Assembly (NCBI GenBank): GCA_016235665.1
Contig: JACRJI010000013.1
Location: 1-64,000 of the forward strand
Origin: a candidate division TA06 bacterium
Lineage (GTDB): Bacteria > Edwardsbacteria > AC1 > EtOH8
Reading direction: 5' to 3'
Length of the DNA stretch: 64,000 nt
Both the position numbers and the translations under genes were made by a program. Positions 1 through 64,000 of the stretch are shown here, one piece after another. The notes under the pieces are model-generated. The model saw nothing but the letters and a program-made list of their open reading frames with translations, ran no database searches and was not told the DNA's origin. Position 1 is the first letter of the stretch; each line of letters starts with the position of its first letter.

Positions 1-2
1 TG

Positions 3-2816
3 GCGGCCTACGGAACGGCAGGGGAGGGCTACATAGCCAATACGGTTCCGGCCGGCATGGTCTGGAACACCGGCACGGCGGCCGGGGTGGTGACGGCCGT
101 CAACAACGGCACCTTCATGATCATGCACCGCGACCACGGCATGTACACCGGATGGGGCGAGCCGGCCTTTACCAGCACCAACATTCCCAGCCTGACCAAT
201 AATCTGTATCCCTTTGTATTCTCCATGAACTGCCAGACCGGGGCATACCAATACAGCGGCGAGGCGTTTTCCGAAGCGTTTTACCGCAGCAAGTACGGGG
301 CTTTGGGCGTGATGTGCGCCACCGAAGTATCGTATTCCTTCGTCAACGACGCCCTGATCATGGGGATCAGCGACGGGATGTGGCCCAATTTCAATTCCAC
401 CAACAACTGGGACGTGCCCAATGCCGGCACCGGCCAGACCTACGAGCGTTACACCGAGGACCTGAGGCCGGCCTTTGCCATGGCCTCCGGCAAGTGGCAT
501 TTAATGACCCAGACCTACACCGATCCCGCCATCCCGGCCGACTACAAGGAATTCACCTGCCAGCTGTTCCACGTTTTCGGCGATCCCTTTATGACGTTCT
601 GTTCCCAGATCCCGGACACCTTTACTCTGACCTTCAATTCAACCATCCCCACCGGCACCCAGACCTTTAATGTCAACGTCAAGAACAAGGCCGGAGCCAA
701 CGTGCTGGGAGCTTTGGTGGGCGTGTACATGCCCAGCAACTCGCCGGAGATCGTGACCTCGGCCCTGACAGACGCCAACGGCAACGTTTCCATCACCATC
801 AATCCGCTGCTGGACGGGACGCTCTACGTCACCGCCACCAAGTCCAACTTCGTGCGCAAGGAGACCTTCACCACGGTCAATGCCGGCACCCCCACCAAAC
901 CGGCGATCACCAAGCTGCTGGACGGGGCCAAGCTGCCGGATCTGCGGCCCTACCTGACCTTTGTCTCCACCGATCCCCAGGGCAATACCATAGACTACCG
1001 GGTGATCTGGGACACCACCTCGGCCTTCACTTCGGCGGTACGCGACAGCTCCACCACCACCACTTATGCCAGCGGCGCCACGGTGAACTTCCAGTTCCCG
1101 TCCAACCTTACCGCCGGGAGGACCTACTGGTGGAAGGTGAAGGGCCGCGACCCGGCCGGCACCAATCTGTTCGGCCAGTCCAGTGATCCCCGGTCCTTTA
1201 CCATCAGCACTGACATCCCGGCCGGCACGGTCTGCTGGATGCACACCAAGGGCGGCCAGTTCACCTGCGACACCTACACCGGGGCCACCACGGCCCAGGG
1301 CGACAGCCTGATCCTGGCGGCGCCAAGCTCGGGTGCGGCCACCTTAATGACGGAAAATTTCGAAGGCGGCTCCCTCCCGGCAGGCTGGGATACCTCCGGT
1401 TCCTATCCGGCAAACTACGGTTGGTTGATCCGCACCAGCGGCGGCACACAGCCGCCCAGCTATGGCACTACTTACGAAGGGTGCCAGTTCCCGTCAACCA
1501 TGGTAACGCCTGCGGCCTCGGAGGAGATCATCACCACGCCCCAGTACCTCATGAATTCAGGGGCCCAAACTTGTTCTTTAAGCTACGGCTACGGAATGGA
1601 TCCCGGCGTAGCTGCGGATAGTCTGGTATTAGAGGCTAGTTTCCTTTCCGGCGGTTCATGGGGGACCTGGATTCAAGTTGACGGTCTGAACAACGGTACC
1701 ACTACTATTTCCGGAACCAGAAGCATTGGGCTGAATACCTTTATGCCCAAGGATGGGATACAACTGCGCTGGCGGTTCAGCCAGGGCGGGGGGCGAAACG
1801 GCCAGGACGCGGCCATAGACAACATAACCCTTAAGTACACATATTTGATCACTAATACCAACGGCACTATGACCTCGGGCCCGATATACTACAAGGACAT
1901 CACCAAGGCCGAGACCATTTCCCGCTCCTCTTACAGATGGGGCAAGGTCCTCTGGCGCAAGAAGGCCGCCACGGATTCCATCGGGGTTCAGGTGGAATAC
2001 TGCAACAACAATGTCTGGGCGCTGGTGCCGGACGCGGCCCTGGCCAACAACTCCAAGGGCTTCTTCAACCAGGCCTCGGCCAACGACAGCGTCACCCTGG
2101 TCACTTTGGATACCCTGACCTACGATAGCTTAAGGGTGATAGCCAAGCTTTACCGTCCGGCCTCCAAGGCCACCGCCAACCCGGTGCTTTACGACATCGA
2201 GTTCGCCCGGCCGGGCTACATGGCCCCGGATGCGGTCATGCTTTCCTTCTTTGCCGCCTTCGTCCAGAACAACAGGGCCGTGGTCCAGTGGCGCACCGAA
2301 AGCGAACAGGATTGCTACCAGTGGGTGGTGGAGAGGTCCGCTTCGCCCGACGGCCAGTTCACAGAACTGGGCCGGCTTGACGGAAACGGCACCAGCAGCC
2401 AGCCCAACGAATACAGCTACAGCGACGCTGCGGTGCTGACCCCCGGAGTCTATTATTACCGTATTACCGAGATCGGCAAAAGCGGAGAGAAGACGGTATT
2501 CGGACCGGTCAGCGCCAGCATCGGCCTGGGCGCTCCGGCGGAATACGCCCTGCAGCCGGCCTACCCCAACCCCAGCCAGGGAGGGGCCACCATAAAGTAT
2601 TCGCTTAAACAGCCGGGCCAGACCCTGCTTAAGGTTTACAACGTGCTGGGCGAAGAGATCAAGACCCTGGTCAATAGCCGGCAAAGCGCCGACTATTACC
2701 AGGTGAACTGGGACGGCCGGGACAAAAAGGGGAGGCTGGTTTCCAACGGTGTGTATTTCTACAAACTGGTCTCCGGAGACTATTCGTCAACCAAGAAGCT
2801 GACAGTCCTCCGTTAA
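3..2816 (+). CDS. C25 (gingipain-like) cysteine peptidase with C-terminal sorting domain, 5' truncated
   Basis: The reading frame is already open at the left edge, so the N-terminus lies outside the window. The visible protein starts inside a family C25 peptidase domain. A His in an HRDHG motif (codon at 135-137) and a Cys in MNCQTG (codon 231-233) sit where the gingipain His/Cys dyad is expected. Then come Ig/FN3-like domains (about nt 600-1210), a jelly-roll (MAM or immune-inhibitor-like) domain (about 1340-1850), a domain with a conserved CYQWVVERS stretch (about 2220-2520) that recurs before the tail of two neighbours, and a FlgD-like/type IX sorting domain (YPNPSQGG, VYNVLGEE, SNGVYFYKL, final Arg). 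Expected role: exported protein-degrading enzyme, surface-attached or released through type IX-like secretion. The C25 assignment rests on motifs. Whether the start carries a signal peptide and propeptide cannot be seen. Confidence 0.85.
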   Translation, partial: AAYGTAGEGYIANTVPAGMVWNTGTAAGVVTAVNNGTFMIMHRDHGMYTGWGEPAFTSTNIPSLTNNLYPFVFSMNCQTGAYQYSGEAFSEAFYRSKYGALGVMCATEVSYSFVNDALIMGISDGMWPNFNSTNNWDVPNAGTGQTYERYTEDLRPAFAMASGKWHLMTQTYTDPAIPADYKEFTCQLFHVFGDPFMTFCSQIPDTFTLTFNSTIPTGTQTFNVNVKNKAGANVLGALVGVYMPSNSPEIVTSALTDANGNVSITINPLLDGTLYVTATKSNFVRKETFTTVNAGTPTKPAITKLLDGAKLPDLRPYLTFVSTDPQGNTIDYRVIWDTTSAFTSAVRDSSTTTTYASGATVNFQFPSNLTAGRTYWWKVKGRDPAGTNLFGQSSDPRSFTISTDIPAGTVCWMHTKGGQFTCDTYTGATTAQGDSLILAAPSSGAATLMTENFEGGSLPAGWDTSGSYPANYGWLIRTSGGTQPPSYGTTYEGCQFPSTMVTPAASEEIITTPQYLMNSGAQTCSLSYGYGMDPGVAADSLVLEASFLSGGSWGTWIQVDGLNNGTTTISGTRSIGLNTFMPKDGIQLRWRFSQGGGRNGQDAAIDNITLKYTYLITNTNGTMTSGPIYYKDITKAETISRSSYRWGKVLWRKKAATDSIGVQVEYCNNNVWALVPDAALANNSKGFFNQASANDSVTLVTLDTLTYDSLRVIAKLYRPASKATANPVLYDIEFARPGYMAPDAVMLSFFAAFVQNNRAVVQWRTESEQDCYQWVVERSASPDGQFTELGRLDGNGTSSQPNEYSYSDAAVLTPGVYYYRITEIGKSGEKTVFGPVSASIGLGAPAEYALQPAYPNPSQGGATIKYSLKQPGQTLLKVYNVLGEEIKTLVNSRQSADYYQVNWDGRDKKGRLVSNGVYFYKLVSGDYSSTKKLTVLR

Positions 2817-2835
2817 GATCATTAGAGGTTTTAAC

Positions 2836-2871
2836 AAAAGCGGCGTTTCATCGGTTTGAAGCGCCGCTTTT
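2836..2871 (+). terminator. Rho-independent terminator after the C25 peptidase
   Basis: A perfect 10-bp stem (aaaagcggcg / cgccgctttt) encloses a 16-base loop. The A and T ends of the arms make it usable in both directions. It lies 19 bases after the stop codon. Confidence 0.85.
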
Positions 2872-2986
2872 GGCTGGTTCTTTAACGCCGTAAAACTTTC
2901 CCGGGGCCGGGAGAGGTTCTCAATTTTTGTCTTGACCTGACCGCGGCCAACGTGCAGGAAAAATCTGTTTTCCAAAGCCTGCCGGG

Positions 2987-3015
2987 TTGTTTTAAGTCCT
3001 ATAATGTAATATAAT
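2987..3015 (+). promoter_or_regulatory. Candidate sigma-70 promoter for the M14 carboxypeptidase gene
   Basis: A TTGTTT box and a perfect TATAAT are 17 bases apart, about 70 bases before the start codon. The -35 box is weak, so the call is moderate. Confidence 0.5.
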
Positions 3016-3084
3016 ATCAGCTCACTCCGGACCCAAGCTTAACCCTGATCAAAATATTTTAAAAATAAATAACAGGTGGTCATT

Positions 3085-5700
3085 TTGACAAGCAGACATT
3101 TTTTTCGCTTAGTACTGATCGCATCAATGCTATTGGGCTCCTCTTTTGCCCGGGGGCAGGAGGACATGGAACCAAGGATGCTGATCCGGGTGGACATCTC
3201 CAACCCCGCGGTCCTGCTGGCGGTCTCAAAACTGCCCCAGGGAATTGACGTGGCGGCCTGCCGTCCGGGCGAGTACATGGACATAGTGACCAAGCCGTCA
3301 CAGCTAAGCCTTTTTACCGGGGCCGGGATATCTTACCGGGAGCTGAAAGGTTTTGCCGGTGACATGTCCAAAGCATCATCTTCCAAGGCGGCCTACCATT
3401 CCTACGACGGCATCAGGGCCGAGCTGAAGCAGATAGCGCTGGATCATCCCACCATTACCAAGCTTGACACAGTGGCCGTGGCGGCCCAGGGGGGCAAGGT
3501 CTGGTGCCTTAAGGTTTCCAGCAACCCCACGGTGGACGACAATTCCCGCCAGGGCATCCTGGTCATGGGCAACCATCACGCCCGGGAGTGGATGACTCCG
3601 GAGATCTGCCTGTATATCGCCAATTACCTGACCAACAATTATAACCCGGCGGGCACGGATTCAATATCCACCATGGTCAAGACCAAGGAGATATACATCG
3701 TAACATCCGTCAATCCCGATGGTTTCATCTATGACCACGGCGGCACAAATGTGGTGCCGGCCTCCCCGACCCTTTTGTGGCGCAAGAACCGCCGGGTGAA
3801 CAGCCCCACCGTGTTCGGGGTGGACCTTAACCGGGGCTACGACGGCTCGGTGGACGGAGACATCCTGGGGGAATGGGGAGGATCCATCAACAGCTACACC
3901 AGCCCCGATTCCAGCAACGATGTTTTCTACGGCTTTTCACCCAGCGGCGAGCCGGAGCAGCAGGCCATGATGAAGATCGTTAAGGACCACAACATCGTAT
4001 TGTCCATTTCATACCATACATACAGCGAACTGGTGCTGTGGCCGCTGGGCTACGTGGACTCCACCGTCAAGCGGGCGCCGGACAGCCTGCAGCTGAGGTA
4101 CTTTGGCCAGCAGTCGGCCATCCGTACCAAAAGATACCGCAGCACGTTGGGCTACACCCCCCAGCAGTCCTCGGCCCTGTATCCCACCACCGGTGATTCC
4201 GACGGCTGGATCTACGGCTACGGCCTGACCCAGCTGGGGCGGGTGATATTCTCATACTGCGTGGAGGCGGACACCGCCTTTTACACCCCCGTTGCCCACA
4301 TCGACTCGGTCTGCCCCCAGACCCTAAAAGGCTTTATGTACCTGGCCATGCGCACCGACAGCATCGTCACCACTACTTCGCCGCCGCCTGTGCTGCCGCC
4401 TCCGGTCACCGGTGTAACTTTTCCCACAGCCAGCACCGATTACCGGTTAAGCTGGAGCCTGCCCAACCCGGCCTCCAATCCCACTGCCTACGAACTGCAG
4501 GAACTATCTGGATTCCAGTCCACCACCGACACGGTGGGGGCGGCCGCCAACCCCAACATCGCCCTGGACAGGTTCGTTTCCAACACGGTCCGGATGTACT
4601 CCGGCAGCCGCAGTTACCGCAGCGGAGTGGGCAACCAGTACAATATCGCCAGCATCACCACCACCAAGCCGTATCCGGTAACTTCGGCTAAGGATTCCTT
4701 CAGTTTTTACAGCTATCAGGGCATGACCACCTTTGACCGGATGTGGGTGGAGATCTCTCTCGACGGCCGGCAGTGGAATCTGCTGGGCAAGCTTTACCAG
4801 AACGCCTTGTCCTGGACCAAGCGGGCCTTTGCCATCGATTCCTCCGCCTATTTCGGCAAGTCGGTGTTCTTCCGCATCCGGCTGGTGGGCGACGGGGTGG
4901 CCGCCTCGGACAGCGTGTACATAGACGACATCAAACCGGTGGCGGCATTCACTTCAACCACCACGGTATCCAATACCATCACAGCCAGCAACTACCTGAT
5001 CACCGGCAAGACAGCCGGTTCCACCTATTATTATAGGGTGCGGGGGTTTAACGCCAAGCGGGGCTGGGGAGATTGGGACCAGCTTTACAAGGTCAATGTC
5101 ATTATGGGGCCAATGGCGGTGGAACTCTCGGCCTTTACCGCCCAGGCCGCCCCCGGCGGGATAAACCTTACCTGGCTGACCCAAAGCGAGAACGACTGCT
5201 ACCAGTGGGTCATAGAACGATCTGACCAGCCGGAGGCCGGATACATTGAGATAGCCCGGCAAAGCGGACAGGGGACCACCGCCAGTTCCTGCCAATATAA
5301 ATATTTTGACGCCAACCCGCCGGCCTTGGGCCAGCTTTATTACCGGCTGTTGGAACTGGATACCAAAGGCAACCAGACGGTCTACGGCCCGGTCAGCGTG
5401 TTATCGGCAGGGGATCGATCATTCAGCTTTGGACTCGGCTCCGCCAGCCCCAATCCGTTCAAACAAACAACCACGATCAATTATCAATTGTCAAAACCGG
5501 GAATGGCCGGCCTTAAGATTTACAACATCACCGGGCAGTTGATAAGGACATTGGATGAGGGTTACCGGATTTCGGGAGAGCATAGCATCAGTTGGGACGG
5601 CCGGGATGACAATGACCGCATGGTCAGAAACGGTGTCTATCTTTACCGTCTAAGTTCAGGGGACTTTTCCTCCTGCAAAAGATTGATCTTGCTGAGGTAG
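3085..5700 (+). CDS. Secreted M14 zinc carboxypeptidase with jelly-roll, FN3 and sorting domains
   Basis: TTG 3085 is preferred because an AGGTGG ribosome site sits 5 bases upstream; an in-frame GTG lies at 3076. A signal peptide (about 25 residues) precedes an M14 peptidase domain (about 95-420). The HARE zinc motif gives His165 and Glu168, a SYHTYSE motif gives the third ligand His311, and a CVEAD motif places the catalytic Glu at 394. It should remove C-terminal residues from peptides outside the cell. Beyond the enzyme is an FN3-like domain that looks interrupted by a jelly-roll insert (about 440-680), then the CYQWVIERS domain shared with the C25 protein, then the type IX-like tail (SPNPF, IYNITGQL, NGVYLYRL, final LLR). 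It appears monocistronic with its own promoter. It would complement the C25 and S8 endopeptidases encoded nearby. Confidence 0.9.
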   Translation: MTSRHFFRLVLIASMLLGSSFARGQEDMEPRMLIRVDISNPAVLLAVSKLPQGIDVAACRPGEYMDIVTKPSQLSLFTGAGISYRELKGFAGDMSKASSSKAAYHSYDGIRAELKQIALDHPTITKLDTVAVAAQGGKVWCLKVSSNPTVDDNSRQGILVMGNHHAREWMTPEICLYIANYLTNNYNPAGTDSISTMVKTKEIYIVTSVNPDGFIYDHGGTNVVPASPTLLWRKNRRVNSPTVFGVDLNRGYDGSVDGDILGEWGGSINSYTSPDSSNDVFYGFSPSGEPEQQAMMKIVKDHNIVLSISYHTYSELVLWPLGYVDSTVKRAPDSLQLRYFGQQSAIRTKRYRSTLGYTPQQSSALYPTTGDSDGWIYGYGLTQLGRVIFSYCVEADTAFYTPVAHIDSVCPQTLKGFMYLAMRTDSIVTTTSPPPVLPPPVTGVTFPTASTDYRLSWSLPNPASNPTAYELQELSGFQSTTDTVGAAANPNIALDRFVSNTVRMYSGSRSYRSGVGNQYNIASITTTKPYPVTSAKDSFSFYSYQGMTTFDRMWVEISLDGRQWNLLGKLYQNALSWTKRAFAIDSSAYFGKSVFFRIRLVGDGVAASDSVYIDDIKPVAAFTSTTTVSNTITASNYLITGKTAGSTYYYRVRGFNAKRGWGDWDQLYKVNVIMGPMAVELSAFTAQAAPGGINLTWLTQSENDCYQWVIERSDQPEAGYIEIARQSGQGTTASSCQYKYFDANPPALGQLYYRLLELDTKGNQTVYGPVSVLSAGDRSFSFGLGSASPNPFKQTTTINYQLSKPGMAGLKIYNITGQLIRTLDEGYRISGEHSISWDGRDDNDRMVRNGVYLYRLSSGDFSSCKRLILLR

Positions 5701-5787
5701 TCCGGGAACCAAAAGACCCTGAAAGTAATCTAACATAGCTTGCTTCCGCCGGGGCGGGAAATAAATGATAAAAATGGCAAAAAAAAC

Positions 5788-5816
5788 TTGACAAATTGGG
5801 GCTAATCCGTTACAAT
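5788..5816 (+). promoter_or_regulatory. Sigma-70 promoter of the 5875-11005 two-gene unit
   Basis: TTGACA and TACAAT are separated by exactly 17 bases, about 60 bases before the ATG at 5875. The boxes match the consensus at 6/6 and 5/6. Confidence 0.8.
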
Positions 5817-5874
5817 AAAAGTTCATATCCCTTAAAAAAAACAAACAATTTAATAATCTATGGAGGTTTAGGTC

Positions 5875-8595
5875 ATGAACCGAAAATTGTTCACAATTTT
5901 GGGTCTGGCGCTGTTACTGTTCTGCTCGGTTGCAGTTCAGGCCAAGCCCAGGGAAAAGGGCAGGGCAAAGGAAAAGGCAATGCCCATAAAGATGCCGGCC
6001 ACGGCCAAACTTGTGGTCGATACAGTTTTCATGGATAATTTTGAATCTGATACCATTGTATGGACCACCGAAGATTTCTTTGTTCAGGATTATTCATACT
6101 GGCACATTTCCTCCCGCAACCCGTATGGCGGTTCGGGAAATTCCTGGTGGTGCGGCACAGATTCTGCAACCGGCAACTGGGTAAACCCCGCAGGAGGTTA
6201 TGCTTCCAGCTGGGTGCAATTCCTGTATTCTCCCGTGTTTGATCTTACTGCCATAACAGCGGACACAGTTCTGCTGAATTTCATGCACTATTACAGCGTG
6301 GAAGGTCCAAGCGGCGGAATTGACTGGGATTGCGTAAATTTATGGGGTTCCACCGACGGCGGCAGCAACTGGTTCGTGATGTTTCCGGATACGGCCCGTT
6401 GCGGAGCGGATAAAGCTTATAATTTAACAGCAGCCTCGGCTTATTCTTATTTGGGTGTGACCCCGTTTTCTACCAAGGTCCCGGGCTGGGGAGGAGCCGA
6501 TAAGACCTGGAAACCGGTCAGCTATGACCTGACCCCGTATAAGGGTGACAGCTTGAAATTGCGTTTTTCCATGCTCAGCGACGGTGCAGAGGATGATTCA
6601 TCGGCTGGTGGCAGCTACAGCGGGGCTTGGTTTATTGATAATATCAGCGTGGATACATTAAGTGCGGGAGGTTCGTCTGCTGCCATATTTTACGATGATT
6701 GCGAGGGCGGCAATCTTGGCTGGACCACCGGGGTGAAAGAGCCCAGGATCAACTGGTGCTTAAACGGGAACCGCACCAACAGCGGTGCCCGGGCCTGGTA
6801 CAACGGCGACACCACTACATATATTCAGGCTGACGGCAATTCCGACGCTCTGACATCACCATTCATCAACCTGACCGAAGTGAAGAACACCCAACCGTGC
6901 ATAGCCACCTTTAAGGCTTGGGTGGATATGCCCAAGGTAAGCGGTGGGTACACCCGCGACTATGATTATTTTGAAGTTTTTATTTCGGACGACAGCGGAG
7001 CCACCTGGGATTATGTGAACGTTTATGCCGGGCCGACCTCCCCTCAGATGTCATGGAATCCGATTGTAAGCAATTTGTTTTATGGGGAAATCTTACTAAC
7101 CGCCTATGTCGGTAAGATCATTCAGATCAGGCTTGAGATGAACACCAGTGCAGACGCCTTGCCCCACGGAGAAGGACTTTACCTGGATGATTTCATGGTC
7201 ACCGGAAAAGGCCGCGATGCTTTGCCCGCCCCCAGCACAGTGTGCCTGGTGGACAACGATGGAAACGCCGCGGATATTTCGGATAACTCCTGGACCAAAT
7301 ATATGGAAGCATCACTGGCTAGTCTGGGCTATAAATATTCAGTGGTTACCATAGGTTCAAATAAAACGATGATTCCCGGTTATCTGGAGCAATATCCCCT
7401 GGTGATCTGGAACCTGGGATCAAATTTCAATTACCGGGCCGGAGTCAACTACCTGGCTCTGACCTCGACGGATCAGGAATGCATCCTTTCTTACTTGAAC
7501 AACGGCGGTAACCTGTGGATGTCCGGGCAATATTTCTTCTTCGCCAACGGCACCCAGCTGGACACTACCGTTCACCCAAATATCTGGATGGACTACCTGC
7601 ACCTGGCCCCGGAGAACGGCTGGGCTCCCACAACAACCTACCAGGGATATGGAGTGGGGGGCGATCCGATCGGCGACGGATTGTCCGATTCGCTTTTGTA
7701 TGACAGGCTTAACGGCGGCTACCCCTGGACCGGACCGACCAAGGCCTATTCTCTTAACCCTGACAGCGCCAACTATCCGGTGGTTGGTTTTATAAAGAAC
7801 GACGATAGCACCTTCAACGGTCTGAGATATCAGGATGCCGGTCTGGGCTATAAACTAATTTATACTTCATTCCCCTACGAGGCTGTTTCGGCCCCGGAAA
7901 AAAGGGACACTTTAATGGCCCGGGTTATCAATTGGCTTAGGCCCGGGTTGAACGCGGATTACATGCCTCCGGCGATTCCCCAGGGCCTGACCTTGACCCA
8001 GAGTTACGACACGGTCAAGTGCGTCTGGCTGGCCAATTCCGAGGTGGACATTAAAGGTTACAATGTCTACCGCTCTCTGCAAAGCGGGATCCCGACCTGG
8101 AGCAAATTAGGCACAGTGCTGGCCCCGGACACGACTTTTGCCGATACCACAGTTCAGGCCGGCTTGACCTATAATTACGCTTTAACGGCCTATGACACTT
8201 TGGTTCCGGCCAACGAAAGCCTGAAATCCCTGTGGTCCCGGATTACGGTAACGGCCTGGAAACTGGGAATTGAAGGACAGCCGGTAAGCGTGATTCCGGC
8301 CCGGTTCAGCCTGGAACAGAACAAGCCCAATCCCTTCAAGGGCAATACCGAGATCAAATTTGCCCTGCCCAACGCCTCTCAGGTGGAGCTTGGTGTTTAC
8401 AACGTGGCCGGACAAAAGGTGTCCGCGCTGGCCTCCGGTCATTATTCCGCCGGATACCACAGCATCCGCTGGAACGGCAAGGACGGACAGGGCCGGATGC
8501 TATCCAATGGCGTCTATTTCTACCGGCTGGAGGCCCGGGGACAGAGCGGCCAGGAGCGCTTGAGCCAGACCAAACGACTGATAATTGTGAAGTAG
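5875..8595 (+). CDS. Secreted multidomain exoprotein with type IX-like sorting domain
   Basis: The ATG follows a GGAGG site by 8 bases and opens a clear signal peptide ending VAVQA. A Lys-rich stretch (about 24-45) follows, then two consecutive jelly-roll (immune-inhibitor or MAM-like) domains (about 50-260 and 265-445). A Rossmann-like region at about 455-695 starts TVCLVDNDGN and contains NNGGNLWMSGQ and VINWLRPG; it resembles ThuA/class I amidotransferase-like folds and recurs in the next protein and in the subtilase. An FN3 domain (about 705-795) and the FlgD/type IX tail (KPNPFKGN, VYNVAGQKV, SNGVYFYRL, final IVK) complete it. I see no peptidase motif. A binding or structural role is plausible, but the function is unknown. 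The next gene begins 16 bases downstream, so the two are co-transcribed. Confidence 0.85.
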   Translation: MNRKLFTILGLALLLFCSVAVQAKPREKGRAKEKAMPIKMPATAKLVVDTVFMDNFESDTIVWTTEDFFVQDYSYWHISSRNPYGGSGNSWWCGTDSATGNWVNPAGGYASSWVQFLYSPVFDLTAITADTVLLNFMHYYSVEGPSGGIDWDCVNLWGSTDGGSNWFVMFPDTARCGADKAYNLTAASAYSYLGVTPFSTKVPGWGGADKTWKPVSYDLTPYKGDSLKLRFSMLSDGAEDDSSAGGSYSGAWFIDNISVDTLSAGGSSAAIFYDDCEGGNLGWTTGVKEPRINWCLNGNRTNSGARAWYNGDTTTYIQADGNSDALTSPFINLTEVKNTQPCIATFKAWVDMPKVSGGYTRDYDYFEVFISDDSGATWDYVNVYAGPTSPQMSWNPIVSNLFYGEILLTAYVGKIIQIRLEMNTSADALPHGEGLYLDDFMVTGKGRDALPAPSTVCLVDNDGNAADISDNSWTKYMEASLASLGYKYSVVTIGSNKTMIPGYLEQYPLVIWNLGSNFNYRAGVNYLALTSTDQECILSYLNNGGNLWMSGQYFFFANGTQLDTTVHPNIWMDYLHLAPENGWAPTTTYQGYGVGGDPIGDGLSDSLLYDRLNGGYPWTGPTKAYSLNPDSANYPVVGFIKNDDSTFNGLRYQDAGLGYKLIYTSFPYEAVSAPEKRDTLMARVINWLRPGLNADYMPPAIPQGLTLTQSYDTVKCVWLANSEVDIKGYNVYRSLQSGIPTWSKLGTVLAPDTTFADTTVQAGLTYNYALTAYDTLVPANESLKSLWSRITVTAWKLGIEGQPVSVIPARFSLEQNKPNPFKGNTEIKFALPNASQVELGVYNVAGQKVSALASGHYSAGYHSIRWNGKDGQGRMLSNGVYFYRLEARGQSGQERLSQTKRLIIVK

Positions 8596-8611
8596 GAAGG
8601 AGATATATACA

Positions 8612-11005
8612 ATGAAAAAAATCGCATTTATAATCGCATTGATATTATGCGCCTCGGTAAGTTTTGCCGCTGCACCGACATTTTCCCTGACCACCGTCCT
8701 GCCGGACACCACCTTCATCGGACCCTACGTCGTACGAAGCGTCATCCAGTGCGCCGACGGCCTGACCAACATTTACCTGGGGTACCAGTTGAACAACGCT
8801 TATGGCACAGACCCATGGTCCTGGGCGGACTGGCCGACGCCAGATTCCACTCATGCCGACACATTTTATTTTACTATTCCGTCCATCCCGGTCGGAGTGG
8901 CGACACCGCCCCAGATAGACTACATAATCTATGCCGAGAACAGCTCTACTGGGGAGTACGCCTCTGATCCGGAATACCCGGGCTTTTACTCCTTTTTGAA
9001 TCTGCTGTATAGTCCTCAGTATTCCAACGTCAGCACCTTAAGGGATACCTTTTTCACCGGACCGTATGTGGTCAAAACCAATATCAGCACCGCCTTTGGA
9101 AATGTTCCCAACAGCGATGACATCTACAGCGATATTGCCGGGGGAGCTTCATATCCCCGGGATAGCATAGGCGCAGACGGATTCTATTACTACACCATTC
9201 CCCGGTATGCCAATAATGCCATGACCCCTGTCAATATCAATTGGTTCCTGACCGCTTATGACGAAATGGGCAATTGGGCGAATTACCCCACCAAGATTGA
9301 CAGTTTCAATCACTTCAACTTAATCGATCCTATGCCATCCAACACCAGAGCCTTGTCCAACACAGAACAGACAGGGCCATTCGTGGTCTGGACAACCTAT
9401 AAGGCAGAAGGAAATGTGATCAATGATTCCCTGTGGGTCTACAATAGTAGTGCTGCAGCCTGGGAACCGTTCGGGCGGGACAGCCTGATCGGAGACGTTT
9501 ATTACTACACCATTCCCCAGCAGCAGGCGGCTGTGATCAGCCCGGTGTTGGTGCAGTGGTATTTAAAAGCCAGCGACGACCTGACCGGTAACTACACCTA
9601 TGTACCGGCCAGCGCCAACCCGGGCTTTGGGGTTCCCTATTCCTTTAGGATACTGGACCTGACCGCCCCGTTGATTACCAATGTTACCCAGGTAGACAAC
9701 ACCTCCTTTACCGGGCCGTTCGAGGTCAAGGCAAATTGCCGCGATACCTCGGGCATAGCCCAGGTGCGGGTGTATTTCCGGACCAAACCCGCATTGGGTG
9801 ACACCTCCTGGAACTACCTGCCCATGGCCGCCACAGGCAACCCAGATGAGTACAAGGCCAGCCTGCCGGTTCAGACCCCGGGAATGCTGGTACAATACTA
9901 TGTTAGTGCATATGACGGAGCATTGACCGCCGGCGGTACCGCTCAAAAAAATACCGCCGATTTTCCGGCCGGCGGGCAGATAACTCCCAATCATTTCTAC
10001 ACAGGCAGTCCCCAATACAAACTATTGCTGGTAAATGATGGGTTGGCCGCCACAAACTACGATTCTTATTACACCTCCTGCCTGGACAGCAACGGTGTCA
10101 CCTATGGCTACTGGGACAATCGCCGGGCAAATGTGCTGTCCCAGCTTCATAACGTCAATACCCTGATCTGGTTCACCGGGGACGACAGCGTCAACACCCT
10201 GAACCAAGCCGACCGGGACAGCCTGACCGCTTTCCTGGAGAGGGGCGGAAACCTGCTGCTCTCTTCAAAGAACCTGGGGCAGAACTGGGGCGGGAAGATC
10301 AACAGCGACACGGTGGACTTCTACCATAATTATTTAAAGGCCCGTTTTGATTCCACTCTTGTTCTATCCACGTCTTTATCCTTCCAGGGAAGGGTGGCTT
10401 TGCCGATCAGCAAGGGTGCAGTTGATAGTTTGTTTGTCGGCACGGTAGGGACCGCCGGCAACTACAAATCCATAGACAGGGTCGCGCCTCTGCCGGGAGC
10501 AGACTCGGTATTCAATGTCAAGAATCTACCGGGGTGCGCGGTCATCCGCTGTTCCACCGGAGTTTATAAAACAGTGTATGCCAGCCTGCCCATAGAGGCA
10601 TTGGCAAAGAATACGGCCGGAAAATTATCCCGGACCCAGTTCATCGGCCGGTGCCTTAACTGGTTCGGCATCCAGACCTTCTACAAGGTGGCGGGCGAGG
10701 CGGTAGCCGAGGCCGGGCTGGTCAACGATGAAGCCCTGCTCTATCAGGCCTTCCCCAATCCTTTTAACGGCAACACCACCATCAGCTTCAGCCTGCCGTC
10801 GGCAGGAAGCGTTTCCCTGAAAGTGTACAATATTGCGGGACAGGTGGTGAAAACGATCTGCGACGAACACCGTAAGGCTGGGGTGTATAAGATCACTTGG
10901 AATGGCAATGACGAATCAGGCAACAAGGTTTCCAATGGCATTTACCTTTACCGGTTGGTGACCAAGGATCAAAGCCAGGCCAAGAAGGTAATCGTACTTC
11001 GATAG
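8612..11005 (+). CDS. Secreted repeat protein with ThuA-like and sorting domains
   Basis: An AAGGAGA site lies 8 bases before the ATG, and a textbook signal peptide ends SFAAA. Residues about 25-460 hold four copies of a roughly 105-residue FN3/Ig-like unit, each opening with a motif like TxFxGPYVV (FIGPYVV, FTGPYVV, QTGPFVV, FTGPFEV). A ThuA-like Rossmann region follows (about 470-690, YKLLLVNDG, ERGGNLLLSS), related to the one in the preceding protein. The type IX-like tail has FPNPFNGN, VYNIAGQVV, SNGIYLYRL and a final VLR. No catalytic motif was recognised. It is the second gene of the 5875-11005 unit and ends before a very strong terminator. Likely exported and surface-anchored or released. 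Function unknown. Confidence 0.85.
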   Translation: MKKIAFIIALILCASVSFAAAPTFSLTTVLPDTTFIGPYVVRSVIQCADGLTNIYLGYQLNNAYGTDPWSWADWPTPDSTHADTFYFTIPSIPVGVATPPQIDYIIYAENSSTGEYASDPEYPGFYSFLNLLYSPQYSNVSTLRDTFFTGPYVVKTNISTAFGNVPNSDDIYSDIAGGASYPRDSIGADGFYYYTIPRYANNAMTPVNINWFLTAYDEMGNWANYPTKIDSFNHFNLIDPMPSNTRALSNTEQTGPFVVWTTYKAEGNVINDSLWVYNSSAAAWEPFGRDSLIGDVYYYTIPQQQAAVISPVLVQWYLKASDDLTGNYTYVPASANPGFGVPYSFRILDLTAPLITNVTQVDNTSFTGPFEVKANCRDTSGIAQVRVYFRTKPALGDTSWNYLPMAATGNPDEYKASLPVQTPGMLVQYYVSAYDGALTAGGTAQKNTADFPAGGQITPNHFYTGSPQYKLLLVNDGLAATNYDSYYTSCLDSNGVTYGYWDNRRANVLSQLHNVNTLIWFTGDDSVNTLNQADRDSLTAFLERGGNLLLSSKNLGQNWGGKINSDTVDFYHNYLKARFDSTLVLSTSLSFQGRVALPISKGAVDSLFVGTVGTAGNYKSIDRVAPLPGADSVFNVKNLPGCAVIRCSTGVYKTVYASLPIEALAKNTAGKLSRTQFIGRCLNWFGIQTFYKVAGEAVAEAGLVNDEALLYQAFPNPFNGNTTISFSLPSAGSVSLKVYNIAGQVVKTICDEHRKAGVYKITWNGNDESGNKVSNGIYLYRLVTKDQSQAKKVIVLR

Positions 11006-11046
11006 AGAGATTGGCACAACTCCGGCTGAAATTTTGATAAAACGGA

Positions 11047-11085
11047 TGCAAAAAGGGTGGGGACGAAGTTTCCACCCTTTTTGCA
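11047..11085 (+). terminator. Strong terminator, perfect 14-bp stem
   Basis: The arms tgcaaaaagggtgg and ccaccctttttgca pair perfectly around an 11-base loop. It ends the two-gene exoprotein unit and carries T-runs for either direction. Confidence 0.9.
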
Positions 11086-11355
11086 TTGCAAGAGAAAAAA
11101 ATGCACAACCCTAATATATTGGTAAATTAACTGTTTACAAGATAAATCAATTATATAAATGCAAATAAGTGATAGTGGTATGGAATATCATAAAAATATT
11201 AAAATTGTAAGGATTTTTAATAATATGATTATCAACGACTTACAATTGATATTTTTGTTAATGAAGATACAAACATGGCACAGATATTGCATTTTAAATC
11301 CTTATCGTATATAATAATAAACAGTTAATTCATAACAAACTTTAGGAGGTTTTTT
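11086..11355 (+). promoter_or_regulatory. AT-rich upstream region and promoter of the subtilase gene
   Basis: This is the non-terminator part of a 350-base gene-free gap and is far more AT-rich than its flanks. It holds a near-consensus promoter (TTGCAT at 11287-11292, 17 bases, TATAAT at 11310-11315) and a TAGGAGG ribosome site before the ATG at 11356. Upstream, a 9-bp inverted repeat (aattgtaag at 11203, cttacaatt at 11239) with a 27-base spacer could be an operator or an RNA hairpin. Nothing else was recognised. Confidence 0.65.
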
Positions 11356-14300
11356 ATGGCACGGAAAACCAGTCTGCTGACCACGGCAATAATTGCTTTG
11401 GCCGGCTTGGCTCTATTGGTGGCTTTTGGCCTGAACGAAGTGACCGCTTACAAGGCGGACATCAAAGGACAGCCCCAGCAGGCAACTGTCATCAGCGCGG
11501 TTACTAATGCACCGGCGGTAAAAAAGGCAGCTAATATTCCAGACCAGGCCGTCTGGGCCGGGCAAGCCAAGATCAGCGTGCCGGTGGAAGCGAAGGTTTC
11601 CCCCAAGATATCATTTTCCAACGGTTACCAAATTGACGCCATAGCCGGCGAGCCCAAACTGCCGGAAGATCTGAAATACGGCCAGCCCAAGGCCGATGAA
11701 ACCACCTATTATATAGTACAGTTCAACGGACCCATCCAGGAATCCTGGCGCAAGGATCTGGAAGCCGAAGGCGCCGAGATCATGTTCTATCTGCCGGATT
11801 ACGCCTTTGTGGTGCGGATGAAAGAATCCACCAGGGCCAAGCTGGTCAACACCAAGGGCAATATCAGCTATACCGGGCTATTCCAGCCGGCCTACAAGAT
11901 CTCCGACCGGGCCCAGGCCCGCGCTTCTAACGCCAAGGGCGGGACCTTCAGGGCCACCATACTGGTGTTCAGCCCCGAAGATATTGACGTCACGGTAAGC
12001 CAGGTGGAAGCCATTGTGGGCCACAAGATATTCATGAAATCTTCTGTGGAATGGGCTCCCGGCAAATGGAACAAGAAGATCTTCGTTGACGTTACCAAAG
12101 ACCAGATGACCTCTTTGGCCAACGCCAAGGGCATATATTGGATAGAGCCCATGAACAAGTTCAAGACCCAGAATTACAACAGCCAACCGTGCATGCAATC
12201 GGGCGTAATCCCCGGAGCATACCGTGGCATTTGGGCCAGGGGAATACTGGGCCAGGGCCAGATAGTACAGGACCTGGACACCGGCATCCGCGAGAGCCAG
12301 AACTTTTTTGACGATAACGCCAGGCATTACACCACTTGGTATTGGGACACCAACCACCGCAAAGTGGTGGGCAACCGGCCCGGAGCCTGGGCATATGAAA
12401 CCGGAGGGGACTGGTACCACGGTTCCATGTCCAAGTTCGGCGACGAAGCGCTCAATAGCTATCACGGCAGCCATACCGCCGGCAGTATTGCCGGAGACGA
12501 CTCCTCCGAGGGCGGCACTTACGGTATGGACGGTATCGCCCGGATGGCCAGACTGCTGTTCATTGACGGCGGCGGCGACTCCGGATCGGTCTACGGCACC
12601 GCCGATTGCAACATAGTCGGCTCCTGGGGCTGGGACAGCACCGTGGCCAACGGCGTTCCCCGGGCCTACATCTCCTCCAACTCCTGGGGCGATTCCTCGG
12701 TCAACGGGGCATACGACGGCAGCGCCATGGAGTGCGACATGTTCACCTGGAGCCACCAGGACTTCCTGTTCATCATCTCCGATGGCAATGACGGCGGTGT
12801 GGCCGCCCCCGGATACAAGTGCGGATCGCCGGCCACCAACAAGAACGGCATGGCCATAGCCGCTTTGGCAGCCGCCGGTGCCAATGGAGTAGGCGGTGCC
12901 AACACCAAGGCCTCGTTCTCGTCCTGGGGCAGCCATACGGACGGACGGATCAACCCGTTCGTCTCGGCTCCCGGTACGGCCATTCTCTCAGCTGACGGCG
13001 CAGTGGACAACGGGACTCTTTCCATGCAGGGGACATCAATGGCCTGCCCCATCACGGCCGGAACCACTGCTTTGGTGCGACAGTACTTTACCGAGGGCTG
13101 GTATCCAACTGGTACCAAGGTGGCGGCCGATGCCTTCATCCCCTCAGGAGCATTAATGAAAGCCGTAGTAGCCATCAGCGCTGACTCCACCACGGCTTCG
13201 CACGGAAGCTTTACCCTGGACTCGCTGTTCGGCTGGGGCCGTCCCAACTTAGATACCGCTTTGTTCTTCTCCGGTGACCAGGTCAAGATGCTGCTTCAGG
13301 ATAACCGGGTAGGCGTCAGCACCGGAGAGGCCATGGAATACCAGGTGGCCATTCCGGCCGGCGCCACCAATTTGAAGATCTCTTTGGCCTGGTCCGATTA
13401 TCCCGGTTCCACTACGGCCACTTATGCCATAGTGAATAATCTTGACCTGGATGCCTACGAACCAACTGGGGCTACTACCCCACGACGATTTAGGGGCAAC
13501 CGTTTCCAGACCTATGCTACGGCGGCCAAGCAGTCCGATTCCCTGGCCACAACAAACGACTTCGTGAACGTGATGGAAGGCATCAAGGTCAAGGCCCCCA
13601 AGACCGGCACCTGGAAGATCAGGGTCACCGGGACCAACGTAGTGATGGGACCGCAGCCTTTTGCTATAGTGGTCACATACCGCACCCCGTTGGCGGCAGC
13701 CACAGGCAAAGTGTATCTGAACAAGCCGGTCTATGTCATTCCGTCAGCGGCCGGTTCCATAGATACCCTGAAGATAGAGGTGGACGATTTTGACAAAACC
13801 GGAAACTGTACGGTATTCGTCTGGTCAAAACGTTCCGAGCCCAAACAGGGGACGTCATATCCAGAAACCCTGATCTGCGCCCTGGTGGGAACAGGTCTTT
13901 ACCGGACCACTGTCCCTCTGGTCAACGGCAATATGACTCTGAACAATGATCAGCTCACCTGTGACCAGAACGATACCATCTATGTGGTGTATAACGATGT
14001 CACCCCCACTCCCGATTATCCCGACACGGCCAAGGCGGTGACGGATGCCGACATGATGACCATCACCAATGTCAGCGCTACGGACATGGTCCCGCCGGTG
14101 GGCACCCAGAAGAAAATTCTTTGGACCACTTCGCGCAACGCCACTAATAAGGTTTATTACGGCCTGACCACGGCCTTGGGCTCGGTAGCCAGCGCCGACA
14201 CTCCTTTGGTGGTCGACCACCAGTTCCCGATCACCGGGCTGGTACAGAACCAGGTATACTATTACGACGTGGAATCCAAGGATGCCCGGGGGGTCACCGT

Positions 14301-16464
14301 CCGCGACGACAACGGCGGCCGCCACTATGCCTTCAGCACCGGCTCGGGCAGCGGCCAGAGCGATGTGCTGGTGATAGTCTGGGACGACGATGGTTATGCC
14401 AACTCCTTTGTCCACGGCCCGTACCTGACCGACGCATTGAACAAGGGCGGATGGACTTACGACTGGTGGTCCACTCAATTGCAGGGCATAGTCACCACCA
14501 CCCAGCTTAAAAAATACAAGGCTGTTTACATCCAGGTGGCCCAGGACGGACCGACCGGCGGAAATTACCCCGCTTTCAGGTCCCCGCAGCGCGACACCCT
14601 GATCCTCTATCATAACGCCGGAGCCAGGTTCGCCGTGGTCGGCAACGACCTGGGTTGGGATACCTACGCCAACGCCACCACTGTAAAATTAGCCGCTGAA
14701 CGGCAGGCCGATACCATTTTCTGCCGCAACTATCTGCACTTTACTTACAAGGGCGATATAGCCTCGGCCAATACCCTTCTTACCGATCAGGTTTTCGGCA
14801 TGACAGGCGATCCGATTTCCGGCAGTTACACCGCCGGCGTCAGCCACAGCAGCTGGCGCACCGGAGCAGCCGGCGACAGCATTGTGACCTCGGTTGGGCT
14901 TCCTGGTTATACCGGGGCCGCCGGAACCGGGAGCGCAGTCTGGCATTTTGAGAGCGCCTACGATTCGGCCGCCACCAAGTGGGAATCAGCCGCCACCATG
15001 GGCACCCTGGGCAACGGGGTCTGGGGCGGGCGCACCACTAGGACCATCATGAACGCATTCGAGATCACCCAGCTGGATACTGTCAATCCCGCCAGCGCCA
15101 CCCGGGTTGACATCCTGAATAAGATGTTCATCTGGCTGATCGGACACGACCACCCATACGACACTATTCAGACACCGGTGGCTGGAACCACCTATACAAC
15201 CAGCCCCATCAGCATCGCCTGGCGTTCCTACGCCAAGGGCGGCGCCACAATCGACACCACCTGGGTGGAATATTCCAGCAATGGCGGGGCCAGTTGGAAT
15301 ACACTGGTCAAAGGCACCAGCGTAACTTCGCCCTATAGCTGGGACATCACAACCCGCGAGAACGGAGTCCAGTACCAGGTTCGGGTCCGGGTTCAGGATA
15401 CCGGGATTTACCCGGCCATGTCCGGTTCCGATACCGTGGGCAACTTTACCCTCAGCCGGGTGGGCGGAGACTTCACCGGGCCCATCATCAAACCGGGTAC
15501 CATCCGCTTTAGTCGCAATCCGGTGGGCAACACCTCAGGTTGGGTGCTTAACGTAGCGGCCATGGCCAGCGATTCCACTACCGGCCTTTCCAACATTCAA
15601 GCGGTGCGGTGTTCGGTGGTTGCAAGCGGTGTTACCTATGCCAATGTTCTGATGAGCGCCACAGACGGTTCGTTCAACGCCATCCAGGAAGCCGTCAATA
15701 CCAATATTTCCACTTTGGGATGGCCGGCTGGAACCTACACGGTTTATGTCCGGGCCCAGGATGCATCTCCTTCCAAATCCAAGTCGGCCAACAACTGGGG
15801 AGTATTGTCTTCAGCTACTGTCCTTCAGGTTGTTGATCTGCTTCCGCCTGACGGGGGGGCTGTCACCCTTTCCATGTTCACTGCTTCAACCGGCAAGCCC
15901 GGTGTGGTGTTGTACTGGCAGACTGCTTCCGAGGATAATTCATACAAATGGATTATCGAACGCTGCCCGACCCCGGACGGAAATTATGAGGTGGTAGCGG
16001 ACAATATTGAAGCGGCCGGAAACTCAAATCAAGCCAAGGAATACACCTATACTGACCTGAGCGCTCAGCCCAATCAGGGTTATTACTATATGCTGGTTCA
16101 GGTTGATAACGATGGTTCCACCACAAAATATGGACCAATGTCTGCCAAAGCCGGAGGATTACCTGCACCCGAGTTCTTTGCGCTGCAGGAAGCCAGGCCC
16201 AATCCATTCGGCGGCAAGGTGGCCTTAAGTTACCAGGTTCCGGAGAGATCCCAGGTTTCTCTCAAGATATACAACATCGCCGGACAGGTGGTCCGCACCT
16301 TAACCGAAGGCGTAAAGGAGGCTGGTTATTATCAGATATCCTGGAACGGCACCGGAGATAACAGCAAAGCCCTTTCAAATGGCATTTACATCTACCGGCT
16401 GACAGCCACCACGGCTTCCGGCCAGCAGCATCAGATGGCCAGGAAGGTCACCCTGCTGAAATAG
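11356..16464 (+). CDS. Secreted S8 subtilisin-like serine peptidase, very large, with sorting domain
   Basis: A signal-anchor-like N-terminus and an inhibitor-like propeptide (to about residue 275) precede a peptidase S8 domain (about 295-650). The catalytic triad is visible: Asp308 in LDTGI, His370 in YHGSHTAG and Ser561 in GTSMACP. A P-domain-like beta-sandwich follows (about 655-785). Further on are FN3-like segments (about 900-1000), a ThuA-like Rossmann region (about 1005-1260, DVLVIVWDDDG), Ig-like domains, the shared SYKWIIERC domain (about 1505-1600) and the type IX-like tail (RPNPFGGK, IYNIAGQVV, SNGIYIYRL, final LLK). It should act outside the cell as a broad-specificity endopeptidase. 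At 1702 residues it is several times the size of a classical subtilisin, because of the C-terminal modules. It is monocistronic with its own promoter and terminator. Confidence 0.93.
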   Translation: MARKTSLLTTAIIALAGLALLVAFGLNEVTAYKADIKGQPQQATVISAVTNAPAVKKAANIPDQAVWAGQAKISVPVEAKVSPKISFSNGYQIDAIAGEPKLPEDLKYGQPKADETTYYIVQFNGPIQESWRKDLEAEGAEIMFYLPDYAFVVRMKESTRAKLVNTKGNISYTGLFQPAYKISDRAQARASNAKGGTFRATILVFSPEDIDVTVSQVEAIVGHKIFMKSSVEWAPGKWNKKIFVDVTKDQMTSLANAKGIYWIEPMNKFKTQNYNSQPCMQSGVIPGAYRGIWARGILGQGQIVQDLDTGIRESQNFFDDNARHYTTWYWDTNHRKVVGNRPGAWAYETGGDWYHGSMSKFGDEALNSYHGSHTAGSIAGDDSSEGGTYGMDGIARMARLLFIDGGGDSGSVYGTADCNIVGSWGWDSTVANGVPRAYISSNSWGDSSVNGAYDGSAMECDMFTWSHQDFLFIISDGNDGGVAAPGYKCGSPATNKNGMAIAALAAAGANGVGGANTKASFSSWGSHTDGRINPFVSAPGTAILSADGAVDNGTLSMQGTSMACPITAGTTALVRQYFTEGWYPTGTKVAADAFIPSGALMKAVVAISADSTTASHGSFTLDSLFGWGRPNLDTALFFSGDQVKMLLQDNRVGVSTGEAMEYQVAIPAGATNLKISLAWSDYPGSTTATYAIVNNLDLDAYEPTGATTPRRFRGNRFQTYATAAKQSDSLATTNDFVNVMEGIKVKAPKTGTWKIRVTGTNVVMGPQPFAIVVTYRTPLAAATGKVYLNKPVYVIPSAAGSIDTLKIEVDDFDKTGNCTVFVWSKRSEPKQGTSYPETLICALVGTGLYRTTVPLVNGNMTLNNDQLTCDQNDTIYVVYNDVTPTPDYPDTAKAVTDADMMTITNVSATDMVPPVGTQKKILWTTSRNATNKVYYGLTTALGSVASADTPLVVDHQFPITGLVQNQVYYYDVESKDARGVTVRDDNGGRHYAFSTGSGSGQSDVLVIVWDDDGYANSFVHGPYLTDALNKGGWTYDWWSTQLQGIVTTTQLKKYKAVYIQVAQDGPTGGNYPAFRSPQRDTLILYHNAGARFAVVGNDLGWDTYANATTVKLAAERQADTIFCRNYLHFTYKGDIASANTLLTDQVFGMTGDPISGSYTAGVSHSSWRTGAAGDSIVTSVGLPGYTGAAGTGSAVWHFESAYDSAATKWESAATMGTLGNGVWGGRTTRTIMNAFEITQLDTVNPASATRVDILNKMFIWLIGHDHPYDTIQTPVAGTTYTTSPISIAWRSYAKGGATIDTTWVEYSSNGGASWNTLVKGTSVTSPYSWDITTRENGVQYQVRVRVQDTGIYPAMSGSDTVGNFTLSRVGGDFTGPIIKPGTIRFSRNPVGNTSGWVLNVAAMASDSTTGLSNIQAVRCSVVASGVTYANVLMSATDGSFNAIQEAVNTNISTLGWPAGTYTVYVRAQDASPSKSKSANNWGVLSSATVLQVVDLLPPDGGAVTLSMFTASTGKPGVVLYWQTASEDNSYKWIIERCPTPDGNYEVVADNIEAAGNSNQAKEYTYTDLSAQPNQGYYYMLVQVDNDGSTTKYGPMSAKAGGLPAPEFFALQEARPNPFGGKVALSYQVPERSQVSLKIYNIAGQVVRTLTEGVKEAGYYQISWNGTGDNSKALSNGIYIYRLTATTASGQQHQMARKVTLLK

Positions 16465-16483
16465 GTTCATCGGGTCATCAAGA

Positions 16484-16517
16484 TTTAGGGGTCATTCCTT
16501 GGGGAATGGCCCCTAAA
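16484..16517 (+). terminator. Hairpin terminator after the subtilase gene
   Basis: A 15-bp stem with one G-U pair (tttaggggtcattcc / ggaatggcccctaaa) closes a 4-base loop 19 bases after the stop. The T-run is short, so termination may be partial. Confidence 0.7.
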
Positions 16518-16591
16518 CTTTGGTACTTGAGGTTTCATTTATCAATGAACAAAATATAGTGGCAACATCCCCATGTTCCTTAAACTTGTTA

Positions 16592-16620
16592 TTGACAAAA
16601 AGCGGCATAAATACTATAAT
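16592..16620 (+). promoter_or_regulatory. Perfect-consensus sigma-70 promoter
   Basis: TTGACA and TATAAT are exactly 17 bases apart, 48 bases before the ATG at 16669. Both boxes match the consensus completely, which predicts strong, housekeeping-sigma transcription of the Kelch-repeat protein gene. Confidence 0.9.
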
Positions 16621-16668
16621 ATTTGAAAGTATTGGGGCAAGAGAACAAAATTTAAAGGAGTTTTTGTC

Positions 16669-19600
16669 ATGCGGAAAATCCTGTTAGCCATCTCTATTCT
16701 GGTCGTAATTTCTACAGCGTTCATTCCGGCTCATGCCGGGGAACGGGCGGCCATCAATGCCGGTGCCATAAAAACAGAGCTTTGGCATAACGGTCTGATG
16801 GGGGACACCACCGCCAGCCTTCTATTCCCGGCCGGGCTTTACCAGGGGGCATCCCTGCTACGGCTTGGTAGTTTGTGGTTCGGGGGATCGGTGGATGGAA
16901 AACAGAATTTTGGTGTCAGTTGCGGGGATATTACAACCTCGGGGCAGGCCGTTAGCGAATGGACTCCGGACAGCCTGGGGGTTCAGGTTTTCGTGCCAGG
17001 TTCCAGGGCTCCATTGGAGCTTAAGCTGAACCTGACCGATGACGATCCGGCGGCAAATAAGGGCATCAACCTAGGGATAACCGCCTCGGTAAAGGCCCAT
17101 CAGTGGAGCTATCTGCCGGTTGATAAGCTCTACCTGCTGGAATACTCATTCAGGAATGATGGTGCTGCTCAGATAGACAGCGCCTATGCCGGATTGTGGC
17201 ATCTGGGCAATGTTTTTAAAACCCAGGCTATCAATACTGAGAACATTGACTATACCGGTTATGATGTTAACGTGGACCCGCTTAATGGAACCGTCCGCAA
17301 TATGCTTTATGTGGCAGCCGATTCGGTGCAGTGTCAGAATACATTTGGAGTAAGCTCTCCTTATATTGGTTTCCGGTTATTGCATGCAGTTAATCCGAAC
17401 GGCAGTCCTGCGGTTTTAAGCGGTGCCTGCTCCTGGCGAGGCGCTTCGAACTCTCCCCAGAGCGATGCCTCATTGCTGGATTACCGTAGCCGCTATTTCT
17501 ACCTTTCCCGGGGAAAATTTGATGCCGAGTTGATTCCCCGGTTCAATGTCCCCAAACTTACAATAGATAACACTCACCTTAGAATTGACGGCAAGGTGTT
17601 GACTGAAGTGGACGGAGTTTGGGATGTAAATGACACATCGCACATAGGTCAAAATTACTATATTGGAGGAATCTTTAACGCTTCCAGTGGCATCATTACC
17701 CTGGGCACTCCCAAAGCCGACAAACTGAAATTAGTGGCTAAGGAACAGGACTCGGAACTTGATACTTTGACTGTTCAAACTCAGAACCTGCCACTGGCTC
17801 AGGTAACCGGGGTTTACGACAATGCCACGGGTACAGGTACCAATTACTACAGCGGGGGAAGTTTTGTTTCGGCTACCGGAGTCATCACCTTGGGGACGCC
17901 GTATGTAAAACTGAATACGGTAAGCCACGAGGAGGATTGGGCCTCCGATGATTACACACTCTATGCCCAGATAACACCGTTGTACCAAGTGATCAGCGTT
18001 TACGACAACCCTGCCGACACCGGAACGGAATATTATGCCGGGGGGACTTTTAACGAATCCTCAGGGCAGATCACCCTGGGCACGGCTTACGCCAATTATG
18101 GCAGCGCCCCGCTATATGTAAACTACAAATGGCGGGAAGCCTCGCCATTCCTTTATGTTGACTACAGCTATAAACTGAATAATGTGGTCACTAGCTACAA
18201 ATACTACCATACCAAGACCGGGGTGGTGCCCACCGATTATACCAATCTGACCATTTCCGATCCCACCGGCCTAGAGGAAGTGGCCGGGGTTTACCGCCAG
18301 AGCGATACATTAATGTCAGGTACCGATTACTACATAGGCGGCAGTTTTGACAAGGGAACCGGCCAGATAATGCTGGCAACGCCGCTCCCGGATGACACCG
18401 CCGATTATTACCTGCGGGAAAATTATATGCTGGATATGGTCGGCACTCCCAACGACAGTTTCATCTGGCTGGGGATAGGGATCTGGCCGGACTACGACAA
18501 GGTGGTGGAGATAGTTGGGATCTATGATAACAGCTCCGGAACCGGCACCGATTACTTCGCTGGGGGCAGCTATGATCCGGTAACCGACCTGATCACACTA
18601 GGCACACCCTTTGACGGTGGAGACATGATGTCACCGGTCTTCATAACTTACCGTTACCTGAAACTGACCAACGCCCTGGTTAAGTATCATAGCAATGACC
18701 TGGGTTCCCAGAACGTGATGCTATCGGTGGGGCCGTGGAACATGAGTCCAGGAGATTCCGCTAAAGCGGTATTTGCGGTGGTGGCTGGTAACAGCCTGGC
18801 CGAGCTCCAGGCAACCTCTGACTCGGCCCTGTATATATGGAACAACCCGGGTGCGGCGGTAACCACTACCAAAGGCTCGGTTTCCGGGCAGGTGGCCCGC
18901 ACTTTGGGCCGGGGTATGGTGGAAAATGCTGTGGTCACAGCCTATCAGGGTCCGACCCCGATTGATTCCGGTATCACCGATGGTACCGGGCGCTATTTTG
19001 TAGCCAACCTGGAGGCTGGTGCATATGATTCCCTAGTAGCAACTTCAACGGGATATTTACAGAGTGCAATTTTATTCAATGCCGACATCACTGCCGGGCA
19101 GGATACTACCGGCTTGGATTTTGTACTGACTTCAGTCAATGCTGGTCTCAGCGGCTACGTTTTCAGGTCCGACAGTTCTACTGCTGTGGCCGGAGCGTTG
19201 GTATTCCTGCAGGGAGTGAACTATGATAGCACTTTTACCGATATTGGCGGATATTATTCGTTCAAGTCCGTACTGACATCAACCACCGACAGTCTGCTGT
19301 TCTCTGCTCCCGGATGCGTGGCAGAGGTCATCGCCAACCTGAACCTTCAGGCAGACTCCGCCATGGCAGTAAACAAGGTACTGCATTCTGCCGGAGGCTG
19401 GCTAGACGGGCGGATCACCAAGTCCGACAGCTTGACCCCGGTGGCCAATGCCATAGTGAGCGTAACCGGACCGGTATCGGCCTCCGATACCACCGATGCT
19501 TCAGGTAATTATAGTTTTACCGGACTGGCGGCCGGAACCTATGATATCAGTATTACCGCCTCAGGATATGCCATGCAGAATATCTCGGGAATGGCCGTCC

Positions 19601-21108
19601 GGTCAGATTCCACTACTTGGGCGGATGCCAGCCTGTATCAGGAGTTCTCTTCCTCAGGCTTGGTCTGGGCGGTTAAAACCAAAATGCCGAACTGGCTTTT
19701 TGGATCTGCCTCCTGTCAGTTGGGGGGCAAAGTATATGTGTTCGGAGGCCGCGATTACGGTCTGGTCAAAAGGGCCGCATACCGATATGATCCTTCCGCC
19801 GATACTCTGGGGGGGACTCCCTGGGCGGCCTTGGCGGATATGCCCACCGCCCGTTACGGGCTGGGGTGCGCCGCCGTTGGGGACAGCATCATCTATGTCA
19901 TCGGAGGGTATACTCAGGACAGTATAGCTTTGTCAACAATAGAGGCATACATACCTAACGACAATAGTTGGGTGACAGGACTGACAGGGATGCCCACACC
20001 CCGAGCGTTTATGGGTGTGACCAGTATCAAAGATTCGGTTTATGCAGTGGGAGGAGAAAACAATCTCATCGCCGGGCTGGATACCGTGGAGATTTATCTG
20101 TCTTCCAGCAATGTCTGGGTTACCAAAAAAGCCCTATTTGGCGGACCAGCCTTTGGGCGAAGCGGGGCTGTGGTTACAGCTTTGGACAGCCTGGGAGTAA
20201 AGCGGATTTACGCAACGGGTGGGAAAAAATTGGACGGTACCTTTTTAGCTGTTAATCAAAAATACAATCCTGTCACCAATACCTGGGGCACAAGGACTGC
20301 TTTAAGCTCTTCCGTAAGTTATGGAGCAGGAGCAGCGGTAAACGATTCCCTTTACCTAGTAGGAGGCAAAAACGGGTCCGGTTACCTTTCAGGAGCATAC
20401 AGCTATAGCCCGTTCAGCAATACTTGGCTGGTTAATAATGCTTATCACACCGGCATCGCTCAGGCCTCGATCAGTTCACAGGATTCAATGGGATTCTGGG
20501 TTCTGGGCGGAATGACCAACGACGGTTTCATCAGCGACTCCATATATTTTGGCTACAAGCCGGGAGCCATAGAAGGCAATGTTACAATCTTTGGCACGCC
20601 GGTTACCGGAGTTACTGTCACTGCTTTAAAAGGATCTCAAGCAAAGAACAGTGAGCAAACTAAGGCTGATGGCAGCTACACCTTAGCAGGCTTGGAGCCG
20701 GGGAATTACGATGTCCACTTTTTCAAGACAGGTTCGGTGGATAGCACCATCAAGAACATTCAGGTAAAATGGGGACGGATAACCGGAGGAGTTAATGGTG
20801 TTGAAGGCAAACCTATCGTATTGGAACAGTACGGATTTAAACTGGGCCTGGCCTATCCCAATCCAGTCAATAACCAGACAACCATTAGTTATCAGTTGCC
20901 GGCCAAGTCAAACGTAGAGTTGTCGGTTTACAACGTACTGGGACAGAAGATCAAGGTGCTGGCTCAAGGTACCCAGAATCCAGGATGGCATTCGGTGATC
21001 TGGAACGGCAGGGACAATGGCGGACGGAAAGTGTCTAGCGGCATCTATCTTTACCGCTTGTCCTCAGGTTCAGGAAGCGCGGTTAAAAAACTGGTGGTGA
21101 TAAGATAG
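16669..21108 (+). CDS. Secreted Kelch-propeller protein with carboxypeptidase-regulatory-like repeats and sorting domain
   Basis: An AAAGGAG site precedes the ATG, and the signal peptide ends AHAGE. Residues about 309-650 hold five copies of a motif resembling VxGVYDNxxGTGTDYYxGG...ITLGTP (for example SVYDNPADTGTEYY and GIYDNSSGTGTDYF), here set inside a beta-rich region. Three carboxypeptidase-regulatory-like (transthyretin-type) domains follow (about 735-998), then five or six Kelch units (about 1004-1288, with VYVFGG, IYVIGG, VYAVGG, LYLVGG). A fourth regulatory-like domain (about 1300-1360) and the type IX-like tail (YPNPVNNQ, VYNVLGQKI, SSGIYLYRL, final VIR) end the protein. A cell-surface binding or adhesion role is plausible, but no enzyme motif is visible. 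It is monocistronic between its own promoter and terminator. Confidence 0.87.
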   Translation: MRKILLAISILVVISTAFIPAHAGERAAINAGAIKTELWHNGLMGDTTASLLFPAGLYQGASLLRLGSLWFGGSVDGKQNFGVSCGDITTSGQAVSEWTPDSLGVQVFVPGSRAPLELKLNLTDDDPAANKGINLGITASVKAHQWSYLPVDKLYLLEYSFRNDGAAQIDSAYAGLWHLGNVFKTQAINTENIDYTGYDVNVDPLNGTVRNMLYVAADSVQCQNTFGVSSPYIGFRLLHAVNPNGSPAVLSGACSWRGASNSPQSDASLLDYRSRYFYLSRGKFDAELIPRFNVPKLTIDNTHLRIDGKVLTEVDGVWDVNDTSHIGQNYYIGGIFNASSGIITLGTPKADKLKLVAKEQDSELDTLTVQTQNLPLAQVTGVYDNATGTGTNYYSGGSFVSATGVITLGTPYVKLNTVSHEEDWASDDYTLYAQITPLYQVISVYDNPADTGTEYYAGGTFNESSGQITLGTAYANYGSAPLYVNYKWREASPFLYVDYSYKLNNVVTSYKYYHTKTGVVPTDYTNLTISDPTGLEEVAGVYRQSDTLMSGTDYYIGGSFDKGTGQIMLATPLPDDTADYYLRENYMLDMVGTPNDSFIWLGIGIWPDYDKVVEIVGIYDNSSGTGTDYFAGGSYDPVTDLITLGTPFDGGDMMSPVFITYRYLKLTNALVKYHSNDLGSQNVMLSVGPWNMSPGDSAKAVFAVVAGNSLAELQATSDSALYIWNNPGAAVTTTKGSVSGQVARTLGRGMVENAVVTAYQGPTPIDSGITDGTGRYFVANLEAGAYDSLVATSTGYLQSAILFNADITAGQDTTGLDFVLTSVNAGLSGYVFRSDSSTAVAGALVFLQGVNYDSTFTDIGGYYSFKSVLTSTTDSLLFSAPGCVAEVIANLNLQADSAMAVNKVLHSAGGWLDGRITKSDSLTPVANAIVSVTGPVSASDTTDASGNYSFTGLAAGTYDISITASGYAMQNISGMAVRSDSTTWADASLYQEFSSSGLVWAVKTKMPNWLFGSASCQLGGKVYVFGGRDYGLVKRAAYRYDPSADTLGGTPWAALADMPTARYGLGCAAVGDSIIYVIGGYTQDSIALSTIEAYIPNDNSWVTGLTGMPTPRAFMGVTSIKDSVYAVGGENNLIAGLDTVEIYLSSSNVWVTKKALFGGPAFGRSGAVVTALDSLGVKRIYATGGKKLDGTFLAVNQKYNPVTNTWGTRTALSSSVSYGAGAAVNDSLYLVGGKNGSGYLSGAYSYSPFSNTWLVNNAYHTGIAQASISSQDSMGFWVLGGMTNDGFISDSIYFGYKPGAIEGNVTIFGTPVTGVTVTALKGSQAKNSEQTKADGSYTLAGLEPGNYDVHFFKTGSVDSTIKNIQVKWGRITGGVNGVEGKPIVLEQYGFKLGLAYPNPVNNQTTISYQLPAKSNVELSVYNVLGQKIKVLAQGTQNPGWHSVIWNGRDNGGRKVSSGIYLYRLSSGSGSAVKKLVVIR

Positions 21109-21127
21109 CCCCCAAAGGACAAATGAC

Positions 21128-21160
21128 GGCACGGCTAGAATCTTTTATTTTAGCCGTGCC
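21128..21160 (+). terminator. Terminator after the Kelch protein gene
   Basis: The arms ggcacggcta and tagccgtgcc pair perfectly over 10 bp around an AT-rich loop and precede a T-rich stretch. It separates this unit from the porU-porV operon promoter at 21180. Confidence 0.85.
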
Positions 21161-21179
21161 AGATATTTATTTATTTCTC

Positions 21180-21208
21180 TTGACAAAACGTTGTTTGTAT
21201 ATTATCAT
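21180..21208 (+). promoter_or_regulatory. Promoter of the propeller-porU-porV operon
   Basis: TTGACA (21180-21185) and TATCAT (21203-21208) are 17 bases apart. The start codon is about 195 bases further on, leaving an unusually long leader. Confidence 0.8.
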
Positions 21209-21255
21209 TCATTAATTAAAAAGGAGAGTTAATTTAACGTCCGGTAAATGTAAGT

Positions 21256-21308
21256 AAAACAGTGCAGGTTGCTTGTACCTTTCAATATGAAAGGGGCTGT
21301 TTTATTTA
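21256..21308 (+). promoter_or_regulatory. First leader hairpin, terminator-like
   Basis: Outer arms aaaacag / ctgtttt enclose an inner perfect hairpin (cctttc, aatat, gaaagg). A T-rich stretch follows. It lies in the transcribed leader of the porU-porV operon. Confidence 0.55.
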
Positions 21309-21310
21309 AC

Positions 21311-21385
21311 AATGATGCCGGCCGTATGTTGATAGAATCACGGTCAATTGGGCTGGTATCATTTATCAAATGATGCCAGTTTTTT
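21311..21385 (+). promoter_or_regulatory. Candidate transcription attenuator: mutually exclusive antiterminator and terminator hairpins
   Basis: Segment A (21311-21323, aatgatgccggcc) can pair over all 13 positions, with two G-U pairs, with segment B (21351-21363, ggctggtatcatt). Segment B can instead pair over 12 positions with segment C (21368-21379, aaatgatgccag), forming a compact hairpin with a 3-base loop followed directly by six T residues. A and C are near-copies competing for B. That is the arrangement of an antiterminator and terminator. It ends 6 bases before the AGGAG site of the gene at 21403. The signal sensed is not evident; I recognise no known riboswitch consensus. Confidence 0.6.
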
Positions 21386-21402
21386 ATTTAAGGAGTTTTG
21401 TC

Positions 21403-22923
21403 ATGGGAAGAGTTATTTTATTAGCCATGGTTTTAACCGTGCAAAGCTGGGCCCAGCAATGGTCGCCCGCCGTCAATCTAATGCTATCTGATCCCGGATC
21501 ATCCTGGACCGCCTCTAACCAGGCCCGCAGCCTGGCGGTCCAGGGGGACACCGTGCATTTGGTGTGGTTCAACTCTACGGAAGTGTTGGCCAATATGGGA
21601 CACCAGATTTATTACAAAAAATATAACGGAGCTTTATGGGACACCAGCAATACTCTGATAGGTTATATGGGAAATTACCGGAGGCACAGTTGGTATCCGT
21701 CCTGCGCCATGGGGCCCGGGGGTGACCTGCATGTGGTTTGGGAGACCAATGACTTTGTCCAGACCAGCGACGGGGCTTCCATATACGACATTGCCTATCG
21801 CCAACTCAGCCACGGCATATGGACTCCAAGTCTAAGTGAAAACCCGATCAAGGTTACAGGGAATGTTTCTCAAGGCTATTCATGGCGGCCGGTGATCGCT
21901 TGTGGCTTGGATAACATTGCCCACATAGCCTGGCAAGATAACCGGCAGGGTACATTTAAAATATTCTACAGATCATTGACGAACGGTAGCGCTTGGAGCG
22001 ATTATTTATGCCTTAGTCCTCAGGGAGTTTATGCTGGGTTTCCCAGCATAGCATTGTCTGGCACCCAACCTGCAGTGGTCTGGCAGGATTTTAGAAATGG
22101 AAGTAACCAGATATACTTTGCCCAAAAAACGATGTCAGGCTGGGGCCAGGACAGCTCTATCAGCCAGAGCAATTTCGGGGCCTTTGCCCCGTGCCTGGCC
22201 GGGGATCAAGCCGGGAACTTGCATGTTGCATGGGAGGATTTGCGCGACGGCAACTTCGAGATATATTATCGCCGTTTCAATGCCCAGACCCAGCTATGGG
22301 GGAATGTTCTTAGGCTGACAAAAGATCCCTTTTATTCCCGCCAGCCGTTCTTGCTTTGTCAGGACGACAGCACGGTAAGTCTGTTCTGGTCCGACGATCG
22401 TAACGGAAGTTATGAGATCTATCACCGACAGTCGGTTAATAACATTTGGCAGCCCGAAACCACCATTACCACCTTTAATGGTTCAGCATCTCTCAATCCC
22501 TCGGCCGCCATGGATCATCTGGGCAATCTGCACCTGGTCTGGTCTGATTTCGGCGTACCCTATTTGGCCCCGGATATTTTTTATATGACGGGAGTTTATG
22601 CTAAAATAGCAACATCTGAAAATCAGCCTCCTGTCCCAGGATCAGCCGTCCTGGCAATGCTTCCGGCCCGCCCAAATCCCTTGCGTGACAGGACCAAAAT
22701 ATCTATGACAACGGCACAGAGCGGGTGGGCCCGGGTAAGTGTTTACAATATCGCCGGACAGCTGGTGAAGGAGATTTACCGCGGTCAATTGGCCGGGGGA
22801 CAACATGAGTTTGAATGGGATGCCAGGGACGGCAAAGGGGACAGGGTCAGTAACGGCCTTTATCTTACCCGGGCGGAATCGTCCGGGGCCGCAGTTACCG
22901 GTAAAATAATGGTGGTGAGGTGA
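21403..22923 (+). CDS. Secreted beta-propeller protein with sorting domain
   Basis: ATG 21403 is preferred over an in-frame ATG at 21370, because an AGGAG site lies 7 bases before it and the product then opens with a clean signal peptide ending SWAQQ. The upstream ATG also lies inside a terminator hairpin. Six repeats of about 55-60 residues carry a signature like VAWxDxRxGxxxIYYR (for example IAWQDNRQG, VVWQDFRNG, VAWEDLRDG), as in sialidase/BNR-like propellers, followed by the type IX-like tail (RPNPLRD, VYNIAGQLV, SNGLYLTRA, final VVR). No catalytic residues were recognised, so ligand binding is more likely than hydrolysis. The stop overlaps the porU-like start region, which means translational coupling. 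Being first in the operon, it may work with the secretion machinery or simply be its cargo. Confidence 0.85.
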   Translation: MGRVILLAMVLTVQSWAQQWSPAVNLMLSDPGSSWTASNQARSLAVQGDTVHLVWFNSTEVLANMGHQIYYKKYNGALWDTSNTLIGYMGNYRRHSWYPSCAMGPGGDLHVVWETNDFVQTSDGASIYDIAYRQLSHGIWTPSLSENPIKVTGNVSQGYSWRPVIACGLDNIAHIAWQDNRQGTFKIFYRSLTNGSAWSDYLCLSPQGVYAGFPSIALSGTQPAVVWQDFRNGSNQIYFAQKTMSGWGQDSSISQSNFGAFAPCLAGDQAGNLHVAWEDLRDGNFEIYYRRFNAQTQLWGNVLRLTKDPFYSRQPFLLCQDDSTVSLFWSDDRNGSYEIYHRQSVNNIWQPETTITTFNGSASLNPSAAMDHLGNLHLVWSDFGVPYLAPDIFYMTGVYAKIATSENQPPVPGSAVLAMLPARPNPLRDRTKISMTTAQSGWARVSVYNIAGQLVKEIYRGQLAGGQHEFEWDARDGKGDRVSNGLYLTRAESSGAAVTGKIMVVR

Positions 22924-22925
22924 AT

Positions 22926-25900
22926 ATGAGATTTAGAACACTTATACCGCTTTTAGGACTGCTGGTTATGGTCCTGAATTCTGCCTGGGCCGGCGTCAAT
23001 GTATCGGAATCCACCGATCAGGGAATTGTAGTGGAACTCTCCTGTCCCCAGCCGCAATTTGAGCAGGTTCTGATAAATGGGATGGAATATTTCAGGGTCT
23101 CAGCCGTAGGCTGCCCCGGTCTGACCGACCCCGGCCGTCCGTTTCTGCCGGTAGTAGGAACGATGATATTTGTGCCACCCAACACTATTCCTGTGATAGC
23201 ATCCACCGAGCTGGCAGAGGCAATAAAATATAAAAAGATCCCGGCACCGGCTTACGAAATCCAAATGAACAAGGAAACAATCCCCGATCCGGCTGTGTAC
23301 CAGGGTGAACAGGTTTATCCGGCCGATATAGTAACCATCTCCCCGCCGGTCAGGGCGGGCCTTCACAAGATGGCTTTTATTTCCTTCAATCCGGTGCGGT
23401 TTAACCCGGCCAGCGGCAGCCTGCTCTATGTTAAAAGCATCAAGATCCGGATCAAATTCCGTACGTCCGGTCTAGGCGACCAAGCATTGGCAGCGGGGAA
23501 GGCGGGCCAGCTGGGCGCCGGTATCGGCCGGATCGCCGCAAAAAGTTCTGCAAATCCAAATATGATGGCAGGATGGGCCTCCCGTCCCGCTACCTCTAAT
23601 AAAGTTAAATCAGACACATGGGCCGATACTCTTCCCTATAAAATATTGATAGAGGAAGAAGGCATTTATAAGATCGGTTATTTTGATCTGTTGCAGGCCG
23701 GACTCAATCCCGGCTGGTTCGATCCCCGCAGCTATAAATTGTTCAATCAGGGGAGGGAAGTTCCCATCTATTTCAAGGGTCAGGCAGACGGCGTGTTTGA
23801 TCAGGAAGATTATTTTGAGTTCTACGGACAGCGGTTAGAAGGTGACAGCAGTTACTACCACCCCTATTCCCGCGATAATGTTTACTGGCTGGGAGCCGGA
23901 GGCAGTTTCGGTTCCAGGATGATAGAGGAGGATGGAAGCCCGGTAAACCAAAATTATATCCTAGCGGATTTCTATCGGGATGAGATCCATTTGGAAAAGG
24001 ACAGCCTTTTTTGCCGGCTGAACAGCGAATACAGCGACCAGACCGACCGCTGGTTCTGGCGGAGGATAGACGAAGGCGACAGTATGGTTTACAACTTCTT
24101 CCTTCCCGGTCTTGAATTCAGTGCGATTGACAGCGTTAACCTGACTTTGAGTCTGCATGGTTACACCTCCCTGCTGCCGGATACTTTTAACGACCATTGG
24201 GCTATTGCCATAGTTAACGGAACATCACTAAATAATTACATCAGATGGGATGGCCAGTCCCCGAATGTATTTAGGACGAAGATGGACCCTGCCTATCTGG
24301 TCAACGGGCAAAACAAGTTAGTGTTAAAGCACGGTCCGTTGAATAATATTGACAGTTATTTTTTTAACTGGATGGAAGTGGAATATACCCGGAGCTATGG
24401 GGCCGAAGAGGGACACGTGAAGTTCAAAGCCCCGCCCTATCGTTCAGACAGTCTGTTACGTTATAAAATTAACGGATTTGAGAGCCAGAGCATAGATCTA
24501 TATAAGTTGGGTGTTAGTAAGATTATCGGGACCGTGGTGGAACGTGATATTGACGGAGTGAGCTACAATTTGACCTTTGATGATAAGGCCTCCGCCCAGA
24601 CCGTCTATTTTGCTGTGCAAAACGATGATCAGCACAAGCTGAAACCAAAGGCCATCGTAGCTAATCATGTCCCGGCCCAGGCCTTGACGGATCCATCCCA
24701 AACCGCTCAATGCCTGATAATAACCACCGAAGAATTTATGGCCTCGGCGGAAAGACTGGCCGCCATCCGGAGGACCCAATATGAAGGAGCCAAGGTTGTG
24801 CTGGCATCCGATATCTACGATGTATTTAATTATGGGATCCCAACAGACCGTTCGATCAAAGATTATTTGCGTCAGGCTTTTATGACCTGGCAGGTTCCGC
24901 CGGACTATGTATTGCTGTTGGGCGGAGGGAGTTGGGACCCCCGCAACCTGCTGGGTCAATCTTCTGCCGATAAAATTCCGGTACATTTGACCAGGACCTC
25001 TGATTTTGGTCCGACTGCAGACGACAACTATTATGCCGATATCCTTGAAGATGATCAATTCTCCTCTTTGCCGGACATCGCGGTGGGCCGGATCCCTGTT
25101 TACACTGCCAACGATTGCCAGATCTGGGAAACCAAACAAATGTCCTACGAACAGCAACCTTTGCTGGACCAATGGCAGCGTAAATTTATGCTGATAGCCG
25201 GGAGGAACATGAATATCGGCGACCAGTTCAACCTGGAAAGCGACCAGCTGGCGGCTACACTGGATACCAGATATACGGTTTCAAAGGTCTACCACAACAA
25301 TCCTGCTACTACTCAGGATCTGATAGATCAGTTCAACCAGGGAGCTGTGCTGGCCGGGTTCAACGGGCATGGGGGCGGCCAGGTATGGTCCCATGACAGT
25401 TTTTTCCGGATAGACGAGGTGGCCAGGCTTAACAACTGGGGACGCTGGCCGTTAGTGGGTTCATTTACCTGTTACAGCGGAGCCTTTGATATTCCCGATA
25501 CTGTTTCCCTGTCCCAGGCCATGCTGTTAAAGACATACAGCGGCGCGGTAGGTGTTTTTGCCAGTTCCGGGCCATCATGGGAGAATGTCATAGAACAGGT
25601 ATTCTTTGGGGCGGTTGATGACTACGGTCTCACTAGGTTCGGTGATATTATCCTGAGTTCCAAGATTGAAATGGCTGCCAGATACGGCACGGTTTCCGGC
25701 CCGCCGGGGGAGATGATAACCAGTTATAATCTGCTAGGGGATCCCGGCATGCGCCTGGCAGTTTCCCACCGGGGCATTGAAATGGCGTTGCTTCCGGCTT
25801 CGCTTTTACCCGGAGATTCACTTACAGTCACCATCAACGGCGGGTTCAAAACCGGTAGTATTGCCTTGCTTTCCATATGTGACTCCATCGGTAGTCCCGC

Positions 25901-27797
25901 TGCTAGCTATTCGCTGTTTTCCAATACTCCCGGCATCGTTAATGCCAGGGTGCAGGTCCCGGTTGGCATGGGTACCGGAAAGGCTTTAGTGAAGGCATTT
26001 GTAAAAGACGCAGACAGCAGCTGGGCCATTTGCGGGGAAATGGGGATCAACCAGCCTGCATTTTATGGCATGGTTGCCACTCCCTCCCGACCGGTCAATC
26101 TTGTAGATAGCGTTGATATAGTCAGCGGAGCTTCCAGCCTGGGGGGAATAGACAGTGTATGGTGCGAATGGCGTACAGCAGAAGATAGAGCTGACACTTT
26201 CCCGCTCCAGATCACTATGATGGACAGTTCATATCCTGGTTTTTTCAAGCTAAGAGCCAAGATCATCAACGCCGGGCATGCTGACACGTTTCTCAACTAC
26301 CGGATCTGCCTTTCCGGTCCTGGGGTAGCTAAAGCAGTAAGCAAATGGAGTTCTCACCATCTTTTGAACCGTTCCGATCTGGCTCTGAAAAAAAATACCA
26401 ACGATGTTGATAATGCCTATTTTGGTGGGAAAAGGAGGCTGACTCTCTATATTGATGTTTATAATAAAGGGGATATCAGAGCTGACAGCATTCCCCTTCA
26501 TTTTTACCGCTATAACAACGAGCTTCCCCCGGTCGATTCCGTTACAGTGATACTGGATTCGATCCTGCCAGGCACCAAGACCGTAGTAGCTGTTCCCTGG
26601 AGCCTTGCTCCAGGGAGGGAGAGAGACTCGATTAAACTATCCATAGACCCCTCCGCTAAAATCATGCCGCCGGAACAGGATACCAGCAACAATCATTTTG
26701 CTTCGAACTATTATGACTTGCCCAGATACCCGGACACGAAAGTTTACCGCCAATTGGGCCTGTTGGGAAGCGGAGATACGGTGACATTGCTGCAAGCGGA
26801 CCCTCAGATCAGATATTACCTGCCCGATTCCAGTCTGAACGACAGCGCCGTTTCGATAGTGGGAGCCTTCCCCTTTGATCAATATTCCCCGTTGAACCCG
26901 GCCCGCCAGCCTGGATTGAAAATGATCGGGGACGAGTTCCGGGATGCTTATTTTGTGAATCTTACCGACTCAACCCGGGGACTGTCCAATGGAAAGAAAT
27001 TATGGGTCAGCCTGGGCTGGCCCCAGCTGGGTGAGGTCGAAGATCTGAGCCTGGTAAACATATACCGCTTTAATCCCCGTCAAAGTTTATGGCAAAAGGT
27101 CCCTGGCGGGGCTGACACGCTCAGCGTCTGGGGCCTTTCCGATTCTTTCGGCACCTTCATGCCCTTGATCGGAACCGACACTACTGCTCCCTTGATCACC
27201 GCCAGGCTGGATCAACAGTCCACCGGCTGGGGGAACGAAGTAAGGGTTTCCCGGCCCCAGTATTCGGTGTTGATAGAGGATCCCAACGGCATCAATCTGG
27301 ATTCGGTTTGGGTAAAAAAGGACGGGGCGCTTGTTTCCCGAAATGAGTATAATTTACCAACCCAGCCCCAGGATCACAGCAGTGTACCCCTGGCTTATGC
27401 CCCGTATCTGGCCGATGGACAGCACAATTTGGAATTCGGAGCCTGCGACAACCTGGGCAATAGATCGTCGGTCTCGGTGCAGCTTACGGTGGCGGCAACC
27501 TTTGGGCTTTACGAGATGGCCTGCTATCCTACTCCAGTCGACGGGAACTACGCCACTTTTTACTTTTTTGTGGGCGATCATACCGATAAGTACGAGCTGA
27601 AAATATTTACCGTGGCCGGAAGGCTGATCAAGACGTTCAATGGTGGATATGCCTCAGGTGTCAAGACGTTGCGCTGGGATGTTGATGATAACTCGGGGCA
27701 AAGGGTGGCTAATGGAGTATATTTTTATACTTTGGAAATTTGGTCGGGATCAGGGGCAAAACAGAAAAAAACCGAAAAACTGGCGGTATTACGATGA
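22926..27797 (+). CDS. porU: PorU-like C25 peptidase, candidate type IX secretion sortase
   Basis: ATG 22926 has a GAGGTG site; a GTG at 22920 overlaps the previous stop. The signal peptide ends SAWAG. A C25 propeptide-like region (about 25-185) precedes a segment typical of PorU (ILIEEEGIYKIGYFDL and a DQEDYFEFYGQR stretch, about 235-310). The C25 catalytic domain (about 590-960) has His815 in NGHGGG and Cys849 in SFTCYSG. Beta-sandwich domains and a FlgD/type IX tail end it (FTVAGRLI, ANGVYFYTL, final VLR), with YPTPV in place of the usual PNP. In Bacteroidetes, PorU cleaves sorting domains from cargo and joins the cargo to an anionic LPS, and it keeps its own tail. At 1623 residues this is longer than typical PorU. 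Its neighbour is a PorV/PorQ-like gene, which supports the assignment. An ordinary secreted gingipain-like protease is the alternative. Confidence 0.72.
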   Translation: MRFRTLIPLLGLLVMVLNSAWAGVNVSESTDQGIVVELSCPQPQFEQVLINGMEYFRVSAVGCPGLTDPGRPFLPVVGTMIFVPPNTIPVIASTELAEAIKYKKIPAPAYEIQMNKETIPDPAVYQGEQVYPADIVTISPPVRAGLHKMAFISFNPVRFNPASGSLLYVKSIKIRIKFRTSGLGDQALAAGKAGQLGAGIGRIAAKSSANPNMMAGWASRPATSNKVKSDTWADTLPYKILIEEEGIYKIGYFDLLQAGLNPGWFDPRSYKLFNQGREVPIYFKGQADGVFDQEDYFEFYGQRLEGDSSYYHPYSRDNVYWLGAGGSFGSRMIEEDGSPVNQNYILADFYRDEIHLEKDSLFCRLNSEYSDQTDRWFWRRIDEGDSMVYNFFLPGLEFSAIDSVNLTLSLHGYTSLLPDTFNDHWAIAIVNGTSLNNYIRWDGQSPNVFRTKMDPAYLVNGQNKLVLKHGPLNNIDSYFFNWMEVEYTRSYGAEEGHVKFKAPPYRSDSLLRYKINGFESQSIDLYKLGVSKIIGTVVERDIDGVSYNLTFDDKASAQTVYFAVQNDDQHKLKPKAIVANHVPAQALTDPSQTAQCLIITTEEFMASAERLAAIRRTQYEGAKVVLASDIYDVFNYGIPTDRSIKDYLRQAFMTWQVPPDYVLLLGGGSWDPRNLLGQSSADKIPVHLTRTSDFGPTADDNYYADILEDDQFSSLPDIAVGRIPVYTANDCQIWETKQMSYEQQPLLDQWQRKFMLIAGRNMNIGDQFNLESDQLAATLDTRYTVSKVYHNNPATTQDLIDQFNQGAVLAGFNGHGGGQVWSHDSFFRIDEVARLNNWGRWPLVGSFTCYSGAFDIPDTVSLSQAMLLKTYSGAVGVFASSGPSWENVIEQVFFGAVDDYGLTRFGDIILSSKIEMAARYGTVSGPPGEMITSYNLLGDPGMRLAVSHRGIEMALLPASLLPGDSLTVTINGGFKTGSIALLSICDSIGSPAASYSLFSNTPGIVNARVQVPVGMGTGKALVKAFVKDADSSWAICGEMGINQPAFYGMVATPSRPVNLVDSVDIVSGASSLGGIDSVWCEWRTAEDRADTFPLQITMMDSSYPGFFKLRAKIINAGHADTFLNYRICLSGPGVAKAVSKWSSHHLLNRSDLALKKNTNDVDNAYFGGKRRLTLYIDVYNKGDIRADSIPLHFYRYNNELPPVDSVTVILDSILPGTKTVVAVPWSLAPGRERDSIKLSIDPSAKIMPPEQDTSNNHFASNYYDLPRYPDTKVYRQLGLLGSGDTVTLLQADPQIRYYLPDSSLNDSAVSIVGAFPFDQYSPLNPARQPGLKMIGDEFRDAYFVNLTDSTRGLSNGKKLWVSLGWPQLGEVEDLSLVNIYRFNPRQSLWQKVPGGADTLSVWGLSDSFGTFMPLIGTDTTAPLITARLDQQSTGWGNEVRVSRPQYSVLIEDPNGINLDSVWVKKDGALVSRNEYNLPTQPQDHSSVPLAYAPYLADGQHNLEFGACDNLGNRSSVSVQLTVAATFGLYEMACYPTPVDGNYATFYFFVGDHTDKYELKIFTVAGRLIKTFNGGYASGVKTLRWDVDDNSGQRVANGVYFYTLEIWSGSGAKQKKTEKLAVLR

Positions 27798-27808
27798 GGA
27801 GAAGGAAT

Positions 27809-28798
27809 ATGAAAAATATATTTATCACATTTGTACTGTTGATAATGGCCACCGTGGTCAGTGCAGAGAATTACGGAGGGGAGTTTTTGAATCTGGGTGT
27901 CGGCGCTAGAGCCCAGGGTCTGGGTGGAGCTTACGGCCCGCTGGCCGAAGATGCCAGTGCCATTTACTGGAATCCGGCCGGGCTTTCCGGCATGATCCGT
28001 CCGGAAGTAATGTTCTGCCATACCCAGCTCTTTGGCGGGCTGGCCAACCATGATTTCCTGGGCCTGGCCTGGCCCTTAAGCAAGCGGCTGAGCTTGGGGC
28101 TGGGCTGGATCCGGCTGGGGGTGGATCATATACCACGTTTTTCGTACGATGTGGGGACCGTTTCAAACGGCAGTTTTGGCGACAATGAGAATGCCGTCTA
28201 CCTATCGGCTTCGTTTCAAAGGGAAACCGCTTCTTTGGGCAAACCGTTAAAACTATCGGCCGGCGGCAGCGTCAAGATAATATCCAACAAGCTGGATGAT
28301 CGCCAGGCTAGCGGGCTGGGGCTGGATTTCGGTCTACAGGCCAAGATTTGGCTGGCGGAGTGGCTGGCCGTCAGATCGGCTAACCAAGTGATTGTGGGGA
28401 TGGAGCCAGCCATGATGGGGCGTTCCAACTGGGGAACCATAGGTTTGAGCCTGTCAGCCCAGGATATAGGTGGAACCAGCATCTCGTGGAACACTGCCAG
28501 CCAGCAAAGCGATGTCCGGCCGGCCGGATACAAGGCCGGAATAGCATATACTCAGCCGATTTTTCCCTGGCACAGCCAGGTTATAGTTTCAGCCGAAGCT
28601 TCCAGCCAAAGCTATCAAAAAGGCCGGTTAGGGATTGAAATTGACTATCGTAATTTATTGTCGGCCAGGCTGGGCCGGGCTCAAAAGGAGCTTGTTTGGG
28701 GAGGAGGGATGAAGGTATGGCGGCTGAGATTTGATTATGCCTATACGCCCCACCAGCTGGGCAGTACCCACCGGGTGGGCTGTAGTTTCAAACTTTAA
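27809..28798 (+). CDS. PorV/PorQ family outer-membrane barrel protein
   Basis: ATG 27809 is chosen over an in-frame ATG at 27794. It has a GAAGGA site, lies 11 bases after the porU stop and gives a clean signal peptide ending VVSAE. The N-terminus of the mature protein (FLNLGVGARAQGLGG, then AIYWNPAGLS) is the hallmark of the PorV/PorQ (UPF0164) family. The rest is alternating beta-strands ending in an aromatic or hydrophobic residue, as expected for an outer-membrane barrel of about 330 residues. In type IX secretion, PorV shuttles cargo from the translocon to the PorU sortase. It has no sorting domain itself. The order porU then porV suggests a working pair, although UPF0164 proteins also occur outside type IX systems. 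Confidence 0.8.
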   Translation: MKNIFITFVLLIMATVVSAENYGGEFLNLGVGARAQGLGGAYGPLAEDASAIYWNPAGLSGMIRPEVMFCHTQLFGGLANHDFLGLAWPLSKRLSLGLGWIRLGVDHIPRFSYDVGTVSNGSFGDNENAVYLSASFQRETASLGKPLKLSAGGSVKIISNKLDDRQASGLGLDFGLQAKIWLAEWLAVRSANQVIVGMEPAMMGRSNWGTIGLSLSAQDIGGTSISWNTASQQSDVRPAGYKAGIAYTQPIFPWHSQVIVSAEASSQSYQKGRLGIEIDYRNLLSARLGRAQKELVWGGGMKVWRLRFDYAYTPHQLGSTHRVGCSFKL

Positions 28799-28828
28799 AA
28801 AAGGCATACTTTCTTAATGTTTCTACTG

Positions 28829-28857
28829 AGGCGTTGTCTGCAGGGCAGCGCCTTTTT
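28829..28857 (+). terminator. Terminator of the porU-porV operon
   Basis: An 8-bp stem with one G-U pair (aggcgttg / cagcgcct) around a 9-base loop is followed by TTTTT. Confidence 0.85.
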
Positions 28858-28868
28858 ATGTTTTGTGC

Positions 28869-28897
28869 TTGCATGCAAAAAATTAGTATGATAAAAT
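28869..28897 (+). promoter_or_regulatory. Promoter of tyrS
   Basis: TTGCAT and TAAAAT are 17 bases apart, 63 bases before the tyrS ATG. No T-box leader is visible in the short 5' region. Confidence 0.7.
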
Positions 28898-28960
28898 ATT
28901 AGTTATGGTCAAATCAGGAAAAATACCGGAACATCATTAAACACATTGAGCAAAAAAGCC

Positions 28961-30160
28961 ATGAATGCCAAAGAACAATTGCAGATTATAAAACGGGGAA
29001 CCCTCCACCTGATGCCGGAAGAGACCCTGTTATCAAAGCTTGAAAAGGCTATAAAGGAATCCAAACCTCTTAACATAAAATACGGGGCCGATCCTTCGGC
29101 ACCGGACCTGCACCTGGGGCATGCGGTCTGTTTCAAGAAACTGAAGGAATTCCAGGATCTGGGGCACCGGGTCATTTTCGTGATCGGCGATTTTACCGCT
29201 ATGATCGGCGATCCTACCGGGCGTTCTGAGACCCGCAAACCGCTGACCCGGGAACAAGTCCGGGATAACGCGGCCACTTACATGGAGCAAGTGTACCTGC
29301 TGCTGGATCGGGAAAAGACAGTAGTGGCCTATAATAATGAATGGCTGTCAAAACTCAACCTAAGCGACGTCATCAATCTCAGCTCCAAGTTCACCGTGGC
29401 CCGGATGCTGGAGCGAGACGACTTCAGCAAGCGTCACAAAAACCAGGCTTCGATCGGGGTCCACGAATTCCTATATCCGGTGATGGTCTCCTATGACTCG
29501 GTTCATCTCAAGGCCGACGTGGAAGCCGGGGGCAACGACCAGCTGTTCAACTTTTTGGCCGGCCGGGAGCTGATGCAGGAACTGGGGATGGAGCCCCAGG
29601 CGGTCCTGACGGTGCCGATTCTGGTGGGGACCGACGGCATCAACAAGATGAGCAAATCGCTGGGCAATTATATCGCCATCAAGGACAGCCCCAAGGAGAT
29701 GTTCGGCAAGACCATGTCCATACCGGATTCCGCCATTTTGACCTATGCCCAGCTGGCGGCCTTTTACGGCGGCGAGCAGCTGAAAAAAACAAAAAACCGA
29801 CTGGAAGCCGGGGAAAATCCCCGGAACATCAAGGCCCAGGTCGCCCGGGACATCGCGGCCATCTATCACGGCGCCGCCAGGGCGGAGGCGGCCTCGGCCG
29901 AGTTCGATCAGATGTTCCGGAACGGCGGGCTGCCGGAGAACCTTACCGAACACAACCCCGGAGCCGACAAAGTGTGGATCATAAAATTGATCACCGGGGC
30001 GGGCTGCGCCAAGAACAGTTCCGAGGCCCGGCGGCTGATAGTGCAGGGCGGGGTTCATCTGGACGGAGAAAAGATCACCAGCATTGACGCGGAGGTGGAC
30101 ATAAAGAACGGGGCCATCCTTAAGGTCGGCAAGAGGAATTTTGTAAAGTTGAAAAGATGA
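28961..30160 (+). CDS. tyrS: Tyrosyl-tRNA synthetase
   Basis: This class I aminoacyl-tRNA synthetase charges tRNA-Tyr with tyrosine. It shows the HIGH-type motif HLGH (51-54, in PDLHLGHAV), the KMSKS motif (229-233) and a C-terminal S4-like RNA-binding domain ([15 protein letters not shown], about 340-399). The length (399 residues) is usual for the bacterial TyrRS subtype with a [14 protein letters not shown] signature. I chose ATG 28961; a TTG lies in frame at 28946, and neither has a strong ribosome site. The stop overlaps the start of gmhB by 4 bases, so the two are translationally coupled. Confidence 0.95.
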
Positions 30161-30759
30161 AAGACGCAAAATCAAGTAAATCAAAAGGGAAGAGCCTCAG
30201 GGCTGCGGTGTTCATTGACCGGGACGGGACCATCAACTATGATACCCACTATGTCAACCATCCGGACCAGTTGAAACTATTGCCCGGGGCGGCCGAGGGG
30301 ATTCAGCTGCTTAACCAGAATGATATTTTGACGGTGGTGGCCAGCAATCAGTCCGGAGTGGCCCGGGGGTATTTGACCCTCAAAACATTGGATATGATCC
30401 ACCGCCGTCTGATAGCCCTCTTAAAACGCCAAGGGGCCAGCCTGGATGCCATTTATTATTGCCCCTATCATCCGGAAGAAAGGCATCCCTGCCGCAAGCC
30501 AGATATCGGCATGGCCCTGGCGGCCGGTAAAGAATTCGGAATAGATCTTTCCCGTTCCTACATGATCGGAGACAGCCAGAGCGACATGGAATTCGCCCGC
30601 AACCTGGGAGCCAAGAAAATACTGGTGCTTGGCGGCAAATCAAACGGCCGGGAGGCCTGGGTAAGAAAGATCAAAGTCGACTGCCTGGCACAAGATCTTC
30701 TAGGCGCGGCCCTGTGGATAATCAATGATCTGATATCCAAAAATCCGGCCAGGGGATAA
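30157..30759 (+). CDS. gmhB: D-glycero-beta-D-manno-heptose 1,7-bisphosphate 7-phosphatase (HAD-IIIA)
   Basis: This HAD phosphatase of ADP-heptose synthesis removes the 7-phosphate from heptose 1,7-bisphosphate on the way to LPS inner core. The HAD nucleophile motif is DRDGT (Asp21, Asp23). Motif II is VASNQSG, and motif III/IV appears as CRKPDIGM and MIGDSQSD. The GmhB zinc loop is reduced to CPYHP...HPCRKP, with one Cys fewer than the usual Cys-His-Cys-Cys set. A histidinol-phosphatase role is the alternative within this family, but the LPS glycosyltransferases just downstream favour heptose metabolism. The gene overlaps tyrS by 4 bases. Confidence 0.85.
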
Positions 30760-30826
30760 GACTTGATGCTGGCGGAAGTAAAAAGACGCTTAAAAGGTCA
30801 AAAGCTGAAAGATCATAGCCGGCCCA

Positions 30827-30852
30827 AGCCAGAAACGCAGAAGTTTCTGGCT
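30827..30852 (+). terminator. Perfect 10-bp hairpin after gmhB
   Basis: The arms agccagaaac and gtttctggct pair perfectly around a 6-base loop. The downstream gttgtatt is only partly T-rich, so it may be a weak terminator. Confidence 0.5.
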
Positions 30853-30936
30853 GTTGTATTAGCGCTTTAAGCCAATCCGCAAAGAACCAAGAATTTTCTG
30901 AAAATCCAAAAACAATCAATACAAGGCAGAGTATAA

Positions 30937-31731
30937 ATGATATCAGCATTGATAATTGCCAAGGATGAAAAAAATAATATCGGGCCCTGCCTGGATAGTC
31001 TGCAGGGGTTTGCCGGCGAGATTATAGTTGTTGTTGATTCATCAAGCACCGATGAAACCGAGCAGATAAGCAGGAACAAAGGGGCCAGGGTGCTGGTTAA
31101 GGAATGGCAAGGCTTCGGTGCCACAAAAAACTGGGGATTACAGCAGGCCTCGGGAGATCTCATCCTTTGGATAGACGCCGATGAAAGGATGACCCCTGAG
31201 CTTGCCAAGGAAATAACAACAACGATTCAATCAAACCGTAATTTTTCAGCCTTAGCCTTTCCCCGGAAAGCATATTTTCTCGGGAGATGGATAAAACATT
31301 GCGGCTGGTACCCAGGTTACGTCACCCGGCTGTTTAAAAAAGAAAAAGCAAGGTTTAACGACAAGCAAGTGCATGAGATGTTAGTGGTTGACGGTAAAGT
31401 GATCAAACTTAAGGAAGCTTTGCTCCATTATACAGACCCCGACCTGGCCCATTATCTGTTGAAATTCAATAAATACACCAGGTTAGCTGCCGAACAGATG
31501 AATAAGTCGGGATCCCGTTTCAAACTCTCAGGTGTTATCCTGAAGCCTCTGATAGTATTTGTCAAAATGTATATCATCAAACTGGGATTTCTGGACGGTA
31601 TGGAGGGCTTCATCTTGTCTGTGCTTTCGGCCCATTATTCCTTCGTTAAGAACATCAGGCTCTGGGAAATCAAAAGGCACCAAGGAAATATGCCAAGAGC
31701 AAATGAGACGATTGATGGAAACAAACAATAG
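30937..31731 (+). CDS. Family 2 glycosyltransferase, LPS-core WaaE-like
   Basis: The N-terminus ISALIIAKDEKNNI, followed by VVDSSSTDETE and a DADER acid motif (about 89-93), marks a GT-A fold family 2 enzyme of the WaaE/KdtX type. These enzymes add a beta-glucose to the LPS inner-core heptose. The enzyme lacks obvious transmembrane helices, apart from a hydrophobic stretch near about 200-225, and would work at the cytoplasmic face of the inner membrane. Its 3' end overlaps the heptosyltransferase gene, which supports a core-oligosaccharide role. The exact sugar donor and acceptor cannot be read from the sequence. Confidence 0.85.
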   Translation: MISALIIAKDEKNNIGPCLDSLQGFAGEIIVVVDSSSTDETEQISRNKGARVLVKEWQGFGATKNWGLQQASGDLILWIDADERMTPELAKEITTTIQSNRNFSALAFPRKAYFLGRWIKHCGWYPGYVTRLFKKEKARFNDKQVHEMLVVDGKVIKLKEALLHYTDPDLAHYLLKFNKYTRLAAEQMNKSGSRFKLSGVILKPLIVFVKMYIIKLGFLDGMEGFILSVLSAHYSFVKNIRLWEIKRHQGNMPRANETIDGNKQ

Positions 31732-32749
31732 ACCCGCTCACATATTAGTCATCAAAATGCTGGGGGTGGGAGATGTAATCTGGACCACGCCCCTGCTCAG
31801 CAACCTACGGCAGGGCTTTCCCCAGGCTAAAATATCCTTCCTCTGCCGGAGCTTTTGCGCTCCGGTGCTGGCCAACAATCCCGACCTGGACGAGGTCATC
31901 GCCTTTGATCCCGGCAGCCTCGGGTATCAACTGAGTTTCATCCGGGACCTGAGAAGCCGGAAGTTTGACCTGGTGATAGATCTTTTCGGATCGCCCCGCA
32001 CCGCTTTCCTGTCGCTGGCCAGCGGATCAGGAAACAGGATAGGCTTTGATTTCGGCTACCGCCGGTTGTTTTACACCATAGTGCTTTCGTCCAAAGAAGC
32101 CAACCGGGGCCACGAGGTGGAGTTCCATCTTTTTCCACTCAAAACCCTGGGGATCCCGGTCAGGTCAAAGGAACTGGTCTTTAACTTGAGGCCGGAGGAA
32201 ACCGCCTTCAAGGACCGGACCTGGGGCGGGTGGGGCATCAAAGAAGAAGAGACTGTGGTGGGCCTGGTCGCCACCAGCGGCTGTTCCTGCCGGCGCTGGC
32301 CGGAGCAAAACTTTTCACAGTTGGCCCGGGAACTGTCGGCCATGAAAAACCTCCGGATTGTGATATTCTGGGGCCTGAGCGCAGAACTGGAAAGCGCCCA
32401 AAGGATAGCCAAGGGGGCGGAAGACAAGGTCCTCATTATCCCCAAGACCAGCCTTCGCCAGATGGCGGCCCTGCTGTCTGGTTGTGACCTGGTGATAGGC
32501 AATAACTGCGGGCCGGTGCAGATAGCTACCGCCTTCAAAGTTCCGGTGATAAACTTTCACGGCCCCACCCGCCCGCTGGGACAGGGACCTTGGGGAGTGC
32601 CCAACGTGATACTAAGGAATGAAAGCCTGTCCTGCCTGGAGTGCAACAAGACCAGCTGTCCGGATCCCAAGTGCATGACCGGGATCACCGTGGAACAGGT
32701 AATGGCAGCGTTCAAGACTATGATGGCCGGGGAACTTGGGAAAAGGTAG
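31703..32749 (+). CDS. Family 9 glycosyltransferase, ADP-heptose:LPS heptosyltransferase type
   Basis: The GT9 pattern is clear: ILVIKMLGVGDVIWTTPLL at the start, FDLVIDLFGS, a mid-protein GLVATSGCSCRRWPEQ and a C-terminal GNNCGPVQIATAF donor-site motif, as in WaaC/WaaF/WaaQ. It should transfer heptose to lipid A-Kdo or to the first heptose. A C-terminal CLECNKTSCPDPKC cluster is typical of many GT9 proteins. ATG 31703 overlaps the preceding glycosyltransferase by 29 bases; ATG 31715 is equally possible. The reading frame is open further upstream, but that part would be antisense to nothing sensible and overlaps the WaaE-like gene. The gmhB-GT2-GT9 order makes a compact LPS-core group. Confidence 0.88.
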   Translation: MRRLMETNNRPAHILVIKMLGVGDVIWTTPLLSNLRQGFPQAKISFLCRSFCAPVLANNPDLDEVIAFDPGSLGYQLSFIRDLRSRKFDLVIDLFGSPRTAFLSLASGSGNRIGFDFGYRRLFYTIVLSSKEANRGHEVEFHLFPLKTLGIPVRSKELVFNLRPEETAFKDRTWGGWGIKEEETVVGLVATSGCSCRRWPEQNFSQLARELSAMKNLRIVIFWGLSAELESAQRIAKGAEDKVLIIPKTSLRQMAALLSGCDLVIGNNCGPVQIATAFKVPVINFHGPTRPLGQGPWGVPNVILRNESLSCLECNKTSCPDPKCMTGITVEQVMAAFKTMMAGELGKR

Positions 32750-33434
32750 CATCACCTTAAATATCAACCGGGTCCATCAGGCATTGTTGAAATGCCATGG
32801 AATACCCGCCCCAAAAAAATATCCCCGGGTGCTGGACGCCCTGGTGGAGACCATCCTTTCCCAAAATACCAGCGATACTAACAGCCACCGGGCTTATCTT
32901 TCGCTGAAAAAACGATTTCCCAGCTGGAAAGCGGCGGCGGCAGCCAGGCCCCGGGACCTTGAGTCAGCCATCAGGACCGGCGGCCTGGCCAGGATAAAAT
33001 CATTGAGGATCTCAAAACTGCTGAACCTGATAGCCCTGGAGCAGGGGCTGATCTCGCTGGAATATCTTAAGAAGCTGTCCCCGGAGCAGGCCTATCACCA
33101 ATTGGTCTCTTATGACGGGGTGGGGCCCAAGACAGCCGCCTGCACTTTGCTATTCGGGGCCGGGATGCCGGTTTTTCCGGTGGACACCCACGTCTACCGG
33201 GTCTGCCAACGGCTGGGGTGGGCGGCTCCAAAAGAAAGCGTTGAAAGGTTTCAGGAACGGATCGGGCTATTCATTCCCCCCAAACAGGTATTCAACCTGC
33301 ATGTGAATCTGATCACCCACGGGAGGCAGACCTGCCATCCCCGCCGTCCGGATTGCGAACGGTGCTGCCTAAAGACCCATTGCCAGAATCCCCATGACAG
33401 CAAACCAAAGAACCTAAAGGAGGAACGGTCATGA
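32736..33434 (+). CDS. nth: Endonuclease III-like DNA glycosylase/AP lyase (HhH-GPD, 4Fe-4S)
   Basis: A helix-hairpin-helix (YDGVGPKTA) supplies the catalytic Lys132. The conserved Asp is Asp150 in PVDTH, 18 residues on, exactly as in E. coli Nth (Lys120/Asp138). The C-terminus holds the iron-sulfur cluster motif C-x6-C-x2-C-x5-C. It should excise oxidised pyrimidines and cut the abasic site in base excision repair. The TTG start overlaps the heptosyltransferase by 14 bases and has a GGGGA site. The N-terminus is slightly divergent, so the substrate range could differ from classical Nth. The stop overlaps the next start by 4 bases. Confidence 0.9.
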   Translation: MGKGSITLNINRVHQALLKCHGIPAPKKYPRVLDALVETILSQNTSDTNSHRAYLSLKKRFPSWKAAAAARPRDLESAIRTGGLARIKSLRISKLLNLIALEQGLISLEYLKKLSPEQAYHQLVSYDGVGPKTAACTLLFGAGMPVFPVDTHVYRVCQRLGWAAPKESVERFQERIGLFIPPKQVFNLHVNLITHGRQTCHPRRPDCERCCLKTHCQNPHDSKPKNLKEERS

Positions 33435-34213
33435 GCCGGAAACGCAAAATCCCTGTATTCCTGTTTTGTGCGGTCCTGTCCTTATGGGGTTGCCGGGCGC
33501 AGCCCCGCGAAGAATTCAAGAACAAGGCCCCAAAAACCATCAGCCTTAACGCCGACAGCGCTGAGGTCAAAGCCGACAGCGCCAGAGTGCTCCCCGTTCC
33601 GGCCGGCGTCCAGTTCGGCTTTTCGCTGGAGTTGCTGGGGGACGCCCGGCTTGATTTTTATGATGAGACCGACCGCCACACCGGGCCGGCCACCAAGGAA
33701 GAGTACCTTCCCGTCCTGGAAATGATCCTGGCCCAGCCGGAACTGCACGAAGAGGAAAAGGCCAACCTGGAGGCCCAGAAACAGCGGATATTGCAGACCG
33801 GCAGCGCCGCCGAGTTCTTCATCAACCGGGGCATACCCAACCTGCAGTTCAAATCCTCGGCCGAAAAGAAGTCGGCTTCTTTCAAGGGCGGGGATGAAAT
33901 AATGATGAAGATCAGCCAGACCGCCGGCGGCAAGCTGGCCCTGACCCTCAAGGTCTGGAACCACCTCCAGGTCAAGGAAGCGCAATACGCCATTGAAGCG
34001 GGAGAGGGCCAGAACGGCGAGATCAGCATTTTCTCCACCATGGACGACTTTACCCTGGATTGGGGCGGGAACGATGAAGGCCAGCCGGAGCGGACCATCC
34101 AGCCCTTCAAACTGGACAGCATGGCAGTGGCCCCGCCGCCGGCCGCAGCGGCCAAGAACGTTTCTCAGTCAGCTCCGGCCCCGGCGACCCCGCCCGTCAA
34201 AACCGGGAAATAG
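33431..34213 (+). CDS. Predicted lipoprotein of unknown function
   Basis: An AAGGAGG site precedes the ATG, which overlaps the nth stop (ATGA). The signal peptide ends in a lipobox-like LSLWGC, predicting lipidation at Cys21. The mature part is rich in charged residues, has a helical stretch with EEEKANLEAQKQRI (about 110-125), and ends in a Pro/Ala-rich tail (about 235-260). I recognise no family. It lies between nth and dinB, probably in the same transcript, but a role in repair is not implied by its sequence. Confidence 0.75.
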   Translation: MSRKRKIPVFLFCAVLSLWGCRAQPREEFKNKAPKTISLNADSAEVKADSARVLPVPAGVQFGFSLELLGDARLDFYDETDRHTGPATKEEYLPVLEMILAQPELHEEEKANLEAQKQRILQTGSAAEFFINRGIPNLQFKSSAEKKSASFKGGDEIMMKISQTAGGKLALTLKVWNHLQVKEAQYAIEAGEGQNGEISIFSTMDDFTLDWGGNDEGQPERTIQPFKLDSMAVAPPPAAAAKNVSQSAPAPATPPVKTGK

Positions 34214-34229
34214 CAATGGCAGTTTTCAG

Positions 34230-35408
34230 ATGGAACGCCTGATAGCCCACGTGGACATGGACTGCTTTTACGCGGCGGTGGAGGTTTTGGACAACCCGGA
34301 GCTTAAGGGCCGGCCGGTGATCGTGGGCTCCGACCCCAAGGGAGGCAAGGGCCGGGGCGTGGTCTCGGCCTCATCCTACGAAGCCCGGAAATTCGGGGTG
34401 CATTCTGCCATGCCCATCTCCCAGGCCTTCAGACTATGCCCTAACGGAGTGTTTTTGCCGGGGCGGATGAGGCGTTATGCCGAGGTTTCGGATGTTATTA
34501 TGGAGATACTCTTGAGTTTTACGCCCCAGATGCAGCAGATCTCTGTGGACGAGGCCTTCCTTGATCTGACCGGCTGCCGGAGGATCTTTGGTTCTGCCGA
34601 ACAGATGGGGAAGAAGATAAAGCTGGCCATCAGGCAGAAGTGCAACCTAACCGCCTCGGTGGGGATGGGCTCCAACAAGCTGATAGCCAAGATAGCCTCC
34701 GACTTGAAGAAACCCGATGGTTTGGTTATAGTGCCTCCCGGCAGGGAGGCGGAATTTTTAAGTCCCCTGCCTTTGCGCAAATTGTGGGGCATAGGGCCCA
34801 AGACGGAGCAGAGGATCAAATCGAGCTTCAAGGCCGAGACCATCGGACAGTTGGCGGCCATTCCGGAGAGTGCCCTGGCAAAAGAACTCGGCGTAATGGG
34901 GGGGTACCTGCACCAGCGGGCCAACGGGGTGGACGACGATCCGGTCTGCGACGGGCATGAAGCAAAATCCATCGGCCGGGAGAACACCTTTGACGAGGAC
35001 ACTGCCGACAGGGAGGTGCTGCTTTCCACTTTGCTCTATCTCTGCGACGATGTGGCCGGCAGTTTGAGGGACAGCCAGTTTCAGGGAAGGACCATCACTC
35101 TTAAACTGCGCTACACCGGTTTCGAGACCCACACCTACGGGAAAACATATTCCAAACTGCCGGCGGCGGCGGGCGAGATCTTCCAGGCGGCCAAGAGACT
35201 TTTCCTGGACAACTGGCGGCCAAAGGATGCCATCAGGCTGATCGGAATATCGGTCTCCAACTTTGACGAAAGACCGGAGCAGATGGGGCTGTTCAGCGGG
35301 GACGGAGCCCAAGCCGCCAAAACCGAGAGCCTGGAAAAGGCGGTGGACCAGGTAAGGAAGAAGCTGGGCAAGAGGGCCATAGTCCGGGGCGGTGCGATGG
35401 AACGATGA
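34230..35408 (+). CDS. dinB: DNA polymerase IV, Y-family translesion polymerase
   Basis: The N-terminus HVDMDCFYAAVE gives the first metal ligand (Asp9), and SVDEAFLD gives Asp107/Glu108. The little-finger domain follows (about 235-345, SIGRENTF and so on), after HhH-like WGIGPKTE (about 185). It copies damaged DNA at low fidelity. ATG 34230 is chosen because the conserved palm sequence begins at once; the frame is open further upstream, overlapping the lipoprotein gene. The C-terminus is short and lacks an obvious beta-clamp-binding motif other than QMGLF (about 350), which fits the clamp-binding consensus QxxLF. I saw no LexA box in the visible upstream sequence. Confidence 0.93.
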   Translation: MERLIAHVDMDCFYAAVEVLDNPELKGRPVIVGSDPKGGKGRGVVSASSYEARKFGVHSAMPISQAFRLCPNGVFLPGRMRRYAEVSDVIMEILLSFTPQMQQISVDEAFLDLTGCRRIFGSAEQMGKKIKLAIRQKCNLTASVGMGSNKLIAKIASDLKKPDGLVIVPPGREAEFLSPLPLRKLWGIGPKTEQRIKSSFKAETIGQLAAIPESALAKELGVMGGYLHQRANGVDDDPVCDGHEAKSIGRENTFDEDTADREVLLSTLLYLCDDVAGSLRDSQFQGRTITLKLRYTGFETHTYGKTYSKLPAAAGEIFQAAKRLFLDNWRPKDAIRLIGISVSNFDERPEQMGLFSGDGAQAAKTESLEKAVDQVRKKLGKRAIVRGGAMER

Positions 35409-35424
35409 TGAAATATTTTTCCGG

Positions 35425-35466
35425 AACGCAGACCAACGCAGATCGAAACCGATCACGCAGATAATA
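35425..35466 (+). repeat. Short acgcaga(t/c) repeat cluster
   Basis: Three close copies of acgcaga(t/c) lie between dinB and the GT4 gene. Similar but weaker clusters occur at about 59360-59390 and 61490-61565, always intergenic. They look like remnants of a dispersed repeat. Confidence 0.4.
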
Positions 35467-35528
35467 ATCTACAGCTGAGTGTCCGGTTAAAAGCATTGAA
35501 TTATAATACACCAATAAATTTGATAAGC

Positions 35529-36707
35529 ATGCGAGTATTGCACATAGTAACGGCCTTTCCACGGCACGAGCAGGATGTGATCACGCCCTGGCTGGTGGAG
35601 ATGCTTAAAAAGCTCAAAGAGCAAGGAACTGAGGTAGAAGTATTCACTTCGTCCTACAAGGGTCTTGGGGGCCAGGTGCTGTGGGGCATTCCGGTGCACC
35701 GTTTCCGTTATTTCTTTTCCCGCTGGGAAAACCTGACCCACGAGGAAATGGCGGTGGACCGCATGACCCGCTCCCCGCTGTACAAACTGCTTCCGGGCTT
35801 CTATCTGATAGGCGGGATCCTGTGGGTGCTAAGGCTGTGCCGCAAGAACAAGTACGACGTGATCCACGTCCACTGGCCGATGCCGCACGCCGTGTTCGGC
35901 TGGGCGGCCAGGCAGGCCTGCAAGGCAAAGCTGGTGACCACCTTTTACGGCGCCGAGCTGCGCTGGGTGAAGAACTCCCTGCCGTTCATGAAATGGTTTT
36001 TGCGCTGGGCCATCAGGATCTCCGACCGGGTGGTCGCCATCTCCACTTTTACCGCTAACGAGGTCAGGAGCATCTCTGATATCCAAGTCCAGGTGATACC
36101 TTATACCATAGGATTCTCTGAAAAGTTAAACATAAAAGATAAAAAATCAAAAACGGACAGACCCGAGATACTGACTGTCGGAAGGATGGTGGAACGCAAG
36201 GGGGTCAGATACCTGATCGAGGCCATGCAGCAGCTGCCGCAGGCCAGGCTGGAGGTGGTGGGCGGCGGGCCCCTGTTGCCGGAACTTCAGGAACTGTCCA
36301 AGAAGCTTGGAGTAGCGGACCGGGTGCATTTTGCCGGGAAGGTATCCGAAGCCGAACTGATCGAACACTACAGCCGGGCCGCGGTCTATGTTCAGCCGGG
36401 GATCATAGATTCCCGGGGCGACACCGAGATGCTGGGGGTGGTCCTGCTGGAGGCCATGCACTACGGGGTGCCGGTGGTGGGCAGCGATATAGGCGGGATC
36501 ACAGATATCATATTAAACGAAAAGACCGGACTGCTGGTGCCGCAGAAGGATCCGCAGGCCCTGGCAGGGGCCGTAAATAGAATATTGGAGGACGAAAAGT
36601 TAAGACAACGGTTGGTTGATGGCGCGGATGAACATTTGAAAACCAATTTCAGCTGGGATAGTATTGTTTCCAAGTGGATGGCGGTTTACCAACATAAAAA
36701 AGCATAA
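35529..36707 (+). CDS. Family 4 glycosyltransferase
   Basis: The protein has a GT-B fold of family 4. The N-terminal domain begins MRVLHIVTAFPRHEQD and contains YDVIHVHWPMPH. The C-terminal donor-binding domain has ILTVGRMVERKGVRYLIEA, VVGGGP and the EX7E motif (EMLGVVLLEAMHYG, about 310-325). It builds a surface polysaccharide, O-antigen or exopolysaccharide; the sugar is not predictable. ATG 35529 is preferred; a TTG at 35496 is in frame. The neighbouring AT-rich gene begins 24 bases downstream, but differs so much in composition that a functional link is unlikely. Confidence 0.88.
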   Translation: MRVLHIVTAFPRHEQDVITPWLVEMLKKLKEQGTEVEVFTSSYKGLGGQVLWGIPVHRFRYFFSRWENLTHEEMAVDRMTRSPLYKLLPGFYLIGGILWVLRLCRKNKYDVIHVHWPMPHAVFGWAARQACKAKLVTTFYGAELRWVKNSLPFMKWFLRWAIRISDRVVAISTFTANEVRSISDIQVQVIPYTIGFSEKLNIKDKKSKTDRPEILTVGRMVERKGVRYLIEAMQQLPQARLEVVGGGPLLPELQELSKKLGVADRVHFAGKVSEAELIEHYSRAAVYVQPGIIDSRGDTEMLGVVLLEAMHYGVPVVGSDIGGITDIILNEKTGLLVPQKDPQALAGAVNRILEDEKLRQRLVDGADEHLKTNFSWDSIVSKWMAVYQHKKA

Positions 36708-36731
36708 GAAATATTGAACTGGAGAAACAAC

Positions 36732-37283
36732 ATGTTCAAGCATCTTTTATTGGCTATCCTACTTTTTGCAAATGTTGCATATGCTTCTGAAGGCGAGATG
36801 TCAGTCGACAATAAACTTAAAGCCATAAATATGCTTTCTGTTAATGGAGTTTGGGCTGTATGCCATGATGCTCCTCGGTCTAATTTATATGGTGCGACAG
36901 GCGCCGAATATTCGTGGAATTATTTTATTTTTAAGAAATTATCAGCCGGTCTCACATATAATTTACTTGCTTTTTACTTAGGTGACCGAGTCTCCCTTAC
37001 TGATAATAGTGATGGTCAAGCAAGTTTATCAATACTAGGTTTAAGAACTGGTTATTATTTTGGAAGTAGAAGGAGTTATTTTGTGCCACACCTATCAATT
37101 GAAGGAAGAATGCCGATAGGAAGCAATACATACGAAACAGGAGGGTTGTTGTGGAATTATAGCGCTGGCGCTTTGATCAAATTAAGAAAAAACATTTATT
37201 TTGATTTTGCTGGAAGCACAATGAAAAGTAAAAATTATACTTACTACTTTGTTAAACTTGGAATAAGTAGCATGATTTATTGA
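36732..37283 (+). CDS. Secreted or outer-membrane protein of unknown function, AT-rich
   Basis: A GGAG site 7 bases before the ATG and a signal peptide ending AYASEG mark a real gene. The mature part of about 165 residues consists of alternating hydrophobic/polar strands rich in Tyr and Phe (AGLTYNLLAFYLGD, TGYYFG, YYFVKLGISSMIY), as in small outer-membrane barrels. No family was recognised. The GC content is far below that of its neighbours, which suggests recent acquisition. Confidence 0.65.
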   Translation: MFKHLLLAILLFANVAYASEGEMSVDNKLKAINMLSVNGVWAVCHDAPRSNLYGATGAEYSWNYFIFKKLSAGLTYNLLAFYLGDRVSLTDNSDGQASLSILGLRTGYYFGSRRSYFVPHLSIEGRMPIGSNTYETGGLLWNYSAGALIKLRKNIYFDFAGSTMKSKNYTYYFVKLGISSMIY

Positions 37284-37354
37284 GTTTCTGGTTTTGTTTG
37301 ATGCTCAGTAGAATAGCTAATAAATTCATGAACAAAACTATTATGGAGGGAAAA

Positions 37355-37825
37355 ATGGAAAACCAGAACAACCCGGCGCCTTCCGTAACTCCCGCACCGC
37401 CAGGGGACTCAGGACAGATCGAGCAAAAACTGAAACTGGAGAACCAGCTCAAATCCGGGGCTGGGTGGTTCTACTGGATCGCCGGGCTGTCGCTGGTCAA
37501 CACCGCCATCTTCATCTTCGGCGGCCAATGGAACTTCATCATGGGGCTGGGTATCACCCAGGTGGTGGACGCTGTGGCGGTGCCCATGGGCCAGGGCGGC
37601 AAGATAGCGGCGGTGATAATTGACTTGCTGATAGCCGGGATGTTCGCCGGGTTCGGGGTGATGGCTGCCAAGCGGAACACCTGGGCTTTCATCGCGGGCA
37701 TGATCATATACGCGCTGGACAGCATAATATTCATCATGGGCGGTGATTTTCTGGGGATAGCTTTTCATGCTTTGGCGCTGTGGTTCATCTTTGGGGGTCT
37801 GAGGGCGCACCGTCAGCTGAAGTAG
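37355..37825 (+). CDS. Small multi-span membrane protein of unknown function
   Basis: An ATGGAGGG site precedes ATG 37355. A Pro-rich, soluble N-terminus (about 1-35) is followed by four predicted transmembrane helices (about 38-58, 60-80, 87-107 and 112-150). GC content is back to the chromosomal norm, unlike the genes on either side. No family with a known function was recognised. Confidence 0.75.
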   Translation: MENQNNPAPSVTPAPPGDSGQIEQKLKLENQLKSGAGWFYWIAGLSLVNTAIFIFGGQWNFIMGLGITQVVDAVAVPMGQGGKIAAVIIDLLIAGMFAGFGVMAAKRNTWAFIAGMIIYALDSIIFIMGGDFLGIAFHALALWFIFGGLRAHRQLK

Positions 37826-37876
37826 GATTGTTTTCAGGTGGATGGCGGTTTATAAATATTTTGTAGGAAGTCTGAT

Positions 37877-38638
37877 ATGAATAATAGTCAGCAGAACCCA
37901 AACAAAACATTGTTTAAAATATTGGCATTGGCTTTTATCTTTTTGCCGTCCACTTGTTTTGCTTACGAGCCAATTATGTCCGTAGCGGTGCTTTATTCAG
38001 GTTCTGCGATATTGGGTACATTTATTTTAAATTCGGCTATCGGTCTTATTATAGCTGTTGTGATTAAAGGCATCGTATTCTATTGGAAAAGTGACTTTAA
38101 AAGCATTAGAACAATATTATTTATAATTATTGCCTTTATATATTCAACTTTTATAGGGTGGCTATTATCAATGACATTAATAACATTTAAATTCATTGTT
38201 TTAGTATTTCCTTTATTATTAATACCCGCTAATAATATGCAAAATTATAAAATATTTAAGCGTTTTGGAATTATTCCAAATGTTGTAGTTTTGTTTTTTC
38301 TTACAGTAGGATCAGCATTTATTTTTAATGCTGCTGACAAAGTACATGAAAGTTCGCTATTAGGTTATTGGTTGCTAAAGATAATATGCAGTACTATAGC
38401 CGTATCATTAAGTTATTTTATTTCGGTTGTGTGTGAGGACGGGTTAATTTCGTATTTATATGAAAAGAAATATAAAACAAAAAAGTCATTTCTCAAGCCA
38501 GTAATATGGGCAAATGCTGCGGTATTTATTGTTGTTATGGGTATTGGCGCGGCACTAGCCCTGCCTAAAAGGTTTGCGTCACCTAATTCTCTGATTGGTG
38601 CAATAAAGTTATTAGTTAGTTACTTCAGCCTGGGGTAA
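37877..38638 (+). CDS. Multi-span membrane protein of unknown function, AT-rich
   Basis: An AGGAAG site lies before the ATG. A leader-like hydrophobic segment (about 10-30) is followed by at least five further membrane spans, with positively charged loops between them, over 253 residues. Base composition is strongly AT-rich. The gene ends just before a good terminator. No family was recognised. Confidence 0.7.
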   Translation: MNNSQQNPNKTLFKILALAFIFLPSTCFAYEPIMSVAVLYSGSAILGTFILNSAIGLIIAVVIKGIVFYWKSDFKSIRTILFIIIAFIYSTFIGWLLSMTLITFKFIVLVFPLLLIPANNMQNYKIFKRFGIIPNVVVLFFLTVGSAFIFNAADKVHESSLLGYWLLKIICSTIAVSLSYFISVVCEDGLISYLYEKKYKTKKSFLKPVIWANAAVFIVVMGIGAALALPKRFASPNSLIGAIKLLVSYFSLG

Positions 38639-38669
38639 TAAATCGAAGCAACAGTATTTAAAACCAGTA

Positions 38670-38695
38670 AAATCCCCGCACAAGCGGGGATTTTT
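38670..38695 (+). terminator. Terminator after the AT-rich membrane protein gene
   Basis: A perfect 10-bp stem (aaatccccgc / gcggggattt) with a 4-base loop runs into a T-tract. Confidence 0.9.
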
Positions 38696-38870
38696 GCTTT
38701 ATGGAATTAAAAATGCAACAATCATTGGCAACTATAAGCAATGCAATAAAATAGAAAAAATTTACACAAAAGTTATAAAATTATATCATATAATGCAACT
38801 AGCATACCTTGATGCCCTATAACGGCTTAAAAATCGCAATAAAAATGTTTTATCTTGTATGATTTTTCCC

Positions 38871-38899
38871 TTGACAAAGCCCATATATAGTGGCATAAT
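38871..38899 (+). promoter_or_regulatory. Promoter of nrdR with a candidate NrdR box
   Basis: TTGACA (38871-38876) and CATAAT (38894-38899) are 17 bases apart. The spacer contains ccatatatagtgg (38881-38893), which resembles the AT-rich, CACTATAT-type half of known NrdR boxes. Binding there would block RNA polymerase, which fits autoregulation. The usual second box about 31 bases away is not convincing here, so the operator call is tentative. Confidence 0.6.
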
Positions 38900-38933
38900 T
38901 AGGCCCCTTCTACAAAATAGAGGATATTGCTTC

Positions 38934-39398
38934 ATGAAATGTCCAGCATGCGGTTTTCCCAAAGACAAGGTAATAGACTCAAGGCTCTCCAAGGACGGGC
39001 AGGCCATCCGGCGCCGCCGTGAATGCCTGCAGTGCCGCCGCCGCTACACCACCTACGAGTACATCGAGTCCTCGCTGATGATCGTGAAGAAGGACGGGCG
39101 GCGCGAGCCCTTTGACCGCCAGAAGATCATGTCCGGGCTGCGCAAGGCCTGCGAGAAGCGTCCCATCGGCATCGACATATTGGAGCGCCTGGTGGACAAC
39201 ATCGAGAACGAGATCCAGGCCCAGGGGCACAGCGAGGTCCAGGCCCCGCTGATCGGCGAGATGGTGATGAACGCCCTGCAGAAGCTGGACGGGGTGGCCT
39301 ATGTCCGGTTCGCCTCGGTCTACCGTTCGTTCCGGGAGGCTGCGGATTTTGCCGAGGCGGCCAAGAGCTTTGCCCAGAAGAACGAACCCAAGAAGTAG
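38934..39398 (+). CDS. nrdR: Transcriptional repressor NrdR
   Basis: This ATP-cone repressor of ribonucleotide reductase genes has a zinc ribbon (CPACGFPKDKVIDSR, then CLQCRRRYTTYE; Cys3/6 and Cys31/34) and an ATP-cone domain (about 49-139, VKKDGRREPFDRQKI). The length (154) is standard. It senses dATP/ATP and binds NrdR boxes. It is followed by its own terminator and then by nrdD, the natural target. ATG 38934 starts directly at the zinc ribbon. Confidence 0.95.
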   Translation: MKCPACGFPKDKVIDSRLSKDGQAIRRRRECLQCRRRYTTYEYIESSLMIVKKDGRREPFDRQKIMSGLRKACEKRPIGIDILERLVDNIENEIQAQGHSEVQAPLIGEMVMNALQKLDGVAYVRFASVYRSFREAADFAEAAKSFAQKNEPKK

Positions 39399-39400
39399 TT

Positions 39401-39452
39401 AATCCGGGGTTTTTGACAGGATTTACATGATGCTTACAACCTCGGATTTTTT
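39401..39452 (+). terminator. Terminator between nrdR and nrdD
   Basis: An 11-bp stem with one G-U pair (aatccggggtt / aacctcggatt) encloses a 26-base loop and is followed by a T-rich run. The following 90 bases hold no clear promoter for nrdD, so partial read-through is possible. Confidence 0.7.
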
Positions 39453-39542
39453 ATTATTATTACATGAAACCAGGTCAGTCTTTTCCATTCGGTTCCGAAA
39501 TAATCAAAGAAAAAAGAAAATATATTCATTTTAAGGAGCACC

Positions 39543-41981
39543 ATGAACCCGCCCGATGCCGAAATGATCGCCAAAGGCCAATCGTCCCAGGACTCCTCCG
39601 AAGTCCCCAGGTTCCTGATGGTGGAGAATGCCAAGGACAAGCAGATCAACGCCGACCCGTTAATGCCCTTCAACGTGGTGCAGAAGCGCAGCGGGGAGAT
39701 CGTCAACTTTGACCGGCGCAAGATCGCCGAGGCCATCTTCAAGGCGGCCCAGGCGGTGGGCGGGGCCGACCATCTGCTGGCCGACGCCCTGGCCGAGCAG
39801 GTGGAACTGCTGCTTCACTCTGCCAAGGGAGGCCAGCACCTGCCCAACGTGGAGGAGATCCAGGACGCGGTGGAGAAGATCCTGATCGAGCGGGGCCACG
39901 CCAAGACCGCCAAGGCCTTCATCCTGTACCGCGACCAGCGCTCCAAGGTCCGCCGCCAGAACTTCAACATCCGCCAGGTGCAGATGGGCGAGGTGGTGCG
40001 GGACAACGACGCCACCGATCTGGCCCTGTTCATCCAGACCTCCGAGGACAACGTGGCCCAGTGGGACCGGGAGAAGATCGTCAAGGCCCTCAAAAAGGAG
40101 GCCGGGGTGGCCGAGGACATCGCCCAGAAGATAGCGGCCGAGGTGGAACAGCAGATCCTGGACGCCAAGGTCAAGCGCCTGACCTCGTCCCTGGTGCGCG
40201 AGCTGGTGGACGCCAAGCTGATAGAATACGGCCTGGAGGAGGCCCGCAAAAGGCACTCCCGGCTGGGCATGCCTCTGTACGACGTGGAGAAGGTGCTGAC
40301 CGACCGCAACCGGGAGAACGCCAACATCCCCCACAACCCGGAAGCCACCAACATGACCCTGGCCGAGACCATCAACAAGCAGTTTGCGCTGGCCCGGGTC
40401 TTCTCCACCGACGTGGCCGACGCCCACAGCCGGGGCGACATCCACCTCCACGACCTGGGGTTCATCAACCGGCCCTACTGCTCGGGACAGAGCCTGGAAT
40501 ACGTCAAGAAATTCGGCCTGAGCCTGCCCAACGCCCTGTCTATCGCCAAGCCGGCCAAGCACCCGGACACCCTGCTGGCCCACATGGTAAAAATGTCGGC
40601 CGCCCTGCAGGGGCACTTTGCCGGGGCCATCGGCTGGGACGCGGTCAACGTCTTCTTTGCCCCCTTCCTGGTGGGCATGTCCGACCGGGAGATCTCCCAG
40701 CTGGCCCAGATGATGATCTTTGAATACAGCCAGCAGTCGGTGGCCCGGGGCGGCCAGGCAATCTTCTCCGACCTCAACATCTATTGGGAGACCCCCAAGC
40801 ATTTTGAGAACGTTCCGGCCATCGGGCCGGGCGGCGAGTATACCGGCAAGAAGTACGGAGATTACCTTAAGGAGTCCCAGCGCTTTGCCTGGGCCCTGTT
40901 CGAGGTCTACAAGGGCGGCGACGGCACCGGACGGCCGTTCTTCTTCCCCAAGCCCCAGGCCCACATCACCGAAAAGTTTTTCCTCACCCCGGGGCACCAG
41001 GAATACCTGGAGCTGATCTGCTCGGTGGCCGCCGACAAGGGCAACACCTATTTCGTGTTCGACCGGGGAGAGACCGCCAAGATCTCCGAGTGCTGCCGGC
41101 TGGCCTTCAAATTAGACGACCGGGACCTGATGGACGCCAACACCCCCTGGAAGATGCGCTATTCGGCCCTGCAGAACATCACCGTCAACCTGCCCCGGAT
41201 AGCCTACCTGGCCAAGGGCGACACCAACCAGCTCTACAAGAAGATCGACGAGTTCCTGCACCTGACCGTCAAAGGCCACCAGCAGAAGCGCAAGTTCATA
41301 GAAAAACTGATGAACCTGAAGGACCAGGGGCCTTTAGCCCTTTTGGCCATGGAGAAGGACGGCGAGCCGTATCTTAGAATGGGCCGGGTCACCTTCCTGA
41401 TCGGGATGCTGGGGCTGAACGAAATGGTGCAGCACCACATGGGGCAGGAAATGCACGAGAGCGAGGAGGCCTACAAGTTCGGCCTGAAGATGATAGCCTA
41501 CATGCACCTCAAGATCAAGGAACTGGCCAAGGAATACGGGATGAAGTTCGTGCTGGAGCAGACCCCGGCCGAGAGCACTGCCTTCCGATTTGCCAAGCTG
41601 GACATGCAGCAGTTCACCAAGGACGCCGAGAAGGTGGTCAAGGGCAGCGTCAAGGACGGCACGGTTTACTACACCAACTCCACCTATCTCAATGTCGCCT
41701 ACCAGATGAATCCGATAGACCGGGTGAAACAGGAGGGCAAGTTCCACGACATGATAGAGGCCGGGGCCCTGACCCACATCTGGCTGGCGGATTCCCACCC
41801 CACCCCCAGCTCCATCGCCAATTTCGTGGTCAAGTCGTTCCGCCAGACCCGCAACGCCCAGATCGCCTTCTCACCGGAGTTCACTACCTGCAACAGTTGC
41901 GGTAAGGTGTATAGGGGATTGAAGGATGAGTGTCCCAACTGCAGCCGGAAGGCGGTAGAGGGGATAAAGAAGATCAAATAG
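39543..41981 (+). CDS. nrdD: Class III (anaerobic) ribonucleoside-triphosphate reductase large subunit, lacking its glycyl-radical tail
   Basis: NrdD reduces NTPs to dNTPs with a thiyl radical generated by a C-terminal glycyl radical. Two ATP-cone regions (about 40-150 and 160-270) precede the ten-stranded barrel. Candidate active-site cysteines are Cys313 in RPYCSGQ and Cys517/518 in SECCRLA. The C-terminal zinc site is complete (Cys783, 786, 797, 800). In canonical NrdD a TRVTGY-type glycyl-radical segment of about 30 residues follows the zinc site. Here only 12 residues remain (ending VEGIKKIK), and no frame downstream of the stop encodes the missing motif. That segment is instead found on the separate protein at 43674. 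Redoxin and nrdG genes lie downstream. Confidence 0.93.
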   Translation: MNPPDAEMIAKGQSSQDSSEVPRFLMVENAKDKQINADPLMPFNVVQKRSGEIVNFDRRKIAEAIFKAAQAVGGADHLLADALAEQVELLLHSAKGGQHLPNVEEIQDAVEKILIERGHAKTAKAFILYRDQRSKVRRQNFNIRQVQMGEVVRDNDATDLALFIQTSEDNVAQWDREKIVKALKKEAGVAEDIAQKIAAEVEQQILDAKVKRLTSSLVRELVDAKLIEYGLEEARKRHSRLGMPLYDVEKVLTDRNRENANIPHNPEATNMTLAETINKQFALARVFSTDVADAHSRGDIHLHDLGFINRPYCSGQSLEYVKKFGLSLPNALSIAKPAKHPDTLLAHMVKMSAALQGHFAGAIGWDAVNVFFAPFLVGMSDREISQLAQMMIFEYSQQSVARGGQAIFSDLNIYWETPKHFENVPAIGPGGEYTGKKYGDYLKESQRFAWALFEVYKGGDGTGRPFFFPKPQAHITEKFFLTPGHQEYLELICSVAADKGNTYFVFDRGETAKISECCRLAFKLDDRDLMDANTPWKMRYSALQNITVNLPRIAYLAKGDTNQLYKKIDEFLHLTVKGHQQKRKFIEKLMNLKDQGPLALLAMEKDGEPYLRMGRVTFLIGMLGLNEMVQHHMGQEMHESEEAYKFGLKMIAYMHLKIKELAKEYGMKFVLEQTPAESTAFRFAKLDMQQFTKDAEKVVKGSVKDGTVYYTNSTYLNVAYQMNPIDRVKQEGKFHDMIEAGALTHIWLADSHPTPSSIANFVVKSFRQTRNAQIAFSPEFTTCNSCGKVYRGLKDECPNCSRKAVEGIKKIK

Positions 41982-42172
41982 ACTTCTGACTGTAGACAGT
42001 AGTCACTATCCAGTAGCCGGTAGACTGGTAACCAGTCATTGCAAGGGCGGTTCAAGATCTGGCAGTCGAAGCAAGCGGTACTAAATAGCTGGCTATTGGT
42101 GTATGATTGATGAGTGAAAAAATTAGGCGGAAGTATAATTAATTTTCAAATATTTTGAAAAGGAAGAATGTA

Positions 42173-42388
42173 ATGAGTCATCAAGTAAAATTTTCATTGC
42201 CAGAACGGGAACTTGGTAAAGCGGATATTGAGTTTAGTGTGAAGAAAAATGGACAACAATTAGGGACGTTAAAAGTGTCAAAAGGTTCATTAGTTTGGGT
42301 TACGAAAAACTCTCAGTATGGGCATAAGATGCGTTGGGATGACTTTGAAGAAATGATGATGAAAAATGGGGAGAAAGAGAAGGCTTAA
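42173..42388 (+). CDS. Small conserved protein of unknown function
   Basis: An AAGGAAG site lies 6 bases before ATG 42173. The 71-residue product (SLPERELGKADIEF, KNGQQLGTLKVSKGS, VWVTKNS, MRWDDFEEMM) resembles a small family of bacterial proteins with a GxLxVSKGxxxW core, predicted to be a compact beta-rich domain. Function unknown. AT-richer than nrdD. It lies between nrdD and the separate glycyl-radical protein. Confidence 0.6.
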   Translation: MSHQVKFSLPERELGKADIEFSVKKNGQQLGTLKVSKGSLVWVTKNSQYGHKMRWDDFEEMMMKNGEKEKA

Positions 42389-42434
42389 TATCCTTTCTTG
42401 TCATTGGTAATGAGAAAACAAACACCGGTGGTGG

Positions 42435-42461
42435 GTAAGGACACGATTCATCGTGCCCCAA
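42435..42461. repeat. Variable-core palindrome, copy 1
   Basis: gtaagg, then an inverted repeat (ggacacga/tcgtgccc), then ccccaa. It shares its outer frame, but not its core, with the copies at 51531, 56772, 56807 and 56834. Confidence 0.6.
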
Positions 42462-42604
42462 CGGTGGTTGCAAACAGGAAGCTGTGACATGAAAACTCTA
42501 AACCGGCAACGGTAACCCCCAATCCGGCAACGGCTAAAACCCTTTTCCCTTCCCCCGCATCTAAATTAATTGTAGTTAGATTGTAACAATATTATTGGTG
42601 AAAG

Positions 42605-43663
42605 ATGAATAGTAAAGAAATTCAACCATGGGTGCCGTTTAGTTTCTACGATTTTTTTGGTTATTTATTCCCCGGTATTTTATTTGCCACTTCTGCGTTG
42701 ATACTTTTCAAATGGTCTTTTATAAATAGTAGCGTTATAGATACAATATGGAATGTATGTGAAAATAAATCATTTGTCATTGGTTTGGTTTTAATAACTA
42801 TGTCGTTGGTGTTAATATATATAGTTGGTCATATCATAGCTATTATTAGTTCGATATTCTATGGCAGTATTTTAATATCCTCAATACTTGGTTATCCATA
42901 CAAACATGTTTTAAACATTAAAGAAACCGATGGTAAACAATATTCAAGATCAACCCATTTGTGTTCAATTTTCTTTTTCAATTTATGGTTAATTTCACCA
43001 ATATTATTTTCCGCTTCGGTATTCAAAATAATTACATACGCGTTTCTTTTAGTAATTACCATTTTGTTTTTTATAAGATTTATTGTAACTGTATTTGATG
43101 AAATCAATAAACGTGAAGAATTTGTTAAATTTACAAATAAAAAAATTATAAAATCAATCATTAACTTTAGCCTTTATTATCCAATATATTACTTGGCATA
43201 TGTATTAAGAATAGGAATATCAATGATAAGAAAATTAATAGCGATAGATGTACCTTTCCCTAAAGAATTTATTGACAATTACGAAACCTATTTTGAAGAA
43301 AAGTTTAATATAGATTATAGAAAAGCCGGTTCAGAAAATTACTGGCTCACTAATTTTCAGGTATCGAATAAATGCCCAGAAAATTCACTTTCAATACGTA
43401 CTTGGTTGCACATTTATGGGTTTCTTAGGAATATTTCTTCTGCATCTTATTTTGTATGTTTTTTATTGGCAGTTTTATTTTATTTTATTGGGAATAACGA
43501 TGTTGTTAAGATTGATATTTTCAAGTGGCAGCTAGGTTTAACTTATGTGATTGCTATAGTATTAGGCTTAGGTTACTGGAAAATATTTCACACGTATTAT
43601 ACTAAAGGTATTATCCGTTCATTCTATGTGTCAGTATCGGAAGAAAAAACAAAGAAAATATAA
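42605..43663 (+). CDS. Multi-span membrane protein of unknown function, strongly AT-rich
   Basis: The 352-residue product begins soluble (EIQPWVPFSFYDFFGYLFPG) and has about five predicted membrane helices (about 18-38, 58-85, 125-165 as two, 285-305, 315-335), with a soluble region between about 190 and 270. The opening FYDFFGYLFPG resembles other uncharacterised membrane proteins often seen beside mobile or defence genes, but I cannot name a family. The gene is among the most AT-rich in the window. It separates nrdD from its glycyl-radical partner, and its stop is 10 bases before that gene. Confidence 0.7.
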   Translation: MNSKEIQPWVPFSFYDFFGYLFPGILFATSALILFKWSFINSSVIDTIWNVCENKSFVIGLVLITMSLVLIYIVGHIIAIISSIFYGSILISSILGYPYKHVLNIKETDGKQYSRSTHLCSIFFFNLWLISPILFSASVFKIITYAFLLVITILFFIRFIVTVFDEINKREEFVKFTNKKIIKSIINFSLYYPIYYLAYVLRIGISMIRKLIAIDVPFPKEFIDNYETYFEEKFNIDYRKAGSENYWLTNFQVSNKCPENSLSIRTWLHIYGFLRNISSASYFVCFLLAVLFYFIGNNDVVKIDIFKWQLGLTYVIAIVLGLGYWKIFHTYYTKGIIRSFYVSVSEEKTKKI

Positions 43664-43673
43664 AGGAGAATCC

Positions 43674-43961
43674 ATGGAACTGCAGGAACTGAAAGACAAA
43701 CTGACCTCGGAAAAACAGTCCTTTGAATTCAACGAAGAGGACGGAGGGGTCTACATCCGCAACAAGCGCTACGACACCAAGATCCACGCCAGTTACGAGG
43801 CTATCGAAAAGCACGATTGGAGCACCATCAAGGCCCAGACCGTGGCCGGGCGCGACGTCAACCACATCACCCGGGTCACCGGATACTTCACCATCGTGGA
43901 AGGCTGGAACAAAGGCAAGATCGGGGAACTGCGGGACAGGTACAAGTCGCAGGTTAAGTAG
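43674..43961 (+). CDS. Stand-alone glycyl-radical domain protein, predicted partner of truncated NrdD
   Basis: The ATG follows AAGGAG by 5 bases. The 95-residue product ends with a sequence matching the tail of class III ribonucleotide reductases: THITRVTGY-like (here NHITRVTGYF, Gly70 the predicted radical site) followed by EGWNKGKIGELRDRYKS. In canonical NrdD this segment directly follows the zinc site, which is exactly where the NrdD at 39543 stops. The first 60 or so residues (ELQELKDKLTSEKQ, GGVYIRNKRYDTKI, KHDWSTIKAQ) are not part of canonical NrdD and may dock it to the large subunit. NrdG, encoded two genes downstream, would form the glycyl radical. The motif match is directly visible; partnership with NrdD is inference. 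A repair-type spare part, as YfiD is for pyruvate formate-lyase, is the alternative. Confidence 0.8.
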   Translation: MELQELKDKLTSEKQSFEFNEEDGGVYIRNKRYDTKIHASYEAIEKHDWSTIKAQTVAGRDVNHITRVTGYFTIVEGWNKGKIGELRDRYKSQVK

Positions 43962-43974
43962 ACCTAACCCCCGA

Positions 43975-43999
43975 CCCCCTTCCCCGCAAGGGAAGGGGG
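43975..43999. repeat. GC-rich inverted repeat, family A
   Basis: Perfect 10-bp arms cccccttccc / gggaaggggg with a 5-base loop, between the glycyl-radical gene and the redoxin gene. Related copies lie at 45350, 51433, 52921 and 63511. Confidence 0.6.
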
Positions 44000-44004
44000 C
44001 AATT

Positions 44005-44337
44005 ATGATAAAAGAAAAGAGAAACGGAGCTATGGAAATAAAAGTATTCGGGCGGCCCAGCTGCCAGGTCTGCAAGCAGGCCATTGAAAAGATAGACTAT
44101 TTTCTGGACAAGTGGAAATACACCGAACAGGTGCCGGTCAACTATTTTGACATGGACACCATGGACGGCCTGGCCGAGGGGGCCTTTTACGAGGTCTCCG
44201 ACATACCCACCGTGGTGCTGGAGGAGAAAAAGGAGGAGCTGGACCGCTGGGTCAAGCGGCCGCCGCTTTCCAAGGAACTAAAACCGCATCTGGACAAGTC
44301 CTTCAAAGGCGCAGCCGGCCCGGATGAGGAGGACTGA
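44005..44337 (+). CDS. Glutaredoxin/NrdH-like redoxin
   Basis: A thioredoxin-fold protein of about 101-110 residues, with an active-site CQVC (Cys20/Cys23 from this start) after KVFGRPS, and a cis-Pro motif DIPTVVL. The C-terminus is long, charged and not typical of glutaredoxins. ATG 44032 would start at the usual MEIKVFG but has no properly spaced ribosome site; ATG 44005 has GGAAGGGGG 5 bases upstream. Class III reductases that do not use formate take electrons from NrdH or thioredoxin-like proteins, so this is the likely reductant of the split NrdD. It lies between the glycyl-radical gene and nrdG. Confidence 0.8.
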   Translation: MIKEKRNGAMEIKVFGRPSCQVCKQAIEKIDYFLDKWKYTEQVPVNYFDMDTMDGLAEGAFYEVSDIPTVVLEEKKEELDRWVKRPPLSKELKPHLDKSFKGAAGPDEED

Positions 44338-44475
44338 ATACAGTTGTGATTCTATTTACAATTGTGATACATTGGTGAATTCATTTGGTATGCAATTGTT
44401 GGCCAAGGGTATCACCACCGTATAACCATTGTATTCACCGCTGCCGGGACATGCATTAATTCTCCGTAAGGTAAA

Positions 44476-45198
44476 ATGGAAATAAAAGGGTTTATAGAGA
44501 CATCGCTAATTGACTGGGACGGCAAGCTGGTCTCAGTCTTTTTTTTGCCCGGCTGCAATTTCCGCTGCCCCTTCTGCCACAACCACCAGCTATGGAAGGA
44601 GCCGCAGAAGGTGGAGACCGTTCCCTGGCAGAAGGTCAGCGATTTCCTTAAAGGCAAGCAGGGCTGGATAGACGGGGTGGTGATCACCGGCGGCGAGCCC
44701 ACCGTGCATGATGACCTGCCCCAGTTCACCCGAACCATACGGGAGATGGGCCTGCTGGTAAAGCTGGACACCAACGGCGCCAATCCCGAGATGCTGAAGA
44801 TGCTGCTGGACAAAAAACTGGTGGACTACGTGGCCATGGACCTGAAGGCCACCCTGGATCCCATTTACAGCCAGGCGGCCGGGACCAAGGTGAACCTGGA
44901 CGACATCAAGCGCTCGATCGAAATACTGATGACCGGCAAGACGGACTACGAGTTCCGGACCACTTTGGTGCCGTTGTTCCACAGTTTGGAGAACGTCAAA
45001 CAGATGGGCAAAAGCATCAAGGGGGCCAAAAAGTGGGTACTGCAGCAGTTCGTGCCCCAGAACTCGGAAACGGCCATGCTCAAGAACGTCTGGCCCTACG
45101 CCGAGGAGTACCTGATGAAGATGCAGCAGGAGGGAAGCAAGTGGGTGGAGATCTGCATCCTGCGGGGAATAAGCGAGATCGCCGCCGACCAGGTCTGA
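44476..45198 (+). CDS. nrdG: Anaerobic ribonucleotide reductase-activating radical SAM protein
   Basis: The radical SAM cluster motif is CNFRCPFC (Cys27, Cys31, Cys34), followed by a GGEPT SAM-binding motif and a partial TIM barrel. The opening GFIETSLIDWDGKLVSVFFLPGC is typical of the NrdG2-type activases (240 residues). It cleaves SAM reductively to abstract hydrogen from the glycyl-radical Gly. In this locus the target Gly appears to be on the separate 95-residue protein. It is last in the nrd group and ends before a converging methionine-gene operon. Confidence 0.9.
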   Translation: MEIKGFIETSLIDWDGKLVSVFFLPGCNFRCPFCHNHQLWKEPQKVETVPWQKVSDFLKGKQGWIDGVVITGGEPTVHDDLPQFTRTIREMGLLVKLDTNGANPEMLKMLLDKKLVDYVAMDLKATLDPIYSQAAGTKVNLDDIKRSIEILMTGKTDYEFRTTLVPLFHSLENVKQMGKSIKGAKKWVLQQFVPQNSETAMLKNVWPYAEEYLMKMQQEGSKWVEICILRGISEIAADQV

Positions 45199-45349
45199 AG
45201 AATAGCTAATAATGGACACTAATTGACACTGAAGACAATGATGGATTATACTTTTGGCAGCATGGCTGGTGACCAATCTCAGTACAGGTTTTATAAGGAA
45301 TCCATGAATACAGGAAAAATTTTCTGTCCTTTCTTGGGACTTCATCCAG

Positions 45350-45375
45350 CCCTCTCCTAATGCTTTAGGAGAGGG
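45350..45375. repeat. GC-rich inverted repeat, family A
   Basis: Perfect 11-bp arms ccctctcctaa / ttaggagaggg with a 4-base loop, in the gap between the convergent nrdG and metH genes. Confidence 0.55.
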
Positions 45376-45403
45376 GACGGGAGAGGTCAGTACCAGATAA
45401 ATG

Positions 45404-45433
45404 AAAAGCCGCCCCATGGCTGGGGCGGCTTTT
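45404..45433 (-). terminator. Terminator of metF-metH (usable in both directions)
   Basis: The arms aaaagccgcccca / tggggcggctttt pair perfectly over 13 bp. It lies 20 bases beyond the metH stop and between two convergent operons. Confidence 0.9.
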
Positions 45434-45452
45434 ATGTTTCCTTTTTACAGGC

Positions 45453-48400
45453 CTAATCCTTGCAAAAGATGATGGCGCTGGTGCTGAACTCCGGGTCCAT
45501 CTGGTGCGATTCGCTCAACTTCACTTTTATCCTGACCGGCTTCAGCACGGAAAAGATCTTCTCCTGCTGGGCCAGCTTGGGCCAGACCGGATAGCCGGGG
45601 CTGAGTCTGATGCTGTTCTCCCAGCCGGCCAGTTTGTTGATCCGGGCGTTGTTCCACTTGGCCAGGGCCTCGGTCAGCTCGGCGGCCAGGCCGTGCAGCA
45701 AAAATTCCTTCTGCACTTTTCCCTCCTGGTTCAATTTGCGGCAGCGCTTGCTTACCTTTCTGCCCAGGGTCACCAGCTGCAGGGCCACCGTCAGTTCCTC
45801 CCGGGAGCCGGCGGGGATGCTGCCGCGGATCTTTTCCGAAAAGGTAAGGGTCAGCCATTCTTTCTGGGACTTGGGTTTTAAGACCACCAGCTGGTAACCC
45901 TTCCACCTGGCCCGGTAGAAACCGTAAACGGCCTTGGGCTTAAAGACATCCTTCTTGATGGCCATCTCCCACATCTCGTTGAAGGCGGTCTCGGCCGCGG
46001 CGGCCTGCTGTCCGGCCTTGGCCTGGTCGGCCTTGGCGGAGACCATCTGCCAGCGGGACTGGTACAAGGACCGGCGGTTCAAATGCTCCAGCAGGAGATA
46101 GAGGGGGATCTTTTTCTCCACCTGGCTTCCCTCGAAGGGAAGTCTTTGTTTTTTCTGTGAGGCCCGGACCTTTAAACCCTCCGGTTTGGTTTCAGGTTTA
46201 ACCTTGGCCGGTGCCAAGCGGACCTTCTTTTCTTCGGAGACTTCGGAACCCCGGTCCGTGATAGCGGATATCTTGGTCACTGGTTTCTCAGGGGCGGTCA
46301 GCTGCTGCATCACTTTAAGCCCGTCCATGGCGTCCTTGGCAAAATGGACCCCCGGATAAAGCGGAAGCATGGTCTTCTCATAGTAGTCCTGGCTCAGTGC
46401 CGCGCCGCCGCAGATCACCGGCAGACTCAAGCCCTGGGCTTTGAACACCTCCAGGTATTCGGTCATGGCTTTCACCGATTCCACCAGCAGGCCGGAGAGG
46501 CCCACCGCGGTCGGCTGGTGTTCCTTGACGGCTGAAATGATCTGCTCGGCGCTCTGCTTGACCCCCAGGTTGATCACCTTGAATCCGTTGGCCTCCAGGA
46601 TCATGGCCACCAGGTTCTTGCCAATGTCGTGGATGTCGCCTCGGACCGTGGCCAGCACTATGGATCCGCGGGCCTCGGCCTTCTTCTTTCCCAGCATCGG
46701 TTTTAAAATATCCGAGGCGCTGCGCATCACCTCGGCCGAGCGCAGCACGAAGGGCAGTTGCAGCTTGCCCTGGCCGAAAAGTTTTCCCACCTTGTCCATG
46801 GCCGGCAGCAGGTCCTCCCGGATGATGAACAGGGGGGTCTCCTCCTTTAACAGGGCCTTCAGGGTCTGCTCCAGGCCCTGGCTGTCGCCGGACAGCACGT
46901 GCTGTTCCAGCCGCTGGGCAGGGGCCACGAAGTTCTGGTGGGCCACGCTTTCCTCCCCGATCTTGTGATGGGAGAAGAAGGCCAGCAGGGCCTCCAGCGG
47001 CGGCTTGGAGCCGGTCTGTCTGTTGAGTATCAGGTCGTCGCACAGTTTCACCAATTGGGGCGGTACCAGGTGCAGGGGCATGATCCGCCCGGCGTGCATT
47101 ATGGCCGCGTCCAAGCCCCTTTCCACCGCCCGGCGCAGGAACACCGAGTTCAACGCCTTGCGGGCCTGGGGCGCCAGGCCGTAGGAGATGTTGCTGATGC
47201 CCAAGACTGTGTGGGAATTTGGGAACAGGGATTTGATTTTTGTGATGGCGTCCAGGGTCTCCTTGCCGGCGCTCTTCAGCGACTCGTCGCCAGAACCCAG
47301 GCTGAAGGTCAGGAAGTCGAACAAAAGGTCCTGTTCGGACAAACCGCATTCCAGGGCCAAAGCCTGCAGTCTTTGGGCCACGGCGATCTTCCTGTCAGCG
47401 GTATCGGCCATGCCCAGCTCGTCAATGGTCAGACAGACCACGGCCGCGCCGTACTGCCGGCAAAGCTCGAAGGTTTCCCTGGCCCTTTTTTCACCGTCCT
47501 CCAGATTGACCGAGTTGACGATGCAGCGCCCGGCCAGGCGCTTTAACGCTTCTTCCACCACCTGGGGGCTGGTGGAGTCTATCATCACCGGCAGCTGGAG
47601 CCGGGTGTTGAGCATGGAGCAGAAGACCTGGTAATCCAGAACCTCCTGCCGCCCGGCCGCGGCCAGGGAGAGGTCGATGGCGTGGGACTGCTCGGCCTGC
47701 TGGTTCAGGGCCACCTTCATCATGCCTTCGTAGTCGTCCTTCTGCAGGCATTCCCTGAAAAGCTTGCTGCCGGTGACATTGGTCCGCTCCCCGATGATCA
47801 GCGGTTTTGGTTCGGTGCTGATGTCCTGGGACTGGTAGAGCGAGGAGATCCGGGCCGTCCTTGTTTCCAGGGGCTGGCGAGCCGGAATGTCCTTTAAGGC
47901 CGAAGCCAGCTCCCGGATGTGCTCCGGCGTCGTTCCGCAGCAGCCGCCGGCGATGTTCAAGCCCACCGCGGAGGCGAAACTTTTCATTTGCCCGGCAAAA
48001 TCCTTGGGCTCCAGGTCGTAGACCGTCCGGCCGTCCGCTAATTTGGGCAGGCCGGCGTTGGGCATCAGGAACAACGGCTTTGATGAATGCCGGGCCAGGT
48101 AGTAGACAGCCTCGGTCAACCCTTTAGGTCCCAGGCTGCAGTTGAGGCCGATGGCGGCCAGCGGCAGGGGCTCCAGCGCGGCCAGCACCGCGGCGATGTC
48201 GCTGCCCAGCAGGGTGCGGCCGCTCTGGTCGATGGTAACCGAGCCGATGATGGGCCGGTATTGATCCTGTTCCTTCATGGCCCGGTCAATGGCGATGACC
48301 GCGGCCTTCAGCTGCAGCAGGTCCTGGCAGGTCTCCACTATAAAGCAGTCAACCCCGCCGGCCAGCAGGCCCTGGGCCTGGGGCAGATAGCTCTGCACCA

Positions 48401-48815
48401 GTTCGTCAAAAGATATCTGTCCCAGGCCGGGCAGTTTTGAGCCCGGGCCCATGGAACCGGCTGCGTATCTTGGTTCATCGGGCTGGGAGAATTGTCCGGC
48501 CGCCTGTTTGGCCAGCCGGGCCGCCTGCTGGTTGATCTCAAAACACCTGTCTGCCAGGCCGTGTTCGGCCAGGATGTGTCTGGCCCCGCCAAAGCTGTCG
48601 GTCTCTATGATCTGGGCCCCGGCCGAAAGATAATCAGTATGTATCTTCTGGATGACATCGGGCCGGGAGAGGCACAGGAACTCATGGCAGCCGGGATGGC
48701 CGCCGTAATCCCCGTCGTTCAATCCGGCCGCAAAAAGCTGGCTGCCCATGCCGCCGTCCATGATCAAGATCCTCTGGCGGGAGATGTTCAAGAAACCTTC
48801 CCGGTCGTTCATCAT
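45453..48815 (-). CDS. metH: Cobalamin-dependent methionine synthase
   Basis: MetH transfers a methyl group from methyl-tetrahydrofolate to homocysteine through cobalamin. The homocysteine domain (about 1-310) shows the zinc ligands Cys226 (GLNCSLGP) and Cys292/293 (GGCCGTT). A pterin-binding domain (about 335-600, ERTNVTGS), a cap region (about 640-720) and the B12 domain (about 720-845) with DIHDIGKN (His729, the lower cobalt ligand) follow. A Lys-rich linker (about 850-905) leads to a C-terminal reactivation domain with SPGYPVWP (about 1070-1080). At 1120 residues it is about 100 shorter than E. coli MetH, mostly within the last domain, but all modules are present. It overlaps metF by 4 bases. 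Confidence 0.95.
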   Translation of the reverse strand: MMNDREGFLNISRQRILIMDGGMGSQLFAAGLNDGDYGGHPGCHEFLCLSRPDVIQKIHTDYLSAGAQIIETDSFGGARHILAEHGLADRCFEINQQAARLAKQAAGQFSQPDEPRYAAGSMGPGSKLPGLGQISFDELVQSYLPQAQGLLAGGVDCFIVETCQDLLQLKAAVIAIDRAMKEQDQYRPIIGSVTIDQSGRTLLGSDIAAVLAALEPLPLAAIGLNCSLGPKGLTEAVYYLARHSSKPLFLMPNAGLPKLADGRTVYDLEPKDFAGQMKSFASAVGLNIAGGCCGTTPEHIRELASALKDIPARQPLETRTARISSLYQSQDISTEPKPLIIGERTNVTGSKLFRECLQKDDYEGMMKVALNQQAEQSHAIDLSLAAAGRQEVLDYQVFCSMLNTRLQLPVMIDSTSPQVVEEALKRLAGRCIVNSVNLEDGEKRARETFELCRQYGAAVVCLTIDELGMADTADRKIAVAQRLQALALECGLSEQDLLFDFLTFSLGSGDESLKSAGKETLDAITKIKSLFPNSHTVLGISNISYGLAPQARKALNSVFLRRAVERGLDAAIMHAGRIMPLHLVPPQLVKLCDDLILNRQTGSKPPLEALLAFFSHHKIGEESVAHQNFVAPAQRLEQHVLSGDSQGLEQTLKALLKEETPLFIIREDLLPAMDKVGKLFGQGKLQLPFVLRSAEVMRSASDILKPMLGKKKAEARGSIVLATVRGDIHDIGKNLVAMILEANGFKVINLGVKQSAEQIISAVKEHQPTAVGLSGLLVESVKAMTEYLEVFKAQGLSLPVICGGAALSQDYYEKTMLPLYPGVHFAKDAMDGLKVMQQLTAPEKPVTKISAITDRGSEVSEEKKVRLAPAKVKPETKPEGLKVRASQKKQRLPFEGSQVEKKIPLYLLLEHLNRRSLYQSRWQMVSAKADQAKAGQQAAAAETAFNEMWEMAIKKDVFKPKAVYGFYRARWKGYQLVVLKPKSQKEWLTLTFSEKIRGSIPAGSREELTVALQLVTLGRKVSKRCRKLNQEGKVQKEFLLHGLAAELTEALAKWNNARINKLAGWENSIRLSPGYPVWPKLAQQEKIFSVLKPVRIKVKLSESHQMDPEFSTSAIIFCKD

Positions 48816-49774
48816 ATTATCCCTTTTTGTTTCAGGTTTTCCAGCACCTCGGCCACGGCCTGGCCCCGGCCCATGGTGTAGAAGTGCAGGCAGGGGACCT
48901 TTTGTTCATACAGCCCGGCGCAGAGTCCGGTGGCGAAATCCACTCCGGCCTTGCGGGCCGCGGCCGGGTCCTTGGCTGAAAGTATTTGCTCCACCAAGCC
49001 CTGGGGCAGGTTGACGTGGAAGTCTCTTGGTATGGCCGTCAATTGCCGGGGGCTGGTGATGACCTTGATGCCGGGGATGATTGGAACATCGATACCCTCG
49101 GCCCGCACCCGGTCCACATAGTTCTTGAATATTTCGGCCGAGAAGACCATCTGGGTGATGATGTAGCTGGCCCCGGCGGCGATCTTTTCCTTTAAGTGCT
49201 TGATGTCCTCGTCCAGGTTGGGGGCCTCGTAGTGCTTTTCGGGATAACCGGCCACGCCCACGCAGAAATTGGTGGGATCGGCCACGTCCAGCTCCTCCAG
49301 GTATTTCCCCTTGTTCAGATTGGAAGCCTGGGCCACCAGTTCCGAGGCATAGCGGTGGCCGTCCTTCTCCGGCTCGAACTCGCCGAAGCCAGGCGGGGGA
49401 TCGCCCCTCAGCGCGAACAGGTTGGTAAAGCCCAGATAGTGGAAGTCTATTAAAGCGTCCTCGGTCTCGTACTTGTTAAACCCGCCACAGATCAGGTGGG
49501 GCACGGTCTCTATCTGGTACTTGTTGGCCAGGGCCGCGCAAATGCCCACGGTGCCGGGCTTCTTGCGGCGGGGGATCTTCTTTATGACCTCGTCCACCTC
49601 CTCGTAGACGATGCTCTGCTGGTGGTAGGTGACATTGATGAACGAGGGATCGTAGGGCTTAAGCAGGTCCACCGCCTGGTAGATGCTCTGGATGCTGTGG
49701 CCTTTTTCGGGCGGGGTGATCTCCAGGGAGATCAGGGTCTTTTTGCGGTTCTGGAGGTATTCGGTGATGTGCAT
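48812..49774 (-). CDS. metF: 5,10-methylenetetrahydrofolate reductase
   Basis: This flavin-dependent TIM-barrel enzyme makes the methyl-tetrahydrofolate consumed by MetH. Typical stretches are SLEITPPEKG (Glu at the active site), FINVTYHQQS, NLFALRGDPP, YIITQMVFS and PIIPGIKVI. The length (320) suits the bacterial form. The stop overlaps the metH start by 4 bases (ATGA), so the pair is translationally coupled. I saw no SAM or cobalamin riboswitch in the 54 bases up to the next gene; transcription may come from the promoter at 50371-50400. Confidence 0.95.
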   Translation of the reverse strand: MHITEYLQNRKKTLISLEITPPEKGHSIQSIYQAVDLLKPYDPSFINVTYHQQSIVYEEVDEVIKKIPRRKKPGTVGICAALANKYQIETVPHLICGGFNKYETEDALIDFHYLGFTNLFALRGDPPPGFGEFEPEKDGHRYASELVAQASNLNKGKYLEELDVADPTNFCVGVAGYPEKHYEAPNLDEDIKHLKEKIAAGASYIITQMVFSAEIFKNYVDRVRAEGIDVPIIPGIKVITSPRQLTAIPRDFHVNLPQGLVEQILSAKDPAAARKAGVDFATGLCAGLYEQKVPCLHFYTMGRGQAVAEVLENLKQKGII

Positions 49775-49828
49775 GGTTTTTTGATAAGCTCCCCAAAATG
49801 ATTATTTAAGGTCTCAGAAATAAGATTT

Positions 49829-50257
49829 CTATTTCTTAGGCTCCAGTAAGTCAAACTGATCATTGAACATAATCTTTGCTAAAAACCATTCGTCGTGGGG
49901 TTTATAAAAATAAAACTCCCAAGTAGTTGCCATCATCTCAAATTTTAAAATATAAACCAACCGTACAATCGAAGTGCCAAAAGTTTCTTCACGAATAAAG
50001 TCAAAACCATTAATTTCACCATATAGTTGTGCAACCATTTCTGTTTGGCGTTTTACCACATCAATATCCTGTGGTTTTAGTTTAACTACAGGTGAGGCAA
50101 TAAATAAGTAGTCATATGCTTTGCTTACGTTTTTATTTGTTACCTCTTTAAAAAAGTGTGCACAAATGTTCTTTGGAAGTCTCGCTTCAATTTGTTCGCA
50201 ATATGATACTGAGCACATTGCAAAATACAAGGTTAACGATAAAAGCATTTTTTTCAT
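49829..50257 (-). CDS. Small secreted protein of unknown function, AT-rich
   Basis: A 142-residue product with a signal peptide ending SVSYCEQ (a lipobox is not convincing). The mature part, about 120 residues, has a mix of helices and strands (HFFKEVTNKNVSKAYDYLF, WEFYFYKPHDEWFLAKI) resembling NTF2-like or DUF3887/DUF4019-type domains of periplasmic proteins, which is only a guess. It lies upstream of metF on the same strand, 54 bases away, but its base composition differs strongly. Confidence 0.65.
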   Translation of the reverse strand: MKKMLLSLTLYFAMCSVSYCEQIEARLPKNICAHFFKEVTNKNVSKAYDYLFIASPVVKLKPQDIDVVKRQTEMVAQLYGEINGFDFIREETFGTSIVRLVYILKFEMMATTWEFYFYKPHDEWFLAKIMFNDQFDLLEPKK

Positions 50258-50672
50258 GATTGGTGATCCTTTGATTTGATTTGTTTGTTTTCAGGGGTTC
50301 TAAAACAATGATATGATGATAAGGCATAATGATCTATTGTGGGGATAAGTAGATCAGTATGTAATTGTTAATGATATAATATAGCTTTCGGCTATGTCAA
50401 GCATAAAATGGGCTTTGGGGCGGGTTATATTTGAGAAAACATAAACGGTTCCGGGTTTTGGTTTCATAGCCCATACATTCCGCCTACGTTAAGTGCCTAC
50501 ACTAAAGCTTTGGCACTCGAGGAAGGCATATATTAAAGCGTAAGCGTAAACTACGGCGGACAAGTAATGTACGGGCTATGAATTTGTTTATTCCTGGGCG
50601 AAGCTGTTTTTGTCGTGCCAAAACTATATACTATCGTCCAACGGCAGCTAAGGATAACTCACGAGAATAAAA
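50258..50672. other. 415-base gap: minus-strand promoter and left end of the REP-transposase element
   Basis: The left part (50258-50400) is AT-rich and holds the minus-strand promoter at 50371-50400. The right part holds the palindromic left end of the mobile element (50465-50580) and a short spacer up to the transposase start. No gene was seen. Confidence 0.6.
50371..50400 (-). promoter_or_regulatory. Promoter for the minus-strand gene at 49829-50257 (and perhaps metF-metH)
   Basis: Read on the minus strand, TTGACA (50400-50395) and TATCAT (50376-50371) are 18 bases apart, about 110 bases before the start codon. Confidence 0.6.
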
Positions 50673-51119
50673 ATGCCCCATTCGTATTCCAAAATATGGA
50701 TCCACCTGGTCTGGAGCACCAAAGACCGCCTGCCCTATCTTACCAAAGAGGTAAAGAGCAAGGTGATCTTTCATATCAGGGAAAAAGCAAAAACCGAAGG
50801 GATTTATGTTGATACCATTAACGGAGCAGAAGACCATGTCCATTGCCTGATCGAGCTGGGTTTGAAGCGCAGCATAGCCGAGGCGGTAAGCCGGTTGAAA
50901 GGCGAATCGTCACATTGGGTCAATGAACAAGCGTTGATGAAATTTCATTTCAATTGGCAGATCGGGTATGGCGCGTTTTCATTAGCTGAATCGCAATTGA
51001 ATACGGTCCGCCGGTATATCCTGAACCAAGAAGAACATCATAAGGCAAAAACGTTTGAGCAAGAATACAACGAATTATTAATGGTCTATAACGTTGTCAA
51101 TGCGGACAAAAGGCCGTGA
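50673..51119 (+). CDS. HUH single-strand transposase TnpA/RAYT (Y1 family)
   Basis: The 148-residue product has the HUH metal motif HVH (His55/His57, in EDHVHCLIE) and the catalytic tyrosine at Tyr115 in RRYILNQEEHH, as expected for Y1 transposases. The start SYSKIWIHLVWSTKDR is the family signature. It would nick and rejoin single-stranded DNA at hairpin ends. All the catalytic residues are present and the frame is intact, so it may still be active. No tnpB/IscB gene accompanies it. Confidence 0.9.
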   Translation: MPHSYSKIWIHLVWSTKDRLPYLTKEVKSKVIFHIREKAKTEGIYVDTINGAEDHVHCLIELGLKRSIAEAVSRLKGESSHWVNEQALMKFHFNWQIGYGAFSLAESQLNTVRRYILNQEEHHKAKTFEQEYNELLMVYNVVNADKRP

Positions 51120-51152
51120 ACGGCCTGATAGGTTTGGTTTGTGGTTATATTT

Positions 51153-51182
51153 AATAGCCCATACATTAATGTATGGGCTATT
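51153..51182. repeat. Perfect 30-base palindrome, right end of the RAYT element
   Basis: Two 15-base arms, aatagcccatacatt and its exact reverse complement, with no spacer. It shares tagcccatacatt with the left end at 50465. Confidence 0.85.
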
Positions 51183-51432
51183 GATTTTTGCCCCTTTGGG
51201 GGCATATAGCACAGGGTTCCCCAAGCAGGTTTTAGCCTTGACTTTAACCCCCATAAGTGTTAAAATTATAATCTTACTTTTAAAACCAACGTAAGGCCTA
51301 TGTCAATGCAATACAATTACATAGTAATCTGGTTGATAGAAGACCCCTTTGACTGAATGACACGCTTAAGGGGCCGGTCTTGCTTTATTGGGTTTAAAAT
51401 TGAATTTAAGAGAAACTGAACTCATCCCCCGG

Positions 51433-51465
51433 CCCCTTCTCTTATTTATTTTCCAAGAGAAGGGG
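51433..51465. repeat. GC-rich inverted repeat, family A
   Basis: Perfect 11-bp arms ccccttctctt / aagagaagggg with an 11-base AT-rich loop. Outer flanks ctcatcccc and ggggttgag extend the symmetry. Confidence 0.6.
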
Positions 51466-51530
51466 AGCAAGGGGTTGAGTTCCAAAGCACCCAACATTTC
51501 CCAAGAAATTGAAAAATAACGAACAAAACA

Positions 51531-51557
51531 GTATGGGCAATTCGTGAATTGCCCCAA
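51531..51557. repeat. Variable-core palindrome, copy 2
   Basis: gggcaattc / gaattgccc with a 1-base centre, followed by the shared ccccaacg flank. Confidence 0.6.
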
Positions 51558-51576
51558 CGATAATAAGGAGAACAAA

Positions 51577-52905
51577 ATGGCCAAGAAACGAGTTCTGATC
51601 ATGGGAGCCGCCGGACGCGATTTCCATAATTTCAACACCTACTTCCGCAACAACAAGGATTATCAGGTCGTGGCTTTCACCGCCACCCAGATCCCGGACA
51701 TAGCCGGGCGCAAGTACCCCGCGGCCCTGGCCGGCAAGATGTATCCCAAGGGCATCCCGATCTACGACGAGAAGGAACTGGTCAAGCTGATCGCCAAGTT
51801 CAAGGTGGAGACCGTGGTCTTCTCCTATTCCGACGTGCCCTATTCCTACGTGATGAGCAAGGGCGCCACGGTCAACGCCGCCGGGGCCGACTTCATGATG
51901 CTGGGCCCGGACGCCACCATGATCAAGTCCAAGAAGCCGGTGATCTCCATCTGCGCCGCCCGCACCGGCTGCGGCAAGAGCCAGACCACCCGCCGGGTGA
52001 TAGAGGCCCTGATGGCCATGGGCAAGAAGGTGGTGGCGGTGCGTCATCCCATGCCCTATGGCGACCTGGTGAAGCAGAAGGTCCAGCGCTTCGCCACCAT
52101 CGCCGATCTGGCCAAGCACAAATGCACCATCGAGGAGATGGAGGAGTACGAGCCGCACGTGGCCCGGGGCAACGTGATCTACGCCGGCGTGGACTACGAG
52201 GCCATTCTGCGCCAGGCCGAGAAGGAAGCCGACGTGGTGGTCTGGGACGGCGGCAACAACGATTTCCCGTTCTACAAATCCGACCTGGAGATAGTGGTGG
52301 TTGACCCCCACCGTCCGGGACACGAGATGGCCTATTACCCGGGAGAGGTCAATCTGCGCCGGGCCGACGTGATCGTCATCAACAAGGAGGACAGCGCCAC
52401 CAAGGAGAACATCGCCCTGGTCAAGCGGAACATCACCGCCGCCAACCCGGAGGCTATCGTGATCGACGCCAATTCGCCGGTGACGGTGGAGCGTCCCGAG
52501 CTGATCCGCGGCAAGAAGGTCCTGGTGATCGAGGACGGCCCGACCCTGACCCACGGCGAGATGAAGTACGGGGCCGGAGTGGTGGCCGCCAAGAAGTACG
52601 GAGTGGGCCAGATGGTTGATCCCCGGCCCTACGCCGTGGGGACCATCGCCGGCACCTTCAAGAAATACCCGGGGATCGGGGTGCTGCTGCCGGCCATGGG
52701 CTACTCGGCCCAGCAGATCAAGGACCTGCAGACCACCATCGACCAGACCCCCTGCGACCTGTACATCATCGGCACGCCCATCGACCTGCGCCGGTTCATC
52801 AAGTTCAACAAGCCGGCCTTAAGGGTCAACTACGAGCTGGCCGAGATCGGCAAACCGGACCTGGCCGAGGTGATCCAGAAGAAATTCAAATTCAAAAAGA
52901 AGTAA
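51577..52905 (+). CDS. COG2403 P-loop GTPase-like protein (often annotated cyclic 2,3-diphosphoglycerate synthetase)
   Basis: AAGGAG lies 6 bases before ATG 51577. The product (442 residues) has an N-terminal Rossmann-like domain (RVLIMGAAGRDFHNF), then a P-loop ARTGCGKSQTTR (about 130-141), a conserved VRHPMPYGDL, VVVWDGGNNDFPF and a VVVDPHRPGHE motif. The only biochemically known relative that I can name is the archaeal cyclic 2,3-diphosphoglycerate synthetase; most bacterial members are of unknown function. A carbamate kinase gene follows 64 bases downstream, so a role tied to carbamoyl phosphate or acyl-phosphate chemistry is possible, but this is inference. Confidence 0.8.
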   Translation: MAKKRVLIMGAAGRDFHNFNTYFRNNKDYQVVAFTATQIPDIAGRKYPAALAGKMYPKGIPIYDEKELVKLIAKFKVETVVFSYSDVPYSYVMSKGATVNAAGADFMMLGPDATMIKSKKPVISICAARTGCGKSQTTRRVIEALMAMGKKVVAVRHPMPYGDLVKQKVQRFATIADLAKHKCTIEEMEEYEPHVARGNVIYAGVDYEAILRQAEKEADVVVWDGGNNDFPFYKSDLEIVVVDPHRPGHEMAYYPGEVNLRRADVIVINKEDSATKENIALVKRNITAANPEAIVIDANSPVTVERPELIRGKKVLVIEDGPTLTHGEMKYGAGVVAAKKYGVGQMVDPRPYAVGTIAGTFKKYPGIGVLLPAMGYSAQQIKDLQTTIDQTPCDLYIIGTPIDLRRFIKFNKPALRVNYELAEIGKPDLAEVIQKKFKFKKK

Positions 52906-52906
52906 A

Positions 52907-52961
52907 GACCTCTCCCCCAACCCCTCTCCAAAAGCATTTGGAGAGGGGCAGGGGTGAGGTC
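52907..52961. repeat. GC-rich inverted repeat, family A
   Basis: Perfect inner 12-bp arms cccctctccaaa / tttggagagggg (52921-52932, 52937-52948) with outer gacctc / gaggtc. It fills the gap between the GTPase and carbamate kinase genes and could also act as a transcript hairpin. Confidence 0.65.
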
Positions 52962-52969
52962 CAGAGTTT

Positions 52970-53911
52970 ATGCCTCACAAAACAGCAGTCATAGCCCTGG
53001 GCGGAAACGCCATCGGGGCCACCGGCAAGGAAGACATCCACCAGCAGTTCGCCAACACCCGCCAGGCCGTGGCCGGGTTTTTGGAACTGATCAAGGAGGG
53101 ATACAACCTGGCCATCACCCACGGCAACGGACCCCAGGTGGGCAACGCCCTGCTGCGGGTAGAGCGGACCTTTCCCGACGGGATACCGGCCCTGCCGCTG
53201 GGGGTGATCGTGGCCGACACCGAGGGCGGGATGGGCTACATGATAGAGCAGAGCCTGCAGAACATGCTGACCGCCCATCGGATCGACCGCCAGGTGGTGA
53301 CCCTGGTCACCCAGGTGGTGGTGGACAAGGACGACCCGTCCATCCTCAATCCCTCCAAGCCCATCGGACCCTATTACAAGGCGGAGGAGGTGGAAGCCCT
53401 CAAAGCACGGGGCTGGGTGGTCAAGGACGACTCCGGGCGGGGATTCCGCCGCTTCGTGCCCTCGCCCATTCCCAGGTCCATTGTCAACAAGAAGGCCGTC
53501 AAGCAGCTGGTGAAGCAGGGGACCATCGTCATCGCCGGGGGCGGGGGCGGGGTGCCGGTCTACGTCCAGGCCGACGGCAGCTACGAGGGGGTGGACGCGG
53601 TGATAGACAAGGACCGGGCCTCGGCGGTGCTGGCCCGGGACATCGAGGCCGAGACCCTGATGATCCTGACCGCGGTGGAAAAAGTGTCATTGAACTACAA
53701 GAAGCCCGACCAAAAAGACCTGGATACTCTCACTCTGGCCGAGGCCAAGAAACACCTGGCCCAGGGGCAGTTCGCGGCGGGTTCCATGGGACCCAAGGTG
53801 GAGGCCGCCATCCAGTTCCTGGAATTCGGCGGGAAACAGGTGATCATCACCTCTCTGGAAAAGGCGGCCCAGGCCTTGAAGGGGCAGGCCGGGACCAGGA
53901 TCACGGCGTAG
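52970..53911 (+). CDS. arcC: Carbamate kinase
   Basis: This amino-acid-kinase-fold enzyme interconverts carbamoyl phosphate + ADP and carbamate + ATP. Signature stretches are VIALGGNAIG at the N-terminus, THGNGPQVGN, VIAGGGGGVPV, VDAVIDKDRAS and a C-terminal FAAGSMGPKVEAAI. The length (313) is normal. In fermenters it yields ATP at the end of the arginine deiminase or related pathway. No arcA or arcB is present in the window, so the carbamoyl phosphate source is unclear. It follows the COG2403 GTPase gene. Confidence 0.95.
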   Translation: MPHKTAVIALGGNAIGATGKEDIHQQFANTRQAVAGFLELIKEGYNLAITHGNGPQVGNALLRVERTFPDGIPALPLGVIVADTEGGMGYMIEQSLQNMLTAHRIDRQVVTLVTQVVVDKDDPSILNPSKPIGPYYKAEEVEALKARGWVVKDDSGRGFRRFVPSPIPRSIVNKKAVKQLVKQGTIVIAGGGGGVPVYVQADGSYEGVDAVIDKDRASAVLARDIEAETLMILTAVEKVSLNYKKPDQKDLDTLTLAEAKKHLAQGQFAAGSMGPKVEAAIQFLEFGGKQVIITSLEKAAQALKGQAGTRITA

Positions 53912-54020
53912 CACCGACCTAACCCATTCGACCATGCTCAGGGCAGGCCCCCATCCCCACTTTCATCTGTTGCAATAACCTGTCTGCCTCAGTGCGGGCT
54001 TTCCCGGTGAGGGAAGGGGC

Positions 54021-54045
54021 GAAGGGACATGATTCATCATGTCCT
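54021..54045. repeat. Variable-core palindrome, divergent copy
   Basis: gggacatgat / atcatgtcc around a short centre (tc). The right flank differs from the other copies, so membership is tentative. Just upstream, ttccc / gggaa (54000-54014) may be a decayed family A repeat. Confidence 0.4.
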
Positions 54046-54129
54046 GAAATTATTTGAAAAAACACACCCAAACGTAGCCAGATAAAGCATAGCTACCAAC
54101 ATATCAATCATTAATATATCAGGAGTAAA

Positions 54130-54402
54130 GTGAATTTATTTATAGGTAGCCTGGCTAAGGAAGTCACCAAGGAAGACCTGCTCCAGACCTTTGAGCCTTT
54201 CGGCAAGGTGGAGTCGGCCTCGGTGGTCTTTGACCGCACCACCAACCAGTCCCGGGGGTTCGGTTTCGTGGAGATGCCCTGCAAGGCCGAAGCCCGCAAG
54301 GCCATTGACGCCTTGAGCGGCATCTTCAACCTTAAGGGCAAGGTGATCATGATCAACGAAGCCCGGCCCAAGGAAGGCGGCGGCGCCCGGCGCAGATTCT
54401 AA
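54130..54402 (+). CDS. RRM-domain RNA-binding protein
   Basis: A single RNA recognition motif fills most of the 90 residues. RNP2 is LFIGSL (3-8) and RNP1 is RGFGFVEM (42-49), with the expected aromatic residues at Phe4, Phe44 and Phe46. The short Gly/Arg-rich tail (EGGGARRRF) resembles cyanobacterial and other bacterial Rbp proteins thought to act as RNA chaperones. The GTG start has an AGGAG site 4 bases upstream. It is monocistronic and flanked by repeat-rich gaps. Confidence 0.9.
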   Translation: MNLFIGSLAKEVTKEDLLQTFEPFGKVESASVVFDRTTNQSRGFGFVEMPCKAEARKAIDALSGIFNLKGKVIMINEARPKEGGGARRRF

Positions 54403-54408
54403 CATTTT

Positions 54409-54511
54409 TGCCACAAAGACTCAGAGACACAGAGGGGTTTTACATTTTTTAACCTAATTTCATCATCCCGGGAAGATAACCGAATCTCTGTGACTCCGTG
54501 TCTCTGTGGCA
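54409..54511. repeat. Long imperfect inverted repeat
   Basis: Two 26-base arms (54409-54434 and 54486-54511) start tgccacaaagac and end gtctctgtggca, matching at 22 of 26 positions, with a 51-base centre. It lies between the RRM gene and korD and may be a miniature element or a stable RNA hairpin. Confidence 0.6.
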
Positions 54512-54557
54512 GATCTTTTCTGTAAACAATAATCCTTAATATATATTCGGAGGCTTT

Positions 54558-54821
54558 ATGGCCAAAACAACCACGGTGGAGGAGGCCAGGCAGACCATAG
54601 AGCAGGATTTCAAAAAGGGCTACGACCTTCCGGTCTACGTTTACAAGCCCTGGTGCAAGTCCTGTGAGATCTGCGTGGCCTTTTGCCCCAAACAGGTGCT
54701 GGAGATGGGCGAGGACCGCAAACCCACGGTGGCCCGGCCCCAGGACTGCATCCTGTGCGGGCAATGCCAGCTGCGCTGCCCGGACCTGGCTATCTTTGTG
54801 TGCAAGGAGAGAAAAAAATGA
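54558..54821 (+). CDS. korD: 2-oxoacid:ferredoxin oxidoreductase delta subunit (2x4Fe-4S ferredoxin-like)
   Basis: Two ferredoxin cluster motifs, CKSCEICVAFCP and CILCGQCQLRCP, occupy the C-terminal two thirds of the 87-residue product. It should carry electrons within the KorDABC complex. The GGAGG site is 7 bases upstream. The stop overlaps the korA start (ATGA). Confidence 0.88.
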   Translation: MAKTTTVEEARQTIEQDFKKGYDLPVYVYKPWCKSCEICVAFCPKQVLEMGEDRKPTVARPQDCILCGQCQLRCPDLAIFVCKERKK

Positions 54822-55954
54822 GCAAGCAGATAAAACTCTGGCAGGGCAACGAAGCCTGCGCCGAGGGCGCCATCTACGCCGGCTGCGACTTTTTCGGGGG
54901 CTACCCCATCACCCCCTCCACCGAGGTGGCCGAGATCCTGGCCGCGCTGCTGCCCAAGCACGGCGGCAAGTTCATCCAGATGGAGGACGAGATCGCCGGC
55001 ATTGGGGCCATCCTGGGGGCGGCCGCGGCCGGGGCCAAATCCATGACCTCCACCTCCGGGCCGGGCTTTTCGCTGATGATGGAGCTGTTGGGCTACGGCT
55101 GCATGGCCGAGATCCCCTGCGTCATTGTCAACGTCCAGCGGGCCGGGCCCTCCACCGGGCTGCCCACCAAGGGCGCCCAGGCCGACGTGATGCAGACCCG
55201 CTGGGGAACCCACGGCGATCATCCCACCATCGCGCTCTGCCCCTCGTCGATAGAGGAATCATTCAAGCTGACCGTCAAGGCCTTTAACCTGGCCGAGAAA
55301 TTCCGGATGCCGGTGATCCTGCTTTTGGACGAGTTCATCGGTCACATGCGGGAGAAGATGGAAGTGCCCAAGCCCGGCGAGCTGGAAATATACAACCATC
55401 CCCGGCCCAAGGTGGATCCCAAAGAATACCAGCATTACGGCGACGGCTCCAGCGTGGGCGGCCCCTACGCCGCCATGGGCAGCGGCTACCGCTTCAACAT
55501 CACCGGGTTGACCCACGACAAGCACGGTTTCCCCACCTCCCGGCTGGACGAGATCCAGTGGAAAATGGACCGGCTGCGGGACAAGATAGACCGGCACCTG
55601 GCGGAGCTGACCGAGGTGGAGGAGGAATTTTTAGACGACGCCGAGATCGTGATATTCTCCTACGGGGCGGCGGCCCGCAGTTCCCAGCAGGCGGTGCGCC
55701 AGGCCCGGGCCAAGGGGATCAAAGTTGGTCTGCTGCGGCCCACCACCATCTGGCCCTTCCCCGACCGGATAGTGACCGACGTCCTTAAAAAATGCAGGAC
55801 CATGCTGGTGGCCGAGATCAGCCAGGGTCAGCTGGTATACGAAGTGGAGCGCTGCAACAAATCCAACACTAAGGTGGTGCCGGTGCTGCGCTACGACGGC
55901 GAGATGATAACCCCGGCCCAGATATTGAAGGCGGTAGAGGAGGCGCAAAAATAA
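54818..55954 (+). CDS. korA: 2-oxoacid:ferredoxin oxidoreductase alpha subunit
   Basis: The pyrimidine-binding half of a thiamine-dependent oxidoreductase. It starts with KLWQGNEACAEGAIYAG, then FFGGYPITPSTEV, TSTSGPGFSLMMEL, and has GLPTKGAQADVMQTRWGTHGD, which is typical of the KorA branch (2-oxoglutarate or related 2-oxoacids). A C-terminal transketolase-like domain (about 270-378) follows. The complex oxidatively decarboxylates a 2-oxoacid to acyl-CoA while reducing ferredoxin. Whether the substrate is 2-oxoglutarate or a branched-chain 2-oxoacid cannot be decided. The start overlaps korD, the end overlaps korB by 1 base. Confidence 0.92.
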   Translation: MSKQIKLWQGNEACAEGAIYAGCDFFGGYPITPSTEVAEILAALLPKHGGKFIQMEDEIAGIGAILGAAAAGAKSMTSTSGPGFSLMMELLGYGCMAEIPCVIVNVQRAGPSTGLPTKGAQADVMQTRWGTHGDHPTIALCPSSIEESFKLTVKAFNLAEKFRMPVILLLDEFIGHMREKMEVPKPGELEIYNHPRPKVDPKEYQHYGDGSSVGGPYAAMGSGYRFNITGLTHDKHGFPTSRLDEIQWKMDRLRDKIDRHLAELTEVEEEFLDDAEIVIFSYGAAARSSQQAVRQARAKGIKVGLLRPTTIWPFPDRIVTDVLKKCRTMLVAEISQGQLVYEVERCNKSNTKVVPVLRYDGEMITPAQILKAVEEAQK

Positions 55955-56775
55955 TGAAGATACATCCTGCTTATGAAATGCTCCGGCCCGGCAAGAAGTT
56001 CCCCAACGTCTGGTGCCCGGGCTGCGGCCACGGCATAGTCCAGGGGGCCATCATCCGGGCGGTGGAGCGGCTGGGGATCAACCGGGACGAGGTGGCCATG
56101 GTCTCCGGCATCGGCTGTTCCTCGCGGATGCCGGTCTACGTGGACTTCAACAGCCTGCATACCGCCCACGGCCGGGCCCTGCCCTTTGCCACCGGGGTCA
56201 AGCTGCACAACCCCAAGCTGCACGTGATAGTGATCACCGGCGACGGCGACGCCCTGGCCATCGGCGGCAACCACTTCATCCACGCCGCCCGCCGCAACAT
56301 GGAGCTGACGGTGATCCTGATGAACAACAACATCTACGGCATGACCGGGGGCCAGTACTCGCCCACCACCCCCATCGGCAAGAAGGCCTCCACCGCCCCC
56401 TACGGCTGCGCCGAGCGCGACTTCGACGCCTGCGCCCTGGCCGTGGCGGCCGGAGCGGTGTTCGCCGCCCGGGGCACAGTGTACAACGCGGTGGAGCTGG
56501 ACAAGATGATAGAGAAGGCCCTGACCAAGAAGGGCTTTGCCCTGGTGGAGGCTCTCAGCCCCTGTCCCACCCTCTACGGCCGGCTCAACAAGGAGGGCAG
56601 CGCGGTCAAGATGCTGCAGACCCAGAAGGCCAACACCATCAACCTCAAGGCCGCCGAAAAACTGACCCCCCAGGAATTGGAGGGCAAGGTGGTCACCGGC
56701 GTCTTTCACGACGGCGAGGCCCAGCCCTACACCGAGGTCTACCAGCAGATCATCAACAAGGCCCAGGGACGGTAA
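55954..56775 (+). CDS. korB: 2-oxoacid:ferredoxin oxidoreductase beta subunit
   Basis: The thiamine-diphosphate-binding half of the enzyme. WCPGCGHGI near the N-terminus and GDGDALAIGGNH through NNNIYGMTGGQYSPTTP form the ThDP/Mg motif. The length (273) is typical. It starts within the korA stop, so it is translated together with korA. Three tandem hairpins separate it from the gamma subunit gene. Confidence 0.93.
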   Translation: MKIHPAYEMLRPGKKFPNVWCPGCGHGIVQGAIIRAVERLGINRDEVAMVSGIGCSSRMPVYVDFNSLHTAHGRALPFATGVKLHNPKLHVIVITGDGDALAIGGNHFIHAARRNMELTVILMNNNIYGMTGGQYSPTTPIGKKASTAPYGCAERDFDACALAVAAGAVFAARGTVYNAVELDKMIEKALTKKGFALVEALSPCPTLYGRLNKEGSAVKMLQTQKANTINLKAAEKLTPQELEGKVVTGVFHDGEAQPYTEVYQQIINKAQGR

Positions 56776-56858
56776 GGGCGCGGTAGTCGCGCCCCAAAGA
56801 TAATCAGTAAGGGCGAGGTAACCTCGCCCCAACGTAAGGGCCGATATACCGGCCCCAA
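56772..56858. repeat. Three tandem variable-core palindromes between korB and korC
   Basis: Three hairpins follow each other at 56772-56796, 56807-56832 and 56834-56858. Each has the frame gtaaggg...ccccaa but a different, self-complementary core: gcgcg/cgcgc, gcgagg/cctcgc, gccg/cggc. The base changes are compensatory. They lie inside the kor operon and could stabilise or tune the korB-korC transcript. Confidence 0.7.
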
Positions 56859-56873
56859 CCGAGGATATATAAG

Positions 56874-57416
56874 ATGAAAGAAAGATACGAGATCAGGCTT
56901 TCCGGCTCCGGCGGCCAGGGGATGATCACTGCCGGGATAATACTGGCCGAGGCGGCCGGGGTCTACGACGGCAAGAAGGTCATCCAGTCCCAAAGCTACG
57001 GCCCCGAGGCCCGGGGCGGGGCCAGCAAGGCCGAGGTCATCATCTCCAGCCAGGACATCTATTTCCCCAAGGCCACCGCCATCGACATCCTGCTGGCCAT
57101 GACCCAGGAGGCCTGGGAATCATACAGCAAGGACCTGAACTCCGACGCCATCGCCATCATCGATTCCTTCTACGTCAAGGAATGTGATTTCAAGCAGGCC
57201 TACTGCCTGCCCCTGACCCAGAAGGCCCGGGAAGAGGTGGGGATCGAGATGGTGGCCAACGTCATCGCCCTGGGGGCCATCGCCGAACTGACCGGGGTGG
57301 TGACCAAGGAGTCCCTGGAGAAGTCCCTTTTATCAAGGGTCCCCAAGGGCACGGAAGAGAAGAACAAGAAAGCGCTGGAGATCGGCTACCGTCTGGCCCG
57401 GGAAGCCAAAAAATGA
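56874..57416 (+). CDS. korC: 2-oxoacid:ferredoxin oxidoreductase gamma subunit
   Basis: The gamma-domain fold is marked by RLSGSGGQGMITAGIILAEA and QSYGPEARGGASKAEVIIS, with a central ILLAMTQEAWE and late MVANVIALGAIAEL. The length (180) is usual. It completes the korDABC set. Its stop overlaps the ndk start by 4 bases, an uncommon fusion of operons that would tie NTP balance to ferredoxin-linked metabolism. Confidence 0.92.
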   Translation: MKERYEIRLSGSGGQGMITAGIILAEAAGVYDGKKVIQSQSYGPEARGGASKAEVIISSQDIYFPKATAIDILLAMTQEAWESYSKDLNSDAIAIIDSFYVKECDFKQAYCLPLTQKAREEVGIEMVANVIALGAIAELTGVVTKESLEKSLLSRVPKGTEEKNKKALEIGYRLAREAKK

Positions 57417-57904
57417 CGGGACACAATCACCAGCACAACCTGCAGCGGACCCTGCTGATAATCAAGCCGGACGCGGTGCGCCGGGGGCTGATCGGAGAGA
57501 TCCTGCACCGGGTGGAACTGGACGGCTTCGACATCATAGCCATGAAGATGACCCGCCTGACGGAACGCCAGGCCCGGGGCTTCTACGTAATGCACAAGAA
57601 AAAGCCATTCTACCAGCCGCTTTGCAAGTTCATGACCAGCGGGCGCCTGGTGCTGTGCGTGGTGGAAAGGGAGGAGGCCATCGAGTCCCTGCGCCAGCTG
57701 GTGGGCAAGACCAACCCCAAGCTGGCGGCCTTTGGCTCCATCCGCCACGATTACGCCACCGACATCCGGCAGAACTGCGTCCACGCCTCCGACACCCCGG
57801 AGAACGCGGCCCGGGAGGTGAAATATTTCTTCAAGCCCTCGGCCGTTTCCCAGATAAAGCACGGACTGAAGAAGATCTACCGCCTGCCCTTCGTTAAAAG
57901 ATAG
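57413..57904 (+). CDS. ndk: Nucleoside diphosphate kinase
   Basis: Ndk moves the terminal phosphate of ATP to other NDPs. The phosphorylated histidine is His124 in NCVHASDTPENA. Conserved LIIKPDAVRRGLIGEI opens the fold and FGSIRHDYA precedes the active site. It is slightly longer (163) than the usual 140-150, with short extensions at both ends; an N-terminal HNHQH stretch stands out. It is translationally coupled to korC and ends the unit. Confidence 0.95.
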   Translation: MTGHNHQHNLQRTLLIIKPDAVRRGLIGEILHRVELDGFDIIAMKMTRLTERQARGFYVMHKKKPFYQPLCKFMTSGRLVLCVVEREEAIESLRQLVGKTNPKLAAFGSIRHDYATDIRQNCVHASDTPENAAREVKYFFKPSAVSQIKHGLKKIYRLPFVKR

Positions 57905-57917
57905 CAGTGTATTTGCT

Positions 57918-57949
57918 CTTTAACCCAGCCCTTAAGGGCTGGGTTAAAG
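57918..57949 (+). terminator. Perfect 32-base palindrome after ndk, probable terminator
   Basis: Arms ctttaacccagccc and its exact complement, with ttaa in the centre. No T-run follows, so it may instead protect the 3' end of the kor-ndk mRNA. Confidence 0.6.
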
Positions 57950-58017
57950 TTGCCCATCCCCTGACGGGACCATCCTTTGATAACCTTAATTTTTTCATAT
58001 AAACTTTTAGGAGTACC

Positions 58018-59343
58018 GTGGCTAAGGACACCATCATTCTTTCTTTGAACTGCGGAAGTTCCTCGGTAAAATACCAGCTCTACAACTGGACCAGCCAGGA
58101 GATAATGGCCAAGGGCCTGGTGGAACGCGTCACCTTTGAGGGTTCGGTGATTGTTCACGAAGTTCCCGGCCGCGAGCCTTTGAAGCTGCAAAAGGAATGC
58201 CCCGATCATCAGGTGGCCATACAGATGATCCTGGAAACATTGCTGCATGAAAATCACCCGGTGATCTCGGACGTCAGCCAGATAAGCGGGGTGGGCCACC
58301 GGGTGGTCCACGGCGGCGAGCATTTCGCCAAATCAACTTTGATCAACGATGATGTGATAGCCGCCTTTGAGGAGTTGTCCTCGCTGGCCCCGCTCCACAA
58401 CCCGCCCAACGTGCTGGGGATCAAGGCAGCTCAGGCTATCATGCCCGACGCGCCCCATGTGGCGGTGCTGGACACGGCCTTCCACCAGACCATGCCCAGG
58501 ACATCCTACATCTATCCCGTGCCCTACGAGTGGTACGAGAAATATGGGGTGCGGCGCTACGGATTCCACGGCACCTCCCACCTTTACGTGGCCCGGCGGG
58601 CCGCGGTGATGCTGAAAAAGGACCCCTTTAAGGTCAATCTGATCACCTGTCATCTGGGCAACGGGGTCAGCCTCAGCGCCATCAAGAACGGCTGTTCCTT
58701 TGATACCAGTTTAGGGCTGACCACCATGGAGGGGCTGGTGATGGGCACCCGTTCGGGCGATGTGGATCCGGGCCTGATGCCCTTCATGTGCGCCAAGGAG
58801 AACAAGACCGCCCGGGAGATAGAATCCATCTACCTGAAAAAGAGCGGAGTGCTGGGCATCTCAGGGAAATATACCGACCGCCGGGACATAGAAGACGCCA
58901 TGAAAGCGGGCGACGAGCGAGCCAAGCTGGCCTTCGACATTGAGGCCTATCGCCTAAAAAAATACATCGGTTCCTACTACGCCGCCCTGGGGCACCTGGA
59001 TGCCGTGGTCTTCACCGGCGGGGCCGGCGAGATGGGCCCTCTGCTTCGGGAGGCGGCCATGACCGGGATGGAGGAACTGGGAATGGTGCTGGATCCGGAT
59101 CTCAACAAGAAGGCCAAGAGCCGCAACCATGAATTCGAGATCTCGGCCAAGGAATCCCGGATCAAGCTTTTCGTCATCCCCACCGACGAGGAACTGGTAT
59201 TCACCGAGGACGTGGTGGCCACCATCGAAGGCCGTTACGACGTGCATACCAAATTCAAATATGGCTTTGAGGATCAAAGCTACGTCAACAAAATGAGGGA
59301 CGAGTCCTACCAGCGGGAACTTGATAAAAAGAAAAAGGGCTGA
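58018..59343 (+). CDS. ackA: Acetate kinase
   Basis: The GTG start has an AGGAG site. The ASKHA-fold signature is clear: ILSLNCGSSSVKYQLYN at the start, GHRVVHGG, the catalytic-region FDTAFHQTMP-like segment, YGFHGTSH, HLGNGVSLSAI and a C-terminal VFTGGAGEMG. It makes ATP and acetate from acetyl phosphate. At 441 residues it is about 40 longer than most, with a charged C-terminal tail (about 420-441). No phosphotransacetylase lies next to it. With KorDABC it forms a likely energy-conserving acid-producing route, possibly on different acyl groups. Confidence 0.95.
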   Translation: MAKDTIILSLNCGSSSVKYQLYNWTSQEIMAKGLVERVTFEGSVIVHEVPGREPLKLQKECPDHQVAIQMILETLLHENHPVISDVSQISGVGHRVVHGGEHFAKSTLINDDVIAAFEELSSLAPLHNPPNVLGIKAAQAIMPDAPHVAVLDTAFHQTMPRTSYIYPVPYEWYEKYGVRRYGFHGTSHLYVARRAAVMLKKDPFKVNLITCHLGNGVSLSAIKNGCSFDTSLGLTTMEGLVMGTRSGDVDPGLMPFMCAKENKTAREIESIYLKKSGVLGISGKYTDRRDIEDAMKAGDERAKLAFDIEAYRLKKYIGSYYAALGHLDAVVFTGGAGEMGPLLREAAMTGMEELGMVLDPDLNKKAKSRNHEFEISAKESRIKLFVIPTDEELVFTEDVVATIEGRYDVHTKFKYGFEDQSYVNKMRDESYQRELDKKKKG

Positions 59344-59510
59344 GCAACAAGATAGTATCCGATCGGGACGCCGATCTACGCTGATCAGGTTGATTTAAAT
59401 TTGATGACGGCCTTTGGGTTGCATTTTGGTTCGTTCCGATGAACAGCCAAGTATTCTATATTCAATATTCTGTATTCTGAATTCTTATCTTCATCGATGT
59501 GACCAGTTTT

Positions 59511-60023
59511 ATGAAGCTTAAACTTCGCCAGCTGCAGGACGGGCGTCATCAGTACAACATCAGCTTAAGCGAGCCGGCCTCCGATCTGCTGGATTTTTCC
59601 CCGGTCCAGGGCAGCCTGACCGTGCTCAAAAGCGGCGTTACCCTCCATGTCACCGGATGCCTGGATTACACAGCCCGCCAGCACTGCAGCCTTTGCCTGA
59701 AGAGCTTTGAGGCCCGGGGCCAGGCGGAGATTGACCTGTTCTACCGTCCCCAGACCCGGGAGGACCTGGCCGGGGGCAAGGAACTGGAACTGAAGCCCGA
59801 CGAGCTGGACATGGTGCTTTACCAGGGACAAGAGATAGATCTTTGGCCCGAGCTGCGGGAGGCCCTGTTGCTTTCCCTGCCGGCCAAGCCGGTCTGCCGG
59901 GAGGACTGCCGGGGACTCTGCCCCCAATGCGGAAAAAAGCTGGGCGACAAACCCTGCGGCTGCACTAAAAAAGAGGTGGACCCCCGGTGGGAAAAACTGC
60001 TGAAACTGAAAAAGGAAAAATAA
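59511..60023 (+). CDS. DUF177/YceD family protein with zinc-binding tail
   Basis: The central CSLCLKSFEARGQAEIDLFY and C-terminal CREDCRGLCPQCGKKLGDKPCGC (split here by context, with Cys pairs for a zinc ribbon) are typical of the DUF177 (YceD) family, linked to 23S rRNA or ribosome accumulation and usually encoded before rpmF. Here rpmF does not follow; a radical SAM gene begins 1 base after the stop. ATG 59511 is chosen; GTG 59499 is an alternative, and neither has a good ribosome site. Confidence 0.85.
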   Translation: MKLKLRQLQDGRHQYNISLSEPASDLLDFSPVQGSLTVLKSGVTLHVTGCLDYTARQHCSLCLKSFEARGQAEIDLFYRPQTREDLAGGKELELKPDELDMVLYQGQEIDLWPELREALLLSLPAKPVCREDCRGLCPQCGKKLGDKPCGCTKKEVDPRWEKLLKLKKEK

Positions 60024-60024
60024 G

Positions 60025-61014
60025 ATGGAGGCCAGGCATTACCAAAAGCTGGAGAACGGCTCGGTGCAATGCCTGTTGTGCCCCCACTTCTGCCGGATAG
60101 CTCCGGGCCAGACAGGGCTGTGCCGGATCAGAAGCAACAACGGCGGTAGGCTGGAGGCGCAAAGCTACGGCCGGGCGGTGTCCCTGGTCATGGACCCGAT
60201 AGAGAAGAAGCCGCTGTACCACTTTTATCCCGGCAGCCGGATACTTTCCACCGGACCCAACGGCTGCAACCTGGCCTGCAGTTTCTGCCAGAACTGGGAG
60301 ATATCCCAGCAAAAGGTGCCGACCGAAGCGGTGGAGCCGCGGCAATTGGTGGAACTGGCACTCAAAGAAGGGGCCGTGGGAATAGCCTTCACCTACACCG
60401 AGCCTTTGGTCTGGTTCGAGTATCTGATGGACGCCTGCCCCCTGGCCAGGCAGGCCGGGCTTAAGACGGTACTGGTCACCAACGGCACCATCAGCCCGGA
60501 GCCGATTAAGGAACTTCTGCCCCACATCGATGCCATGAACATAGACCTGAAGTCGATGGACGAAGGCTTTTACAAAAAAGTGTGCCGGGGAGATCTGGGC
60601 ACGGTGCTTAAGACCATAGAGCTTTCCCGGCCTTCCTGCCACATCGAACTTACCAACTTGGTGATCCCGGGCTTGAACGATTCTCCCCAAGACATGGAGG
60701 CCTTGGTCGGCTGGGTCTGCCGGCTGGATCCCTTGATACCACTGCATATCTCCCGGTACTTTCCCCGGTATAAAATGGATACCCGGTCCACTCCGGAAAG
60801 CACCCTGAAAAAGTATTACAACCTGGCCCAAGCAAAACTGAAATATGTATATGTTGGCAACGTTCAGATAGAGGGGACGGAGGACACCTATTGTCCCGGC
60901 TGCGGACAGGTGCTGATAAAAAGGTCGGGCTACCGGATAAGCCTGGAGGGGCTGAAGGACCAGGACTGCAAAAAATGCGGCCGCCGGGCTGACATCATAG
61001 GCCTGAACGGCTGA
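60025..61014 (+). CDS. amrS: AmmeMemoRadiSam system radical SAM enzyme
   Basis: The radical SAM cluster is CNLACSFC (Cys81, 85, 88). Before it is a Cys-rich segment (Cys16, 19, 23, 33), and near the C-terminus are two more pairs (CPGCG, CKKCG). This layout and the PLYHFYPGSRILS stretch are typical of the AmrS branch related to PflA. The associated AMMECR1 and Memo genes are not in the window, so the substrate is unknown. It is directly coupled to the DUF177 gene. Confidence 0.87.
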   Translation: MEARHYQKLENGSVQCLLCPHFCRIAPGQTGLCRIRSNNGGRLEAQSYGRAVSLVMDPIEKKPLYHFYPGSRILSTGPNGCNLACSFCQNWEISQQKVPTEAVEPRQLVELALKEGAVGIAFTYTEPLVWFEYLMDACPLARQAGLKTVLVTNGTISPEPIKELLPHIDAMNIDLKSMDEGFYKKVCRGDLGTVLKTIELSRPSCHIELTNLVIPGLNDSPQDMEALVGWVCRLDPLIPLHISRYFPRYKMDTRSTPESTLKKYYNLAQAKLKYVYVGNVQIEGTEDTYCPGCGQVLIKRSGYRISLEGLKDQDCKKCGRRADIIGLNG

Positions 61015-61204
61015 GAACAGATAATATTAACCATGCCACTTAATTTGAAGCATAGCACTCTAAGGGGAACGAATATTTTTATAAGGAAGCCAGGAAAGCA
61101 GGAATAAATCAGGGTTCCCATAGTTTAATATTCATGGCTTCATGGATACCTAATAAAAAATGGTACTTATTTATTGACCCCATTAATAACGAAGGAAATA
61201 TAAC

Positions 61205-61474
61205 ATGGCGCTTAAAAAACGGGGAGCGGGGTTTTACCTGCTGATCATCCTGGGCGGAGCACTGCTGGGCAGCGGCCTGGGCGACCTGGTGGGATACATC
61301 CTGCCTTCGGGCGTGGTGCGTGATTTTTTCACCAATGCCATCACCCCTGGAGTCAACCCGCCGCTGACCATAAATCTGCTGGTGATGACCCTGACCCTGG
61401 GCTTCACCCTTAAGCTGAACATCATTGCCCTGCTGGGCATAGTGCTGATGGCCTATCTTCTGAAATGGTTTTAA
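61205..61474 (+). CDS. DUF4321 family small membrane protein
   Basis: An 89-residue product with two or three membrane helices (about 8-32, 52-65 and 70-88). The sequence GAGFYLLIILGGALLGSGLGDLVGY and a C-terminal LGFTLKLNIIALLGIVL-like segment match the DUF4321 family (shown here in pieces). Function unknown. A GAAGGA site precedes the ATG. The 190-base upstream gap holds nothing recognisable. Confidence 0.75.
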   Translation: MALKKRGAGFYLLIILGGALLGSGLGDLVGYILPSGVVRDFFTNAITPGVNPPLTINLLVMTLTLGFTLKLNIIALLGIVLMAYLLKWF

Positions 61475-61589
61475 CCCCAAGGAACCGAGATGCCCACTGA
61501 TTGCTGCTGATTCCTCCGGAAAAATATTGGACCGAAATATGCATGATCTGCGTAAATCCGCGTCCTAAAAAGAAAAGGAGTTTTTTCCA

Positions 61590-62234
61590 ATGAAGCTTTT
61601 CATCGATACCGCCAACATCGCCGAGATCAAGGAAGCCGCCAGCTGGGGCATCATTGACGGCGTGACCACCAACCCCAGCCTGATCGCCAAGGAGGGACGC
61701 GACTTTGCCACGGTGGTCAAGGAGATCTGCGCCATCGTGGACGGCCCGGTCTCGGCTGAGGTGATCAGCGAAAAGTCAGAGGAGATGCTTAAGGAGGCCG
61801 AGCCGCTGATCAAGATCCACCCCAACGTGGTGATCAAGATCCCCATGACCCTGGAGGGCCTGAAGGCGGTCAAGGTCCTGTCGCAAAAGGGGGTCAAGAC
61901 ACACGTCACTCTTATCTTCTCGGCCAACCAGGCCCTGCTGGCCGCCAAGGCCGGGGCCACCTTCATCAGCCCCTTCGTGGGCAGGCTGGACGACGTCTCG
62001 GAATACGGGATGGACCTGATAGGGGAGATCGTCCAGATCTACGACAATTACGATTTTGCCACCCAGATCCTGGCGGCCAGCCTAAGGACCCCGCTACACG
62101 TGCTGGACTGCGCCAAGCTGGGGGCCCATATCGCCACCGTGCCCTTCAACGTGCTGAAGATGCTGGCCCAGCACCCGCTGACCGACGCCGGGATCAAGAA
62201 ATTCCTGGACGACTGGGCCAAGGTCAAGAAGTAA
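61590..62234 (+). CDS. tal: Transaldolase, short (TalC/FSA-like) type
   Basis: A TIM-barrel aldolase of 214 residues, the small decameric transaldolase or fructose-6-phosphate aldolase type. The Schiff-base lysine is Lys83 in [18 protein letters not shown] at the start, [13 protein letters not shown] and [11 protein letters not shown] are diagnostic. It feeds the non-oxidative pentose phosphate pathway with the transketolase encoded downstream. Transaldolase activity is more likely than fructose-6-phosphate aldolase because of that neighbour. Confidence 0.93.
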
Positions 62235-62253
62235 AACCCAAGAAGGAGCTGAC

Positions 62254-62616
62254 ATGGACAGAGTGCGCTGGATAGACCATCGTGGGAAAAGGATCTTGTT
62301 CGAAGACCTGTCCAATCTGTCGCATCCCCAGGAAGCCATGGTAGTGTCCCGCATCACCACAAATATGATTACCAAGGAACAGCCGGCATCGGTGCTGCTC
62401 ATATCCGACATCAGCAACTCGCACTTTAACGCCAAATTGCTCAGTGAACTGAAGGAAAATACCAAAGCCACCACACCGTATATGAAGGCTTACGCCGTAG
62501 TAGGCGTAACTGGACTGACCAAGGTGGTGTTGAAGAGCTTTATACGTTTTACAGGACAGGACATGAAGGTATGCCAAAGCATAGGCGAGGCCAAAGACTG
62601 GTTAGCATCGCAATAA
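62254..62616 (+). CDS. Small STAS/SpoIIAA-like protein of unknown function
   Basis: AAGGAG lies 6 bases before the ATG. The 120-residue product (RVRWIDHRGKRILFEDLSN, VLLISDISNSHFN, AYAVVGVTGLTKVVLKSF) has an alternating strand-helix pattern like STAS/SpoIIAA-type domains seen beside signalling genes. No catalytic motif is visible. It lies between transaldolase and transketolase genes in one run of genes. Confidence 0.65.
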   Translation: MDRVRWIDHRGKRILFEDLSNLSHPQEAMVVSRITTNMITKEQPASVLLISDISNSHFNAKLLSELKENTKATTPYMKAYAVVGVTGLTKVVLKSFIRFTGQDMKVCQSIGEAKDWLASQ

Positions 62617-62629
62617 TTAAAGTTCGCCA

Positions 62630-63445
62630 ATGAACATGAAGGCGGAAACAATAAATCAAATAGCCAGGCAGATCCGGCGCGACATCATCGAGATGACATA
62701 CAGCGCCGGATCGGGCCATCCCGGAGGGTCGTTATCCTCAGCCGAGATAATGGCCGTTCTTTATTTTCACACCCTGCAGCACCGGCCCAAAGATCCTGGC
62801 TGGCAAGACCGGGACCGGTTCTACCTTTCCAAGGGGCACGCCTGTCCGGTGCTGTATGCCGCCCTGGCCGAAGCCGGGTATTTTGACAGATCGCTTTTAA
62901 AGACCTTCCGCCATCTGGGATCACCGCTGCAGGGCCACCCCCACCGCCTTAAAACGCCGGGGGTCGAGGCTTCCAGCGGTTCGCTGGGGCAGGGGCTTTC
63001 GCTGGCGGCTGGCACCGCCCTGGGATTAAGGATGGACGGGAAATCAAACAGGGTATACTGCCTGCTGGGCGACGGCGAGCTGCAGGAGGGGCAGGTCTGG
63101 GAGGCGGCCATGGCCGCCGGACACTTCAAGCTCAACAACCTCTGTGCCATAGTGGACCACAACAACCTGCAGATAGACGGGTCGGTGGAGCAGGTGATGG
63201 GGATCGAGCCCCTGGCCGACAAGTGGCGGGCTTTCCGCTGGCAGGTGATAGAGGTGGACGGTCACAACATCCAGCACCTGGTCCGGGCCTTTGATTTTGC
63301 CCGGGGCATAAAGGACAAGCCGGCGGTGATCCTGGCAAAAACGGTCAAGGGCAAGGGGGTCTTCTTCATGGAGAACCGGGCGGAGTGGCACGGCCGGGCC
63401 CCGAACAAGGAGGAATATGAGAAGGCGATGGCTGAGCTAAAGTGA
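62630..63445 (+). CDS. Transketolase, N-terminal (ThDP-binding) subunit
   Basis: The 271-residue product covers only the N-terminal third of transketolase. SAGSGHPGGSLS, FYLSKGHACPVLYA, GSLGQGLSLAAG and the ThDP motif GDGELQEGQVWEA through DHNNLQIDG are all present. In archaea and many anaerobes transketolase is split, and the pyrimidine-binding half is normally the next gene. Here an aldo/keto reductase follows instead. The partner must be elsewhere. ATG 62630 and 62636 are both possible; no strong ribosome site is seen. Confidence 0.9.
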   Translation: MNMKAETINQIARQIRRDIIEMTYSAGSGHPGGSLSSAEIMAVLYFHTLQHRPKDPGWQDRDRFYLSKGHACPVLYAALAEAGYFDRSLLKTFRHLGSPLQGHPHRLKTPGVEASSGSLGQGLSLAAGTALGLRMDGKSNRVYCLLGDGELQEGQVWEAAMAAGHFKLNNLCAIVDHNNLQIDGSVEQVMGIEPLADKWRAFRWQVIEVDGHNIQHLVRAFDFARGIKDKPAVILAKTVKGKGVFFMENRAEWHGRAPNKEEYEKAMAELK

Positions 63446-63493
63446 CCGGTGTAAAAATCAGACCAAGGTAAATTACAGATATTGGCAACATAC

Positions 63494-63548
63494 TGAACTC
63501 AACCCTTTCTCCCTTCTCTTATAAAGAGAAGGGACGGGGATGAGTTCA
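63494..63548. repeat. GC-rich inverted repeat, family A
   Basis: Inner 10-bp arms cccttctctt / aagagaaggg (63511-63520, 63524-63533) with outer tgaactca / tgagttca. It separates the transketolase and aldo/keto reductase genes. Confidence 0.65.
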
Positions 63549-63559
63549 AAAGGAACACC

Positions 63560-64000
63560 ATGCAATACCGCCAATTTGGAAAAGACAAGTTCAACGTTTC
63601 GGTCCTGGGCTTTGGGGCCATGCGCCTGCCCATTCTGAACAACGACATGAAGCAGATCGACCAGCCCCTGGCCGCGGCCATGATCCGCAGGGGGATCGAC
63701 GGCGGGATCAATTATGTGGACACCGCCTATCCCTACCACGGCGGTACCAGCGAAGCGCTGGTGGGGCAGGCTTTGAAGGGCGGTTACCGGGAAAAAGTGC
63801 GGCTGGCCGACAAGATGCCGACCTGGCTGGTCAACTCCAGGGAGGACATGGACAGTTTGCTGGCCGAACAGCTGGCCCGGCTGGACGACAAGAGGATAGA
63901 TTATTACCTGCTGCATTCGCTGAACCGCGCGGTCTGGAACAAGATGAAAGAGCGGGGAGTGCTGCGCTGGGCCAAAAAGCAAATGTCTAAAGGGACCATC
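63560..64000 (+). CDS. Aldo/keto reductase, 3' truncated by the window edge
   Basis: A start at ATG 63560, 7 bases after AAAGGA, opens QYRQFGKDKFNVSVLGFGAMRLP, the usual N-terminus of NADPH-dependent aldo/keto reductases. The catalytic Asp-Tyr pair is visible in YVDTAYPYHG (Asp55 and Tyr60). LDDKRIDYYLLHSL gives the third element. About 147 residues are in the window. This subgroup often carries a C-terminal 4Fe-4S ferredoxin domain, which would lie outside. The substrate cannot be told. Confidence 0.88.
   Translation, partial: MQYRQFGKDKFNVSVLGFGAMRLPILNNDMKQIDQPLAAAMIRRGIDGGINYVDTAYPYHGGTSEALVGQALKGGYREKVRLADKMPTWLVNSREDMDSLLAEQLARLDDKRIDYYLLHSLNRAVWNKMKERGVLRWAKKQMSKGTI

What the first reader, a model, noticed from the sequence alone, without database searches (positions are those of the whole stretch)
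1..28798. A type IX-like secretion locus: PorU and PorV-like genes beside seven cargo proteins
Seven proteins (C25, M14, S8, Kelch, propeller and two others) share a FlgD-like/type IX sorting tail, and an operon encodes a C25 PorU-like protein and a PorV/PorQ-like barrel. In Bacteroidetes PorU and PorV remove the tail and attach the cargo. The PorU candidate also carries a tail itself, as real PorU does. LPS genes follow. The host is probably not a typical Bacteroidetes member, so this may be an early-branching or simplified version of the system.
Basis: partly seen in the sequence, partly recalled or inferred. Interest (0 to 1): 0.72.

Follow-up and report, generated by a model that had tools for sequence, protein, structure and literature searches.

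The report
Second PorU-PorV pair outside Bacteroidota
A little-studied bacterial phylum (Candidatus Edwardsbacteria) carries the outer-membrane half of the type IX protein secretion system with dozens of tagged cargo proteins, and this window holds a cargo cluster plus a second, conserved PorU-like protease paired with its own barrel, while the motor known from Bacteroidota was not found.

Summary
Seven proteins in 1-22923 end in a type A sorting domain over NCBI's cut-off. At 22920-28798 a PorU-like C25 gene and a PorV-family barrel overlap by ATGA. The host is Candidatus Edwardsbacteria/UBP2.

One correction matters. The window gene is not the canonical PorU, which sits on another contig (over cut-off, 10 of 10 genomes) with a PorV carrying a ~500-residue repeated insert. 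The window gene is a second PorU-clade paralogue, also in 10 of 10 genomes, with the catalytic His and Cys invariant and always followed by its own barrel. A tree groups it with PorU, not with the phylum's other C25 proteases.

Sorting domains encoded beside PorV-family barrels are a divergent class, which suggests dedicated anchoring pairs. GldL, GldM and GldN were not found, though no positive control was available; only Tol and ExbBD motors were seen. How transport is powered is open.

This is a new variant of a known kind.

The parts
3..2816 (+). C25 peptidase fragment (cut by the contig start) with type A sorting domain
   Evidence: Peptidase_C25 72 bits; TIGR04183 36.8 bits; no start codon because the contig begins here
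3076..5700 (+). M14 zinc carboxypeptidase with sorting domain (cargo)
   Evidence: Peptidase_M14 177 bits; TIGR04183 32.0
5875..8595 (+). InhA-like MAM protein with sorting domain (cargo)
   Evidence: InhA-like_MAM 32.9 bits; TIGR04183 28.5
8612..11005 (+). Secreted protein, no catalytic domain found, with sorting domain (cargo)
   Evidence: TIGR04183 44.8
11356..16464 (+). S8 subtilase with sorting domain (cargo)
   Evidence: Peptidase_S8 91.8 bits; TIGR04183 32.6
16669..21108 (+). Kelch / CarboxypepD_reg protein with sorting domain (cargo)
   Evidence: Kelch_1 94.5, CarboxypepD_reg 125 bits; TIGR04183 45.9
21370..22923 (+). Beta-propeller-type protein with sorting domain, directly upstream of the PorU-like gene
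   Evidence: TIGR04275 44.6 bits; TIGR04183 24.1
22920..27797 (+). PorU-clade C25 protease, second paralogue (1625 aa), with a divergent C-terminal sorting domain
   Evidence: NF033707 319.7 bits; in 10 of 10 genomes of the phylum; His and Cys invariant; tree groups it with PorU
27794..28798 (+). PorV-family outer-membrane barrel paired with the PorU-like gene
   Evidence: NF052325 106.7, NF033709 76.8 bits; ATGA overlap; follows the PorU-like gene in all 10 genomes
30157..32749 (+). HAD hydrolase, GT2 and GT9 (heptosyltransferase family) genes, LPS-type neighbours
   Evidence: same gene clusters beside the pair in 6 of 8 genomes with readable flank

Best explanation
The genome encodes a type IX-like secretion route. 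Cargo proteins with an N-terminal signal peptide and a C-terminal type A sorting domain would reach the periplasm by Sec, cross the outer membrane through the SprA homologue (contig C15), be taken up by a PorV-family barrel and be processed by PorU (contig C8). The window holds a cargo cluster and a second PorU-clade protease, translationally coupled to its own PorV-family barrel. Most likely this paralogue is exported by the same translocon, keeps its divergent sorting domain and stays on the surface bound to its dedicated barrel, where it acts as a second processing or attachment protease for a subset of cargo. Shown: genes, homology, conservation in all 10 genomes of the phylum, intact catalytic dyad, operon coupling and the divergent tails. 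Inferred: transport through SprA, surface location, tail retention and the sorting reaction.
For: SprA: TIGR04189 361 bits over a 200-bit cut-off, over cut-off in 10 of 10 genomes, collinear with F. johnsoniae SprA 6h3i. Canonical PorU 583 bits over cut-off, 10 of 10 genomes, followed by PorV. Window-type PorU 10 of 10, followed by a PorV-family barrel 10 of 10. Tree: window type plus canonical PorU plus P. gingivalis PorU against other C25, support 99/98. His and Cys aligned and invariant in all. The profile of the ten orthologues matches PorU 6za2 at 124 bits and mature gingipain at 79 bits. Six PorV-family genes lie next to a sorting-domain gene, p about 1e-6 to 1e-5. Sorting domains beside barrels score 24-87 bits against 77-127 bits for other cargo, p about 2e-6. 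One such pair has PorQ-like and PorZ-tail scores. 76 tails genome-wide.
Against: The window PorU-like and PorV-like proteins both fall under NCBI's equivalog cut-offs, and the barrel's profile matches no solved chain. About 450 extra residues including a CARDB match lie between the catalytic domain and the tail. No GldL, GldM or GldN was found, so a complete energised system is not shown. The comparison of tails uses only stretches fetched around barrels, C25 genes and other chosen sites, not the whole genome.
Confidence: 0.68

Rival explanations
1. The window C25 protein is ordinary cargo: a large secreted gingipain-like protease that happens to have a barrel gene next to it, with no sorting or attachment role.
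For: It has a Propeptide_C25 and a sorting domain like cargo, and is 300 residues longer than the canonical PorU. Profile matches include gingipain propeptides and mature domains. Other C25 proteases in the genome are clearly cargo.
Against: It matches the PorU model over residues 240-956 and again at the tail, groups with PorU at 99/98, and is single-copy, present in all 10 genomes and always followed by its own barrel. The canonical PorU also has a Propeptide_C25 match.
Confidence: 0.25
2. The tails are generic FlgD-type Ig domains for surface-layer or cell-wall assembly and the SprA homologue has another job, so there is no type IX secretion here.
For: FlgD_ig also rings in organisms without type IX secretion. 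No motor or ring genes were found.
Against: SprA and PorU pass NCBI's equivalog cut-offs. Tails are C-terminal and pass TIGR04183. A PorV over the PorV-family cut-off sits directly after PorU. All 10 genomes have both SprA and PorU.
Confidence: 0.1
3. The system is a complete type IX system whose GldKLMN proteins are simply too diverged for the models used.
For: SprA, PorU and PorV are themselves far from Bacteroidota: 6h3i matches at 99 bits over a 1896-residue query.
Against: GldM_1st at a loose threshold gave only weak sub-cut-off hits in 6 of 10 genomes; the best own-genome hit is a chemotaxis receptor. FGE-fold proteins (the PorK/PorN fold) are three, none in a ring-like operon. SprA and PorU models from the same source pass cut-off easily.
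Confidence: 0.35

Closest known systems
Type IX secretion system of Bacteroidota (F. johnsoniae, P. gingivalis)
   Same: SprA/Sov translocon, PorU protease, PorV-family barrels, type A C-terminal sorting domains; adjacent porU-porV genes
   Different: Host in Candidatus Edwardsbacteria; GldL, GldM, GldN not found; PorV carries a ~500-residue repeated insert; a second conserved PorU-clade gene; SprA in synteny with type IV pilus genes
NCBI families PorU2 (NF052324) and PorV2 (NF052325)
   Same: A second PorU-type and PorV-type set; the window barrel's best NCBI model is PorV2
   Different: Both window proteins score far under these cut-offs (187.9 of 450; 106.7 of 325), and the window protease scores higher with PorU itself
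Type B substrate and SprF/PorP shuttle pairs of F. johnsoniae (PMC12618676)
   Same: A sorting-domain gene next to the gene for its own outer-membrane shuttle
   Different: Here the barrels are PorV-family and the tails are divergent type A-like, whereas in F. johnsoniae all type A tails use one PorV
Attachment complex PorU-PorV-PorZ-PorQ of P. gingivalis
   Same: Barrels paired with tailed surface proteins; a PorQ-like barrel beside a protein with a PorZ-like tail lies at C3 (L025)
   Different: Below cut-offs; number of pairs is larger; no evidence on A-LPS

Membership tests
Type IX secretion system | SprA/Sov outer-membrane translocon | tested here: met
   TIGR04189 361 bits, cut-off 200; 10 of 10 genomes; matches 6h3i
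Type IX secretion system | PorU protease | tested here: met
   Canonical PorU on contig C8, 583.5 bits, cut-off 420
Type IX secretion system | PorV carrier barrel | tested here: met
   NF033709 194 bits (cut-off 90) and Pfam PorV over cut-off, but under the stricter NF033710 cut-off (120.6 of 250)
Type IX secretion system | Cargo with type A C-terminal sorting domain | tested here: met
   Seven window proteins over TIGR04183 cut-off; 76 FlgD_ig tails in the genome
Type IX secretion system | GldL/GldM motor and GldK/GldN ring | tested here: inconclusive
   GldL, GldM, GldN models gave no match in own genome; GldM_1st none over cut-off in 10 genomes; GldK model not run, only the FGE fold; no positive control available
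PorU (NF033707 equivalog), window gene 22920-27797 | Whole-protein score over the curated cut-off | tested here: not met
   319.7 of 420 bits
PorU clade, window gene | Groups with PorU rather than other C25 proteases | tested here: met
   99/98 support, 32 catalytic domains, one Bacteroidota PorU with a long branch
PorU clade, window gene | Catalytic His-Cys dyad | tested here: met
   Invariant in ten orthologues and aligned with P. gingivalis PorU
PorU clade, window gene | Cleaves sorting domains and attaches cargo; keeps its own domain | not testable with these tools
   needs biochemistry or proteomics
PorV family, window barrel 27794-28798 | Whole-protein score over the PorV-family cut-off | tested here: not met
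   76.8 of 90 bits over the full model length; N-terminal motif shared with canonical PorV at E 4e-12

The most novel reading that the evidence does not exclude
Edwardsbacteria run type IX-like export without the GldLM motor. Energy would come from another source (ExbBD, Tol, or the type IV pilus machinery whose genes adjoin both core loci: pilB/pilT/pilC after SprA and the prepilin peptidase gene before PorU), transmitted through the repeated ~500-residue insert of PorV, with several dedicated barrel-protease or barrel-cargo pairs instead of one PorV.
Probability: 0.2. Interest if true: 0.85.

Novelty: new variant of a known kind. Interest (0 to 1): 0.58.

Why it matters
[quoted passage not shown] Edwardsbacteria is not in that list. 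A translocon, PorU and PorV conserved across the phylum's held genomes, without a recognisable motor, would help separate the outer-membrane core from the energy chain and give material to ask what powers export and how the system arose. The two PorU-clade genes, each with its own barrel, make it testable whether PorU-type proteases specialise for different cargo.

Tried and rejected
The weak GldM_1st hit in the own genome was rejected as a chemotaxis receptor. FGE-fold proteins as PorK/PorN candidates: two are FGE-type proteins without a lipoprotein cysteine beside phosphoglycerate kinase, one is a lipoprotein next to a recombinase; no ring-like operon. Gingipain letters were not put in the tree; the phylum's own cargo C25 proteases served as the ordinary C25 set, and scores against solved gingipain were read instead. 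Calling the last-but-one gene of the PorU operon a second SprA: only a short shared beta motif is supported, and no solved chain matches, so it is noted, not claimed. The PorV-family count of 12 was trimmed in interpretation, as one scores better with BamG.

Full report
Observation. The window is bases 1-64000 of contig C13 of a 2.71 Mb genome in 16 contigs. Seven ORFs in 3-22923 end in a type A sorting domain over NCBI's cut-off of 23 bits; the eighth tailed ORF, 22920-27797, scores 21.7. The genome has 76 FlgD_ig tails; eight in 28.8 kb against 0.8 expected gives p about 2e-6. The first C25 ORF is cut by the contig start.

Host. SprA relatives named in genome contigs are Candidatus Edwardsbacteria and UBP2. 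The genome search holds 10 genomes of the phylum, one family and four genera. No paper in the library was found that links Edwardsbacteria with type IX secretion.

Translocon. SprA_N passes its cut-off at C15. The 1896-residue protein scores 361 bits with TIGR04189, cut-off 200, aligns collinearly with F. johnsoniae SprA, and all 10 genomes have one over cut-off.

Two PorU-type genes. NF033707 over the phylum gives one protein per genome well over cut-off (579-626 bits) and a second, of about 1600 residues, under it. In this genome the first is on C8, followed by PorV and an M6-like tailed protein; the second is the window gene. A tree of 32 catalytic domains puts the two types and P. gingivalis PorU together at 99/98 against the phylum's other C25 proteases; each type is one clade at 100/99. 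The single Bacteroidota PorU has a long branch and its exact place is unsure. The letters of that PorU were taken from the alignment printed. His and Cys are invariant in all. The window-type gene is followed by a PorV-family barrel in all 10 genomes (eight, two), and in the window the two overlap by ATGA.

Barrels and tails. Twelve or so PorV-family genes were listed; six lie next to a sorting-domain gene, which chance would give with p about 1e-6 to 1e-5. Sorting domains beside barrels are divergent: scored by a model of other cargo tails, they give 24-87 bits against 77-127 for the others left out in turn, p about 2e-6. Eight tails were counted as barrel-linked, two of them on the far side of the barrel (the M6-like protein and the C11 protein); one partial tail in L023 was in neither set, and only fetched stretches were scanned. 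One pair, at C3, has a PorQ-like barrel and a PorZ-like tail. In P. gingivalis PorU and PorZ keep their tails on PorV and PorQ (own knowledge); the divergent tails would fit such anchors.

Canonical PorV. It has 824-855 residues in the eight orthologues aligned. Its first 70 and last 275 residues match PorV, and about 500 residues sit where F. johnsoniae PorV has about 10. Some windows of the insert match one another at E 1e-7 to 1e-11, so it holds repeated units.

Neighbours. SprA is followed on its strand by an HhH protein and PilB, PilT and PilC genes in this genome; a PilB adjoins SprA in 7 of 8 genomes with readable flank. A prepilin peptidase gene precedes PorU in 8 of 10. After the M6-like gene come a 267-residue protein, a propeller lipoprotein, a 1132-residue protein with a short SprA-like motif and an Omp85 protein. 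LPS-type genes adjoin the window pair in 6 of 8 readable genomes.

Energy. GldL, GldM and GldN models gave nothing in the own genome. GldM_1st at a loose threshold gave sub-cut-off hits, the best being a chemotaxis receptor. The only ExbB/MotA-family proteins are in a Tol operon and an ExbB-ExbD-ExbD operon. No positive control was available, so absence is provisional. PMC12635249 describes ejection of the carrier complex by an energy chain in Bacteroidota; what does this here is open.

Known context. Abby et al. 2016 found T9SS only in Bacteroidetes (PMC4793230). A 2024 paper lists possible systems in six other FCB phyla (PMC11285876). Edwardsbacteria would be an addition, and the second PorU-barrel pair, the PorV insert and the missing motor make it a variant rather than a plain new member.

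Noticed in passing
L021:6548-9061 (G000:C8:82548-85061): Canonical PorV carries a ~500-residue insert with repeated units between its N-terminal motif and the barrel, conserved in the eight orthologues aligned.
   Followed up: partly
L096:2069-5467 (G000:C8:90069-93467): 1132-residue protein near the end of the PorU operon with short SprA-like beta motifs; no Pfam family, no solved relative.
   Followed up: partly
L019:1967-16318: SprA is in line with three PilB-type ATPases, PilT and PilC; a PilB adjoins SprA in most genomes of the phylum.
   Followed up: partly
L021:1430-2299: Prepilin peptidase gene directly upstream of canonical PorU in 8 of 10 genomes.
   Followed up: partly
L111:4151-9012 (G000:C15): ExbB-ExbD-ExbD operon with a TPR lipoprotein, a possible energy source for outer-membrane work.
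   Followed up: no
L025:5542-8461 (G000:C3): Tailed protein with a PorZ-like C-terminus next to a PorQ-like barrel, both under cut-off.
   Followed up: partly
window 28946-33434: TyrRS, HAD hydrolase, GT2, GT9 and an HhH-GPD DNA-repair gene follow the pair; the HAD and glycosyltransferase genes are kept beside it in most genomes.
   Followed up: partly

What the first reader, a model, noticed from the sequence alone, without database searches (positions are those of the whole stretch)
38934..45198. Class III ribonucleotide reductase split so that the glycyl radical is on its own small protein
Seen in sequence: the 812-residue NrdD has the ATP cones, barrel and complete C-terminal zinc site, but stops 12 residues after the last zinc Cys (VEGIKKIK), with no glycyl motif in any frame past the stop. 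A 95-residue protein at 43674-43961 ends with NHITRVTGYF and WNKGKIGELRDRY, which is what normally follows the zinc site of NrdD. A redoxin and the NrdG activase are encoded next. Known: in class III enzymes, activase-made glycyl radicals sit on the C-terminus of the same chain. Inference: the radical is delivered in trans by a docked small subunit, whose extra first 60 residues could be the docking part. I know of YfiD as a spare-part analogue for pyruvate formate-lyase but not of this layout for NrdD; I cannot confirm novelty.
Basis: partly seen in the sequence, partly recalled or inferred. Interest (0 to 1): 0.92.

Follow-up and report, generated by a model that had tools for sequence, protein, structure and literature searches.

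The report
DNA-building enzyme with detachable radical part
In this anaerobic bacterium the oxygen-sensitive radical that an essential DNA-building enzyme needs appears to be carried by a separate small protein rather than by the enzyme itself, and relatives, archaea and probable phages show that such exchangeable parts are widespread, although I found no published description of them.

Summary
Observation confirmed. NrdD (39543-41981, 812 aa) keeps the ATP cones, barrel, CysCys finger loop and complete zinc site, but stops exactly where the radical glycine should be. The only other NrdD-like sequence in the genome is the 95-aa protein at 43674-43961 (PF13597 positions 532-560, Gly70). The genome (100% complete) has no class I/II RNR and no PFL-like enzyme, so this pair must be the cell's RNR. 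It persists in eight family members under purifying selection. The small protein is more than a piece cut off NrdD: its 58-residue N-terminal domain defines a freestanding family that also occurs beside intact NrdD (a spare part, like YfiD for PFL) in several bacterial families and a Thermoplasmata archaeon, and in predicted virus contigs that mostly lack NrdD. One bacterial family preserves the transition: intact NrdD plus spare part; cis glycyl domain as a stop-interrupted relic; no cis domain. A simpler kind (50-80 aa glycyl ORF beside truncated nrdD) is common; in all, 52 fetched genomes from 30 families have truncated NrdD plus a separate glycyl ORF. No paper I could search describes either. 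Best reading: NrdG makes the radical on Gly70 of a docked, exchangeable subunit. Radical formation and docking are inferred, not shown.

The parts
38934..39398 (+). nrdR, regulator of RNR genes, upstream neighbour
   Evidence: ORF and neighbourhood kept in relatives
39543..41981 (+). nrdD lacking the C-terminal glycyl radical segment, 812 aa
   Evidence: PF13597 1-539/562, 445 bits; TIGR02487 382 bits; two PF03477 stretches
41091..41096 (+). Codons of finger-loop C517 and C518 (ECCR), expected radical acceptor pair
   Evidence: Sequence; equivalent SCCR of T. maritima NrdD is essential (PMC4493059)
41889..41942 (+). Zinc site C783, C786, C797, C800
   Evidence: Sequence, aligned with cis relatives
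41979..41981 (+). Stop codon of nrdD at the position of the radical glycine of cis relatives
42100..43670 (+). AT-rich spacer with ORFs of 77 and 352 aa (the latter membrane-like), not conserved in relatives' spacers
   Evidence: no Rfam match
43674..43961 (+). Freestanding glycyl radical protein, 95 aa
   Evidence: PF13597 532-560, TIGR02487 547-580; conserved family; dN/dS about 0.1
43674..43847 (+). N-terminal domain of the glycyl protein (residues 1-58), helix-3 strands-2 helices
   Evidence: AlphaFold2 pLDDT 80-86; no PDB match
43881..43883 (+). Codon of Gly70, the expected radical site (RVTGYF)
   Evidence: Invariant in 21 freestanding homologues
44032..44337 (+). Redoxin (CQVC), probable reductant of NrdD
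   Evidence: Weak glutaredoxin/thioredoxin matches; kept in relatives
44476..45198 (+). nrdG, radical-SAM activase (NrdG2 type)
   Evidence: TIGR02495 202 bits over cut-off 131

Best explanation
The organism's only ribonucleotide reductase is a two-chain class III enzyme. The 95-aa protein is a freestanding glycyl radical subunit. The radical-SAM activase NrdG abstracts hydrogen from Gly70 of this protein; its C-terminal loop and helix dock into the NrdD barrel as the cis domain does in other class III RNRs, and Gly70 passes the radical to the finger-loop pair C517/C518, starting nucleotide reduction with the redoxin as reductant. The N-terminal 58 residues form a separate small domain that probably holds the subunit on NrdD and/or presents it to NrdG. 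In origin it is most likely a 'spare part' protein, the NrdD counterpart of YfiD/GrcA for pyruvate formate-lyase, that became obligatory when NrdD lost its own glycyl loop. Shown: gene content, conservation, absence of alternatives, relics of lost cis domains in relatives. Inferred: radical formation, docking, and the advantage (oxygen damage would cost a 10-kDa part rather than a 90-kDa enzyme).
For: NrdD is complete except for the glycyl segment, which the small protein carries. No other NrdD, class I/II RNR or PFL-like enzyme in a 100%-complete genome; other genomes with truncated NrdD also lack class I/II RNR, G151 excepted. The pair is kept in eight family members with the NrdD stop at the glycine position and the small gene is under purifying selection. 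The freestanding family also coexists with full-length NrdD in G078, G387-G389, G402, G076, G125, G247, G375 and a Thermoplasmata archaeon. In family f70, cis glycyl domains are intact, relic after an in-frame stop, or gone, while the standalone protein is kept. The glycyl part is unordered when modelled alone (pLDDT 46-52) and ordered (69-89) when modelled with NrdD across a disordered 376-residue spacer; the model matches class III RNR structures.
Against: No biochemistry. The docking role of the N-terminal domain is untested. Family members G004 and G005 lack any detected RNR, which shows that absence calls can fail or that unknown arrangements exist.
Confidence: 0.9

Rival explanations
1. 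Simple gene fission: nrdD broke at the glycine, the downstream piece stayed as a second gene, and the N-terminal 58 residues were added later. The enzyme would work in the same way; only the origin differs.
For: In the window the small gene lies downstream of nrdD. True fission looks likely for the short type, where a 50-80 aa glycyl ORF overlaps or directly follows nrdD.
Against: The N-terminal domain is shared with standalone proteins of organisms whose NrdD is intact, and with archaeal and virus-contig proteins. The glycyl segment of the window family is closer to the standalone proteins of f70 (76%) than to cis domains of f70 (67%) or of G143 (62%), although over 29 residues only. Distance between nrdD and the small gene varies from about 1.1 to 2.8 kb.
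Confidence: 0.15
2. The truncated NrdD is a decaying gene and the small protein a remnant or a spare part for something else; the cell takes deoxynucleotides from its surroundings or has an undetected RNR.
For: G004 and G005 of the same family show no RNR of any class in these searches.
Against: Both genes are under purifying selection or strictly conserved in eight genomes; no PFL-like client exists in the genome; the finger loop, zinc site, redoxin and NrdG are all kept.
Confidence: 0.04
3. The two pieces are joined after transcription or translation (intron, trans-splicing or split intein), giving an ordinary NrdD.
For: Inteins and introns are known in phage nrdD genes (PMC3653736).
Against: No Rfam match in 41800-43800; NrdD ends cleanly at the glycine position; the small protein starts with its own conserved domain; the spacer differs between relatives; in f70 the pieces lie on different contigs.
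Confidence: 0.02

Closest known systems
Canonical class III RNR (NrdD; T4, T. maritima, Prevotella copri, S. thermophilus structures)
   Same: ATP cones, barrel, finger-loop Cys, zinc site, NrdG partner; best structure matches of the model
   Different: The radical glycine is on the same chain there (PMC9669993, PMC9531940); here it is on a separate protein
YfiD/GrcA of E. coli and Y06I of phage T4 (spare part for oxygen-cleaved pyruvate formate-lyase)
   Same: Small freestanding glycyl radical protein with an extra N-terminal part, coexisting with a full-length enzyme in some genomes, and found in phages (PMC8683613)
   Different: Glycyl segment is of NrdD type, client is RNR, the N-terminal domain is predicted folded (it is disordered in YfiD), and in the window lineage the protein is obligatory, not a repair part
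Split class II RNR NrdJa-NrdJb of Pseudomonas aeruginosa
   Same: RNR divided over two chains, both required
   Different: Class II; NrdJb mediates disulfide exchange, not the radical; [quoted passage not shown]
Phage nrdD genes interrupted by introns or inteins
   Same: nrdD coding sequence in more than one piece
   Different: Pieces are rejoined or the gene is fragmented within the body; no freestanding glycyl subunit described (PMC3653736)

Membership tests
Class III RNR (NrdD) | NrdD barrel domain with finger-loop Cys | tested here: met
   PF13597 445 bits, TIGR02487 382 bits over cut-off; C517/C518
Class III RNR (NrdD) | C-terminal four-Cys zinc site | tested here: met
   C783, C786, C797, C800
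Class III RNR (NrdD) | Radical glycine at the C-terminus of the same chain | tested here: not met
   NrdD stops at the glycine position; the motif is on a separate 95-aa protein
Class III RNR (NrdD) | Radical-SAM activase NrdG | tested here: met
   TIGR02495 202 bits at 44476-45198
Class III RNR (NrdD) | Ribonucleotide reduction activity | not testable with these tools
   Only indirect: no other RNR in the genome
YfiD/GrcA autonomous glycyl radical cofactor | Glycyl domain homologous to that of pyruvate formate-lyase | tested here: not met
   Only PF13597 (NRDD) matched in Pfam; no PFL-like enzyme in the genome
YfiD/GrcA autonomous glycyl radical cofactor | Coexists with a full-length client that has its own glycyl domain | tested here: inconclusive
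   Not met in the window genome; met in G078, G387-G389, G402, G076, G125, G247, G375 and a Thermoplasmata archaeon
YfiD/GrcA autonomous glycyl radical cofactor | Restores activity of a chain lacking the glycyl domain | not testable with these tools
   Indirect: genomes with truncated NrdD and no other RNR keep the standalone protein
Split intein or intron-divided nrdD | Intron or intein sequence at the break | tested here: not met
   No Rfam match; clean protein ends

The most novel reading that the evidence does not exclude
A dedicated family of autonomous glycyl radical cofactors for class III ribonucleotide reductase exists in bacteria, archaea and phages. It began as spare parts for oxygen-damaged NrdD and has repeatedly taken over as the only radical carrier, after which the cis glycyl domain decayed.
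Probability: 0.75. Interest if true: 0.9.

Novelty: new variant of a known kind. Interest (0 to 1): 0.86.

Why it matters
Class III RNR is the deoxynucleotide source of many strict anaerobes, and the published picture has its radical glycine on the catalytic chain. A separate, exchangeable radical subunit changes how activation, oxygen damage and regulation of this enzyme should be thought about, and gives a concrete candidate for the published suggestion that spare parts may exist for glycyl radical enzymes other than PFL. The family f70 series offers natural snapshots of a repair part becoming an obligatory subunit. A two-chain NrdD lets the radical chain and the catalytic chain be mutated, labelled and mixed separately. 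It also affects annotation: the window's small protein falls below the Pfam cut-off (25.5 against 26.2 bits), and truncated NrdDs can be mistaken for broken genes.

Tried and rejected
Assembly error or frameshift: rejected, same end in independent assemblies. Second nrdD or other RNR: none. PFL-like client: none. Intron or trans-splicing: no Rfam match, clean ends, pieces on different contigs in f70. Fold search with the small protein alone: no PDB match better than E 0.37, so the N-terminal domain could not be named. Phage and plasmid record searches: one phage hit without value for the window protein, two phage records with the short type, none in plasmids. PHROGs: the window protein and one virus-contig relative (L201) have no family. 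Model coordinates are not exposed, so no distance was measured. Literature: seven searches and several full-text look-ups found no report of a separate NrdD glycyl domain; subscription papers are mostly not held, so absence is not proof.

Full report
WHAT IS THERE. The window carries nrdR (38934-39398), nrdD (39543-41981), an AT-rich 1.7-kb spacer, a 95-aa gene (43674-43961), a redoxin (44032-44337) and nrdG (44476-45198), all on the + strand. NrdD has two ATP-cone stretches and matches PF13597 from 1 to 539 of 562; the small protein matches 532-560 of the same model, and TIGR02487 547-580. NrdD keeps C517/C518 (ECCR; compare SCCR of the T. maritima enzyme, where mutants are inactive, PMC4493059) and zinc cysteines C783, C786, C797 and C800. 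In cis NrdDs of relatives the radical Gly is the 13th residue after the last zinc Cys; in the window the 13th codon is the stop. All seven family relatives stop at the same place with GI[KRE][KR]IK*, and an alignment puts their last residue in the column before the glycine.

IT IS THE CELL'S RNR. A six-frame search of the whole genome (2.7 Mb, 16 contigs, 100% complete) finds these two PF13597 places only, no class I/II RNR and no PFL-like enzyme. Of 21 genomes tested for class I/II RNR, including ten of this family, only G151 has one. Eight family members (assemblies labelled Candidatus Edwardsbacteria or UBP2 where named) have the small protein, and NrdD is truncated in each. Between G000 and G002 the small gene differs by 8 synonymous and 0 nonsynonymous sites; against G001 dS is 0.39 and dN 0.039, with no amino-acid change in residues 59-95. 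A truncated NrdD without a radical glycine cannot work by known class III chemistry, so the small protein must supply it. That step is inference from established mechanism, not a measurement.

A FREESTANDING FAMILY, NOT JUST A CUT-OFF TAIL. The small protein has an N-terminal domain (helix, three strands, two helices; pLDDT 80-86) that cis NrdDs lack and that has no PDB match better than E 0.37. Proteins with this domain plus the glycyl segment occur in G078, G219, G348, G364, G151, G076, G125, G247, G375 and G288 and in a Thermoplasmata archaeon beside an NrdG, while that archaeon's NrdD has its own glycyl domain. A scan of IMG/VR gave about 20 contigs encoding such proteins. Seventeen were searched whole: one (G418) also has an NrdD, one gave no match, and the other 15 show only the small protein. 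Neighbours in some include replicative helicase, replication initiation, DNA polymerase and terminase-like proteins. These records may be fragments, and host-derived stretches cannot be excluded for each. The parallel is T4 Y06I, a phage-encoded spare part for PFL (PMC8683613).

A SERIES OF STAGES IN ONE FAMILY. In GTDB family f70 (20 genomes), G078, G387, G388, G389 and G402 have full-length NrdD plus the standalone protein, on other contigs. In G391 and G393 the NrdD chain stops and a degenerate remnant of the cis glycyl domain follows in frame (...SITTESE*PSKVAGSNKGKKGELNDQLRGGIE*...SITTESK*PSKVPGLNGGFRGELKDRFRSGIE*); both keep a standalone copy. In G401 the remnant is ...DGITKVTS*FSRISGWNSGKKAKLDDRFGSDV* (no standalone copy found in a 57%-complete assembly). 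In G386, G219 and G348 no cis remnant is seen and the standalone protein remains. G400 has the cis domain and no standalone copy was found. This is what a take-over by a spare part would leave behind. In the NrdD tree, truncated forms appear in separate places among cis forms: the window family, parts of f70, G364 (sister to cis G095/G235) and G151 (with G247/G375). The archaeal zinc-split forms L037 and L038 are a further place.

THE WIDER PICTURE. In a survey of 386 bacterial genomes, 152 have PF13597 matches and about 50 NrdDs end between positions 525 and 540 (my count from the listing). Fetched loci show 52 genomes in 30 families with a truncated NrdD and a separate glycyl ORF (these loci were chosen because they looked truncated, so this is not a frequency). 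Most are of a simpler kind: a 50-80 aa ORF overlapping or directly following nrdD and before nrdG. Two archaea (L037, L038) divide the zinc ribbon itself, with one CxxC on NrdD and the other on the small protein; both also have a second NrdD. Family f11 divides further upstream (L053, L135, L136). In L068 and L069 the glycyl piece is fused to a redoxin.

STRUCTURE. AlphaFold2 of the small protein alone orders the N-terminal domain but not the glycyl part (pLDDT 46-52 for residues 71-95). For the complex I read G007 nrdD (without its ATP cones), its spacer of about 376 codons and the small gene through as one chain, since the two genes are in frame. The spacer is predicted disordered (about 25) while the glycyl segment rises to 69-89 with strand-strand-helix structure; best PDB matches are class III RNRs.

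MECHANISM. Most likely NrdG makes the Gly70 radical on the docked small protein, Gly70 abstracts H from the C517/C518 pair, and NrdD reduces nucleotides with the redoxin as reductant. Exchangeability would let the cell replace only a 10-kDa part after oxygen cleavage; this advantage is conjecture.

NOVELTY. Analyses that I could read place the glycyl radical domain on the NrdD chain (PMC9669993, PMC9531940). Crona et al. [quoted passage not shown] Andorfer et al. say only YfiD and Y06I are validated spare parts, both for PFL, and consider others possible (PMC8683613). Phage nrdD genes divided by introns or inteins are known (PMC3653736) but are a different matter. I found no description of the present arrangement; subscription literature is mostly not covered. 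I therefore rate it a new variant of a known kind, with a broad and testable extension.

Noticed in passing
window 42100-43670: AT-rich island (24-37% GC) with a 352-aa membrane-like ORF and a 77-aa ORF between nrdD and the glycyl protein gene; neither has a Pfam or NCBIfam match. The 352-aa ORF has no match in relatives' loci.
   Followed up: partly
L189-L213 (IMG/VR contigs): Predicted virus contigs encode standalone NrdD-type glycyl proteins, mostly with no nrdD in the held record; candidate auxiliary metabolic genes.
   Followed up: partly
L037, L038: Archaeal NrdDs divided inside the zinc ribbon, so that two chains would have to share one zinc site.
   Followed up: partly
L052 (G022), minus strand 4228-5316 on that strand: A glycyl ORF that is itself interrupted right after the RVVG codons, with the rest about 860 nt further on; no Rfam intron match.
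   Followed up: partly
L068, L069: Separate glycyl segment fused to a redoxin domain in one 162-179 aa frame.
   Followed up: no
L053, L135, L136 (family f11): NrdD divided further upstream, with a 180-aa second piece carrying the zinc site and glycyl segment.
   Followed up: no
G005 and G004 (same family as the window): No NrdD and no class I/II RNR found, although G005 is rated 100% complete in 9 contigs.
   Followed up: no
G044 contigs C83 and C68 (L040, L041): Two additional glycyl-only ORFs besides the one next to nrdD in the same assembly.
   Followed up: no
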